Assembly (NCBI GenBank): GCA_013407085.1
Contig: JACCGJ010006488.1
Coordinates: 1-64,000, forward strand
Direction of reading: 5' to 3'
Length of the DNA stretch: 64,000 nt
DNA from: Atriophallophorus winterbourni
Lineage: Eukaryota; Platyhelminthes; Trematoda; Plagiorchiida; Microphallidae
In this document: positions 1-64,000 of the stretch, piece by piece
Numbering within the stretch: the first letter of the stretch is position 1
How the letters are laid out: each line of letters starts with the position of its first letter
Position numbers and translations under genes: made by a program
Notes under the pieces: generated by a model
Told to the model about the DNA's origin: nothing
Databases searched by the model: none
The model's input: only the letters and a program-made list of their open reading frames with translations

Positions 1-597
1 GTCATGTTCATTGCTTGTCAGAACGAGATCTAAGAGTGAGGGTAAATCGTTTCCGCGGTATCAGGTATTACATGTAATGTGGTTATAAAGAGGAATATCG
101 TCAAACAATTCACTGAATGCGCGCTCGAGGGAGTGTTCTGGGTAAATGGTGCTGCTCTGCAGATTCGGTAAATTGAAGTCACCGCTAATCAAAAATCCGC
201 AAGTGTATCTGGAAGTAACCATGCGAATTTTATTCAGTAGGGCCAGATTGTAAGTTTCCTGTGTAGACGGTGGGCGATGAACTACTCCGAAAACACAGTC
301 TTCGCCGTTAGCTAGTCGGATTTAGCACCAGAGTGTATCCAGTAACACGATGTCCGGATCCGTAATCTCACGGCACAGAATGTTTTGGCTATACTACAAA
401 GCTACTCCTCCTCCTCTGGTTTCACGGTCATGACGAATAAGTGACATCCCTGGTTATTCTAGTTCACTATTTGTTTGCTGAGTCTGCAGCCACGTTTCCG
501 TTACGGCGATGATGTCAGGTGAACATCTCAGGAAAACTGCACGCAGTTCACCGATTTTGTTTCCTAGGTATTGTGCGTTGGTGTAGATGCATTTCAT
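1..597 (-). pseudogene. CR1-like LINE ORF2 start: endonuclease domain
   Basis: The minus strand opens with ATG at 597 and reads MKCIYTNAQYLGNKIGELRA. This is followed by PDIIAVTETWL, the usual start and first catalytic block of an APE-type LINE endonuclease. A stop follows within about 47 codons. Further blocks, including a G-D-F-N catalytic motif near 165-185, appear in other frames. The element continues beyond the left edge of the window. Confidence 0.75.
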
Positions 598-659
598 AGT
601 TGTTTTTCTCAACAACGATGGGGTGTGGGGAAGAAGGCTAGTGGAATGCAGAATATATG

Positions 660-1310
660 TTAGGCCGACTCCTCCAGAGTCGGCAACTGAAGGCTTTTTG
701 CTTGCATGGATGCTTGATCGTTTTTGGGTTGTACTGTTGGAACACAGTGATCTATCGTATCGGTTGAAATTGTTTCTGAGACGTCAACAACTGATTGGCT
801 TGGTAGTGTTTCTATTGAACCTAGTGGTGCATCTATCTTTCCAGTATGGTGTTTCGATGCACCTAGTCTAATTTCTCGCGGGATTATTCTGCGGCCATTT
901 TCCCAACGAGTTTTGACCGTGTTCAACATATCATTACGCAAGAACGTTATTTTAAGGGGATTAGGACCGATGCCCTCATAATTCGGAGATTTGGGGATGC
1001 GGAACGTGTCCGTCACAGCTACATCATGCAAACCAAGTATATCACTGAGGAATCTCCATTGTAACTGATCGTGTTTGCGCTGCACCGCTTTATCAGTTGC
1101 TTCATCAGCTTCTGGAACTCCAAAAAGGATTATACTTCGATCATCCCTCTGTTTCGTTTGGTTTTGTTGCTGGTCCTTTCGGGCCCTTTCCCACCAGGGC
1201 ACATCAGCAAAGATCCTTGCAGTGGTCTCTGAACGCTCCTTACGCATGAGAAAAGCGGATAGTAAGATGTTTTCAAGATCCCTTTCAGAGTGAACCGTGA
1301 GCCTAAGCAA
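660..1310 (-). pseudogene. LINE ORF1 C-terminal part (RRM-like)
   Basis: 216 open codons. The block RSIILFGVPEADEATDKAVQ is followed by FLSDILGLHDVAVTDTFRIP and NPLKITFLRNDMLNTV. This is the RRM-like core of CR1/jockey ORF1 proteins (a FGVPE strand, then R-I and P-L-K-I motifs). The same element places its zinc finger upstream (1766-2005) in a different frame and ORF2 downstream, so ORF1 is broken by at least one frameshift between 1310 and 1766. Confidence 0.7.
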
Positions 1311-1765
1311 TGTACACTGTGTGTTTGGCGTATTCGCTGGTTGCTGGACGTTTCAACTACCTTACTTCGAATACCTATAGTGTATACTTTGGGAGTGTTT
1401 TGCACGATGACTTTTGGTTTTGAGCCTAAGGGTTTTCGCTGATATTTCGGATGAGCAGGTGGCTTTGGCTTCGTATCTTTTTGCGGACCAGGGATGTTTT
1501 GGGCAGACAGGCCTTTAACAGTCGCATTTGTAAAGGTGGCCTTTTGATGAAAAGGACGCTCCTAAAGACTCTCCGGCACATTTGCAACAGCTGAACATTA
1601 GTGTTGAAAGATCGAAGATTTAGCGTTTATCTGACTGGTATTACCGTCCGTGGTTTCCTATTTATTGAAAAACATAGTGGCAAACTGAGAATTTTGAGTC
1701 TCTACCGATGTCTTCAACGTTTGTATGATAAGCTCTAAGCTCAGCATCCGATCATCCAGGTTGCT

Positions 1766-2005
1766 TTACGCAACACTTGTTCGAGCAGTTAAATCTGCGT
1801 TTGGTTTAGCACGACAACTTTTGCACACGTAGCTTACACCAGGCATGTTTTCATCCACCAGGATCGATAGCGCATCCGAGGTCAATGATTTGTCGCATTT
1901 TGCGTGACATTTGTGGGAACAGTTTTGACACGTGACAGATTTGACCTTACCACTGACGACTTTCATGCAGACGACGCACGTTTCGCGAACATCAGATTGT
2001 TTCAT
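1766..2005 (-). pseudogene. LINE ORF1 N-terminal PHD-like zinc finger
   Basis: 79 codons with CVVC, CQNCSHKCHAKC and VCKSC in order. This is a C4-H-C3 arrangement as in PHD fingers, which occur at the N-terminus of some CR1-type LINE ORF1 proteins. The sequence differs from the fingers at 46880-47062 and its repeats, so it marks a different LINE lineage. Confidence 0.7.
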
Positions 2006-2685
2006 GTTAACGGGGTCAACTAAAAGTACAAATCAGAGCACAAAAATGGATACGGCTGCGGTTGGTTTGTGTGGTATTGGGCGGAGTTGACGGAAAATGA
2101 CGGGTTGTCGGAAAATTTCGTCACTCGATTTAGCTGCTAATTTGCCAGATTCCCTTTGAGATTTTTGGCGTGAATTTGATATCACGCTGTGTATTTCTCC
2201 GAGTACTTCCCAACAGTGATAAACACCGATGGGGTAATCGAACAGCAGAAACACAAAAGCGATTCAAATAAACGAACAAACTGTAGAAAAATCCACGGTT
2301 GACGTACACAAAGAACGACACGTCGCAGATGGATGATTCTTGTATGAATAGATCCGACGTAGCAAGCTTCGAGAAAGATATCCAAAAATCAAACCGATCG
2401 GATGAAAACCAAGAAAGGTATATACAAAAATATCAAAATTAATCTAACCGCACGTCACGTCACGCAACAAGTAGTGGAGTATATGTTTACCGCCACGAAC
2501 GTTTATACAATACTGTAGATACAGACACCGAACTCGATCTGGAAAAGAATATATAGTTTAATTTTAAGCTCGAATCAGAGGAGAGTTGTATCGTAGTTGT
2601 AGTTTACCGTTTGCTGTCATAATCGGATACGCATAACGAAAAACTCTTCCTCGTACGTTTGTTTCCGTATAACACTTACGCGTTT
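2006..2685 (-). other. Probable LINE 5' UTR or unassigned sequence
   Basis: Lies upstream (on the minus strand) of the zinc-finger ORF. No motifs recognised, and no similarity noticed to the 5' region of the other LINE family. Confidence 0.35.
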
Positions 2686-2689
2686 GACT

Positions 2690-4440
2690 GCACGATGGTA
2701 TATTTCATCTATTAATAGTATATCCTTTTTATCCAAGCTTGTGATGCATGCTCCATGGTTGGAATTAAGTAGGCTTTAATGATGGTGGAAAACGTTCCAG
2801 GCGAGAAGGTTTGAATATCCGTCGCAGCATACCTAGAAGCTTGAAAGGACGCTTGTGGGTGACCACACAATGCACAATGCATTTTAGGCTGGCGCGAACC
2901 CGGAATCCAAGATCCCTTTCTTAATCGATTCAGATCGAAATCTTCTGCCCAAAATGGTAGTGGTAATTGAATGCCTTACCAATATTAAACACCTTGCATT
3001 TTTTGAAAATGTATGGCAGCTTATTCCGTACCCACCATTCATATAGAGCATTTAAATCCCTTTGCAGCTGTACACAGTCTGCAGTATATTTTATCTGCGT
3101 TTAAATATCAATATCATCAGCAAAGAGAATCAAATTGCATGAGAACGTCTCTGGTAGGTCGTTGATGTAGACCAAGAAAAGTACTGGTCCGACGCTGGAA
3201 CCTTGCGGTACGCCACCAGAGGCATCAATAACCCGTGATTGTACTCAGTTGAATCACTTTGCGTCCACTGAGTTAAGTTTCAAACCGTACCATGCGCTCT
3301 CCGCTGATAGCCATCTGCTTTAGCCATTTTAGTAGTCGAAAGTGATCAACTCGGCCAAAAGCTTTAGACATTTACAGATAACAAGTGTGGACCTTAGCTT
3401 CCTCATCAACCGCTTCGGTCCAGTAGTTTGACACTGTTAATAAGTTTGTCAAGCATTAGCGAGATTAACGAAAACCATGCTGCGCTACAGATAGTATTTT
3501 GTCGATTTTGATGGACTATTTTCTTTGTCACTATACGATGGGTATCATAGGATGTAAGTTCGCAGGATTTGAAAGTCTAGCACGCTTGCAAATAGATAAA
3601 ATTAACCCTGTCTTCACTCTGGTCGCACAACTCCTTCTATTAGAGAATGTTAAAACAATTCGTTCAAAAGTTCACACAGCTGCTAGCCACCTGAATTCCG
3701 TACAGTTGATGTGACACCGTCCGCTACAAGCGATTTACTAGGGTTCATTCGGCACAAATGTCGTTGTATAATTGCTGAATTGATCTCGATCTCAGTCAGC
3801 TGTTGCGTGACAGTTGATGGCTGTAATTCTTCAGTCGATCTGATCGTTAACAGACGAAATACTATGGCATAAAATTAAGCGAGGGCATCAGATGTTTCCT
3901 GTACTGAGACTGTTAATCTATCCTCAGTAAGCACAGGAAACACCCATGGTTTCACCCTCGATTGAGCATTGACAATTCGACATAGAAATTTAGGATTTCC
4001 TTCCATTGTCAAAGAGAGAAAGCGATGGTAATTTTGTTAGTTTTCCTTGACGAGAGCGCCAACTTTTGTTTCGAATTCTGAAAAATTATTGCCAGGAAGC
4101 ATCAGTCCTAGTATTTCAGTGTTGAACCCACGCAGAGTTCCGTGTCCAGATCCATTTTTTTAATGCGACTACGAAGCTTAGAGTGAAAGTCGCTTTTCCG
4201 TTGTTCATAAACAAATGGCGAATTTTTATATGTTTGACTGAAGTCCTTCTGTGAGTGTGGTGCAATGTACTTGGGTGTTGTTATAATCAAGCATTCGCTA
4301 ATTTTCTGACACAAGCGCTTCACATAAACTCGCGTATTCAATCCTTCTGAATAGTTTGCGGACTCAAAAATTCGTCTAGCGCTGCAAACATATTCGAAGC
4401 CTAACTCAAGAAAAGTACTCCCTCCGAGAGTGCAATGTTG
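2690..4440 (-). pseudogene. LINE family A ORF2: reverse transcriptase and C-terminus
   Basis: Diverged relative of the array segment at 60784-61660. Shared blocks run in the same order, including GTCGCAGCATACCTAGAAGC, the region around the A-F-D-R motif, and AGTACTGG-CCGA. Numerous stops and indels. The DNA runs on without a break into endonuclease-type sequence. Confidence 0.7.
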
Positions 4441-4479
4441 TCAACACCCTCAACTGCCGTTGTCTCCGAAGTGAGGATT

Positions 4480-5040
4480 AAATCCAAAACGGATCTGATC
4501 GTTTTCCGTGAATAAAGTCGGACACATGGTTATGCAGTGAAAGCATGTCGATCAGCTCACGGAATTTATGATCGAATGTGTGCAGAGGATGATCTGATCT
4601 TGCAAAACGATGAGCAACGTTGAAGTCAACCATGACCTGTAATTGTAGCCTCGCATCTCTCCGGCGCAGTGTAGAGCCTCTAATGACCTGTCGTTTTGAG
4701 CATTCGTCGAGGCCGGTGGGCGATGTATCATGTCAATGATGCAGTCGTCCTGTGACTACTGTGTAAGGCTACATCACAGGGTATCTTCTGAGTCAAGGTT
4801 GGAATCGTGAATCTTGATGCACTGAAGACGTTCGTGACAGGATAGAGCCACACCATCACGTTTCGTGGTCGATAGATCCATAGTAGTATCATATTGGTGA
4901 TCGACAGTTCGCTTTCAATCATATAAGATTGAAACCAGTTTTCAAGAACAGCGACGACGTCGGAAGAACAACGTTTAACACACCTCGGTTAGTTGAGCCG
5001 ATTCATAAAACAATCATTGTGCATTCGGCTAGAGATATTA
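4480..5040 (-). pseudogene. LINE family A endonuclease fragment
   Basis: The minus strand reads DCIIDMIHRPPASTNAQNDR. In a second frame it reads VDFNVAHRFARSDHPLHTFD and then RELIDMLSLHNHVSDFIHG. This is the GDFN-type catalytic block with G replaced by V, a sign of decay. The related right-flank fragment is near 44090-44410. Confidence 0.65.
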
Positions 5041-5640
5041 ATTTTCGTTTACGGTCATTTCACTCAAATTTGGTAGGATTAAAGACAAGTCAGTAAAACG
5101 TAGCAAAACCATCGGTTCTATCTTGAGCAAATTGAGACAATCGGTTGGGTGTTCTTACGGAGAAGACATCTGATATATAATCGCTCATGTGCTATCTTGT
5201 AGAAAACCTCCGGATTCTTTTCTATTTTCACGAGTAAGTTCCGCTGAAACTGCATGCGGCCTTCTCTTACAAGAGACGTGACGTGATTCCGTATCTTACC
5301 GAATCGCTACTAAGCTGGTCTCATACAATGATTCCTATGAGTTACTCTAGATTCTTTTTATCTAACTAAACACTCCCGATAATAAACTGGTAATTCAGAC
5401 TTCGCTCTTGTCAACCTACTTTGAAAGTCACCATTGTTCATCGTGTTCAAAAGAACAAGGAATTTTCGCGTGGTAAAACTGGTATTACTTTGTCTGGTCG
5501 CTCAGTCATTCGGGAATACATGCTTATCGAACACAACTGAAGCGCGGTCACCTTTTTTCAGGGGAGCAAGATATTGTATGGTCTCTACCGCTGTTCATTA
5601 AGCCGCTAAAATTAAATCAAGGATTGAAGGTTAGCCAAGA
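5041..5640. other. Unassigned LINE-like spacer
   Basis: No clear coding motif. Parts match 44400-45130 in the right flank, so it belongs to the shared repeat block. Confidence 0.4.
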
Positions 5641-6110
5641 CCCCGTTTGCGATTTGGCTGGTCAAAGTGGTTGTTCAGTGGAGCGAGTTTGAAAAAGCTC
5701 CTTTATATTCAAACGACCGCAGGGAGTGCTCACTTCGAGAATGCAAATACAAGACATTAAAGTCGCCCATGATCAACAATTGAGTAGTTTGGCAGCTTGC
5801 GATGCTGATCGTACATTCATCTCCATTGACTAAGTTTACCGAACGCCACATTGTAACAGGAAGTCTGAGGTCAGGATGATCGATTACCTTACAATACGCT
5901 AAACGTTGATGAACGTAGACTGCAATTCCAACGCCGAATCTTAGGCAATCCCGACGGAGTAGTGCCATTTTCCGAAATGAGAGCTCAGCATCAGTCATGT
6001 AGGGCAGGAACCAAGTCTCGGTAACTGCAACCAAATCCGGTGAAAGTCTGTCACACAGTTCACATAGATCAGCTAATTTGTTAATTACACGGAGCATTCG
6101 TGTATATGCA
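5640..6110 (-). pseudogene. LINE endonuclease N-terminal fragment (second element)
   Basis: 140 codons starting MLRVINKLADLCELCDRLSP, then DLVAVTETWFLPYMTDAELS, then RRDCLRFGVGIAVYVHQRLA, then LLIMGDFNVLYLHSRSEHSL. These are the APE-type endonuclease blocks, with the ETWF and GDFN motifs kept. The segment between them looks shortened. A related copy lies at 45240-45700. Confidence 0.8.
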
Positions 6111-7483
6111 CTTGATCGTATTTATCTTTCGCATTGTAGTATCGTGTAGTTTAGCTATTGGTTCAACTCGCGATGAGTCGGACCCTTTTCGTTTTTTGAG
6201 TAACATGTTTGCAATCAAACTGTAACTTCGATGGTTCTCTGGGTGTTAGTTGGGGAATACGCTTGGGCACGTTAGACTTAAGTCTGGTGGAAGTTATGCG
6301 CCATACAATTTGCAGTTGATATTGATAGCAACGGCCATGTCAGTTGTTAGAACCGAACCCATTGCCTTTATAGTTCGAGGATCTATATATTTTAAATTTT
6401 AAATTTTAAATCTCAACCAATTGAATCACGAGATCCTATGGCATCAGCAATGCTTCTAATTGCTTCTAATCACGTTGCTTGAATTCCGAATCTCATATTG
6501 CATCAACATTTTGGCGGACACCGAGGAATATTATACTTCGTGAAGTAGACTTTTCCCGACAAGTTGATTAACCTTTTCTTTCCCACGAGCGTATGCCGGC
6601 TTGGACTGGACAGGTCAAACAGTTACAAGCTATGAGTAGATTCACGTTGAAAGTGACTTCTTCCATGTCCGCTTCAGTTCGCAACATCAACTTTAGTAGG
6701 CGCCGCTGGTCTACTTGTGCGGAGATTTTATGCTGAGTTAAGAGTATTATCAAAGAAGTTACTATACTTTTCAAGCAAATATCCCCACAAAGTTTAGTCC
6801 AATCCGTGAGAATATGCGCTTATCTCGCTTAAAATGTGTATCTGTCGACTGTGATACATTTTTACAGATTAGACTTAAAGCGATATCGGACATATATGAA
6901 TGCTGTATGTTATTTTTATTTACAGTTTGCATTTGAAACCGTGGCAGCTTCGGGGACATTCAAAACAATACGGCTGCGCTTATTGCGATCGATGGGTTTG
7001 GGTCGATTCCCGTTTAGTAGTGAAACAGCGAAACACCATTCAAGGCTACTTTCTTTAACGGGGCTTTTCAGGTGGACGGTTTTGAGGAATTTTTACCACT
7101 CCGATCGTCATCTCTGAACAGTTTAACATTTTCAGTGGCATGGTTTAATAATGGTGAGATTGAACATGTTATTTCCTATAGTTCAGAAGTTTCAGGATTA
7201 ATGAGTGGTTGTATTGAACTCATCGTTTTTGCAAACTGTTCTCCCATTTGCGACAATCTACTTTGTATTGTATCAAGTACTACTCTCTGAGCCGGACGTA
7301 AATTCTTGCACTGGCCATTGATACATCTGCAGTCATTACATTGCTAGTATCGTTCACAAGCTTTACACACTCATCAGTCAAAATATCATCACAAGTTGTA
7401 CGCACATTTAATCCGCCAAAAGTACATGTAACCGGAGCACTATCATTACTTACCGGATCCAGGTGAATAATCCGCACCGTCAC
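6110..7483 (-). pseudogene. LINE family A ORF1 remnant with zinc finger
   Basis: The 7280-7483 frame reads DPVSNDSAPVTCTFGGLNVR and then DECVKLVNDT. It is a decayed version of the finger at 46880-47062, with several cysteines lost. The rest matches 45700-46860 at DNA level but has no long open frame. Confidence 0.6.
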
Positions 7484-7830
7484 TGCTAAATCGATCGATT
7501 TCTCTGTCGTTGTGTTGGATCTTCGTCACTTAAGTTAGTTCACTGAATTGGGCTGGCCGGTTGAACGTTGGGTGATTGAACGACTGATCTACCTGGCTGT
7601 TTTCGAACTAGTGATCTCGTCATTAAACCCTATGACTGCGACTGCCAATATAGCCTGTATTCCCGTGGTGCGACGTGTTGAAACCTGTCTAACTTCAGTG
7701 CCAGAGAAGACAGCGAGGTGGGAGGTTGTGCGCCGCTTTGCTACGAGTGAGTTCTTCAAGATTCTGACATAAAAACAGTGAGCCTCAATTGGTACACGTT
7801 GCGTGGAACAGAAACGGCTATCTATGGGGG
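7484..7830. other. Upstream part of the LINE family A 5' region
   Basis: Matches 47063-47200 and its array copies in part. It contains unremarkable ORFs on both strands and no gene that I recognise. Confidence 0.4.
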
Positions 7831-7935
7831 CATCGTGCGCCATATAGCGCCACGATAATGCGTGTACCATATATGGTGCACGTCGCAGTTTGGGACATCA
7901 TTGCGTGTACCACATATGGCGCACGACGCAGTCAA
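7830..7935. repeat. Cluster of short near-palindromes
   Basis: Three related motifs in about 100 bases, each roughly GYGYRCCATATRGYGCAC: near 7836, 7862 and 7908. The middle one, GTGTACCATATATGGTGCAC, is almost perfectly self-complementary. It sits at the edge of the LINE 5' region. The function is unknown. Confidence 0.55.
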
Positions 7936-7939
7936 ATTG

Positions 7940-8560
7940 TTAACAAATAATCCGCGATAACTCGTTTACTCACAAGATAGAACGCAGAATCGGGTATCAA
8001 AGTGTTTGGCTTGAAGCGATCTTTTCAATGAGTGAAAAAACCATGAGATATTTGGCGGCGGGAAAACGTTTGAGTGCGTGAGAAAACTGAGATATTTACG
8101 TCGAATTTATGCGGATCGGCTTACAAGATCAAAACGCAGATTCAGCGAAGATATGACCAACAGTGTCGGAGCAACGAAATACGACCGCAGAGCACGTATA
8201 TAGAACGCCGTTTTTCTGTTTTTGGTATTTCTATTGTGATGTCGTCATCTAACAAATAATCCACGATAATTCGTTAACTACGCAAGATAGAACGCAGAAT
8301 CGAGTATTAAAATGCGTATCTCGACGCGATCTTTGTAATGAATGCAAAGACCATAGGATAGTTGTTGGTGAGAAAACGTTTGAGCTCGTGAGAAAACTGA
8401 GATATTTACGTCTTTATTGATAACCTTGCTTCTATCGGCTGACAAGATCGAAACGCATGTTCAGCGAAGATATGTCCAAAAGTGTCAGAGCAACAAAAAT
8501 ACGACCTCACAGCACGTATATATAGCGCTGTTTTTTCTTTTTGGTAATCCTATGGTGAAT
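7940..8560. repeat. Two tandem copies of a repeat of about 310 bp
   Basis: Both begin AACAAATAATCC-CGATAA and share AGATAGAACGCAGAATCG, GTTTGAG-GTGAGAAAACTGA and GATATTTACGTC in the same order. They are clearly diverged. The array units on the right carry a single copy (for example about 52020-52320). Tandem 5' monomers occur in some LINE promoters; that role is inferred here. Confidence 0.75.
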
Positions 8561-10440
8561 GTGCGAAGTGCATTAGCGATGAGTGAGAATCACGAGAGCT
8601 TTCGAATGATATACAGAGCGCCACCGTGCAGCACAATGCAAGAGCAGTAAGCGCCGAAAATACGGACGACGATAATTTCGAACTCGTGATATTTTGAGTT
8701 TCGGAAGGATTGAATTCGAACGGTTCGAGCGACAACATCTTCAGCAGTATGAAAAAATGGACAACGCCAGCCGCAATCGAAGGATATGCCATTCTTCATT
8801 GTCGGCCAAACGAGCCCTGCGTGGCGATGGATTGATGTGTACCAGTTGACACGAAATCGACTGACAAATCAGATCGAAGTGACAACCGGAACAGACATGT
8901 TGAGGATCACCTTTCTGATTGTTTGTTTGCCTTGGTCAGACGAAGCTTCTGTGTCAGAAGCAAACTACTCTCACAGATTCATTACAAACTTTATTTTTTC
9001 ATGATTATGATTCCCCGATCTGTCACAAATATTTTCCATTACATTAAGATAAGTATGTGTTTTGTTATTTGACTTGCTAGTAATAAACGTCTATGACAAA
9101 TCGGCACCTCTTGTTTTGTGGGATTCGTGGGTGAACGGGATGAGCTTTGGACAGGTTGTCCTCACGGTTGAATCAATACACTATCGATGTGCGTGCGTGC
9201 GTGCAACGCGGTGGTATTATTGGAGAAATGGCAAAAAGCGGCCACATATTGGTTGGCTGTCACATCCAGCTTCAATCTAACACACCCGCTACACACTTAT
9301 CAATAGTTTATAATCGTTGGTTGGCTGCTTGGACAGCCAGCTTTCGTTACAAAACGCTAAATTAGTACACGATTTTAGGAACATTAAACGTGTCCTCAGC
9401 TGGCCAAACGGATGCAGTGTGTTACGATTGGGTGCGCATATGTTTGATGTTGTGAACACGGCCAATTGGAACAGCGAGTTCGCTACCAAATGAAAGAGCG
9501 TTTTATGATGTGTGAATATGTACGTCGATGCAGATTCTTTAAATTCGGCAGATCGTAGTTTATGAACTATTGTTCTCGTTTTGCGCGAAAAGAACGCATG
9601 TAATCTTAGTTTTAAGTTAAAGTTATTAAGGTAACTATGGAACGTTTATCCGTCGTATTTTACGATGACGACGTTACCAAAAAACGAAGCTATTCGTCAC
9701 AAACATTCTAATCCTGATTACTGATACTTGCTAGTTGTGGTCAGCACTGAAGCCTATATCAAAACAGCTCTTGTTTCCTTCAAATTTTAGTGTTTTCCTA
9801 CCGATTTCTGACGCGGACTGCTTTACCGGCCAAATTCAAAGATTTGCATGACTAACGCATTATTTCATTATTAGATTTGCCTCATTCCTGTAATTACTCC
9901 CCTGTAATATATGTTGCTATTTAAACTGTAGATTAGAATTTCAATTGTTACCAGCGCACATTGTCTGCACATCTGTTATTGAAGATGCCCAAGATGCACC
10001 ATCCACGTTTCAAAATGTACTGGTAGTTATTTTAGATTCCAAAAATATCTCAGTAAATAGTACAACAAAATTTGGTTTGAGGAATGCGATGAACTAATTG
10101 CTGATTGGACAGTCGGATGTAAATCCGCGATAAATATTTCGTCATTGTAAGTAACGTAGCTACGCGGTCCAGAGGATCTCGACAATTTTGAGTGAGTTAT
10201 GTGGTTTAGTAACTTAAACTTTCGTTTAACCCATAAAATTTTGAGAAAGTTTTACACGTTAAATGAACTGACTCTAATATATGTATTTGAATGCTTTTCC
10301 ATCACAACACCTCAAGACCAACTACGTTCCGTTTGCACTCAACAGGTAGATGCAGTCTGATCAGGATCCACTTGTTTTAAAACAATATAGGAATGGAATT
10401 GATAATGTGAAAAATTAAATATTATAAAAGTAATGGAGAA
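8560..10440. other. Diverged left-flank relative of the array unit 5' region
   Basis: Matches 47500-49360 in order, including GTGGGATTCGTGGGTGAACG (9119 against 47927) and the TGGTTGGCTGCTTGGACAGC block. No open frame that I recognise. It lacks the RTE-like insertion. Confidence 0.6.
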
Positions 10441-11480
10441 TATGAAATGTAAAGCTCATGAAGTTGTTCTTTTGCATGTGTAAGTCCAGTTCAGACTTGA
10501 ACGCCGTCCAAAAAGGAGAGTCCACTACATGTTGGCATAGGGAATTCCAAAGTAATATAGCACGAACGGCGAAAAAATGTCGCCGACAATCAATACAAGA
10601 ACATGTGACGCAGAGGGATAAGGTAAGTCAGCATGTCACATTCTCATCACACACATCGCGAAAATGTCTTAGTGGATATCCTTTCCTAGACACAATTCAA
10701 TAGATAAGAATATTATCGCACCGAATCCTACTTAGGGTAAAGTCACATAGACACAGAAGTCGGAATCTTTCATTCTCTACCACATACTCCATAGTCGGCC
10801 GAAGATAGACGTTCATTATTTTTGGTAATGATACAGCAAGAATTTTCAAAATGTTCTGCAAAAGATACCTAAACATATGTTCCCATCCGAGATATATCCC
10901 GGCAGTGAACCCTGATTTTCACGTTTCGAATAATTCATATTCCATGATCTTTTTACAACGAGTTTCATGTCAAGATTTTAGTTCCCAAACGATAAGTCCA
11001 AGGGTCATTTTTGCCAATATGAAGTATCTTATTTTCCGTATGTTGAATTTCATATCATTTATGTCGAAATCCATTTGCAGTATCTCACAATTATCTGCAG
11101 AACTGATTGTCATCCGAATTTTCATATCATCCGCGAACATGACTATCTTTAATGATATGAGGGCTGGGTAAATCGTTTATTTATATTAGAAAGAGGAGTG
11201 GGCCTAGCGCATGTTCTTGTAGGACTCCACTGGTGGTTTAGAACATTTGGGATAGCACTCCGTTTACTTTAACTCGGACGTGACCATCTGACAGATAGTC
11301 GCACAACCATGATAAGTGGACACATATCCAAACATCAGTTTTGAGGGAGCAATGGGATTTGAGGTGCTGTAAGAGAGATCGCCAATGACTATCCGGATCG
11401 GAGTAATCCCACCCACAAGATCAAATCATCTAAAGCATATAGCTGGCAATAAAACACTAGCACCACATGAGGACCGGGTA
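10440..11480 (-). pseudogene. LINE family B 3' half, left-flank copy
   Basis: Similar over its length to 49370-50460 and to the intron 8 copies. It runs from the C-terminal tail to the reverse transcriptase segment with the block near CATATCATTTATG-CGAA. All frames are broken. Confidence 0.7.
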
Positions 11481-11833
11481 TTCAAGATCCCAAATTGGAC
11501 CGCCGAACTGCTCACAACTAATATTTTTATTTAAACTTTGCTCTCGGTAAATAGCATATATTCGACGACATTATAACGATAAAAATTCAATCTAGGTATT
11601 ATCACATGTTTAAGTGGCATTTTCTACTATTTTCACGTCGACAATTCTGAAACGATTGCCGAGGGTAAGAGCGTTTAGTAAAAAAAAATCATCGTTATTA
11701 GTACTAAGTATACAGCGCCAAATTCCAGTGATTATTGGCTGACATTGATCACAAATTTATCGACGATTATCTAAAAAACCGCATTAATTTCTATACTTAA
11801 TCTACAGTCCAACATGGTGAACTAATGTCTCAG
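11481..11833. other. Unassigned sequence upstream of the prominin gene
   Basis: AT-rich. No repeat or promoter motif that I can support. A signal-peptide exon was looked for here and not found. Confidence 0.4.
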
Positions 11834-12002
11834 TAAAAAAATGTCAGACGGAATTGCGAAAATCTTTTCGGAATTGTGCCATTCCGTTGTACCGCTTCGT
11901 TACGGAGGGATATTGAATTACATTTTTCGACCCGTTTACAATGATTCAAGCGAACCGCTAATTGAATCCAGATTAGACGAAATTTGAAATGCTCCGTCAG
12001 TC
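11834..12002 (+). pseudogene. Possible N-terminal prominin coding segment interrupted by TGA
   Basis: After a plausible acceptor (TCTCAG ending at 11833) an ATG at 11841 opens 48 codons in the same frame as exon 1. The stretch containing GILNYIFRPV and SEPLIESRL resembles the conserved pre-TM1 segment of prominins (hydrophobic, then Q/R-P, then acidic, then leucine-rich). A TGA at 11985-11987 interrupts it, 15 bases before the ATG used for exon 1. No GT/AG pair was found that removes the stop and keeps frame. It could be a real nonsense mutation, an assembly error, an upstream ORF, or chance similarity. Confidence 0.4.
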
Positions 12003-12269
12003 ATGACAAATGAGCTGATATTCACCAACACTCCGAATACACTGATCTATCGCCACGTTCTGCAAACGCAACCAGAAGTGGAACCTCGGAAAGTTTCAGC
12101 AATGTTCGCAATATTATTGATTTTTGGATTGATCCACACTGCGGCAACCATATTGCAGTTTGTTCTGTGGTATCGGGCAAAAAAGCGCCGTGATGCAGAC
12201 ACCGCGTTGATTGAAGAAGCATTACGCATACGAGAAGTTGGGAGTGCAAATACTTTAGATAAAATATGG
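12003..12269 (+). CDS. Prominin exon 1 as called: TM1 and start of cytoplasmic loop
   Basis: The exon runs from the first ATG after an in-frame TGA to a donor GTAAGA and ends in phase 0 on W89. It holds a hydrophobic span starting VSAMFAILLIFGL, followed by a basic RAKKRR stop-transfer run and an acidic helix. This matches prominin TM1 and the short cytoplasmic loop. The true exon may begin further upstream, because the same frame carries prominin-like residues back to 11841. The acceptor AG at 11832-11833 would open that longer exon. No signal peptide is encoded here. Confidence 0.8.
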
Positions 12270-15200
12270 GTAAGATATTATTCACTTTATTATTGGTATT
12301 TTTGTTATCACAATCACATTTTACCGTTTATATGATTATTAATATTATTTTTAACAAATACGGGAAAATCATGTCGATAGGATGGAAAACAGTGGCTGCA
12401 AAACGAACTAACCTTAATTGATTTGAAATGTATTTATATGAGACAAATTTTCATTAGTAATACGTATGATAAGACAGGAAGATCAAAGTGTTACGATCAA
12501 GCAGTGAAAAACGAACGCTGATGATACCAACTGAACGGCACTCACATAAACACTGGTCAAACGATGATAAACACCCATAAATTTCAGATCGATGGTGAAG
12601 ATATTATTACTACCGAGCGGAATTGCCGTATAAGAAATCATTATCTGCGTAGCATGAGTATTGATTATGGAAATGTATCTAAGAATGCGATTATAATGCG
12701 TTATCAATATTTTTCACTTTCGTTTAAAAAGATTATTCATATAACTAACAATACACATCGGATCGCCAGTCATACTGTTCATTTTCACTCATTGTTCCAG
12801 ATTCTATCATTATTTAGTTTGTTTAAATATTTTCAATGTAGTAGTGTTATTCGTTAGGTATATGGCCAAAGATAATCAATTTGTAAAATCATTTGATCTC
12901 AGTTACGTTCCCTGATGTGGGTGTCAGCATTTAACCTATTTGGGATCATTCTTATCAATCAATCAGTGGACGTTTCAAATTATTCTCAACTTTCAGTTTC
13001 ATCATCGGATGCCAATGTTTCTGTACGCGTGTTCTATCGCATCGGCCGTTTTGTTGATAATCTTCTTTGGATTCGCTTGTGGATCGTTTGAACAAGTGAT
13101 GCTTTATGTCTCACCGCATGAAAACCGACAGGATTTGGGTTTAAATTTGGTGGGCATGAGCGACCGCATCGCTACCGAGTTGTCAGAATTCATCCAAGAA
13201 GGATTGGTGTCACTGCAGACCGAATTTCCCAAATCATTACTTAAAGCGCTAACTCTAGCAGCGGTAAGTATTACATTGACGAAATTTCAAAATTGAATGA
13301 ATGCAAAGGTTCAACAGCAAAATATTGTCAATTAAAGAAACAGTTTATGGATGCTAAATTGCCTACAGTTGTGTTTAATAAAATTTGCAAAACATTCGTC
13401 TACCGCACCAAGGTGTATTAAGCGAAATAAAGAAGTCCCTAAACGCTCTTGAAAAGTGCAACAATTTGACATGGCGTCCTAAATTGTGGCAGAAATTTCG
13501 AGGTAATTGAAGGTTTTTAATAGTCTAAAAAGCAACAAGCTTAACAACAACCATGATATGGTAAAAAATGAAATTTAAGTGTATAATTAATATGAGAACA
13601 TAGATTAAACAGTATATAAGTGTTCTGAAAACGAATAATGCAATACAAATTCGTCTAATTTCGTTTTAAAGTCATACAAGTTAGTGGCGTGAGCAACAGT
13701 TGAAGGTAAACTGTTCCAAGTAAAACAGACACGGACAGAGTAAAACTGCCTTCTACAGTTCAGGCGGGAATGGAGTACGACCAGCACATATTCATGGGTC
13801 CGATAATTCCTCGTATCCCTTCGCGTGAATAAATCCTCTAAGGGATGGTTCGGGGTATGGAATGTTTTGTAAAGTAAGATAAGATCTCCTCTGATTCGTC
13901 GATAGGGAAAATCGAACAGATTCAGTTGAGCTATCCTTTCTTTATATTGTGTGTTTGGGATGCTGAGAAGTAGTTTTGTTGAGCCGTGATAGATTCGCTT
14001 CATAAGTTCCACATCCCTGCAACAATTTGACATTGCGTCTTAATTTGTGGCAGAAAGTTGATATTGTGCATCATGCATCCGGCCTCGGGAGCACGTTATT
14101 GATTTTATTTCTTCCTACTTACACTCTTACCTATGGGGTAAGTGCGAGCTGATCAAGAAAAAAATTAATGATATACGGTCCATACGTACTAAATGCTTTA
14201 ATGTATGGCAGTGAAATCTGAACCATCCATCCAAGACACGAAAGTAAGCTGAAGGCTTTCTGCTTAACGAGCATCTGTTGGATCATGAACATATTTTAAA
14301 AAAGCGAACTAGCAAAAGCACTTACTAACACTGGTCTACAGAGTATGTTCACTTTAACCCAGGAAGTAAATCTAGTGTGCAATCCCCCAGACAGATAGCT
14401 GACACAAGCACCAAAGCTTTATTAATTTTCTCTCCATATGTAAATATATAATTTGTGTCAATCAATTTATCGTCGACGATTATCGTTAAGTCGCGAAGCT
14501 GCATGCACAACACGTTATGCGATCATCAAAATTAATAGAAATGTATCTGTTATGTCAATCAGATAAGAAATAACAACCCAAATTGCTGGTTAGTATATTA
14601 TCGAAAAACAACTAATTTGAAGCAAAGACAAACCATTCGATGCTATCGATGAGAACAATTAACTATGACTCTGAGTGATAAATTCGTAACTACGCAGTAC
14701 GCAAAAAAGTGGAATGCTATTTTCAAATAGTTATTCCACATGATGCAAAACGGAAATTCATTTCCGCCATCTGGATTTCACCGCTGCGTGCGCCATTTAT
14801 CTTTTTACTTATTCGAACTCCGTTCAAAAATTGAAAAGCCAATGCTAGGCGATTAATTTACATAGTGATGCTAAACTGACCAGCATTTCGGATCGCTGGT
14901 ACAACCTGTGCTTACGCCTTGCTGATTAATTCGTTTCGATCGCCCTCACATTGCAAGCATATCTCATGCTTCGGCTCACCAAATAAAATTTGATTACCTT
15001 AATTTTGACGTTTCACAATTGCTCCGAATGCCAGAAGGGCATCAGATTTCGCTTACATCTTTCTTCTATGAATCTGGAATCCACGGGGTGACGCTTATGT
15101 CCGATTTCATGAAAACGAAACACTGCAGTATATGAGTTCACCTGTTGGCTAACATGCTCTGAGGTCATAATTAATCTTCGACAAATCTGAATAATCACTG

Positions 15201-18200
15201 TAATGGGGGAATTGGATGAAGTAATCTCGTCCTCAAATTTGCAAACAAGTGAATTTTATGACCACGAAAATTTAGACGGACAGATGATGTCTATTATTTA
15301 TTGTGCGACACTGGAGATATGACAGTGAAATAAAAGTTTAGCGCATAAAAGTTCTCGCGAGATGAGAGCACAAAGCACAAGTGAGGATTGAGAAACACGA
15401 GAGGCGAGGAACCAAATCAATGTTGAAATTGTTTGTTCTTGAAAACATTCTGAGAACTGTTTCGTATTGCGCTGCTAACATAGAGATTCAAAATGTGTTT
15501 GTAGTCAAGTTTATAAATGCTTATTTGTTGCTGGGTATAAGAATAACATGATAACTTATTTTGAAAGGAAAACGTCATTTGCATGCATTTTCATCACAGA
15601 CCCACGATCAGAACCCAATGCCTATTTTTCTACTTGGTTTCAACTATGTTCATAGCACTTGCCGGCTGTATCTACGTGCTGCAATCAAATAGCCGTGGCG
15701 GAATTATAGTTTACAATGGATCATATGATGAGCTTAAAAGCCGACATTCCTTGAATATTTCTACCTGTGATTGATCAAAACCTAATTGCTACGCTGCACG
15801 ATTTCAAAAGCACAATTTAACACACAATAGCTACTGGTAATGTTGAGGGGTCATTGTAGTATTGTGATAAATCGTGCCTCCTTCAATAAATTCAAATCAG
15901 GACCGCGGAACGCCGGGCGCTGATGAACAATTTATCTACTATGCCCGATGTGTCTAAAGGGTCTAGTATGATAAACACGATTGATTGAATACAACTATAC
16001 GTATCACGAAAACAATAGGACCTAGAATAAAATAAATTATTTACTGAATTCTGAACTTCTGCCATTTGTACAAATGAAAACCTCAATGAGCACATAAGTA
16101 GTTTAAAGACAGATCATTAGCAAAAAATGTACATTGCAAATAAGTTGTATCTAATAATAAAAACGTAACTTGATTCTTCTTTCCTGCTCCACATTTTTCT
16201 CAAATCTAGGATATTGAATGCAACGCCTTTAGGAATTTGGTTACGAATATTGAAGAGCAGATCGATTTTAGCAGTTTGGTAAATGACGCCGCTCCCGTTC
16301 TGCAGAAGTTCACGTCGAATTTCAGGAATCCGCGTGATGCGTTGAGGACGCTAATTAACGTCGTAAAAGAATTGCAAGCAGATCAGGAAGCTTTGGTCGC
16401 CGAGGTTGACCGTCTGAATGCCAATTTAGTGGCAGAGTGTAACGAAAACTTTCATGTCTGCCAAAATCCAGAAGTGCGTTTGTTTGTAGATTAATTTTAA
16501 TTGATAATCGTAATCAGTTTCCGGTAAACTGAATTCATCCCATTTTACTCTGCGGAAAGTAAAGTTGCAACCTTGCTTATTTCGGTTTCGAAATAAAAAT
16601 TCAGTGGTCTGACATTCGATTATACATTCGATATAAAAATAGATAATTCTTGATTTTCAACTCTGAAATTGCTTAGAATATTTAGTGTTTGGTGCCTTAT
16701 TAGCAGAAAATTGTTATAAGTAAATCATCCCGATGACCCAACCTGAATATATCATCTTCTTCAGCTCAGATTCCATAAATACCACCAAGAATACCATGGT
16801 TGGGAAAGGCATCTCCCAGCTCAAATTGATTTATCATAGGGCGATTAAAGTGGTTTCTGGATTGTGTATTCTACCCATTGACCAGCGAATGACTAGACTC
16901 GGAGAGTGCACTCTCGATTATACGCACATCCGAGCTGACCTAATACTGACATACTGAATAATTCATACGGAGTCCTGCCCACACAGGCACCTGTTTAAAT
17001 ATGGTTAAAATATCTCCATACGCAGTCACAATATAAAACTTCAGATATCATATTCCCCATTAAACTGTCGCCCGAACATTTATGCAGTCCGAGTATGCTT
17101 CTGTGGAACAAATTACCGTCAGAAGTTGTGCCCACACGGAATAAAGTGATATTCCAAGAAACTTTACGATATTTCATGTTTAACAATATGGTGCTGTCTC
17201 CAGTTCATTGAAACCCATTGGCGTTTCGTTTAAAGCACGAAATGACAAAACAAATTTAGCCAAACAAATTTCCGGTCGACATTTTTCCAACTCATATCAA
17301 ACATGGAAATACTTTTAAGTATCCTTCGAACTGCATGGGTGCAAACATGAGAGTAGGATTTGTTTGTAAATTTAAAAGTATAACCCATGATATTGTACAG
17401 CTGTTTGCTTTAATATCACATTTGTTGCATAATTCATTTTTAAAAAAGCAAGTGAGGTGAAGATAAGATTGATTCGTGTACGTCAATTGATTATCTATTA
17501 AATAAAAGTGTTCGCATATAGTCGTTGAAAGCTCGTAGGTTAGATTTCCAATAATCAGATGGCATCTGCGCCTTTTCTGCAAACTAACACGAACAAACCT
17601 CAAATTCGGTTAATTCAACATGAACTGGCGGGATCAAATTTTAATTCAATTCAATAAAATTCCATTTTAATCGTCAAAAAGCATATAACTTTACAAAAAC
17701 CACAGATTAATATTGAAAATACAAATAATATAAAAACAAAAACGGGATTTGGTTTCCTACTGAAAAGTTCAAGAATCTGGTAAAAATCCAAAGGTCAGAA
17801 ATTATTTTCGATTGGTGTGATGACAAAGTTGCTGCATGGTGTTAAATTGTGTGAGCTCTTGCCTTATGCGTGCCCCGTAAATTAAATAAACGTTGTCGAG
17901 TGTGATTTGCTGTATTCAACATACTGTAAACCAAAATCGAATCCCCCCGCAGTCGACGACGTGGATAATCAAATAAATTCAGTTTTTGATTCACTCATAG
18001 TATGGTATATTCTTTGCAAATTTGCAACATAATTATTAAGCCATGGTGACCATGCTAGTACTGCTTATTCCATCGTGGGTTTGGTGCAGGCAATCGTGTG
18101 TATGAAAAATAGGCGATTTTTAGGGACCAAACCTATAGGTAACGAAATCTGCGGTGAAGGCTAATCTGAACTTCCTACATGTTTACAAAGGTTAATACAG

Positions 18201-21200
18201 TAAATTGTCCATTCCTGTGACCAAATAGCCAAAAGAAGCTATCAGCTATCAATCGTGAAATCATGATTTTTATTTTTTTATTATTAAATTAAAACTAATC
18301 GCGTACTCCATACGTTATACTTCAGAGGGTCGATGTTCCAGCGACAATCGGCGAGGAAGTCGTAGCTGCACAGTTGGAAAAAGCAAAACGCGAGCTGCAA
18401 TTCTTGATGTATCCGGCCCTTTTCGTTCCGGGACTTAAATCGATTCAGAAAAAAATTCAACGGATGTTAGAAGAGGTTTGTTTACTAAACACACATTAGG
18501 CAAACTGAAGATTTGGTTAGAATCATTAGTAATTGAAACATTAACTCTGATATCTTACATTTCACCGTTTTTGTTTGATATGATATGTTAAATAAAACAC
18601 GCCATTTAGCAACGGGTTCATCTCAGAACTCAGAACTCAGAAAATTTTATGGTAGAAAAAGAAGTAAGCTTAACAATAACCATAGGATAACAAGGTATAT
18701 GGGATATATAAAATAAAAAAATATATAAAATATCTCAAAACTCAATAGGGAAATTCACATATCGCATGGTTCGTTATAAACTCATCGAGTTTGGAAGCGA
18801 AAACCTCAACATATTCTGAGCGTGTGATTTCTTCAGGCAAATAGTTCCAAGTGAAACAAATTCTTACTGAGAAAAAATTACGACGAATATCCAATCGAGA
18901 ATGCGGAATGCTTGAAGCCTTCGAATGTGTTCGTGTTCGAGTAAGGCCATTGGGCTTTAGCACATGTTTAAGTGGATGGTTTCCAGTATGCAGGATTTTA
19001 AGCATGAGGTCATTAAGTATCCGTCGTTTGGTAAACCCGTGTACGTTCAATTTTAACATTCGCTCTGTGAAAGGCAAATGACTGTACCGGGAGACCAACT
19101 TTGCAGTACGATGATAAATCCTGTCGACTAGTTCGATATCCTTCCTCAGCCATGGTGCCCAGGCTTAGTTGGAATATTCCATAACAGGACGTATATACGT
19201 GTTAATTACCCGGGGTAGGGTTTCGGACCTAAAAATCCTGAATATTATTTTGAGAAGACTCAAGTTACGGCAAGCTATAATGTACACCGTCCGGCAATGA
19301 TGTCCAGGCTTAAGGTTAACGAAACCCAGATACCGAGATCTTTTTCTGCTGTGGTTCAGACGAGATCTTGCGAGTCAAGCTGATACGTATGGTGCGGAGA
19401 TTTTCCAAGCTGCAGCATTTCCCATTTCGCAAGGTTAAATGGTAACTCATTTAACTGGGACCAACGAAATAAGGTGCACAGATCCCGTTGTAATGCCATA
19501 CAGTCATTAACAGACCTGACACGATTCCATATTTTAATATCATCGATTGCGAATCATTCATCAATAAATTTTTGTGGGTTTTTTTGATCCACTGGCTCAT
19601 ATCTACAAATCCTGTAGGGTTCATCGATAGTGTAGTAATTCGATTTCGGAAGCCGCACACAATCAACGTCACCAGTTGCATAATTCGACCAAGAGAAGTC
19701 CAAAACCATTAGAGACGGTAGTGTTTCTTTCGATCAGACCAGTAGCAAGACGTCGATCGTGCTGTCACATAACAGAATTTGGATGTGTGAATCGATACCG
19801 GATCACTATGAGAAAACGAACAAAACGCTTAATTTTAAACGAATAATAAATTGGTATGCATCGGGAAGAAAATACCTGTGGGACCTAGGACATAATAACG
19901 AGACGATAGCCAGGATCGCTCACATCCCGAGCATTTGTAAAACAGATTAATTCAAACATATTTGATAAATGGTCTCTATTGCAAAAGAAAGCTATAGGTG
20001 TATTGGACGAATAGCCTTTTCATAAATAAATATTACGCCAGATATTTTACTAAGTTTTGTAAGAATGTTCAATGAATATTGACATTTTAATAGATTCAAA
20101 TGCGGGCAAAGAAAAGATTCAGTGGAATTGTAATGAAGAAACATCTAATATGAAAATAATGATTTAAGTGCATTTCCATCACACACACACCGCAACCGGT
20201 TGTGAGCAGAAGCGGCAGCAAAAGCAGGATCTCCGTGTCTTTGATGCAAAAAGGAATGCAGGAAAACTTACAGCTGAAGTACATAAAATTTGATTTAAAA
20301 TTCAAGTAAATATCTCGTTTCGGTAATAATATGGAGCGTACGATTAGAATTCGATATAGGCAAACCGCGTAATGGGAATCAATGTACCTTAGTTCTATAA
20401 GATTTTCAGCACAAGACACCAGATAATGATACTAAAATTGACCGTTCCTTTGAACAAAAATGCGGACTGGAATATTGATTGATTTATATAACTATGAACT
20501 ACGTTATCCAACGTACTGATAGGTATTTAGTGTTTAAAAGATTAGAAAATGTTTAACTTTCTCGATCATAGCTGACTGTGATGCCGAGTGCAGACAAACG
20601 AAAACCGGCTGTAAGATAGCTGGGTGTCGGCAATTACAAAATCAATAATCACTTTTTATGCTATTTCAGTTGGAGGCTGGTACAACGTTCACTGAGCTGG
20701 TTCAAAAAGGCTCAGAAGATTTTCGAAAAGATATCATTGAAATTATGGAAAGCATTTTACCAAATTTGAACAAAGCATTCGTAAATTTGAAAAACGTCCT
20801 TCGGAAGCTTTCAACTAGTCTATTGGTGTTCATGTCGGTTGCATTAACTGTGGTCGTCCTCGTTCTGCTGCTATTACTTGGAATACTGGGTCACTCGTTC
20901 ACAAGTAAGCCGACTGTAATTTTCTCGGTTTGTCAAACTTGCACTAGATTCGACCGATTTAACAAAAAATGTAATTTGCATATTAAAATTAACATGACGT
21001 CATTCTCAACTCCTACTCTTTATAACCAACTGTTAGAATTTGTGTAAAAAAAAGTGATAAGTGTACTCAACTTTGTGAAATCTGAAACCTAAAATTGCTC
21101 ACTTTATTTTTTGTGCCACTTAAGAACATTTAACACAGCTAAAGCAATAACAGAACGTTTAACTTGAACCCTTTTCACTTTTGACTCACATTGATTTTGT

Positions 21201-24200
21201 GAGCGTGGTTGGTAATTTGTCTGCAATTCAGGTTAAACACATGCTGCTAAAACTTGACGCACCATCTATTTACTGCTGATCTCTTTTGTCTGGTACTTTT
21301 TAAAACCAGACAATGTCTCCTCAGTGACTGAACGGATTTTTGAAGAAAAGGAAGAGACAACATGTTTGACCTTGTAAGCAATTGTTGTAAACGGCTGGCA
21401 CGGTCGACATTTTCAAGCACGTGAGACAACAGACATGCGGATGAGTTAAACCCATAGACTTGAAATGATTGTTCTTCCCAGCCATATCTCTGAAATAAAA
21501 ATTTTGACAAGAAAATGTATTCAAAATTTATATACTTAATACACGATATTCCATAGCTGTGAAGGGCAATCAGAAGGCCTTGAGAATGCTTTACTTGAAA
21601 ACCCACATTTGATATCCGAATTTGTGTTTTTGTCATGTGATAAATAGCTTATCGGTTTTACCAATAGGGATTATCCGGTTCGATCACTCATTAAAACCTC
21701 AATGGAAGTGGATTCTTTGCCTATGCCTCATGAATCTGGCCACGATTCCAGTGTTCTACACATACGTCGTCATCTCAACCCATGTCGTCCAAATTGACTC
21801 TGAGATTTGCAGCTTGGTAGAAAGTCCAAGTGCAATGAATTTAACGGACACGTTACTGAATGCTTATTGGCGAAATATTTGGACTCGATTCAGAAACAGT
21901 AAAGAACAATACAGGAAAGTTATCAAACCAGATTCGCCAAAAAATTTTCTTCGAGCGACAATCGAAATGTGCGGGCATTACACCGGTGGCGGTTTACTCC
22001 ATATGGTCAACCACGATGATTTTATAAATTTTCCAAATATACTAGAAGCGATAGCAGACCGTGTAATGCTTTTATTTAAGTACGTTTACTTGCGGAAAAA
22101 TTTGCTTTGAATTTCTCTATACCATTTTTTTATATTATTAATGATTTACGTTCAAGGTCATTGAATCTTTTTTTTCCCGTCAGTAATTTAGTTCCTCCGT
22201 AGTTGCCGGATTAATGTTATGGATAATCAATATATGGTGTTGTTGCCCACGTTAAGTCACTATCGCCCGTAGATGTGTGATAGCCATCACAGGATTAGTT
22301 CTTACTCAGGCGTCACTCACGACGCTACTTCGATTCTAAAACTGATATTTATTTCGCAAAGTTCAAAGTGAAACGCAGCCGTCGATTGATCGACGTAAGT
22401 TCAAAACTCTCGGAGATATGTCAAGTCAGCAGCCAAACTTATTTTATTAATTTTATTCTATTCTTATTTATTTAAGTTGAATAACTTTTCATCACATCTC
22501 GTGTGTACGGTGCATCAACGAAAATACGTAACGTAAATAGCATATTTCGTGTCGCCAGTGTTCGTCCATGAATAATATTGATGAAAGCATTGTGTGAGTC
22601 ATAATCATTAAACTTCGAAAAGCGAATAATGATCCTGTCTGAAAAACGAATATCACGCAAACAGCGTGCAATTGACTTTGGTTGGTTGAGAACCTTCCAT
22701 CGCAGTGAGAATTCCGCGAAAGAAGGGTCCTCCCACATCTGTCTGCTTAGTCATTCAAAACGCTTTGAAGAATTAGATCATAGTATGCTTGCATTGTACA
22801 TTCATAGTCTATATCAACCAATTGATCTCAACATACAATTCTTCTTCTTTGAATTTTCTTGGACGAAAGCGTTCCTGTTGATTTATTATGTTTACAGGAC
22901 TTTTTAAAAAGTCACGTCAAGACGCGAAGTACTTCTTATATTCGTCTGTCTAGTCTTTCTAAATAATCTAGCAAATGAAGCTTAGATAATGACCCCCACT
23001 CACTTTACGTCATTGTAAATAAAGAGTTTTGTAAGTGTTAGTCACACTTACCCAAGTTGATTCAAGGTAGTTCATGTTTCAAGGTTTATAATGGTCTAAA
23101 TAGCAGCAAGCATAAATATTACAATACGATGTTAGAAAGTAGAAAATGTACGTGTATGAATATAAGATACGCATTCCGTGACTGGTCTGAAGTATATATT
23201 CATGATCCTTGGGCATATCTTTGGCGAAAATTTCCTTAATACCCGTTTGAGAATATTCAGGGCACATTTTGCATTAGCACAGGCAGAGTTAGTTTGAAGT
23301 GAGCTTTTTAAAGCGAGACTACCCAGTCACCCAAATCATATTCTGCACTGCAAATTTCGAGAACAAGTGAACCTTTATAATATGTGAACTCTACCTTATT
23401 CCCCATGTTCATGAACCTGAATTAGTTGAAGTTAAATTTCTGTTTGTGCGTCAACGACCAATTATGAAACTTATCCAGATCTTTTCGTAATACAAAACAG
23501 TATTCTGGGCTACGGATGCAAATCCATATATTTATCTCATCCGAAAATAACGAAATGTAAAATCGAACAAGTTCCGGCATTTCATTATTATAAACCAGAG
23601 AGAAGATAGGATTTGCGTAGTGCTATTTGTTAAGTAGTCATTTAGCCAATTCAACAAATTGTTGGTGATACCAAGCATTTCGGGCTTCTGCTGCAGTAGG
23701 ATGTGGTTAACTCGATAATATGCTTGGGAGATATCTAGATAACAGGCATGAATTGCTTGTGTCCAATCATCCCGCGTTATCAGTAAACTAGATAAAAAAG
23801 AATAATTCCGTCTAAATTCATTCTGTCATCTCGTTTCACGGTCATGGCGAATAAGTGCCATGCCGGGTAATTCTAGTTAGCATTTTGTTTCGTGAGTCGT
23901 ACCCATGTTTCCGTTTCGACGATGTTATCTGATGAACATTCCGGAAAAAACGGCACAAAGTTAATCGATTTTGTTGCCCAGACCTTGTGCGTTTGTGCAG
24001 AAACAATTTATAATAGTTTTTCTCAGCAAGGATTAGGTGTGGGAAAGGCGGCTAGCGAAGTGCAGAATATTTGGTAATCCGAATCCTCTCTAGTCGGCAT
24101 CTGAACGTTTTTTGCTAGCAAGGATGCCTAATCGGTTGTACTGTTGTAATACTGTGATCTATAATGTCGGCTGCATTTGTGTCCGTCACGTAAGCTACTC

Positions 24201-27200
24201 GTTGGCTTGCTGATTTTTCTATTGGACGTTGTGTTGCAACTATCTGTCCTATATGAAGTTTCGATGCGTTTAGTCAGTGAAAACAGCTAAAATAGGACGG
24301 GTTTTGGGCGTTGATCTCCCTCGGTAGACGTTCACAACAAGTTTTCATTTTCATTCGAATTAAAGTGACAATATGCTGAGATTCTGTCACGAAAATACTT
24401 CAGCCTTGCCTGAATGCGCTAAATATACATATAAGCTCGTGATAACTCGTTTCATTAGGGACAATCGCTTTATAGAACAACACTCACCTCAAAATCTGAA
24501 ATTCAATCTTTCGGCAGCATCTCACGATACTTATAAGCTTATAATTTAATTTACTTCACATTCACTACAATATTATTATTAATATATAAATTGTACTTAT
24601 TGTTACCATGGAATAGATTACTTTTGAGGTCGCTCCAAGATGACATCGTAGATGAATACAAAATTATCAAAGCTCTGCTAAATTTGTCTACAAAGTCCGA
24701 ATTGATGGTAAGTACCGCATCGATCAATTTTCACTGAATTAATTCGATTTTACACTTCTCTAATAATATATTAGTAATATATTCTGATGAAAACTGAAAT
24801 AGTTGAAGATGAAATTTTGGTTGTGGATGGATGTGCATGGCAACCAGTGTGGTACTTCCTGAATCCACATATTTCCACAGGAATACGCAATGCGGCATGA
24901 AAGTTACAGTCTCATTGTTTACTACGTTTACAGCTATCAGTTAAACCCAATTAATCGGGGTGCCGTTTGATTTACATCGGTGAGATCTCAGTTGACTTAT
25001 CGCAAAAACCACACTGACTGGTCCTAGCTTGATGATGCTGTTTTGGACTGTGTCTAAAGTGAATGATCAACCTCAACAATTCTTCAACTCGCAAGTGGAT
25101 ATGAAAGGACATAATGCATCAATAATGACCTAATTCTAACTGATACGACTGAAAGAGGAATGTTAATTTGGCTAAATAATTTGATTGCTTCAAATATAGA
25201 ACGGTTGAGCGTGTAGAAAATCGCGCTAAAATCAACGTCAATAACGGAACCAGAGAGTAGTCATCCAATACTTGGACTACAATTTGAAGCAACCGATAAC
25301 AGCAGCATTTCGAACAATCCTCGTTTCTTATACAAATACTGCACCATGTTAAACAAGTTTAGGCGAGCTAGACTGATCAATACGATTCATGAAACGTTTG
25401 ATTTTACCGTGGGAAATTAATTTTCCATTATTATTAATATTGCTGTTGTTGATGTTGTTGTTGTTGTTATTTTTAGCAAGACGATTATTGTTACCACACA
25501 TTAGATTGATTCGGCATTATTTGCTTTTTGTGAATCGATTCATCATTCTGATCCTTACGACCACGTAATTTTGGCTAATTTTCCTTCATTTTCCTTACAG
25601 AGATTGGCAGCAACAGTTTCCCCTGACAAAATTGCACCCGAAATTATCGTTGGAAATCTTCAGACAAGTGGATCAGACGTTGATTTATTAAATCGTATAC
25701 GAATCAGAATCCAAGGAAGACAAAGCAAAAAGATAGAATTGCAAGCGTGTTTGAATGATCTCAATGAACTTGCGAAAGAAATGAATAAAACGTTAGAAGA
25801 ATCCGGTTTAACGGAGCGATTGGACAAGTTGAAAACGGTATGCCTATATTTAGACTCATGTGGAATTCTTCGTTGTTATTAGTTCGAATTTATTTCCTGC
25901 TAGTGACTCATTTTTCCATCTATCCTTGGTTGATCGTATTATACACGCGGATCATTGAAAATGAATTGTATGCCACGTTAAAGCGGTTGTATTTGTCACG
26001 AATATCGGTGAATCCATTATTGAAATTTTTGTTGCTTTGAGACTGCTGAATAATTGAGTATCTTTATTTTTCTTTTGTATTAGTTTGGGTAATAATTTTC
26101 GGTGTAATGGGAAGGCAAAGCTTATCTCCAGATCCCGTTGCTGCCATCTTCACATTCGCCTTGCAGTGAAATATTCGTTTTTCGACTACAAATATTGGTC
26201 GCTGAATGATGGTTACTGACAGTTTTCCACTATTGTCAGTATTACTCCAAGCCTGGCAGATTACCGGCACATCAAGGGGAAATGAATATGAATGAAGTTC
26301 GTTTTAATGAAATCAATGAATAAAGGAAAATTTAGGAATGGCAAGCATTGCCACTGTCCCATTGACATAAAATGATAAATCTTAATGCTAGTATAGAAAA
26401 CATATTTGACGCGGAATTTGGTGCCAGAATACGGGCAGTATTCACAGGTGGAATATATCCCATAAACCTGTGCTCATCGACTTTCTAGCGTAGTTCAGGA
26501 ATTGGTAAATAGTATCATATGAGATGGAAAACCTTGAAATTTATGTTAGTTTTTGGCCAGTATATTCAATGTAGCGTTGAATCGGATTTCTAGCGTAAAA
26601 TATTCGGACGCCCACATTTTGCGATCTTATCGAGCCACACGATCGGCTTTCTGCTGTCGTCACTTATCAGCTGGTGATAGCTTCGACCGATTTTTCAGTT
26701 TTCGACGCATAATACGTTAACCTGAATCACACACAAAGTCTATTTACATAAGAACTACTAGCATACGCTGCTTCAAAACCGGTAATTGTTTAACATTATA
26801 AGCCGAATTCCGGAATATTATCCAAACTCAACCAGTCATCAAAGTTATACTGGAATGTCATTACTAAATACGGTTCGTACAACGAACCACAATGTTCAAA
26901 CACAGAATCACAAATTGATTCTTGGTCAAGCACTCAAGGCGTTTATGGATGACTAAAGTGCCCGGGATGTGAGCAACACACAAGTGAGCAACAACAACAA
27001 GTATAGTTTGACAGCTTAACCAGCGTGCTGTCTCGTGTGACCACTTTTCCGAACATCGTGCGATTTTCGGCCACGTTTTTCACATCCGGCGTTTGCCCAT
27101 CTGAGGCCGATCGATGAACCCGAAGAACTTATGAGGTCCACCACCGTTGCTTCAATAGCACCATCATCAAACGGGATCCTCAAATGGGGGACACCTGTAA

Positions 27201-28974
27201 TGTGTGTGCATGGAACGTGAATGCATGGATATTTTGAGAACTTGTACAATTCAGCAGTATTGAACAAGCTAACGAAAGATTGAATGCATGTTTATGAAAA
27301 TACTTTGGAATACAAGTAAGTTATTTGATTGAAATATCCACAGTTATATGAATTGCCGACGCACACACCCCACGACAAGTTTATTGCTGATTATATTCAT
27401 TAGTTATAGAACTTAAGGATAAATGGATTTATGGTTAAAAGGTTAATACATTACAAAACCACAGGATTATGGTATGAATAAAAATGTGAAAAATAAAGTA
27501 TAAAATTAATAGAGAATATCAAATGTAACGTTCACGAATGACGTTCTTTGGCATGTGTAAGTCAAGTTTCGCCATGAACATCACCCGGCATGGAGGGTCC
27601 ACCACATGTTGGCGTAGGGAATTCCAAAGAAATATAGCACGTACGGCGAAACAATTGCGCCAAGAAACTTGGGACGTAAAGGGATAAGGTATTTCCGCGT
27701 GTCACTTTCGCATCACACACATCGGGCAAATGTCTTAGTGGTTATCCTTTGATAAACACAATTCACTAGATATGAATACTATAGCGCCGAATCCTCATAG
27801 GGTAAAGTCACATAGACACAGTAGTCTTTCTGTGTACGGAACATTGTGAAACGCCATCAATAACTTTGTTGCTCTGTGATAGATTTTATAAAAGAGATCG
27901 ATATCTTTTCAGTGCCAATCAGCCCAAAACTCTAATAGTTACTCCATAGTCGGCTGAAGACGTTAATTATCATTGTTAACGTTACCACCAAAATCTTCAA
28001 AATATTCTTCAAAAGATACCTAAACATCGGTTAGCATGTCGATACATATCCTGAAAATGAACCGTGATCTTCAGGTTTCCACTAATCCATACTCCAATTT
28101 GTTTTTCCAACGGGATCCAACTCAAGTTTTCATGTCCCAATCGATATGTCCAAATAACATTCTTGCCAAGAAGGAGCATCTTACTTTTCCGTATGTTAAA
28201 TGTCATATCATTCATGGCCGACCAATTTGACACGTTGTCCAAATCCATCAACAGTTTCTCACAATCATCTGCAGAACTGATTAGAGTGCAAATTATTCAT
28301 ATCATCCGTGAACGTGACAATTTTAGATTATATGAAGATCGAGCTTAGCACGTATCCTTTTGGGACACAGCTGGTGGTTGTAAACATTTGGGATAGCACT
28401 CAGTTTACTTTAACTCATATATGGCGATCTGGTAGTCGCACAATTATGAAAGGATTGGCTCGCATATTCTTAAACATATCAATTTATGAAGATGCCAATT
28501 GTGATTGACTCTGTCAAAGGCTTTAGTAATGTCTAATTACAAACGTGAATGCCAGAACTTCTATCCAACTCCTTCGTCAAGTCGTCTAACGCAATCCCAA
28601 CGTAATCCAGCACAACCTATAGTGAAATTCGTATTCATATTCGTTTTCATATCATCATTCCATTAATTTTGTTAACTCGTTTTATCCCAATATAGCTCGC
28701 TACAGGAGACCCGTACACATTCGTTGAACAATTTTGGGAAACAAATGGACAGAATTTGATTGATCACTTCACTGACATCTATCATCAAGCCTTTCAACCC
28801 TTTATACAAGGAGCTTTTCCCTGCAGTCGGTTATATTTGATATATACCAACGTGAAAGATACTGTTTGCAATCCAAGTGGATTCCCTAACCACGTCGGCA
28901 TCCATTCGTTAAATATCCTCTTATTTATCTTGTTCCTTCAAGTGGCGATTTTATTCCTCATTTTCATGCAGTAA
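12003..28974 (+). CDS. Prominin (CD133-like) five-span membrane glycoprotein, nine exons
   Basis: Join of 12003-12269, 12997-13263, 16210-16473, 18326-18475, 20670-20904, 21668-22079, 24617-24707, 25601-25837 and 28696-28974. All junctions are GT/AG and all phases agree, giving 733 residues. Predicted membrane spans are near residues 31-56, 95-118, 366-390, 408-431 and 712-733, the prominin order with two large extracellular loops. Loop cysteines near 182, 442, 496, 684 and 699 sit where vertebrate prominins have theirs, for example an I-C start to loop 2 and a C-x14-C pair before TM5. N-glycosylation sequons occur at N452, N554 and N624. Prominins organise plasma-membrane protrusions and bind cholesterol; that is family knowledge. 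Human PROM1 has about 865 residues, so the signal peptide and N-terminal segment are missing or lie upstream, and the cytoplasmic tail is absent. Family call is strong; start and C-terminus are uncertain. Confidence 0.88.
12270..12996 (+). other. Prominin intron 1
   Basis: Donor GTAAGA and an acceptor preceded by a good pyrimidine tract (TTCTCAACTTTCAG). No recognised repeat or gene inside; the open frames here are AT-rich and resemble nothing known to me. Confidence 0.7.
12997..13263 (+). CDS. Prominin exon 2: TM2 and start of extracellular loop 1
   Basis: A phase 0-0 exon of 89 codons that begins FHHRMPMF and leads at once into a hydrophobic span (LYACSIASAVLLIIFFGFAC). It is followed by a helical, acidic extracellular stretch. 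The two spans are separated by about 38 mostly charged residues, as in the prominin cytoplasmic loop. The donor is GTAAGT. Residues 90-178 of the joined protein. Confidence 0.85.
13605..14033 (-). pseudogene. CR1-like LINE ORF2 C-terminal fragment
   Basis: 142 uninterrupted residues with the usual tail of CR1/jockey-type reverse transcriptases. A segment like ERIAQLNLFDFPYRR, then RGDLILLYK, is followed by FYSVRVCFTWNSLPSTV and a terminal KTKLDEFV helix. Endonuclease and reverse transcriptase cores are absent, so this is a 5'-truncated insertion antisense to the host gene. No target-site duplication was identified. Confidence 0.85.
14165..14360 (+). pseudogene. RTE-like reverse transcriptase C-terminal remnant
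   Basis: One frame reads ALMYGSEI followed by W-T-I-H-P-R and then a KLKAFCL segment. This resembles the common LLYGSETW...LRxF motif at the end of RTE/R4-type reverse transcriptases. At least one stop or frameshift interrupts it. It is a short decayed fragment on the coding strand of the host intron. Confidence 0.55.
16210..16473 (+). CDS. Prominin exon 3: helical extracellular loop 1
   Basis: Phase 0-0, 88 codons. The sequence is largely helical and heptad-like (for example LINVVKELQADQEALVAEVD) with three cysteines: one at the fourth residue and two near the end (AEC and HVC). Prominin loop 1 has a comparable helical stretch followed by a closely spaced cysteine pair. The donor used is GTGCGT. 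Residues 179-266 of the joined protein. Confidence 0.85.
16790..17180 (+). pseudogene. CR1-like LINE C-terminal fragment, sense orientation
   Basis: One frame reads LKLIYHRAIKVVSGLCILP, then RLGECTLDYTHIRADLILTY. After a frame break the next part reads MLLWNKLPSEVVPTRNKVIF. This is the standard CR1-type ORF2 tail. It is the only clear CR1 fragment in the window lying on the + strand, so it represents an insertion separate from the minus-strand clusters. Confidence 0.75.
17820..18070 (-). pseudogene. CR1-like LINE C-terminal fragment
   Basis: The minus strand reads LFDYPRRRLRGDSILVYSM followed by L-N-T-A-N-H and then RLFNLRGTHKARAHT. These are the same blocks as in the 13605-14033 fragment. 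No longer open frame survives. Likely a sister copy of the same LINE family. Confidence 0.7.
18326..18475 (+). CDS. Prominin exon 4: extracellular loop 1
   Basis: Fifty codons, phase 0-0, starting RVDVPATIGEE and ending KIQRMLEE. Helical with a central hydrophobic patch (QFLMYPALFVPGL). It corresponds to the part of prominin loop 1 after the cysteine pair. The start at 18326 is chosen because the alternative AG two bases downstream would break frame. Donor GTTTGT is weaker than the others. Confidence 0.78.
18476..20669 (+). other. Prominin intron 4
   Basis: Holds a minus-strand LINE fragment (18640-19720). From 19720 to 20669 no gene or repeat was recognised; a 107-codon minus ORF at 20096-20419 has no recognisable features. 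Acceptor TTTATGCTATTTCAG is strong. Confidence 0.65.
18640..19720 (-). pseudogene. CR1-like LINE 3' half (reverse transcriptase end and C-terminus)
   Basis: The open part at 18742-19098 reads as an ORF2 tail (TKRRILNDLMLKILHTGNHP, then FFSVRICFTWNYLPEEI, then SKLDEFI). The stretch up to about 19720 continues into reverse transcriptase sequence with several frame breaks. The same family recurs at 31985-32960 and 43390-43907, by nucleotide similarity of the C-terminal and thumb regions. Confidence 0.75.
20670..20904 (+). CDS. Prominin exon 5: end of loop 1 and TM3
   Basis: Starts LEAGTTFTELVQ in phase 0 and ends one base into a codon. An amphipathic helix leads into a strong hydrophobic span (LLVFMSVALTVVVLVLLLLL). 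This is TM3. The donor GTAAGC gives phase 1, and the first two bases of exon 6 complete an arginine codon, an independent check on both borders. Confidence 0.87.
20905..21667 (+). other. Prominin intron 5
   Basis: No recognised repeat or gene. A 129-codon minus ORF (21247-21636) crosses it but shows no known domain. Confidence 0.6.
21668..22079 (+). CDS. Prominin exon 6: TM4 and first half of loop 2
   Basis: Enters with two bases and exits after two bases of a lysine codon. After QWKW comes a span (ILCLCLMNLATIPVFYTYVV) that is TM4. The following loop has cysteines at 442 and 496. The second is followed by HYTGGGLLHMVNH, which aligns with the C-x5-YGTLHL segment of vertebrate prominin loop 2. 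One sequon lies at N452. This is the last exon outside the duplicated block, so it is the common splice donor for either downstream cassette. Confidence 0.9.
22470..24400 (-). pseudogene. Decayed CR1-like LINE in intron 6, copy 1
   Basis: The minus strand carries a C-terminal piece (22472-22738). A reverse transcriptase piece at about 23300-23790 reads ISQAYYRVNHILLQQKPEML and onward. An endonuclease-proximal piece at about 23830-24060 is similar in DNA to 421-590 of this window. All frames are broken. The same arrangement occurs in the second duplicated block. Confidence 0.75.
24617..24707 (+). CDS. Prominin exon 7 (cassette 1): loop 2
   Basis: 91 bases. One base completes the lysine codon from exon 6, then 30 codons read LLLRSLQDDIVDEYKIIKAL and so on to SELM before donor GTAAGT. 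It contains a sequon NLS at 554. The corresponding exon in cassette 2 is identical over all 91 bases. The acceptor CCATGGAATAG has a poor pyrimidine tract. Confidence 0.85.
24708..25600 (+). other. Prominin intron 7, copy 1
   Basis: Contains a short GTT-rich microsatellite near 25440-25475 just before the acceptor region. A minus-strand stretch near 25130-25340 could be old reverse transcriptase sequence but I cannot assign it. Acceptor TTTTCCTTACAG is strong. Differences from copy 2 become denser towards the 3' end. Confidence 0.65.
25601..25837 (+). CDS. Prominin exon 8 (cassette 1): helical loop 2
   Basis: Seventy-nine codons, phase 0-0, from RLAATVSPDK to DKLKT. The second half is strongly helical and coiled-coil-like (KKIELQACLNDLNELAKEM), with cysteine 612 and sequon N624. 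This corresponds to the helical region of prominin loop 2 that precedes the terminal cysteine pair. Compared with cassette 2 there are 16 base differences giving eight residue changes. Confidence 0.87.
25838..28695 (+). other. Prominin intron 8, copy 1
   Basis: Holds an antisense LINE fragment (27510-28620). The 25840-27500 part has no recognised gene. A segment near 26870-26960 recurs in diverged form near 31210-31310, so it is probably an unclassified repeat. Acceptor is TCCCAATATAG. Confidence 0.65.
27510..28620 (-). pseudogene. CR1-like LINE (family B) 3' half in intron 8
   Basis: The minus strand has the reverse transcriptase palm/thumb end (NWSAMNDMTFNIRKSKMLLL at 28009-28251) and a C-terminal tail nearer 27560-27720. 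Frames are broken. Nucleotide similarity links it to 10440-11480, 38800-39960, 49370-50720, 54180-55545 and 59405-60780. Confidence 0.8.
28696..28974 (+). CDS. Prominin exon 9 (cassette 1): end of loop 2, TM5 and stop
   Basis: Ninety-two codons and TAA. Starts LATGDPYTFVEQFWETNG. Cysteines 684 and 699 bracket SRLYLIYTNVKDTV, matching the last cysteine pair of prominin loop 2. The protein ends inside or just after TM5 (LNILLFILFLQVAILFLIF then MQ) with no charged tail. A possible donor ATGCA/GTAATT overlaps the stop, so splicing to a tail exon is conceivable. It differs from cassette 2 at 17 bases and 11 residues. Confidence 0.87.
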   Translation, partial: LATGDPYTFVEQFWETNGQNLIDHFTDIYHQAFQPFIQGAFPCSRLYLIYTNVKDTVCNPSGFPNHVGIHSLNILLFILFLQVAILFLIFMQ

Positions 28975-29124
28975 TTTGTATTGCTCTACCCTTCAGCTAT
29001 TAAAACATGCTGTCGCGCAAGCCTGCTAATGTGTTGTTCAACGCAGAACATACATATTTTTGCAAACATAGTTCTTATTCGGTGTAAATTGTGTAAACAT
29101 TTTGATTTGAAAACAATGTTTTAG

Positions 29125-29130
29125 ATTAAA
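29125..29130 (+). promoter_or_regulatory. Candidate poly(A) signal ATTAAA, cassette 1
   Basis: ATTAAA lies about 150 bases after the stop and is followed about 30 bases later by a GT-rich run (TTTGTTGGTTGTGAG). A second ATTAAA at 28999-29004 is closer to the stop. The equivalent of the first site in copy 2 (40449-40454) reads ATTAAG. Confidence 0.4.
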
Positions 29131-29341
29131 GTACACCAAAATTTACGTTGAATCGATTTGTTGGTTGTGAGCCTCGGTTCGAATACTTGGTAGCGCTGAT
29201 CTCTTAGCCTCTATCGCATGAACACATTTAAACGTGAAAGTGGAATTGCATTGATGTATAGTACGCTACTGGTTCATTTTCCATGAGGATGTACACGCGG
29301 TATTAGTTCGTACATAGGTTAGAATGCAAAGCTGTTGTAGT

Positions 29342-29758
29342 TTATTTCTTGACAATTGCTGTAACCATTTGACACCTGGGAATGATGGAAATCTGTGATG
29401 TGTATTTGATCCGAAGCGTACAACCGTGACGGGTCTTCAACCTGGATAGTCCGATGGCCATGGTGTTTATCATAAACGGATTAAAATTGTCATCGATAGT
29501 ACTTATCTGACAAACAAAAGGTTTTGTGAAATTCGGGTAGACGATGACTAAAATTAAAGACATTTTAACAGCGTGATTCAGTGAACTGGAAATGTTTACT
29601 CGCAATGAAAATAAACAACAATAATGTGAATGGTTACTTGTTGGTGATTGACCGGTCTCTGTTTTTAAGTTGGTTGTGAATGTTTTAATATTATTTAAGT
29701 ATTGTATATCAACTCTAACATAAACGTCAACTACGCGGACTTGCAAGTATTTCTTCAT
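29342..29758 (-). CDS. Unrecognised 138-codon ORF antisense to the prominin 3' flank
   Basis: Starts MKKYLQVRVVDVYVRV and ends MVTAIVKK. A hydrophobic stretch around MSLILVIVYPNF could be a signal-like segment if an internal start is used. I recognise no domain. In the duplicated copy the frame is split by a one-base change into 40889-41083 and 40666-40887, and the second half there differs at nine residues. It may be non-coding. Confidence 0.2.
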   Translation of the reverse strand: MKKYLQVRVVDVYVRVDIQYLNNIKTFTTNLKTETGQSPTSNHSHYCCLFSLRVNISSSLNHAVKMSLILVIVYPNFTKPFVCQISTIDDNFNPFMINTMAIGLSRLKTRHGCTLRIKYTSQISIIPRCQMVTAIVKK

Positions 29759-31984
29759 CAGTAGCTAAAGAGTAATAAATAATTTTGATCACGTCATACA
29801 GAACAAATAATAAAGCTTGCGTCTAATAAGTTTCTTCGGATCTGGAAGGCAAAATTACACATTTTGTCAGTTCAGTATAACTATTTCTAAATTCAGTATC
29901 TACCCATATATAAAATTGCTTGAATTCCATCACACTGCAATTAGGGTAATCAGACGATTCTGATTATTACTGAGAAGATATAGTTTGGTGATAGGATTCC
30001 AAATTGTCTGAGTTTCGATTATGGCAAAAAGAGTAAAATTAACAAAAATTGCTTAAATGAACTTGCGCGTTAGTTATTAAATGACTAAAGAAAATAATAG
30101 AATGAAAACCTTTATGTTGTTACCATTTACGTCATTTATAGATTCTTACTTCAACCAAAATTCAACCATTGTGTTGGGATTGGATTATTGACAAACCATT
30201 CTAATTGGGACTTAGCTTTTTCCCAACGTGAAATTAAATCTTAGGATGCGAATCCGGATTTATCATCGAACTCGTGAAATTATTTTTAGATAAAATTCAG
30301 AACAACTGACGAAATTCAGGTCACGAATACGCATGCATAATGAGTGGCGTCAACCACGATACCGTTCGTGTGCTCTCGACATAATTTTCAGAATACTTAT
30401 ACTACACATTTATAGCCCCATACGTCAACCCAAACCACAGTGTGTTATCGTCCGACGAACTGAGAAGAAAATTGTGGGCATAAGACAAAATGACACATAA
30501 AGGGAGAGTCGTCAATTGAAATATAATAAGAACACGAAATGATTATATCTACTGGTTCCCACTGAGTGCCAGAGGACGAACTTTTAGACACGTGAGTTCA
30601 TGTATAGCTAAGAAACTTGTTACTTAATAATAGAGATGGTCTAACAGTTGTATGCAGTCGTAAATATAATCGTGAGTTTCTTGTTATTGATTGGGTCATC
30701 AGCAATCAAGGTCACAAGGCTGAATGTATTTTCTTCCAGATGTGGCTGATACAAGTTTTGACACGGATTCCCTCAATAGATTGGTATTGCGAACTTTATC
30801 CAGCAGGTAGATGTTATATCATTCGATTTGTAAAGTCTCCTCAATAAGATGTGTAACAGTGTTATTCAAATGACTGCAGCTACTACCGGAATCCAATCGA
30901 ATTATTGTGGTGTAGGTGCGTTAGCGTTGAGTGCTAATCACAATATTTCTGGTGATATGCTTAACGCCAAACATCGAACATATTTAATAGCATGAAATAC
31001 AAAATTTTACGCTCGAACGTTACAGAAGCGATGGTAAAAATAGCATAACAATACGAACCAGTCTTAAACAATTAAATTGTGTTTCTAAATTGCCCACCAC
31101 TTACCTAATAGAAATGATATCTGGTTGATTCCTTTATCGTTTGTCGACCGTCAGATAAGTTTCAGTCTTGTTTTAAGCATTGAGGTGGAATAATATTGTA
31201 ATGTTCAAGGTTTTCGTTCTTTGGGGTGCGTACAACGAACTAACCACACTGTTCAAATGAAGATTCAGAAATGAAACAAGTTGAAACGCTTGAGTCGCTT
31301 TCGGATGACCAATAATTTGTGTTACGAACATCATCTGTATTCTCGATCCGCATCCATTTTCTGCGCGTTTGCCACTTTACGGTAGACATAATAAGCATAG
31401 ATTCCCCAGTATACCTTAGTCTGATATAAACAACGCCCTAAGCATGTAGCTTATAATCGTTATGAAAGATGTATTCTGAAATACTGGATTTCAACATTAA
31501 GGTTTTACGTAAAAACATATTGCTTCATTAAAAGTCGCTAAATTTTAATTAATACCTAGTTTCTGTCTCTTCCTAACAATGGTAACCACCGGTTGTAAAT
31601 TGTAAATGATGATGTTATCAGGAACATATTCGGCTCCATTGGGATTTGAATATCGTCAAAAATCGAAATTTTCCCTTTGCATTACGCTGATAATAAATGT
31701 CACCCTCCGCATCTGTGGAGGTAATCAAGAACTTGAGTAACCTCTTTCCCGGGTGCGGAGAACAGCGTCACGAGTCTAGTTAATAGGTGATTTTAACCTA
31801 CCGGATAACGGCTGCGACACTCAGATGGTTTGTGATTAGATTTTAGGGCCATCTCAATTGGCTACACTCTAGTAAGTTTCAACTGCACGTTATTGAAAAG
31901 ACTAGGTACGTGAATGGACACTCACTATCCACACTGCACATTGATCTGTCAAATGGTATGGCTCAACTATACGAAGAATGACCA

Positions 31985-32960
31985 TGTCACCATGAGCTCA
32001 TATTTCATAACTCAGAATATTTTATGATAGAACAAGCAATAATCTTAACAAATTGCACGGGGTGACGGGGCATATAGAGTACTAATATAAAAAAAACATT
32101 CAAGAATCAATGGTGACAGTCACATACTGCATGATTCGACATGTATTCATCGACATTTGAAGCGAAAACTTTAACTGATTTCGAGCATATGATTTCTTCG
32201 GGCAAGACGTTTCACGTGAAATAAATTCTGATCGAGAAAAATTCCGACGAATATATAGTCGAGTATGTGGGATGCTTAAAGCCTTTGCATGTCTGCGGGT
32301 GTGAGTAATGTCCTTGGGCTAAAGTAAATGTTTCAGTGAATGATTGCCTATGTGTAAAATTTTAACTACCAGCATAAAGTCACTCAGTGTTCGTCGTTCG
32401 GTAAAATCATCTAGGTCAAGTTTTGACATTAGCTCTTGGAAACGCGAATTTTTGTAACCGGAGACCAACGTAGCCGCACGGTGATAAACTCTGTCTAGTG
32501 AATATTCAATAACAGGATATACGTATGTGATAATTAACCGGGTTATCGTTTATGGTGTGAAACTCACGAATATCCTCTTAAGCAGACAGAAGATACGGCA
32601 TTATTTATTACACATTTCGGCAATGATGTTAGGGCTTAAGGTTATGCGAAATTTAGAAACCTAGATGCTTTTCAGCTGTAGTCCAGACGAGATCCTGCGT
32701 GCCAAGCTGACACGTGTGGTGTAGAGACTTGGCTAGCCGAATGGTTAAATGGTAACACGTTTATCTGGGTCAAGCGAACTAAGGTGCACTGATCCCGTTG
32801 TAATGTCATACACTCATTGCCATACCGTATTTTAATATAATCGACAAACAATATAAAGTTAAATCCAATAACCTCTACTCCATCTTTCATATACACGAAA
32901 AATAGAAGAGGTCCAAGCACCGAGCTCTGTGGAACTCCACTTTTAACGTCTACTCTTCTA
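31985..32960 (-). pseudogene. CR1-like LINE fragment at the end of duplication copy 1
   Basis: The minus strand includes the reverse transcriptase block MLGPLLFFVYMKDGVEV with FILFVDY close behind, and a C-terminal tail nearer 32000-32300. It is similar to 18640-19720. The duplicated block ends inside this element near 32515; the rest (32516-32960) has no partner in copy 2. Confidence 0.75.
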
Positions 32961-33300
32961 GAGAGGGTGATGCAGACGCAAACTTGAAATGGAACGAAGG
33001 ATTAAAGAATATATATGTAAAAATTGTATTAAACCGAATATTAAAGCTTTTCAGCCAAACAGTATTTGAATTTAATGTTCAAATTATTGAAAATATATAT
33101 ACAAGAATATTGTAAGCCTATCATGGAAGCCTGAAATCGCTGATGATAACATCAGTAGTCGTGTCTTCATACGTTGCTAGTCAACATGTATTCTTCGATG
33201 TTTGATTTAAAAAACGGCATAAATAAAGGCGACAATTTCTGGTTCTGGTTAGTTTTAATAAGTCTGGGAATTATTGTAACAAGTTAATGCTTTAAGACAC
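32961..33300. other. Unassigned unduplicated spacer
   Basis: AT-rich sequence between two LINE fragments. I see no gene, repeat or structure in it. Confidence 0.4.
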
Positions 33301-33636
33301 AACAGCATTAAGGTATGAATGAATCTGTGAAAAATATACTACTTGAAAAGGAATAGAGAATATCAAATGTATGGCAAACGAATGATGTTATTTTGCATAT
33401 GTTAGTCCAATTTCGCCAGGCAAGGAGAGTCCACTGCACGTTGTGTTAGGCTAATTCAAGAAAAATATATATCACGTAAGGTGAAAAAATGGCGCTGACA
33501 ATCAATACGGGAAGTTGGGACGAAAATGAATAAGGTATGTCCGCGTGTCAAGTTCTATTCACAAACCGAACAATTGTTTCAGAGGATGTTCTTTGGTAGA
33601 CACAATTCTATAGATAAGAATGATACCGCGTCGTAT
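33300..33636 (-). pseudogene. LINE family B C-terminal fragment abutting duplication copy 2
   Basis: Similar in DNA to 10440-10740 and 54180-54485 (the block with GAGAGTCCAC, then AATCAATACGGGAA, then CACAATTCTATAGATAAGAA). It stops exactly where the second duplicated block begins. A further piece of the same family, from further 5' in the element, starts right after that block ends at 43907. Confidence 0.7.
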
Positions 33637-33819
33637 CCATCCCAGGATTAGTTCTTACTCAAGCGTCACTCACGACGCTACTTCGATTCTAAAACTGATA
33701 TTTATTCCGCAAAGTTCAAAGTGAAACGCAGCCGTCGATTGATCGACGGAAGTTCAAAACTCTCGGAGATATGTCAAGTCAGCAGCCAAACTTATTTTAT
33801 AAATTTTATTCTATTCTTA

Positions 33820-35750
33820 TTTATTTAAGTTGAATAACTTTTCATCACATCTCGTGTGTACGGTGCATCAACGAAAATACGTAACGTAAATAGCATATTT
33901 TGTGTCGCCAGTGTTCGTCCATGAATAATATTGATGAAAGCATTGTGTGAGTCATAATCATTAAACTTCGAAAAGCGAATAATGATCCTGTCTGAAAAAC
34001 GAATATCACGCAAACAGCGTGCAATTGACTTTGGTTGGTTGAGAACCTTCCATCGCAGTGAGAATTCCGCGAAAGAAGGGTCCTCCCACATCTGTCTGCT
34101 TAGTCATTCAAAACGCTTTGAAGAATTAGATCATAGTATGCTTGCATTGTACATTCATAGTCTATATCAACCAATTGATCTCAACATACAATTCTTCTTT
34201 GAATTTTCTTGGACGAAAGCGTTCCTGTTGATTTATTATGTTTACAGGACTTTTTAAAAAGTCACGTCAAGACGCGAAGTACTTCTTATATTCGTCTGTC
34301 TAGTCTTTCTAAATAATCTAGCAAATGAAGCTTAGATAATGACCCCCACTCACTTTACGTCATTGTAAATAAAGAGTTTTGTAAGTGTTAGTCACACTTA
34401 CCCAAGTTGATTCAAGGTAGTTCATGTTTCAAGGTTTATAATGGTCTAAATAGCAGCAAGCATAAATATTACAATACGATGTTAGAAAGTAGAAAATGTA
34501 CGTGTATGAATATAAGATACACATTCCGTGACTGGTCTGAAGTATATATTCATGATCCTTGGGCATATCTTTGGCGAAAATTTCCTTAATACCCGTTTGA
34601 GAATATTCAGGGCACATTTTGCATTAGCACAGGCAGAGTTAGTTTGAAGTGAGCTTTTTAAAGCGAGACTACCCAGTCACCCAAATCATATTCTGCACTG
34701 CAAATTTCGAGAACAAGTGAACCTTTATAATATGTGAACTCTACCTTATTCCCCATGTTCATGAACCTGAATTAGTTGAAGTTAAATTTCTGTTTGTGCG
34801 TCAACGACCAATTATGAAACTTATCCAGATCTTTTCGTAATACAAAACAGTATTCTGGGCTACGGATGCAAATCCATATATTTATCTCATCCGAAAATAA
34901 CGAAATGTAAAATCGAACAAGTTCCGGCATTTCATTATTATAAACCAGAGAGAAGATAGGATTTGCGTAGTGCTATTTGTTAAGTAGTCATTTAGCCAAT
35001 TCAACAAATTGTTGGTGATACCAAGCATTTCGGGCTTCTGCTGCAGTAGGATGTGGTTAACTCGATAATATGCTTGGGAGATATCTAGATAACAGGCATG
35101 AATTGCTTGTGTCCAATCATCCCGCGTTATCAGTAAACTAGATAAAAAAGAATAATTCCGTCTAAATTCATTCTGTCATCTCGTTTCACGGTCATGGCGA
35201 ATAAGTGCCATGCCGGGTAATTCTAGTTAGCATTTTGTTTCGTGAGTCGTACCCATATTTCCGTTTGGACGATGTTATCTGATGAACATTCCGGAAAAAA
35301 CGGCACAAAGTTAATCGATTTTGTTGCCCAGACCTTGTGCGTTTGTGCAGAAACAATTTATAATAGTTTTTCTCAGCAAGGATTAGGTGTGGGAAAGGCG
35401 GCTAGCGAAGTGCAGAATATTTGGTAATCCGAATCCTCTCTAGTCGGCATCTGAACGTTTTTTGCTAGCAAGGATGCCTAATCGGTTGTACTGTTGTAAT
35501 ACTGTGATCTATAATGTCGGCTGCATTTGTGTCCGTCACGTAAGCTACTCGTTGGCTTGCTGATTTTTCTATTGGACGTTGTGTTGCAACTATCTGTCCT
35601 ATATGAAGTTTCGATGCGTTTAGTCAGTGAAAACAGCTAAAATAGGACGGGTTTTGGGCGTTGATCTCCCTCGGTAGACGTTCACAACAAGTTTTCATTT
35701 TCATTCGAATTAAAGTGACAATATGCTGAGATTCTGTCACGAAAATACTT
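33820..35750 (-). pseudogene. Decayed CR1-like LINE, copy 2
   Basis: Duplicate of the element at 22470-24400 with only a few base differences. The C-terminal piece is at 33825-34091 and the reverse transcriptase piece near 34650-35140. Confidence 0.75.
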
Positions 35751-35966
35751 CAGCCTTGCCTGAATGCGCTAAATATACATATAAGCTCGTGATAACTCGT
35801 TTCATTAGGGACAATCGCTTTATAGAACAACACTCACCTCAAAATCTGAAATTCAATCTTTCGGCAGCATCTCACGATACTTATAAGCTTATAATTTAAT
35901 TTACTTCACATTCACTACAATATTATTATTAATATATAAATTGTACTTATTGTTACCATGGAATAG

Positions 35967-36057
35967 ATTACTTTTGAGGTCGCTCCAAGATGACATCGTA
36001 GATGAATACAAAATTATCAAAGCTCTGCTAAATTTGTCTACAAAGTCCGAATTGATG
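35967..36057 (+). CDS. Prominin alternative exon 7 (cassette 2)
   Basis: Identical over 91 bases to the exon at 24617-24707, including the GAATAG acceptor and GTAAGT donor. It can accept the two-base overhang from exon 6 in the same way, so a transcript skipping the first cassette would remain in frame. Confidence 0.75.
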
Positions 36058-36952
36058 GTAAGTACCGCATCGATCAATTTTCACTGAATTAATTCGATTT
36101 TACACTTCTCTAATAATATATTAGTAATATATTCTGATGAAAACTGAAATAGTTGAAGATGAAATTTTGGTTGTGGATGGATGTGCATGGCAACCAGTGT
36201 GGTACTTCCTGAATCCACATATTTCCACAGGAATACGCAATGCGGCATGAAAGTTACAGTCTCATTGTTTACTACGTTTACAGCTATCAGTTACACCCAA
36301 TTAATCGGGGTGCCGTTTGATTTACATCGGTGAGATCTCAGTTGACTTATCGCAAAAACCACACTGACTGGTCCTAGCTTGATGATGCTGTTTTGGACTG
36401 TGTCTAAAGTGAATGATCAACCTCAACAATTTTTCAACTCGCAAGTGGATATGAAAGGACATAATGCATCAATAATGACCTAATTCTAACTGATACGACT
36501 GAAAGAGGAATGTTAATTTGGCTAAATAATTTGATTGCTTCAAATATAGAACGGTTGAGCGTGTAGAAAATCGCGATAAAATCAACGTCAATAACGGAAC
36601 CAGAGAGTAGTCATCCAATACTTGGACTACAATTTGAAGCAACCGATAACGGCAGCATTTCGCACAATCCTCGTTTCTTATACAAATACTGCACCATGTT
36701 AAACAAAATTAGGCGAGCTAGACTGATCAATACGATTCATGAAACATGTTTGATTTTACCGTTGGAAATTAATTTTCCATTATTATTGATATTGCTGTTG
36801 TTGATGTTGTTGTTGTTGTTATTTTTAGCAAGATGATTATTGTTACCACACATTAGATTGATCCGGCATTATTTGCTTTTTGTGAATCGATTCATCATTC
36901 TGATCCTTACGACCACGTAATTTTGGCTAATTTTCCTTCATTTTCATTACAG

Positions 36953-37189
36953 AGATTGGCAGCAGCAGTTAAACCTTACAAAATTGCACCCGAAGTGACC
37001 GTTGGAAATATTCAGACTAGTGGATCAGACGTTGATTTATTAAATCGTATACGAAGCAGAATCCAAGGAAGACAAAGCAAAAAGATAGAATTACAAGCAT
37101 GTTTGAATGATCTCAATGAACTTGTAAAAGAAATGAATAAAACTTTAGAAGAATCCGGTTTAACGGAGCGATTGGACAAGTTGAAAACG
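36953..37189 (+). CDS. Prominin alternative exon 8 (cassette 2)
   Basis: Intact, phase 0-0, 79 codons. The acceptor TTTTCATTACAG and donor GTATGC are preserved. Against cassette 1 the changes are T5A, S7K, D9Y, I15V, I16T, L20I, I35S and A58V (numbering within the exon). Six lie in the first 20 residues, and the coiled-coil-like half is mostly kept. About 12 of the 16 base differences alter the protein. Cysteine and sequon are unchanged. Confidence 0.78.
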
Positions 37190-40020
37190 GTATGCCTATA
37201 TTTAGACTCATGTGGAATTCTTCGTTGTTATTAGTTCGAATTTATTTCCTGCTATTTACTCACTTTTTCCATCCATCCGTGGTTGAGCGTATTATACACG
37301 CGGATCATTGAAAATGAATTGTATGCTACGTTAAAGCGGTTGTATTTGTCACGAATAGCGGTGAATCCATTATTGAAATTTTTGTTGCTTTGAGACTACT
37401 GAATAATTGAGTATCTTTATTTTTATATTGTATTAGTTTGGGTAATGGGAAGGCAAAGCTTATCTCCACATCCCGTTGCTGCCATCTTCACAGTCGCCTT
37501 GCAGTGAAATATTCGTTTTTCGACTCCAAATATTGGTCGCTGAGTGATGGTAACTGACAGTTTTCAACTATTGTCGATAATACTCCCAGCCTGGCAGATC
37601 ACCGGCACATCAAGAGGAAATGAATATGAATGAAGTTCGTTTTAATGAAATCAATGAATAAAGGAAAATGTAAGAATGGCAAGCATTGCCACTGTCCCAT
37701 TGACATAAAATGATAAATCTTAATGCTAGTATAGAAAATATATTTGACGCGGAATTTGGTGCCCGAATACGGGCAGTATTCACAGGTGGAATATATCCCA
37801 TAAACCTGTGCTCATCGACTTTCTAGCGTAGTTCAGGTATTGGAAAAAGGTATCATTTGAGACGGGAACCTTGAAATTTATGTTAATTTTTGGCCAGCAT
37901 ATTCAATGTAGCGTTGAATCGGATTTATAGCGTAAAATATTCGGACGCCCACATTTTGCGATCATATCGAGCCACACGATCGGCTTTCTGCTGTCGTCAC
38001 TTATCAGTTAGTGATAGCTTCGACCGATTTTTCAGTTTTCGACGAATAATACGTTAACCTGAATCACACACAAAGTCTATTTACATAAGAACTACTAGCA
38101 AACGCTGCTTCAAAACCGGTAATTGTTTAACAATATAAGCCGAATTCCGGAATATTATCCAAACTCAACCAGTCCTCAAAGTTATACTGGAATATCATTG
38201 TTAAATGTTCAAACACAGAATCACAAATTGATTCTTGGTCAAGCACTCAAGGCGTTTATGGATGACTAAAGTGCCCGGGATGTGAGCAACACACAAGTGA
38301 GCAACAACAACAAGTAAATTTTGACAGCTTAACCTGCGTGCTGTCTCGTGTGACCACTTTTCCGAACATCGTGTGATTTTCGGCCACGTTTTTCACATCC
38401 GGCGTTTGCCCATCTAGGCCGATCGATGAACCCGAAGAACTTATGCGGTCCACCACCGTTGCGTCAATAGCACCATCATCAAACATGATCCTCAAATGGC
38501 GGACACCTGTAATGTGTGTGCATGGAACGTGAATGCATGGATATTTTGAGAACTTGTACAATTCAGCAGTATTGAACAAGCTAACGAAAGATTGAATGCA
38601 TGTTTATGGAAATACTTTGGAATACAAGTAAATTATTTGATTGAAATATCCACAGTTATATGACTTGCCGACGCACACACCCCATGACAAGTTTATTGCT
38701 GATTATATTCATCAGTTATAGAACTTAAGGATAAATGGATTTATGGTTAAAAGGTTAATACATTACAAAACCACAGGATTATGGTATGAATAAAATGTGA
38801 AGAATAAAGTATAAAATTAATAGAGAATATCAAATGTAACGTTCACGAATGATGTTCTTTGGCATGTGTAAGTCAAGTTTCGCCATGAACATCGCCCGGC
38901 ATGGAGGGTCCACCACATGTTGGCGTAGGGAATTCCAAAGAAATATAGCACGTACGGCCAACAAATTGCGCCAAGAATCAATACAGGAAATTGGGTCGTA
39001 AAGGGATAAGGTATTTCCGCGTGTCACTTTCGCATCACACACATCAGGCAAATGTCTTAGTGGTTATACTTTGATAGACACAATTCACTAGATATGAATA
39101 CTATAGCGCCGAATCCTCCTTAGGGTAAAGTCACATAGACACAGAAGTCATTCTGTGTACGGGTCAATTTGAAGAGACATCAATAACTTTGTTGCTCTGT
39201 GATAGATTTTATAAAAGAGAACGATATCTTTTCAGTGCCAATTAGCCCAAACCTCTAATGTTTACTCCATAGTCGGCCGAAGGCGTTAATTATCATTGTC
39301 AACGTTATCACCAAAATCTTCAAAATATTCTTTCAAAAGATACCTAAACATCAGTTGACATGTGGATACATATTCTGAAAATGAACCGTGATCTTCAGGT
39401 TTCCACTAATCCATATTTCAATATCTTTATCCAACGGGCTCCAACTCAAGTTTTCATGTCCCAATCGATATGTCCAAATAACATTCTTGCCAAGAAGGAG
39501 CATCTTACTTTTCCGTATGTTGAATGTCATATCATTCATGGCCGACCAATTTGACACGTTGTCCAAATCCATCAACAGTTTCTCACAATCATCTGCAGAA
39601 CGGATTAGAGTGCAAATTATTCATATCATCCGTGAACGTGACAATTTTAGATTATATGAGGATCGGGCTTAGCACGTATCCTTTTGGGACTCAGCTGGTG
39701 ATTGTAAAAATTTGGGATAGCACTCAGTTTACTTTAACTCATATATGGCGATCTGGTAGTCGCACAATTATGAAAGGATTGGCTCGCATATTCTCAAACA
39801 TATCAATTTATGATGATGCCAATTGTGATTGACTCTGTCCTCAGCTTTAGTAAAGTCTAAGTAACAGACGTGAATGCCATTACTTCTATCCAACTCCTTC
39901 GTCAAGTCGTCTAGCGCAATTCTAACGAAATCCAGCACAATCTTTAGTGAAATTCGTATTCATATTCGTTTTCATATCATCATTCTATTAATTTTGTTAA
40001 CTCGTTTGTTCCCAATATAG
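37190..40020 (+). other. Intron between alternative exons 8 and 9
   Basis: Counterpart of 25838-28695, about 5% different by eye with several small indels. It includes the family B LINE duplicate. No gene recognised. Confidence 0.6.
38800..39960 (-). pseudogene. LINE family B fragment, copy 2
   Basis: Duplicate of 27510-28620. The frame at 38830-39051 gives a readable C-terminal tail containing LLAVRAIFLWNSLRQHVVDP and AKLDLHM, which confirms the CR1-type assignment of this family. The thumb region reads NWSAMNDMTFNIRKSKMLLL. Confidence 0.8.
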
Positions 40021-40299
40021 CTCTCTACAGGAGACCCGTACACATTCGTTGAACAATTTTGGGAAACAAATGGACAGCATTTGATTGATCACCTCACTGT
40101 CATCTATCATCAAGCCTTTCAAGATTTTCTACAAAGAGCTTTTCCCTGCGATCGATTATATTTTATATATACAAACGTGAAAGATACTGTTTGCAATCCA
40201 AGTGGATTTCATAACCACGTCGGCATCCATTCGTTAAATATCCTCTTATTTATCTTGCTCCTTCAAGTGGCGATTTTATTCCTCATTTTCATGCAGTAA
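40021..40299 (+). CDS. Prominin alternative exon 9 (cassette 2): end of loop 2, TM5 and stop
   Basis: Intact 92 codons plus TAA. Residue changes against cassette 1 (numbering within the exon) are A2S, N20H, F25L, D27V, P35D, I37L, G39R, S44D, L48F, P64H and F80L. Seven of the 11 fall between residues 20 and 44, just before and beside the first cysteine. Both cysteines and the TM5 segment are kept. Only about three of 17 base differences are silent. The same possible GTAATT donor overlaps the stop. Confidence 0.8.
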   Translation, partial: LSTGDPYTFVEQFWETNGQHLIDHLTVIYHQAFQDFLQRAFPCDRLYFIYTNVKDTVCNPSGFHNHVGIHSLNILLFILLLQVAILFLIFMQ

Positions 40300-43200
40300 T
40301 TTGTAACGCTCTACCCTTCAGCTATTAAAACATGCTGTCGCGCAAGCCTGCTAATGTGTTGTTCAACGCAGAACATACATATGTTTGCAAACATAGTTCT
40401 TATTCGGTTAAATTGTGTAAACATTTTCATTTGCAAACAATGTTTTAGATTAAGGTACACCAACATTTACGTTGAATCAATTTGTTGGTTGTGAGCCTCG
40501 GTTCGAATACTTGCTAGCGCTGATCTCTTAGTCTCTATCGCATGAACACATTTAAACGTGAAAGTCGAATTACATTGATGTATAGTACGCTACTGGTTCA
40601 TTTTCCATGAGGATGTACACGCGGTATTACTTCGTACACAGGTTAGAATGCAAAGCTGCTGTAGTTTATTTCTTGACAATTTCTGTAACCATTGGACACC
40701 TGGGAATGATGGTAATCTGTGATGTGTATTTGGTCCGAAGCGTACAACCATGACGGGTCTCCAACCTGGATAGTCCGATGGCCATGGTGTTAATCATAAA
40801 CGGATTAAAATTGTCATCGATAGTACTTATCTGATAAACAAAAGGTTTTTTGAAATTCATGTAGACGATGACTAAAATTAAATACATTTTAACAGCGTGA
40901 TTCAGTGAACTGAGAAATGTTTACTCGTAATGAAAATAAACAACAATATTGCGAAAGGTTACTTATTGGTGATTGACCGGTCTCTGTTTTTAAGTTGGTT
41001 GTGAATGTTTCAATATTATTTAAGTATTGTATATCAACTCTAACATAAACGTCAACTACGCGGACTTGCAAGTATTTCTTCATCAGTAGCTAAAGAGTAA
41101 TAAATAATTTTGATCACGTCATACAGAACAAATAATTAAGCTTGCGTCTAATAAGTTTCTTCGGATCTGGAAGGCAAAAGTACACATTTTGTCAGTTCAG
41201 TATAACTATTTCTAAATTCAGTATCTACCCATATATAAAATTGCTTGAATTCCATCACACTGCAATTAGGGTAATCAGACGATTCTGATTATTACTGAGA
41301 AGATATAGTTTGGTGATAGGATTCCAAAATGTCTGAGTTTCGATTATGGCAAAAAAGAGTAAAATTAACAAAAATTGCTTAAATGAACTTGCGAGTTAGT
41401 TATTAAATGACTAAAGAAAATAATAGAATGAAAACCTTTATGTTGTTACCATTTACGTCATTTATAGATTCTTACTTCAACCAAAATTCAACCATTGTGT
41501 TGGGATTGGATTATTGACAAACCATTCTAATCAGTCACCGATTTTGGGACTTAGCTTTTTCCCAACGTGAAATTAAGTCTTAGGATGCGAATCCGGATTT
41601 ATCATCGAACTCGTGAAATTATTTTTAGATAAAAGTCAGAACAACTGACGAAATTCAGGTCACGAATACGCATGCATAATGAGTGGCGTCAACCACGATA
41701 CCGTTCGTGTGCTCTCGACATAATTTTCAGAATACTTATACTACACATTTATAGCCCCATACGTCAACCCAAACCACAGTGTGTTATCGTCCGACGAACT
41801 GAGAAGAAAATTGTGGGCATAAGACAAAATGACACATAAAGGGAGAGTCGTCAATTGAAATATAATAAGAACACGAAATGATTATATCTACTGGTTCCCA
41901 CTGAGTGCCAGAGGACGAACTTTTAGACACGTGAGTTCATGTATAGCTAAGAAACGTGTTACTTAATAATAGAGATGGTCTAACAGTTGTATGCACTCGT
42001 AAATATAATCGTGAGTTTCTTGTTATTGATTGGGTCATCAGCAATCAAGGTCACAAGGCTGAATGTATTTTCTTCCAGATGTGGCTGATACAAGTTTTGA
42101 CACGGATTCCCTCAATAGATTGGTATTGCGAACTTTATCCAGCAGGTAGATGTTATATCATTCGATTTGTAAAGTCTCCTCAATAAGATGTGTAACAGTG
42201 TTATTCAAATGACTGCAGCTACTACCGGAATCCAATCGAATTATTGCGGTGTAGGTGCGTTAGCGTTGAGTGCTAATCACAATATTTCTGGTGATATGCT
42301 TAACGCCAAACATCGAACATATTTAATAGCATGAAATACAAAATTTTACGCTCGAACGTTACAGAAGCGATGGTGAAAATAGCATCAACAATACTTTCAT
42401 CGTCAATTTTGTCGAACCAGTTTTGTATGGAACAATTAAACGAGCTACAAATTGTGTTTCTAAATTGCCCACCACTTACCTACTAGAAATGATGTCTAGT
42501 TGATTCCTTTATCGTTTGTCGACCGTCAGATCAGTTTCAGTCTTGTTTTAAGCATTAAGGTGAAATAATATTGTAATGTTCAAGGTTTTCGTTCTTTGGG
42601 GTGCGTACAACGAACTAACCACACTGTTCAAATGAAGATTCAGAAATGAAACAAGTTGAAACGCTTGAGTCGCTTTCGGATGACCAATAATTTGTGTTAC
42701 AAACATCATCTGTATTCTCGATCCGCATCCATTTTCTGCGTGTTTGCCACTTTACGGTAGACATAATAAGCATAGATTCCCCAGTATACCTTAGTCTGAT
42801 ATAAACAACGCCCTAAGCATGTAGCTTATAATCGTTATGAAAGATGTATTCTGAAATACCGGATTTCAACATTAAGGTTTTACGTAAAACATATTGCTTC
42901 ATTAAAAGTCGCTAAATTTTAATTAATACCAGTTTCTGTCTCTTTCTAAAAACGGTAATCACCGGTTGTAATTTGTGAATGAGGATGTTATCAGGAACAT
43001 ATTCGGCTCCATTGGGATTTGAATATCGTCAAAAATGGAAATTTTTCCTTCGCATTACGCTGATAATAAATGTCACCCTCCGCATCTGTGGAGGTAATCA
43101 AGAACTTAGGAAACCTCTTACCCGGGTACGGAGAACAGCATCACGAGTCTAGTTAATAGGTGATTTTAACCTACCGGATAACGGCTGCGACACTCAGATG

Positions 43201-43390
43201 GTTTGTGATTAGATTTTAGGGCTATCTCAATTGGCTACACTCTAGTAAGTTTCAACTGCACGTTATTGAAAAGACTAGGTACGTGAATGGACACTCACTA
43301 TCCACACTGCACATTGATCTGTCAAAAGGTCATAAATATGTATAAAACCTATGGTATGGCTCAACTATACGAAGAATGACCATGTCACCA
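40300..43390 (+). other. 3' flank of cassette 2
   Basis: Counterpart of 28975-31985. No gene recognised. The nearer ATTAAA is kept at 40324-40329 but the further one reads ATTAAG. Confidence 0.5.
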
Positions 43391-43907
43391 TGAACTCATA
43401 TTTCTTAACTCAGAATATTTTATAATAGAACAAGCAATAAGCTTAACAAATAGCACGGGGTGACGGGGCATATAGAGAATTAATATAAATAAAACTCTCA
43501 AGAATCAATGGGGACAGTCACATACCGCATGGTTCAACATGTATTCATCGACATTTGAAGCGAAAACTTTAACTGATTTCGAGCATATGATTTCTTCGGG
43601 CAAGACGTTTCACGTGAAAAAATTCTGATCGAGAAAAATTCCGACGAATATCTAGTCGATAATGTGGGATGCTTAAAGCCTTTGCATGTCTGCGGGTGTG
43701 AGTAATGTCCTTGGGCTAAAGTAAGTGTTTCAGTGAATGATTGCCTATGTGTAAAATTTTAACTACCAGCATAAAGTCACTCAGTATTCGTCGTTTGGTA
43801 AAATCATTCAGGTCAAGTTTTGACATTAGCTCTTGGAAACGCGAATTTTTGTAACGGGAGACCAACGTAGCCGCACGGTGATAAACTATGTCAAGCGAAT
43901 ATTCCTT
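43390..43907 (-). pseudogene. Truncated CR1-like LINE at end of duplication copy 2
   Basis: Duplicate of 31985-32515. It is cut at GCGAATATTC and joined directly to family B LINE sequence. Confidence 0.75.
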
Positions 43908-44090
43908 CGTTCATTCGTCTGACGCTACGAGGTAATTCGTTACACTAGAGCGATGAAATCGAAATCCATTTTGCGCCTGTGAAAACGAATTACGCGATTA
44001 GAATATGACAACCATTCTTCCTGAGACTATACATTTTATGACCTTACCAATATCAGGAAATATTGTCACCGGCGATATTTCTTCGCGGCC
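43908..44090 (-). pseudogene. LINE family B reverse transcriptase fragment
   Basis: Similar to 50500-50660 and 55330-55470 (shared blocks include GAGCGATGA-ATCGAAATCCAT and GACCTTACC). It would be the 5'-side partner of the fragment ending at 33636, with about 0.8 kb of the element missing between them. Confidence 0.65.
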
Positions 44091-47062
44091 GGAGAGCTCT
44101 GTATAATGCCAATGATGCAGTCGTCCTGTGACTACTGTGTATAGCTACACAAGAGGGTATCTTCTGATTCAGGTTTGGGATCGTGAATCCTAATGCACTG
44201 AAGACGTTCTTAACAGTATAGTGCAACACCGCCACATTTTAGTGGTCGATAGCTCCATATATCAAGTCAGTTCGCTGACTGTAATGTTAGATTGAAACCA
44301 GGTTTCAGTAACAGCGACGACGTAGGCTGAGCAACTTTTGCACAGCTCGGTTAGTTGAGATAATGTATAGAACACACTTTGTGCATTCGTATAGAGACAT
44401 TAGTTTTCGTTGACTGTCATTTCACTCAAATTTGGTAAAAATGATACTCGATACAACGCTCAGAATTGAAGACAAGTCAGCAAAAAGTTGCTAATTCATC
44501 GGCTGTATCTTGGACAGATTGAGGCAATCGGTTGGGTGTTCTTACGGAGAAGACTTCTGGTTTAAATCTTTATCGCCTATGTGATATCTTGTAGAGAACT
44601 CATGATTCTTTTCCATTTTCATGAGCAAGTTCCATTGGAACTGCATGCGGCCTTCTCTTACAAGGGACGTGACGTGTTTCCGTATCTTACATAATAGCTT
44701 CTATGTTGCTCTCGTACAAAGGTTTTATGATTTACCATAGACTCCCTATATCTATCTCAACATTTCATAGTTCTACTACGGATAACAAACAGGTAATTCA
44801 GTATAAATAAGTGTATAAATTAGATTCTAATGCTCATTTCAACTGTCAGATTAACACATTTCCGACAACACTCGTATTCAATAACTTGCAGTCCACGTCA
44901 CGATAACAGCTCGGATTCATCACAAATAGCGATTTCATGATTCAAATGTTGCGCTTGTCAAACTACTTTGAAAGTCTCCATTGTTTCATCGTGTTCAAAT
45001 AAAGAAGGAATTGTTGCGTGGTAAAACTGTTAAAACATTTGTCTGGTCGCTCTGTTATTCGGCACTATATGCGTAATCGGACACAACTGCAGCGATGTCA
45101 ACATTTTTTCAGGGGAGCCAGATATTGTATGGTCTCTACCGCTGTTCATTAGGACGCTAATACAAGGTCAAGGATTGTAGGTTGGCCAATACTCCGTTTG
45201 CGATTTGGCTGGTCAACGTGATTGTTCAGTGGAGCGAGTTCAAAAAGCTCCTTTAAATTCAAACGATTGCAGGGAGTGCTCACTTCTAGAACGCAGACAC
45301 AACTGATTAAAGTCGCCCGTGATTAACAATTGAGTAGTGTAGCAGCTTGTAATGTATTGCCAGTATTCGATTAATTTATCATTAAATGAGCTTTCGGACA
45401 ACAGCGAGCGATAAATGATGCCGATCATTCGTCTCTATTGACTAGGTTTACTGGACACCACATCGTAACAGGAAGCCTGCGGTCATGATGATCGATTACG
45501 TTACACTGCGCTAAACATTCGTGGAAGTAGATTGCAACTTCACCACCGGATCTTAGGCAATCCCGGCGGAGTATGGACATTTTTTGAATCGAGAGCTCAG
45601 CATCAGCCATGTAGGGCTGGAACCAAGTCTCTGTAACTGCAACCAAATCCGGTGAAATTATGTCACAAAGCTCACATAGATCAGCTAATTTGTTAGTTAG
45701 TTAGTTTTTTAGTAACAAGATTGCAATCAAACTGTGACTTTAATGTTTCTCCGGGTGTAAGTGAGGTAATACGCTTGGGCATGCTTTGAATTACATCTGG
45801 TGTATGTTATGTGCGATACGATTTATAGTTGGTATTGATAGCAACGTCCATGTCGGTTGTTAAAAAAGTGATCTTAAGAGAACGGGATCCATTGCCTTTG
45901 TAGTTCGAGTATCTACATATTTTAAATGTATCTAAACCAATTGTATCACGATATCCAATGGCATCGGCAATGCATAACCATTACTTCCAATCACGTTGCT
46001 TGAATTCCGAATCTCATATTGCAACAACATTTTGACGGACACCGATGAATATTATACTTCGTGAAGTACACCTGTCCCGACAAGTGGATTGACCTTTTCT
46101 TTCTTACAAGAGTATGCCAGATTGGACTCGACAGGTCGAACAGTGACAAGCTATGAGTAGGTACACGTTGAGGGTGACTTCTTACATGTCTGCTTCAGTT
46201 CGCAATGTCACCCTTCGGAGGCGATTCTGGTCTACTTGTGGGGAGAGTTTTTGCTGAGTTAAGCGTGATATTAAAGGCGTTACTATCGGTTTCATGCAAA
46301 TATGCCTAAAAAGACTAGCCCATTTCGTGAAATTATGTGCTTGTCTCCCTAATATATTGTATCTGGCGACTGTGATACATTTGTACAGATTACACTGAAA
46401 GCGATATCGTTCTTATCTGAATGAAGTATGCAGTTTGGATTTACACTTTGCATTCGAAGCCGTGGCAGCTTCGGGGACATTGAAAAGAAAACGGCTGTGC
46501 TTATCGCGATCAATGGGCTTGGGTTGAGTCCCGTTTAGTGGTGATTTTACTCACTCAGACCGGGGTGAAATGCCTTTCGAGGCCAATTTAAAGGGGTTTT
46601 TGAAGTGGACGGTTTTGGGGAATTTATATCTCTCTTATGGTTGTTATCTCGGAACAGTTTAACATTTTCAGTGGCATGGTTTAATAATGGTGAACATGTT
46701 CTTTCGTGTACTTAAGTCGATTCAGGTTTAATGAGTGGTTCTATTGAATTCATCGTTTTAGCAAACTGTTCTTCCAGTTGCCACAACCTATTTCATATTG
46801 TATCTCGCTCTTCTCCCACAGTCTGCCATGGTCATTTATATCTCTGTAGTCATTAGAGAAATAATAAACGGAGGGATAGTTAATTATCGTTCACAAGCCT
46901 TACACACTCATCAGTCAAATTCTCATCACAAGTTGCATGCAAATTCAATCCGCAAAAAGTACATTTATTTGGAGCACTATCACTACTTACCGGATCAAGG
47001 CACTTGGAGCAAAGGTCACGCTGGTTCCATGTCGCTTTAGGGTCAACAATCCGCAGGGTCAC
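44090..47062 (-). pseudogene. LINE family A 5' half (endonuclease, ORF1, zinc finger), right flank
   Basis: Contains endonuclease fragments (44090-44410 and 45240-45700; the latter reads VAVTETWFQPYMADAELSI and LLITGDFNQLCLRSRSEHSL). It also has an ORF1 remnant and a zinc finger at 46880-47062 (DLCSKCLDPV, then KCTFCGLNLHATCDE). It follows the left-flank arrangement 4480-7483 piece by piece. The stretch from 46855 belongs to array unit 1. Confidence 0.75.
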
Positions 47063-48382
47063 AGCTAAATAGATCGATTTCTTTGTCTGTGCTGGATCTT
47101 ATAATGCAGTCAAATATCTTAGTTGACTGAATTGGGCTGGCCGGTGGAATGTGGGGCTTTGAACGACTGATCGACCCGGTTGTTCTCGTGATCTAATCAT
47201 TTAACAAATAATCCATGATAACTCGTTAACTAACAAATATAGAACGCAGAATCGGGTATCAAAATGCGTAGCTCGATGCGATCTTGGCAAAGTATACAAA
47301 AATCCTAGGATAGTTATTGGTGGGAAAATGTTTGAGCGCCTGAGCCGAATGAGATATTTAAGTGGAATTAATAACATTTCTTCTGATCGGCCGGCAAGGT
47401 CGAAACGCAGTTTCAGCGAAGATATGAACAACAGTTTCAGAGCAACAAAAATAAGACCTCAAAAAACGACGTTTTTTCTGTTTTTAGTATTTTTTTATTG
47501 TGAATGTGCCAAGTGCATCAGCGATTCGTGGTAATCACAAGAGCTTTCGGATGATATACAGAATGCCAGCCACCGGCAAAACGAAACAGCAGTAAGCGCC
47601 GAAAATACCGACGACGACAATTTCGAACTCGTGATATTTCGAGTTTCCGGAGGATTGCATTGGAATGGTTCAAGCGATAACATCGTCAGCAGTATAAAAA
47701 GATGGACAACGACTGCGGCAATCGAAGGATATGCAATTCGTCATTTTTGGTCAAATGATCCCCGCGCGGAGAGGGCTTCACTGACAAATCAGATCTAATT
47801 GAAACAGGGACGGATATGTTGAGGATCAGTGTTGTGATTGTTAGTTTTGTCTATATAGGATAGTCGTGTTTCGTTATTTGTCTTGTGCGTGATAAACGGG
47901 TTTGACAATCTGCTTCTCTTGTGTTGTGGGATTCGTGGGTGAACGGGATTAGCGTTGGACGAATTGACCTGAGGGATGAATCGAGACACAATCGATGTGC
48001 GTGCGCGCAACGCGGGAGGTAACGTGGTTTAGTGTTGGACCGAATGTTGCGAAAAATGGCCACATGTTCATTGGCTGTCACATACCGCTTCAATAATTCA
48101 CACCCGCCACACACTTATCAACGGTTTATAATCGTTGGTTGGCTGCTTGGACAGCCAGTAATATAAAAGCCACATTAGTACACGAATTTAGGGCACATTA
48201 AACGTGTCCTAAAATGAATGTAGTGCGTACGATGGGGTGTGTATATGTTAGGTGTTGTGAACACGGCCCATTGGAACAGCGATTTTGCGACCAAATCAAA
48301 TACTGTTTTATGGTGCGTGGATGTGTATGGCGATGCAGATTCTTTGACATCTGTAGACCGTCGTTTATGTACCACTGTTGTC

Positions 48383-48394
48383 ATTTTGAGCGAA
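48383..48394. other. Empty RTE target site, unit 1
   Basis: A single copy of ATTTTGAGCGAA at the place where units 3 and 4 carry an insertion. Confidence 0.85.
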
Positions 48395-48486
48395 AAGAAA
48401 GGATTAAATCTTAGTTTTGGGTTAAAATTATTAAGATAACTATGGAACAAAAAAGCATGCAAATGAATATTTTGGTTAATGGTTAT

Positions 48487-48525
48487 GGGTTTAACCCCTT
48501 TAAACATGTGTTTGGACACATGTTT
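48487..48525. repeat. Short hairpin in array unit 1
   Basis: GGGTTTAACCC is followed by AAACATGTG-TTTGGA-CACATGTTT, a perfect 9-bp stem with a 6-base loop. Unit 2 keeps it; units 3 and 4 have a changed right arm (CACTTG). Confidence 0.6.
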
Positions 48526-49369
48526 TGAACAGGTTGGTCGCACAAGCCTTATCCCTCCTTGATAACTATGGAACGTTTATCTCTCGTATTTTACGATGAC
48601 GAGGTTACTAAAAAACACTGAGCTATTCATCATAAACATTCTGGTCCTGATTATTGATTCTTACTATTTGTGGTTAGCAACGAAGCCTGGGTGGCGCTTG
48701 ATTCCTTCAAATTTTAGTGTTTTCTAACCGCTTTCTGAATTTATAGCGGGACTCGGACTGCTCTACAGGCCAAATTCTAAGATTTACAGGACTAACGCGT
48801 TATTTCCATGTTAGCTTTACCTCATTCCTATAATTACTCCCCGGTAATATCAGGAGCTACCTAAACAGGATATTAGAATTTCAATTGTTCCAGCGCACAA
48901 TGTCTGCACATCTGTTATTGAAGATGCCCACGTGAGCGCGATGTTCAATGTGCACCATTGTTTGCACCATTCACGTTCAAAAATGTACTTGTAGTTGTTG
49001 CAGATTCCAAGAGTATTTCAGTAAATATAACAACAAAATTTGGTTAGCTGAATGCGATGTACTAATTGCTGATTGGACAGTCGGATGTACATTCACGATA
49101 AATATTTCGTCATTGCAAGTAACTTAACAATATGGTTCTGAAGATATCGATAATATGGAGTGAGTTATGGTGTTCAATAATCTAAAATTGGTTTAACCCA
49201 TACCAATTTGAGAATGTTTTACACATTAAATTAACTAACTGTAATATATGTATTGGAATTCATTTCCATCATAACAGCTCAAGAAGAACTACGAGCCGTT
49301 TACACTCAACAAGTAGAGGCAGTCGGATCAGGAACCGCTTGTCTTACAACATCATAGAAATGAGATTGA

Positions 49370-50720
49370 AAATGTGAAAAATATAATACTATAAAAGAAA
49401 TACAGAATATCAAATGTAATGATCACGAATGAATGCATATGCATGTCCAGTTTCGCCTTGAACGCCACCAGGCGAGGAGAGTCCCAAGAAATATAGCACG
49501 GGCTGCAAAAAATGGCGCTAACAATCAATACAGGAACTTGGGACGTAAAGGGATAAGGCACGTCAGCGTGTCACTTTCTCATCACACACATCGAGAAAAT
49601 ATCTTTTAGTGGATATACTATGATATACATAATTAAATAAATAAGAATACTATCGCGCCGTATCCTCCTTAGGGTAAAGTCACATAGACACTAAATTCGA
49701 AATCATTTTCGTGTACGGAACATTGCGAAAACACATCACCAACTTTGGTGCTCTGTGATAGATTATATCAAAGAGAACAATATCTCTTCGCTGCCAAGGA
49801 GCACAAAGCTCTACCGTAAACTTCAAACTCCATCGAAGAGAGAAGTTCGTTGGCCTTGACAACGTTACCAGCAAGAATATTCCACATATTCGTCAAAGGA
49901 TAACTAACAATCTGTTGGCCTGTCGATATATATCCTGGAGATGAACCGTGATCTTCAGGTTTCCTCTAATCCATACTTCAAGAACATACTCTAACGAGCT
50001 CCACGTGAATTTTTAATTTGCCAATTGATAAGTCCAAGGAACATTCTGGCCAAGGTGCAGCATCTTACTTTTCCTTATATTGAATGTCATATCATTCATA
50101 GCCGCTCAATTTGACATGTTTTCCGAATCCGTTTGCAGTTTCTCACAATAATCTGCAGAACTGATTGGCGTCCAAATTGTTATATCATTTTGGATGATTT
50201 TAGGGGAGAGGGTAAATCGTTTATGGATAATCGAAAGAGGAGTGGGCCTAGCACGGTTTTTTGGGACTTCGCTAGTGATTTGAAATATTTGGGATAGCAC
50301 TCCGTTTACTTTAAATCGGTTGTGGCGATGGAACATATGGTCGCACAAACATTAGTGGTGAGGTTCACATATTCCTAAACGTATCAGTTTTTGAAGAATC
50401 AAATGGTGGTTGCTTTTGTCAAAAGCTTTAGATATATCTAAGTTACAGACGTGAATGCCAGTACCTCTATGCAATTCCTTCGTCCAGTCTCCTAAATTTA
50501 TAAGGAGATTCGTTAGACAAGAGCGATGAGATCGAAATCCATGCTGACGAAAACAAATTACGTAATTCAACGTGTGCAACCATTCTTTCCGAGACTCTAC
50601 CTTCCATGACCTTACCCATAATAGGTAATAGTGTGACGGGACGATAATTTGCTGCGTCAGATCGGTGGCCACCTTTGAAGATTCAAGATTCAATAATTTA
50701 TGGTCACAAAAAGCACATAG
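49370..50720 (-). pseudogene. LINE family B fragment, unit 1
   Basis: The minus strand contains FRQHGFRSHRSCLTNLLINL and HVCNLDISKAFDKSNHHLI, the reverse transcriptase palm start. The following frames shift repeatedly towards the C-terminal tail. Unit 1 has A-F-D-K where other units have A-F-D-R. Confidence 0.8.
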
Positions 50721-50730
50721 CTTCACATAG

Positions 50731-51660
50731 TATCATACACGATGGTATATTTTATCAAGCAGTAATATATCCTTTTTAACCACTGAGTCCAAGCTTGTGA
50801 TTCATGCTCCATAGTTGAAATAAGTAGGCTCTCATAATGGTTGGCAACGTTGCAGGCGAGAGTGTTCTGAAAATCCGTCGCAGCATACCTAGAAGCTTGG
50901 AAGCACGATGACCTCACAACGCACGCTGTTGCTCAGGTGCCACATACCCAGACTCCAAGATCTCTTTCCGACTCGGTCCAGCTCAAATTCGTGATATTGG
51001 TTATGGAATTGCTTACCAATTCGCCACACCTTGCATTTTGGAAATTGAGAGCCAATTTATTCCGTATCGACTATTCATTGAGAGCATCTAGATCACGTCA
51101 CAACTGTAGACAATCCGCATTTGATTTTAACCGCATCCAAATGATAATATCATCTTGCAAAGGGCGTCTCTGGTAGGTCGGTAATGTAAACGAAGAAAAG
51201 TACTGGCCTGAGGACTGAACCATGCGGTACGGCAATAGAGGAATCAATAACCTGAGATTTTACTTCATTGGTTCGAACGTTCGCATTGCGCACACTGAGG
51301 TAACTTTCAAGCCATACGAATAGCTGTCCGCTGATACCCATCTGCTTCAGCTTTTGTAGTAGTTGGAAGTGATCAACTCGGTCAAAAGCTTCAGACATAT
51401 CCAGATAGCAAGCGTGGAAGCTAGATCCTTTGTCAACCGCTTGGGTCCCGTCGTTTAACACCCTCAACAATGTTGTCAAGCATGAGCGACATTTACGAAA
51501 ACCCTGCTGCGCTACAGATAGCATATTTTGTGATTCCAAGTGATGAACAATTTGTTTCATTCACTATACGCTCTAGAACTTTGGATATCACAGAAAGTAG
51601 AGTAACAGGATGGTAGTTTGCAGGATTTGAACGACTTCCACTCTGTTGGCACCACTCCTT
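50731..51660 (-). pseudogene. LINE family A reverse transcriptase and C-terminus, unit 1
   Basis: 136 open codons (51150-51560) starting MKQIVHHLESQNMLSVAQQG, then HACYLDMSEAFDRVDHFQLL, then VPHGSVLRPVLFFVYITDLP. These are the A and B-type palm blocks. The F-A-D-D box is not seen in frame. The C-terminal part (50723-50917) has ASRYAATDFQNTLACNVANH. The element is cut at 51670 and joined to the zinc finger of the next unit. Confidence 0.85.
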
Positions 51661-53196
51661 CGGTTTGACAAGAGAAATAATAAACGAAGGGATAGTTAAT
51701 TATCGTTCACAAGCCTTACACACCCATCAGTCAAATTCTCATCACAATTTGCATGCAAATTTAATCCACAAAAAGTGCCTTTATTTGGAGCACTATCACT
51801 ACTTACCGGATAAAGGCACTTGGAGCAAAGGTCACGCTGGTTCCATGTCGCTTTAGGGTCAACAATCCGCAGGGTCACAGCTAAATAGATCGATTTCTTT
51901 GTCTGTGCTGGATCTTATAATGCAGTCAAATATCTTAGTTGACTGAATTGGGCTGGCAGGTTGAATGTGGGTCTTTGAACGACTGATCGACCTGGTTGTT
52001 CTGGTGATCTATTCATTTAACAAATAATCCACGATAACTCGTTAACATACAAATATAGAACGCAGAATCGGGTATCAAAATGCGTAGCTCGATGCGATCT
52101 TGGCAAAGTATACAAAAATCCTAGGATAGATGTTGGTGGGAAAATGTTTTAGCGCCTGAGCAAACTGAGATATTTGCATGGAATTAATAGCTTTTCTTCT
52201 GACCGGCTGACAAGATCGAAATGCATTTTCAGCGAAGATATGACCAACAGTTTCAGAGCAACAAAAATAAGACCACACAAAACGCCGTTTTTTCTGTTTT
52301 TAGTATTTTTATTGGGAATGTGCTAAGTGCATTAGCGATGCTTGCTAATCACAAGAGCTTTCAAATAATATACAGAATGCTCTCCACCGGCAAAACGAAA
52401 GAGCAGTAAGCTCAGAAAATACCGACGACGACAATTTCGAACTCGTGATATTTCGAGTTTCGGGATGATAGCATTAGAACGGTTGAAGCGGCAACATCTC
52501 CAGCAGTATAAAAAGATGGACAAGGCCAGCCGCAATCGAAGGATATGCAATTCGTCATTTTTGGTCAAATGATCCCTGCGCGGAGAGGGCTTGACTGACA
52601 AATCAGATCTAATTGAAACAGGGACGGATATGTTGAGGTTCATTGTTGTGATTGTTAGTTTTGCCTATATAGGATGGTCGTGTTTCGTTATTTGTCTTGT
52701 GCGTGATAAACGGGTTTGACAATCTGCTTCTCTTGTGTTGTTGGATTCGTGGGTGAACGGGATTAGCGTTGGACGTATTGACCTGAGGGATGAATCGAGA
52801 CACAATCGATGTGCGTGCGCGCAACGCGGGAGGTAACGTGGTTTAGTGTTGGACCGAATGTTGCGAAAAATGGCCACATGTTCATTGGCTGTCACATACC
52901 GCTTCAATAATTCACACCCGCCACACACTTATCAACGGTTTATAATCGTTGGTTGGCTGCTTGGACAGCCAGTAATATAAAAGCCACATTAGTACACGAA
53001 TTTAGGGCACATTAAACGTGTCCTAAAATGAATGTAGTGCGTACGATGGGGTGTGTATATGTTAGGTGTTGTGAACACGGCCCATTGGAACAGCGATTTT
53101 GCGACCAAATCAAATACTGTTTTATGGTGTGTGGATGTGTATGGCGATGCAGATTCTTTGACATCTGTAGACCGTCGTTTATGTACCACTGTTGTC

Positions 53197-53208
53197 ATTT
53201 TGAGCGAA
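53197..53208. other. Empty RTE target site, unit 2
   Basis: A single ATTTTGAGCGAA, as in unit 1. Confidence 0.85.
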
Positions 53209-54179
53209 AAGAAAGGATTAAATCTTAGTTTTGGGTTAAAATTATTAAGATAACTATGGAACAAAAAAGCATGCAAATGAATATTTTGGTTAATGGTTAT
53301 GGGTTTAACCCCTTTAAACATGTGTTTGGACACATGTTTTGAACAGGTTGGTCGCACAAGCCTTATCCCTCCTTGATAACTATGGAACGTTTATCTCTCG
53401 TATTTTACGATGACGAGGTTACTAAAAAACACTGAGCTATTCATCATAAACATTCTGGTCCTGATTATTGATTCTTACTATTTGTGGTTAGCAACGAAGC
53501 CTGGGTGGCGCTTGATTCCTTCAAATTTTAGTGTTTTCTAACCGCTTTCTGAATTTATAGCGGGACTCGGACTGCTCTACAGGCCAAATTCTAAGATTTA
53601 CAGGACTAACGCGTTATTTACATGTTAGCTTTACCTCATTCCTATAATTACTCCCCGGTAATATCAGGAGCTACCTAAACAGGATATTAGAATTTCAATT
53701 CTCTCCAGCGCACAATGTCTGCACATCTGTTATTGAAGATGCTCACGTGAGCGCGATGTTCAATGTGCACCATTGTTTGCACTATTCACGTTCAAAAATG
53801 TACTTGTAGTTGTTGCAGATTCCAAGAGTATTTCAGTAAATATAACAACAAAATTTGGTTAGCTGAATGCGATGTACTAATTGCTGATTGGACAGTCGGA
53901 TGTACATCCACGATAAATATTTCGTCATTGCAAGTAACTCAACAATATGGTTCTGAAGATATCGATAATATGGAGTGAGTTATGGTGTTCAATAATTTAT
54001 ATTGGTTTAACCCATACCAATTTGAGAACGTTTTACACATTAAATTAACTAACTGTAATATATGTATTGGAATTCATTTCCATCATAACAGCTCAAGAAG
54101 AACTACGAGCCGTTTACACTCATCAAGTAGAGGCAGTGGGATCAGGAACCGCTTGTCTTACAACATCATAGAAATGAGA

Positions 54180-55545
54180 TTGAAAATGTGAAAAATATAA
54201 TACTATAAAAGAAATACAGAATATCAAATGTAATGATCACGAATGATGTTCTTGTGCATGTGTAAGTCCAGTTTCGCCTGTAAACGCCACCAGGCGAGGA
54301 GAGTCCCAAGAAATATAGCACGTGCGGCAAATTGGCTCTAACAATCAAATTCAGGAACTTGGGACGTAAAGGGATAAGGCATGTCAGCCTTTCACTTTCT
54401 CATCAAAAACATCGAGAAAATATCTTTTAATGGATATACTATGATATACATTATTAAATAAATAAGAATACTATCGCGCCGTATCCGCCTTGGGTAAAGC
54501 CAAATAGACACTTAATTCGAAATCTTTTCGTGTACGGAACATTGCGAAAACACATCACCAACTTTGGTGCTCTGTGATAGATTATATCAAAGAGAACAAC
54601 ATGTTTTCGCTGCCAAGGAGCACAAAGCTCTACCGTAAACTTCATAGTCCATCGAAGAGAGAAGTTCGTTATCCTTGACAACGTTACCAGCAAGAATATT
54701 CCACATATTCGTCAAAGGCAAACTAACAATCTGTTGGCCTGTCGATATATATCCTGGAAATGTACCGTGATGTTCAGATTTCCTCTGATCCCTACTTCAA
54801 GAACATACTCTAACGAGCTCCACGTGAATTTTTAATTTGCCAATTGATAAGTCCAAGGAACATTCTGGCCAAGTGCAGCATCTTACTTTTCCTTATATTG
54901 AATGTCATATCATTCATAACCGCTCAATTTGACATGTTTTCCGAAACCGTTTGCAGTTTCTCACAATAATCTGCAGAACTGACTGGCGTCCAAATTGTTA
55001 TATCATTTTGGATGATTTTAGGGGAGAGGGTAAATCGTCTATGGATAATCGAAAGAGGAGTGGGCCTAGCACGGTTTTTTGGGACTTCGCTAGTGATTTG
55101 AAATATTTGGGATAGCACTCCGTTTACTTTAAATCGGTTGTGGCGATGGAACATATGGTCGCACAAACATTAGTGGTGAGGTTCACATATTACTAAACGT
55201 ATCAGGTTTTTAGAATCAAATCGTGATTGCTTCTGTCAAAAGCTTTAGATATATCTAAGTAACAGACGTGAATGCCAGTACCTCTATGCAATCCCTTCGT
55301 CCAGTCTTCTAAATTTTTAAGGAGATTCGTTAGACAAGAGCGATGAGATCGAAATCCATGCTGACGAAAACAAATTACGTAATTCAAAGTGTGCAACCAT
55401 TCTTTCCGAGACTCTACCTTCCATGACCTTACCCATAATAGGCAATAGTGTGACGGGACGATAATTTGCTGCGTCAGATCGGTGGCCACCTTTGAAGATT
55501 CAAGATTCAAGAATTTATGGTCACAAAAAGCACATAGCTTCACAT
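54180..55545 (-). pseudogene. LINE family B fragment, unit 2
   Basis: Reverse transcriptase blocks at 55202-55543 (HGFRSHRSCLTNLLKNLEDW, then CYLDISKAFDRSNHDLI). The C-terminal tail is towards 54200. Frameshifts separate the parts. Confidence 0.8.
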
Positions 55546-55549
55546 AGTA

Positions 55550-56480
55550 TCATACACGATGGTATATCTTATCAAGCAATAATACATCCTTTTTAACCAC
55601 GGAGTCCAAGCTTGTGATGCATGCTCCATAGTTGGAATTAAGTAGGCTTTCATGATGGTTGGCAACGTTGCAGGCGAGAGTGTTCTGAAAATCCGTCGCA
55701 GCATACCTAGAAGCTTGGAAGCACGATGACCTCACAACGCACGCTGTTCCTCAGGCTGCCACATACCCAGACTCCAAGATCTCTTTCCGACTCGGTCCAG
55801 CTCAAATTCGTGATATTGGTTATGGAATTGCTTACCAATTCGCCACACCTTGCATTTTGGAAATTGAGAGCCAATTTATTCTGTATCGACTATTCATTGA
55901 GAGCATCTAGATCACGTCACAACTGTACACAATCCGCATTTGATTTTAACCGCATCTAAATGATAATATCATCTTGCAAAGAGCGTCTCTGGTAGGTCGT
56001 TAATGTAAACGAAGAAAAGTACTGGCCTGAGGACTGAACCATGCGGTACGCCAATAGAGGAATCAATAACCGGAGATTTTACTTCATTGATTCGAACGTT
56101 CGCATTGCGCACACTGAGGTAACTTTCAAGCCATACGAATAGCTGTCCGCTGATACCCATCTGCTTCAGCTTTTGTAGTAGTTGGAAGTGATCAACTCGG
56201 TCAAAAGCTTCAGACATATCCAGATAGCAAGCGTGAAAGCTAGCTCCTTTGTCAACCGCTTGGGTCCCGTCGTTTAACACCCTCAACAATGTTGTCAAGC
56301 ATGAGCGACATTTACGAAAACCCTGCTGCGCTACAGATAGCATATTTTGTGATTCCAAGTGATGAACAATTTGTTTCATTCACTATACGCTCTAGAACTT
56401 TGGATATCACAGAAAGTAGAGTAACAGGATGGTAGTTTGCAGGATTTGAACGACTTCCACTCTGTTGGCACCACTCCTTC
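55550..56480 (-). pseudogene. LINE family A reverse transcriptase and C-terminus, unit 2
   Basis: The same 136-codon palm block as unit 1 (55969-56379), with SIGVPHGSVLRPVLFFVYIN in place of the unit 1 variant. The tail frame at 55550-55735 ends VVKKDVLLLDKIYHRV, matching the common K-K-D-x-x-L-L-x-K block of CR1 ORF2. Confidence 0.85.
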
Positions 56481-57150
56481 GGTTTGACAAGAGAAATAAT
56501 AAACGAAGGGATAGTTAATTATCGTTCACAAGCCTTACACACCCATCAGTCAAATTCTCATCACAATTTGCATGCAAATTTAATCCACAAAAAGTGCCTT
56601 TATTTGGAGCACTATCACTACTTACCGGATAAAGGCACTTGGAGCAAAGGTCACGCTGGTTCCATGTCGCTTTAGGGTCAACAATCCGCAGGGTCACAGC
56701 TAAATAGATCGATTTCTTTGTCTGTGCTGGATCTTATAATGCAGTCAAATATCTTAGTTGACTGAATTGGGCTGGCAGGTTGAATGTGGGTCTTTGAACG
56801 ACTGATCGACCTGGTTGTTCTGGTGATCTATTCATTTAACAAATAATCCACGATAACTCGTTAACATACAAATATAGAACGCAGAATCGGGTATCAAAAT
56901 GCGTAGCTCGATGCGATCTTGGCAAAGTATACAAAAATCCTAGGATAGATGTTGGTGGGAAAATGTTTTAGCGCCTGAGCAAACTGAGATATTTGCATGG
57001 AATTAATAGCTTTTCTTCTGACCGGCTGACAAGATCGAAATGCATTTTCAGCGAAGATATGACCAACAGTTTCAGAGCAACAAAAATAAGACCACACAAA
57101 ACGCCGTTTTTTCTGTTTTTAGTATTTTTATTGGGAATGTGCTAAGTGCA

Positions 57151-57747
57151 TTAGCGATGCTTGCTAATCACAAGAGCTTTCAAATAATATACAGAATGCT
57201 CTCCACCGGCAAAACGAAAGAGCAGTAAGCTCAGAAAATACCGACGACGACAATTTCGAACTCGTGATATTTCGAGTTTCGGGATGATAGCATTAGAACG
57301 GTTGAAGCGGCAACATCTCCAGCAGTATAAAAAGATGGACAAGGCCAGCCGCAATCGAAGGATATGCAATTCGTCATTTTTGGTCAAATGATCCCTGCGC
57401 GGAGAGGGCTTGACTGACAAATCAGATCTAATTGAAACAGGGACGGATATGTTGAGTTTCAGTTTCGTGATTGTTAGTTTTGTCTGTATAGGATGGGTGT
57501 GTTTCGTTATTTGTCTTGTGCGTGATAAACGGGTTTGACAATCTGCTTCTCTTGTGTTGTGGGATTCGTGGGTGAACGGGATTAGCGTTGGACGAATTGA
57601 CCTGAGGGATGAATCGAGACACAATCGATGTGCGTGCGCGCAACGCGGGAGGTAACGTGGTTTAGTGTTGGACCGAATGTTGCGAAAAATGGCCACATGT
57701 TCATTGGCTGCCACATACCGCTTCAATATTTCACACCCGCCACACAC
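57151..57747 (-). CDS. Unrecognised 198-codon ORF, unit 3
   Basis: Starts MCGGCEILKRYVAANEHVA and ends LKALVISKHR. Rich in arginine, serine and histidine, with no domain known to me. It lies upstream of the LINE A zinc-finger ORF on the same strand. Unit 4 has the same length (62385-62981) with one residue changed. Units 1 and 2 break it into shorter frames. It may simply be a chance open frame in a LINE 5' region. Confidence 0.2.
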   Translation of the reverse strand: MCGGCEILKRYVAANEHVAIFRNIRSNTKPRYLPRCAHAHRLCLDSSLRSIRPTLIPFTHESHNTREADCQTRLSRTRQITKHTHPIQTKLTITKLKLNISVPVSIRSDLSVKPSPRRDHLTKNDELHILRLRLALSIFLYCWRCCRFNRSNAIIPKLEISRVRNCRRRYFLSLLLFRFAGGEHSVYYLKALVISKHR

Positions 57748-58027
57748 TTATCAACGGTTTATAATCGTTGGTTGGCTGCTTGGACAGCCAGTAATATAAA
57801 CGCCACATTAGTACACGAATTTAGGGCACATTAAACGTGTCCTAAAACGAATGTAGTGCGTACGATGGGGTGTGTATATGTTAGGTGTTGTGAACACGGC
57901 CCATTGGAACAGCGATTTTGCGACCAAATCAAATACTGTTATATGGTGTGTGGATGTGTATGGCGATGCAGATTCTTTGACATCTGTAGACCGTCGTTTA
58001 TGTACCACTGTTGTCATTTTGAGCGAA

Positions 58028-58405
58028 GTCAGTCAGTCCAGTCCAGTCCTTTTTTCCGTGCCGGGTGGCGACATAGGCGAAAGACAACTTCGCTAGTGGT
58101 TCTCGTCTGTCGCTGCTTCCCTCCTTTGCCGTCCTGCACCGTGAATCCTTGTGCATGTAGTTCGCGTTCCACCAAACGTTCTGCGCCAAGTTTCCTTGGT
58201 CCGTCCCCTTTTTCGTTTACCTTGCGGATGCCAGTGCATGGCTACCTTCGTATGCGAACTGGGATCCATCATGCAGACATGACCGAACCACGGATCTGTT
58301 GTCATCGTTTCCGTAGCAATGTAGGTTTTACGGGATAGGGTTGCTAGCCCTAAGCCCAACCCTCCTCTTTTCTCAGACGGGCTTGGGACCATCCTTGGCG
58401 GAGTT
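58028..58405 (-). mobile_element. 5'-truncated RTE-like LINE insertion, unit 3
   Basis: A 378-bp insertion flanked by ATTTTGAGCGAA at 58016-58027 and 58406-58417. On the minus strand it reads DPWFGHVCMMDPSSH, then HWHPQGKRKRGRTKETWRRT, the conserved C-terminus of RTE-type ORF2. It ends in a short GACT/TGAC-type repeat, as RTE 3' ends commonly do. Frameshifts break the reading frame after TWRRT. Confidence 0.88.
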
Positions 58406-59404
58406 ATTTTGAGCGAAGAGAACGGATTAAATCTTAGTTTTGGGTTAAAATTATTAAGATAACTATGGAACAATAAAGCATGCAAATTAATATTTTGGTT
58501 AATGGTTATGGGTTTAACCCCTTTAAACATGTGTTTGGACACTTGATTTGAACAGGTTGGTCGCAAAAGCCTTATCCAACAGTGGCATACAATCCCTCCT
58601 TGATAACTATGGAACGTTTATCTCTGGTATTTTACGATGACGAGGTTATCAAAAAACGCTGAGCTATTCATCATAAACATTCTGGTCCTGATTATTGATT
58701 CTTACTATTTGTCGTCAGCAACGACGCCTGGGTGGCGCTTGATTCCTTCAATTTTTAGTGTTTTCTAACCGCTTTCTGAATTTATAGCGGGACTCGGACT
58801 GCTCTACAGGCCAAATTCTAAGATTTACAGGACTAACGCGTTATTTACATGTTAGCTTTACCTCATTCCTATAATTACTCCCCGGTAATATCAGGAGCTA
58901 CCTAAACAGGATATTAGAATTTCAATTCTCTCCAGCGCACAATGTCTGCACATCTGTTATTGAAGATGCTCACGTGAGCGCGATGTTCAATGTGCACCAT
59001 TGTTTGCACTATTCACGTTCAAAAATGTACTTGTAGTTGTTGCAGATTCCAAGAGTATTTCAGTAAATATAACAACAAAATTTGGTTAGCTGAATGCGAT
59101 GTACTAATTGCTGATTGGACAGTCGGATGTACATCCACGATAAATATTTCGTCATTGCAAGTAACTCAACAATATGGTTCTGAAGATATCGATAATATGG
59201 AGTGAGTTATGGTGTTCAATAATTTATATTGGTTTAACCCATACCAATTTGAGAACGTTTTACACATTAAATTAACTAACTGTAATATATGTATTGGAAT
59301 TCATTTCCATCATAACAGCTCAAGAAGAACTACGAGCCGTTTACACTCATCAAGTAGAGGCAGTGGGATCAGGAACCGCTTGTCTTACAACATCATAGAA
59401 ATGA

Positions 59405-60780
59405 GATTGAAAATGTGAAAAATATAATACTATAAAAGAAATACAGAATATCAAATGTAATGATCACGAATGATGTTCTTGTGCATGTGTAAGTCCAGTT
59501 TCGCCTGTAAACGCCACCAGGCGAGGAGAGTCCCAAGAAATATAGCACGTGCGGCAAATTGGCTCTAACAATCAAATTCAGGAACTTGGGACGTAAAGGG
59601 ATAAGGCATGTCAGCCTTTCACTTTCTCATCAAAAACATCGAGAAAATATCTTTTAATGGATATACTATGATATACATTATTAAATAAATAAGAATACTA
59701 TCGCGCCGTATCCGCCTTGGGTAAAGCCAAATAGACACTTAATTCGAAATCTTTTCGTGTACGGAACATTGCGAAAACACATCACCAACTTTGGTGCTCT
59801 GTGATAGATTATATCAAAGAGAACAATATCTTTTCGCTGCCAAGGAGCACAAACCTCTACCGTAAACTTCATAGTCCATCGAAGAGAGACGTTCGTTAGC
59901 CTTGACAACGTTACCAGCAAGAATATTCCAAATATTCGTCAAAGGATAACTAACAATCTGTTGGCCTGTCGATATATATCCTGGAGATGAACCGTGATCT
60001 TCAGGTTTCCTCTATCCATACTTCAAGAACATACTCTAACGAGCTCCACGTGAATTTTTAATTTGCCAATTGATAAGTCCAAGGAACATTCTGGCCAAGT
60101 GCAGCATCTTACTTTTCCTTATATTGAATGTCATATCATTCATAGCCGCTCAATTTGACATGTTTTCCGAATTCCAAATCCGTTTGCAGTTTCTCACAAT
60201 AATCTGCAGAACTGATTGGCGTCCAAATTGTTATATCATTTTGGATGATTTTAGGGGAGAGGGTAAATCGTTTATGGATAATCGAAAGAGGAGTGGGCCT
60301 AGCACGGTTTTTTGGGACTTCGCTGGTGATTTGAAATATTTGGGATAGCACTCCGTTTACTTTAAATCGGTTGTGGCGATGGAACATATGGTCGCACAAA
60401 CATTAGTGGTGAGGTTCACATATTCCTAAACGTATCAGTTTTTGAAGAATCAAATGGTGATTGATTCTGTCAAAAGCTTTAGATATATCTAAGTAACAGA
60501 CGTGAATGCCAGTACCTCTATGCAATTCCTTCGTCCAGTCTTCTAAATTTATAAGGAGATTCGTTAGACAAGAGCGATGAGATCGAAATCCATGCTGACG
60601 AAAACAAATTACGTAATTCAAAGTGTGCAACCATTCTTTCCGAGACTCTACCTTCCATGACCTTACCCATAATAGGCAATAGTGTGACGGGACGATAATT
60701 TGCTGCGTCAGATCGGTGGCCACCTTTGAAGATTCAAGATTCAAGAATTTATGGTCACAAAAAGCACATAGCTTCACATA
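59405..60780 (-). pseudogene. LINE family B fragment, unit 3
   Basis: The best preserved copy of this family. The 60403-60777 frame reads HGFRSHRSCLTNLLINLEDW, then GTGIHVCYLDISKAFDRINH. A second frame over the same segment shows the N-Y-R-P-V-T-L-L-P block, so one frameshift separates adjacent motifs. The C-terminal part is at 59681-60399. Confidence 0.82.
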
Positions 60781-60783
60781 GTA

Positions 60784-61715
60784 TCATACACGATGGTATA
60801 TCTTATCAAGCAATAATACATCCTTTTTAACCACGGAGTCCAAGCTTGTGATGCATGCTCCATAGTTGGAATTAAGTAGGCTTTCATGATGGTTGGCAAC
60901 GTTGCAGGCGAGAGTGTTCTGAAAATCCGTCGCAGCATACCTAGAAGCTTGGAAGCACGATGACCTCACAACGCACGCTGTTCCTCAGGCTGCCACATAC
61001 CCAGACTCCAAGATCTCTTTCCGACTCGGTCCAGCTCAAATTCGTGATATTGGTTATGGAATTGCTTACCAATTCGCCACACCTTGTATTTTGGACATTG
61101 AGAGCCAATTTATTCCGTATCGACTATTCATTGAGAGCATCTAGATCACGTCACAACTGTACAAAATCCGCATTTGATTTTAACCGCATCCAAATGATAA
61201 TATCATCTTGCAAAGAGCGTCTCTGGTAGGTCGTTAATGTAAACGAAGAAAAGTACTGGCCTGAGGACTGAACCATGCGGTACGCCAATAGAGGAATCAA
61301 TAACCGGAGATTTTACTTCATTGATTCGAACGTTCGCATTGCGCACACTGAGGTAACTTTCAAGCCATACGAATAGCTGTCCGCTGATACCCATCTGCTT
61401 CAGCTTTTGTAGTAGTTGGAAGTGATCAACTCGGTCAAAAGCTTCAGACATATCCAGATAGCAAGCGTGAAAGCTAGCTCCTTCGTCAACCGCTTGGTTC
61501 CTGTCGTTCAACACCCTCAACAATGTTGTCAAGCATGAGCGACATTTACGAAAACCCTGCTGCGCTACAGATAGCATATTTTGTGATTCCAAGTGATGAA
61601 CAATTTGTTTCATTCACTATACGCTCTAGAACTTTGGATATCACAGAAAGTAGAGTAACAGGATGGTAGTTTGCAGGATTTGAACGACTTCCACTCTGTT
61701 GGCACCACTCCTTCG
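60784..61715 (-). pseudogene. LINE family A reverse transcriptase and C-terminus, unit 3
   Basis: 136-codon palm block at 61203-61613 and tail frame at 60784-60969 identical to the unit 2 tail. Small changes near residue 38 (RNQAVDEGA in place of GTQAVDKGA). Confidence 0.85.
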
Positions 61716-63261
61716 GTTTGACAAGAGAAATAATAAACGAAGGGATAGTTAATTATCGTTCACAAGCCTTACACACCCATCAGTCAAATTCTCATCACAA
61801 TTTGCATGCAAATTTAATCCACAAAAAGTGCCTTTATTTGGAGCACTATCACTACTTACCGGATAAAGGCACTTGGAGCAAAGGTCACGCTGGTTCCATG
61901 TCGCTTTAGGGTCAACAATCCGCAGGGTCACAGCTAAATAGATCGATTTCTTTGTCTGTGCTGGATCTTATAATGCAGTCAAATATCTTAGTTGACTGAA
62001 TTGGGCTGGCAGGTTGAATGTGGGTCTTTGAACGACTGATCGACCTGGTTGTTCTGGTGATCTATTCATTTAACAAATAATCCACGATAACTCGTTAACA
62101 TACAAATATAGAACGCAGAATCGGGTATCAAAATGCGTAGCTCGATGCGATCTTGGCAAAGTATACAAAAATCCTAGGATAGATGTTGGTGGGAAAATGT
62201 TTTAGCGCCTGAGCAAACTGAGATATTTGCATGGAATTAATAGCTTTTCTTCTGACCGGCTGACAAGATCGAAATGCATTTTCAGCGAAGATATGACCAA
62301 CAGTTTCAGAGCAACAAAAATAAGACCACACAAAACGCCGTTTTTTCTGTTTTTAGTATTTTTATTGGGAATGTGCTAAGTGCATTAGCGATGCTTGCTA
62401 ATCACAAGAGCTTTCAAATAATATACAGAATGCTCTCCACCGGCAAAACGAAAGAGCAGTAAGCTCAGAAAATACCGACGACGACAATTTCGAACTCGTG
62501 ATATTTCGAGTTTCGGGATGATAGCATTAGAACGGTTGAAGCGGCAACATCTCCAGCAGTATAAAAAGATGGACAAGGCCAGCCGCAATCGAAGGATATG
62601 CAATTCGTCATTTTTGGTCAAATGATCCCTGCGCGGAGAGGGCTTGACTGACAAATCAGATCTAATTGAAACAGGGACGGATATGTTGAGTTTCAGTTTC
62701 GTGATTGTTAGTTTTGTCTGTATAGGATGGGTGTGTTTCGTTATTTGTCTTGTGCGTGATAAACGGGTTTGACAATCTGCTTCTCTTGTGTTGTTGGATT
62801 CGTGTGTGAACGGGATTAGCGTTGGACGAATTGACCTGAGGGATGAATCGAGACACAATCGATGTGCGTGCGCGCAACGCGGGAGGTAACGTGGTTTAGT
62901 GTTGGACCGAATGTTGCGAAAAATGGCCACATGTTCATTGGCTGCCACATACCGCTTCAATATTTCACACCCGCCACACACTTATCAACGGTTTATAATC
63001 GTTGGTTGGCTGCTTGGACAGCCAGTAATATAAACGCCACATTAGTACACGAATTTAGGGCACATTAAACGTGTCCTAAAATGAATGTAGTGCGTACGAT
63101 GATGTGTGTATATGTTAGGTGTTGTGAACACGGCCCATTGGAACATTGATTTTGCGACCAAATCAAATACTGTTATATGGTGTGTGGATGTGTATGGCGA
63201 TGCAGATTCTTTGATATCTGTAGACCGTCGTTTATGTACCACTGTTGTCATTTTGAGCGAA

Positions 63262-63627
63262 AGTCAGTCAGTCAGTCAGTCCTTTCCGTGCCGGGTGGCA
63301 CATGAGGCGAAGACAACTTCACGCCAGTGGTTCCGGTCTGTCGCTGCTTCCTTTGCCGTCTGCACCGTGAATTCTTGTGCATGTAGTTCGCGTTCCAACG
63401 TTCTGCGCCAAGTTTCCTTGGGCTGTCCCCTTTTTCGTATACCTTGCGGATGCCAGTGCATGGCTACCTTCATATGCGAACTGGGATCCATCCTGCAGAC
63501 ATAACCGAACCACGGATCTGTTGTCATCGTTTCCGTAGCAATGTAGGTTTTACGGGATAGGGTTGCTTGCCCTAAGCCCAACCCTCCTCCTTTCTCAGAC
63601 GGGCTTGGGACCGTCCTTGGCGGAGTT
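63262..63627 (-). mobile_element. 5'-truncated RTE-like LINE insertion, unit 4
   Basis: 366 bp, with ATTTTGAGCGAA at 63250-63261 and 63628-63639. The ORF2 tail is open here to its end: DPWFGYVCRMDPSSH, then GIRKRGQPKETWRRTLEREL, then AATDRNHWREVVFASCATRH. The 3' end has a clean run of AGTC repeats. It is the better preserved of the two copies. Confidence 0.9.
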
Positions 63628-63639
63628 ATTTTGAGCGAA

Positions 63640-64000
63640 AAGAACGGATTAAATCCTAGTTTTGGGTTAAAATTATTAAGATAACTATGGAACAAAAAAG
63701 CCTTCAAATGAATATTTTGGTTAATGGTTATGGGTTTAACCGCTTTAAACATGTGTTTGGACACTTGTTTTTAACAGGTTGGTCGCAAAAGCCTTATCCA
63801 ACAGTGGCATACAATCCCTCCTTGATAACTATGGAACGTTTATCTCTCGTATTTTACGATGACGAGGTTACCAAAAAACGCTGAGCTATTCATCATAAAC
63901 ATTCTGGTCCTGATTATTGATTCTTACTATTTGTGGTCAGCAACGAAGCCTGGGTGGCGCTTGATTCCTTCAATTTTTAGTGTTTTCTAACCGCTTTCTG
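63640..64000. other. Array unit 4 sequence after the insertion
   Basis: Matches 58418-58780 in unit 3. No gene recognised. The hairpin right arm is changed as in unit 3. Confidence 0.6.

Follow-up and report, generated by a model that had tools for sequence, protein, structure and literature searches.

The window analysed here, a 64,000-nucleotide stretch of DNA from Atriophallophorus winterbourni (contig JACCGJ010006488.1), contains a nine-exon gene for a prominin-like membrane protein, whose last three exons occur twice in tandem (Table 1). Each spliced version encodes 733 aa and is free of internal stops. The start of exon 1 is an ATG picked for the model and is uncertain, and the model omits candidate coding stretches before exon 1 and after exon 2, for which no Pfam row was obtained at E ≤ 10. 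No Rfam match at the gathering score and no tRNA was found in the window.

Table 1. Positions of the exons, the two copies of the duplicated unit and the retroelement fragments at the junctions of copy 2
Feature	Positions	Strand	Basis or remark
Exon 1, TM1	12003..12269	+	Open frame, GT donor, hydrophobic segment; 5′ end uncertain
Exon 2, TM2	12997..13263	+	Acceptor uncertain, 12928 is an alternative
Exon 3, first large loop	16210..16473	+	AG acceptor, GT donor, frame maintained
Exon 4, first large loop	18326..18475	+	AG acceptor, GT donor, frame maintained
Exon 5, end of first loop and TM3	20670..20904	+	AG acceptor, GT donor, frame, hydrophobic segment
Exon 6, TM4 and start of second loop	21668..22079	+	One donor, AA/GTACGT; one tblastn place
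Copy 1 of unit, taken as template	22281..32507	+	blastn; LINE-like repeat crosses right end
Exon 7	24617..24707	+	AG acceptor, GT donor
Exon 8	25601..25837	+	AG acceptor, GT donor
Exon 9, end of second loop and TM5, with TAA	28696..28974	+	AG acceptor, stop, hydrophobic segment
Retroelement fragment, left junction of copy 2	33267..33638	.	Overlaps copy 2 by 5 bases
Copy 2 of unit, taken as derived	33634..43904	+	blastn; both ends within retroelement sequence
Exon 7b, same sequence as exon 7	35967..36057	+	AG acceptor, GT donor
Exon 8b, 8/79 residues differ from exon 8	36953..37189	+	AG acceptor, GT donor
Exon 9b, 11/92 residues differ from exon 9	40021..40299	+	AG acceptor, TAA retained
Retroelement fragment, right junction of copy 2	43901..44080	.	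Overlaps copy 2 by 4 bases

Hydropathy analysis of the model gave five segments (residues 26–57, 93–127, 359–399, 409–431, and 704–733) that enclose two large loops, 231 and 272 aa long, which is the layout expected of a prominin. The topology therefore fits a prominin-like five-pass membrane protein, and it is from topology that the gene takes this name. The earlier note on this DNA, made from the letters alone, had called the gene a prominin outright; the five-TM arrangement is compatible with this, but the profile searches do not support it. The sole row for PF05478 came from the open frame 20649–20990, with 15.0 bits against a cut-off of 34.3 (E 0.0067, model positions 376–461); it partly covers intron residues and ranked behind GP41 (E 0.0015). 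No such row was returned for the 733-aa model (E ≤ 1), for exons 5 and 6 together (E ≤ 10), or for exon 5 alone (E ≤ 0.1), and given its absence with exon 5 alone this hint was dropped as support. The cysteine cluster described for CD133 at the boundary of TM1 and the first inner loop (PMC10967083) is absent from the model, whose first cysteine is residue 101, in TM2. A cytoplasmic C-terminal domain is also absent, as the stop follows directly after TM5 in both copies. Searches with phmmer found no PDB relatives at E ≤ 1, and no homologous proteins were found at E ≤ 0.01 among 8000 candidates scored, nor at E ≤ 1 for residues 395–733 of isoform B among 3485 candidates.

In a blastn self-comparison of the window, 22281–32507 matches 33634–43904 on the same strand with 95.9% identity over 10,320 alignment columns, and 280 of 10178 columns differ between the two copies across the whole unit. 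This repeat is not attributable to chance, and the span given for it in the earlier note, 22284–43907, lies within 3 bases of the blastn bounds. The copied stretch of ~10.2 kb comprises the end of intron 6, exons 7–9, and the 3′ flank. The note had further proposed that the last three exons were copied in tandem with splice sites, phases, and frame kept, and that the donor of exon 6 is single. Both points hold: AG acceptors, GT donors, and TAA stops are read directly in the two copies, and the donor at 22079 lies outside the unit. When the whole model was compared with the window by tblastn, exons 7, 8, and 9 were each placed twice and exons 1–6 once each, which rules out a whole second gene or a second 5′ part within the window.

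The letters at the junctions bear on how the unit was copied. A LINE-like repeat at 31997–32826, which resembles 18622–19516, extends across position 32507, where copy 1 ends, and copy 2 stops inside a LINE-like repeat at 43904. The two retroelement fragments at the junctions of copy 2 are ordered and oriented as they are in 49346–50649. In the left overlap, only four of the five bases match copy 1 today, a point against the reading given below. Because the ends of copy 2 lie in retroelement sequence with overlaps of 4–5 bases, while the LINE of copy 1 runs on past its boundary, copy 2 looks like the derived copy, a direction that rests on the junctions. From the same features, we infer that template switching on short matches probably copied the ~10.2 kb into retroelement sequence that lies ~1.1 kb past where the template ends. 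An assembly artefact would be a different origin, with two haplotypes, or one locus read twice, set in series. The junctions make this less likely, as they have only 4–5 bases in common, and so do the 1126 bases at 32508–33633, which have no match after copy 2 even by word-7 blastn, where haplotypes in series should match; the window also contains no N.

Divergence along the unit is patchy, ranging from 0.2% to 4.5%, with 7/268, 5/2649, 204/4557, 9/1200, and 55/1504 differing columns in successive blocks. Identical runs of 1026, 735, and 619 exceed the largest permuted run of 459 (2000 permutations). Patchiness of this degree would also be compatible with two haplotypes. However, the adjoining repeat array at 46855–64000 comprises three complete units plus a partial one, which two haplotypes could not produce, and two pairwise comparisons within it are patchy as well. 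Since the divergence is mosaic, as in the downstream array, it suggests gene conversion between the copies and argues against a simple haplotype artefact, and we regard an artefact of assembly as improbable. Gene conversion after the duplication has probably kept or made parts of the copies near-identical, exon 7 included.

Exon 7 and exon 7b are identical at all 90 compared bases, and exons 8 and 9 carry 33 base differences from their counterparts, with no stop and no indel. Clustered multi-base changes are seen among these differences. The two protein tails differ at 19 residues in total, with a single F/L difference in the TM5 core (residues 707–733). The tail of the gene is duplicated intact and in frame, and two C-terminal variants could be made in principle, as the earlier note had expected for the membrane-proximal part of loop 2; the accompanying claim for TM5 falls away, as this segment is practically unchanged.

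For exons 8 and 9, pN was 0.057 and pS was 0.093 (pN/pS ~0.61; N versus S, p = 0.19), and noncoding divergence in the same block was 0.042 (N versus noncoding, p = 0.20), so that neither comparison gave a significant signal of purifying or diversifying selection. Positive selection on these exons was considered, as the differences seemed dense, and was rejected on the second of these tests. The chance of no stop among the differences was 0.18 by simulation. Noncoding sequence has 13 indel events over 4041 columns, a rate at which ~1.65 would be expected in 513 bases and none would be seen with a probability of ~0.19. The joint chance of no stop and no indel is ~0.03 if both copies drift freely and ~0.18 if only copy 2 does. 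On average, simulation gave 23.2 changed residues where 19 are seen (P 0.08), a slight lean to constraint. This lean and the absence of stops and indels count against an unused spare cassette, whereas the lack of a purifying signal speaks for one. The mosaic, which implies exchange between the copies, and the clustered character of the differences in exons 8 and 9 would also suit an unexpressed cassette 2 that donates variants of these exons to the working copy by gene conversion. We consider such a donor highly improbable, as exchange has seemingly homogenized exon 7 rather than diversified exons 8 and 9, and tblastn found no further source copy within the window.

Mutually exclusive use of the cassettes, which the earlier note took to be necessary, is not forced, as the mixed forms 7-8-9b, 7-8b-9b, and 7-8-8b-9b likewise keep the frame. 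Since exons 7 and 7b have the same sequence, the test it proposed, a comparison of junctions 22079/24617 and 22079/35967, cannot tell from short reads which copy was used. RNA docking as a means of exclusive choice was tested on one stretch and rejected: pairing of 22080–22280 with 22281–24616 (−54.1) was no stronger than in 30 mononucleotide shuffles (mean −57.2, sd 2.8).

These results allow for functional alternative 3′ cassettes, in which a transcript would end in 7-8-9, in 7b-8b-9b, or in a combination of these, so that the second loop would come in two forms. Both copies retain every splice site, phase, and stop, the 33 differences spare the frame, and AATAAA is present at the matching place in each (29610 and 40935); the oyster AOX gene provides a precedent (PMC5589949). 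We nevertheless think this unlikely, as neither type of selection reached significance, docking-type pairing did not surpass its controls, and cassette 2 requires an intron of ~13.9 kb that passes a complete terminal exon. A fuller version is more doubtful still, namely that one prominin-like gene makes at least two ectodomain variants from tandem three-exon 3′ cassettes, including 7-8-9b and 7-8b-9b, with charge-changing differences in the second loop and exon 7 kept alike by gene conversion, as a young system of surface-protein diversification. Instead, a fairly recent local segmental duplication probably left an intact spare 3′ end that is mostly unused or little used. Cassette 1 would remain the normal 3′ end of the gene. 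Access to cassette 2 would require exon 9 and its poly(A) region to be skipped in splicing, from which we infer that this spare end most likely contributes few transcripts or none.

Should transcripts use the second cassette, the locus would be a young case of duplicated terminal exons turning into alternative 3′ ends, with the breakpoints still readable. If it is unused, an intact in-frame duplicate can mimic regulated alternative splicing in sequence. Either way, caution is needed, since junction reads at a shared exon cannot distinguish the cassettes.

Duplicated alternative last exons are a kind already known. In Crassostrea virginica AOX, the last exon (exon 10) is described as duplicated, yielding two proteins of the same size (PMC5589949). 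One exon is copied in the oyster gene and the copies are 63.5% alike, compared to three exons and ~97% by column here; both oyster forms are reported in mRNA and regulated, with B mRNA containing both exon copies. Among the papers listed, no title or abstract opening mentions a prominin whose last exons are duplicated, which is not proof of absence. Homologous exons lie here in tandem within one gene with phase kept, and the isoforms would be alike elsewhere, as in the tandem duplicated and mutually exclusive exons described in PMC9741552, PMC9013439, and PMC6071210. The human events, according to these sources, are mostly ancient and highly expressed, whereas the present copies are far less diverged and, unlike an internal choice of exon, carry a stop and so a possible alternative 3′ end. 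Prominin-1 (CD133), which crosses the membrane five times, similarly has splice variants that differ near the C-terminus (PMC2924886, PMC10967083). However, those variants are described as involving other small exons and mostly altering the cytoplasmic tail, whereas the duplicated exons here alter the second loop, with no tail after TM5.

The gene was traced on the + strand over nine exons whose joined frame encodes 733 aa, and all internal exon boundaries show AG at the acceptor and GT at the donor. The model start at 12003 is a provisional in-frame ATG; a coding-like stretch at 11842–12002, in the exon 1 frame and with a TGA between it and exon 1, possibly represents one more exon and a short intron. 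Directly past the exon 2 donor, 13264–13420 holds an open frame with cysteine in a frame different from that of exon 2, and the piece of it scanned gave no Pfam row at E ≤ 10. The earlier note had proposed that the 3′ exons are duplicated, and this is borne out: 22281–32507 (copy 1) matches 33634–43904 (copy 2) on the same strand, and copy 2 carries exons 7b, 8b, and 9b. Exons 1–6 occur once each within the window. The gene-tail duplication with intact frames is real and looks fairly recent.

Exons of the gene, their duplicates, and features of the neighbouring tandem array
Feature	Position	Strand	Remark
Exon 1	12003–12269	+	
Exon 2	12997–13263	+	12928 is an alternative acceptor candidate
Exon 3	16210–16473	+	
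Exon 4	18326–18475	+	
Exon 5	20670–20904	+	
Exon 6	21668–22079	+	
Exon 7	24617–24707	+	
Exon 8	25601–25837	+	
Exon 9	28696–28974	+	
Exon 7b	35967–36057	+	splice sites kept
Exon 8b	36953–37189	+	splice sites kept
Exon 9b	40021–40299	+	sites kept, ends in TAA
Array units	starts near 46855, 51671, 56490, 61724		last unit cut by window end
RVT_1 matches in array	51153–51560, 60406–60783	−	

The copies differ at 280 of 10178 aligned columns, patchily by block (copy 1 coordinates): 7/268 at 22281–22548, 5/2649 at 22549–25200, 204/4557 at 25201–29800, 9/1200 at 29801–31000, and 55/1504 at 31001–32507. The longest identical run in 2000 permutations was 459 columns, and three runs shared by the copies are longer than this (1026, 735, and 619). 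Two pairwise comparisons within a tandem array at 46855–64000 (units ∼4.8–5.2 kb, ∼94–98% alike) are also patchy, with 1–38 and 0–18 differences per 400 columns, and we infer gene conversion among local repeats as the simplest cause.

Exons 7 and 7b, in a near-identical block, show no difference. Exons 8 and 8b differ at 16 bases (8 of 79 residues changed) and exons 9 and 9b at 17 (11 of 92). Jointly, exons 8 and 9 give pN 0.057 and pS 0.093, compared to 0.042 (171/4041) for noncoding sequence of the same block (N versus noncoding, p = 0.20; N versus S, p = 0.19). With 33 random substitutions, no stop arose in 18% of 4000 simulations, and the 19 residues changed compare with a simulated mean of 23.2 (P 0.08); indels number none in the exons versus 13 events in the noncoding part. 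On these tests, copy 2 may or may not be kept by selection. Differences cluster at 25601–25650/36953–37002 (8 in 50) and 28751–28850/40076–40175 (13 in 100), including whole-codon changes; multi-base mutation, or conversion with a different copy as donor, may explain them.

A LINE-like repeat encloses the end of copy 1 and continues to 32826, just as its relative at 18622–19516 continues past that point; copy 2 stops within it at 43904, followed by another element (43901–44080). The left end of copy 2 adjoins a fragment (33267–33638) seemingly of the same element type, and counterparts of both fragments lie in the element copy at 49346–50649 in the same order and strand, ∼0.8 kb apart. The two fragments bordering copy 2 were plausibly once one element, a reading kept tentative because they are only ∼70–76% like its other copies. 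Blast matches overlap by 5 bases at the left junction, where copy 1 today agrees at 4 of 5, and by 4 at the right. Two haplotypes placed in series should give a match past 43904 for the 1126 bases between the copies, whereas there is none, contrary to expectation under that explanation. Copy 2 thus probably arose through template switching at short matches, which set it down within retroelement sequence.

The window spans 64 kb at 39% G+C and contains no N. Repeats abound in it, and several of them match reverse transcriptase or endonuclease; together with the spliced + strand gene, they mark the window as eukaryotic. Collinear matches of ∼70–85% between 4703–11310 and 44079–50352, one each side of the gene, are an old repeat or older duplication flanking the locus.

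The gene had been named a prominin, and its architecture agrees: five hydrophobic segments and two loops (231 and 272 aa) fit the prominin plan. Sequence support did not follow. The sole PF05478 row scored 15.0 bits against a cut-off of 34.3, in a reading frame that takes in intron residues before and after exon 5, and the family was absent from exon 5 alone (E ≤ 0.1), exons 5 and 6 (E ≤ 10), and the whole model (E ≤ 1). Such scores mean little here, since other families scored equally or better (GP41, 0.0015, in the scan that gave the PF05478 row; PspC TM region, 0.0019, in the scan with exons 5 and 6). The miss is not decisive, as vertebrate and invertebrate prominins are stated to be <25% identical (PMC10967083); flatworm prominins have been annotated (PMC9904461, PMC5818524). 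CD133 has a cysteine cluster and a cytoplasmic tail, whereas our model has neither, and we call the gene prominin-like rather than filing it as a prominin member.

The two cassettes had been thought mutually exclusive, but frame does not impose this, because eight ordered exon choices after exon 6 stay in frame to an end in 9 or 9b, mixed cassettes included: 7-8-9, 7-8-9b, 7-8b-9b, 7b-8b-9b, 7-8-8b-9b, 7-9, 7-9b, and 7b-9b. As exons 7 and 7b are identical, short reads on the exon 6–7 junction cannot separate the cassettes; reads within 8/8b and 9/9b can. An AATAAA is retained at equivalent positions of the two cassettes, 29610 and 40935. Pairing of the unique start of intron 6 (22080–22280) with the duplicated intron gave no signal (best −54.1 versus −57.2, sd 2.8, 30 shuffles). 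In our judgement, the sequence makes a spare tail that lies idle or is seldom used more probable than two regulated isoforms. Among known systems, prominin-1 C-terminal variants are reported to derive from other exons (PMC2924886), PMC9741552, PMC9013439, and PMC6071210 deal with tandem duplicated exon substitutions, and oyster AOX is documented to use a duplicated last exon alternatively (PMC5589949).
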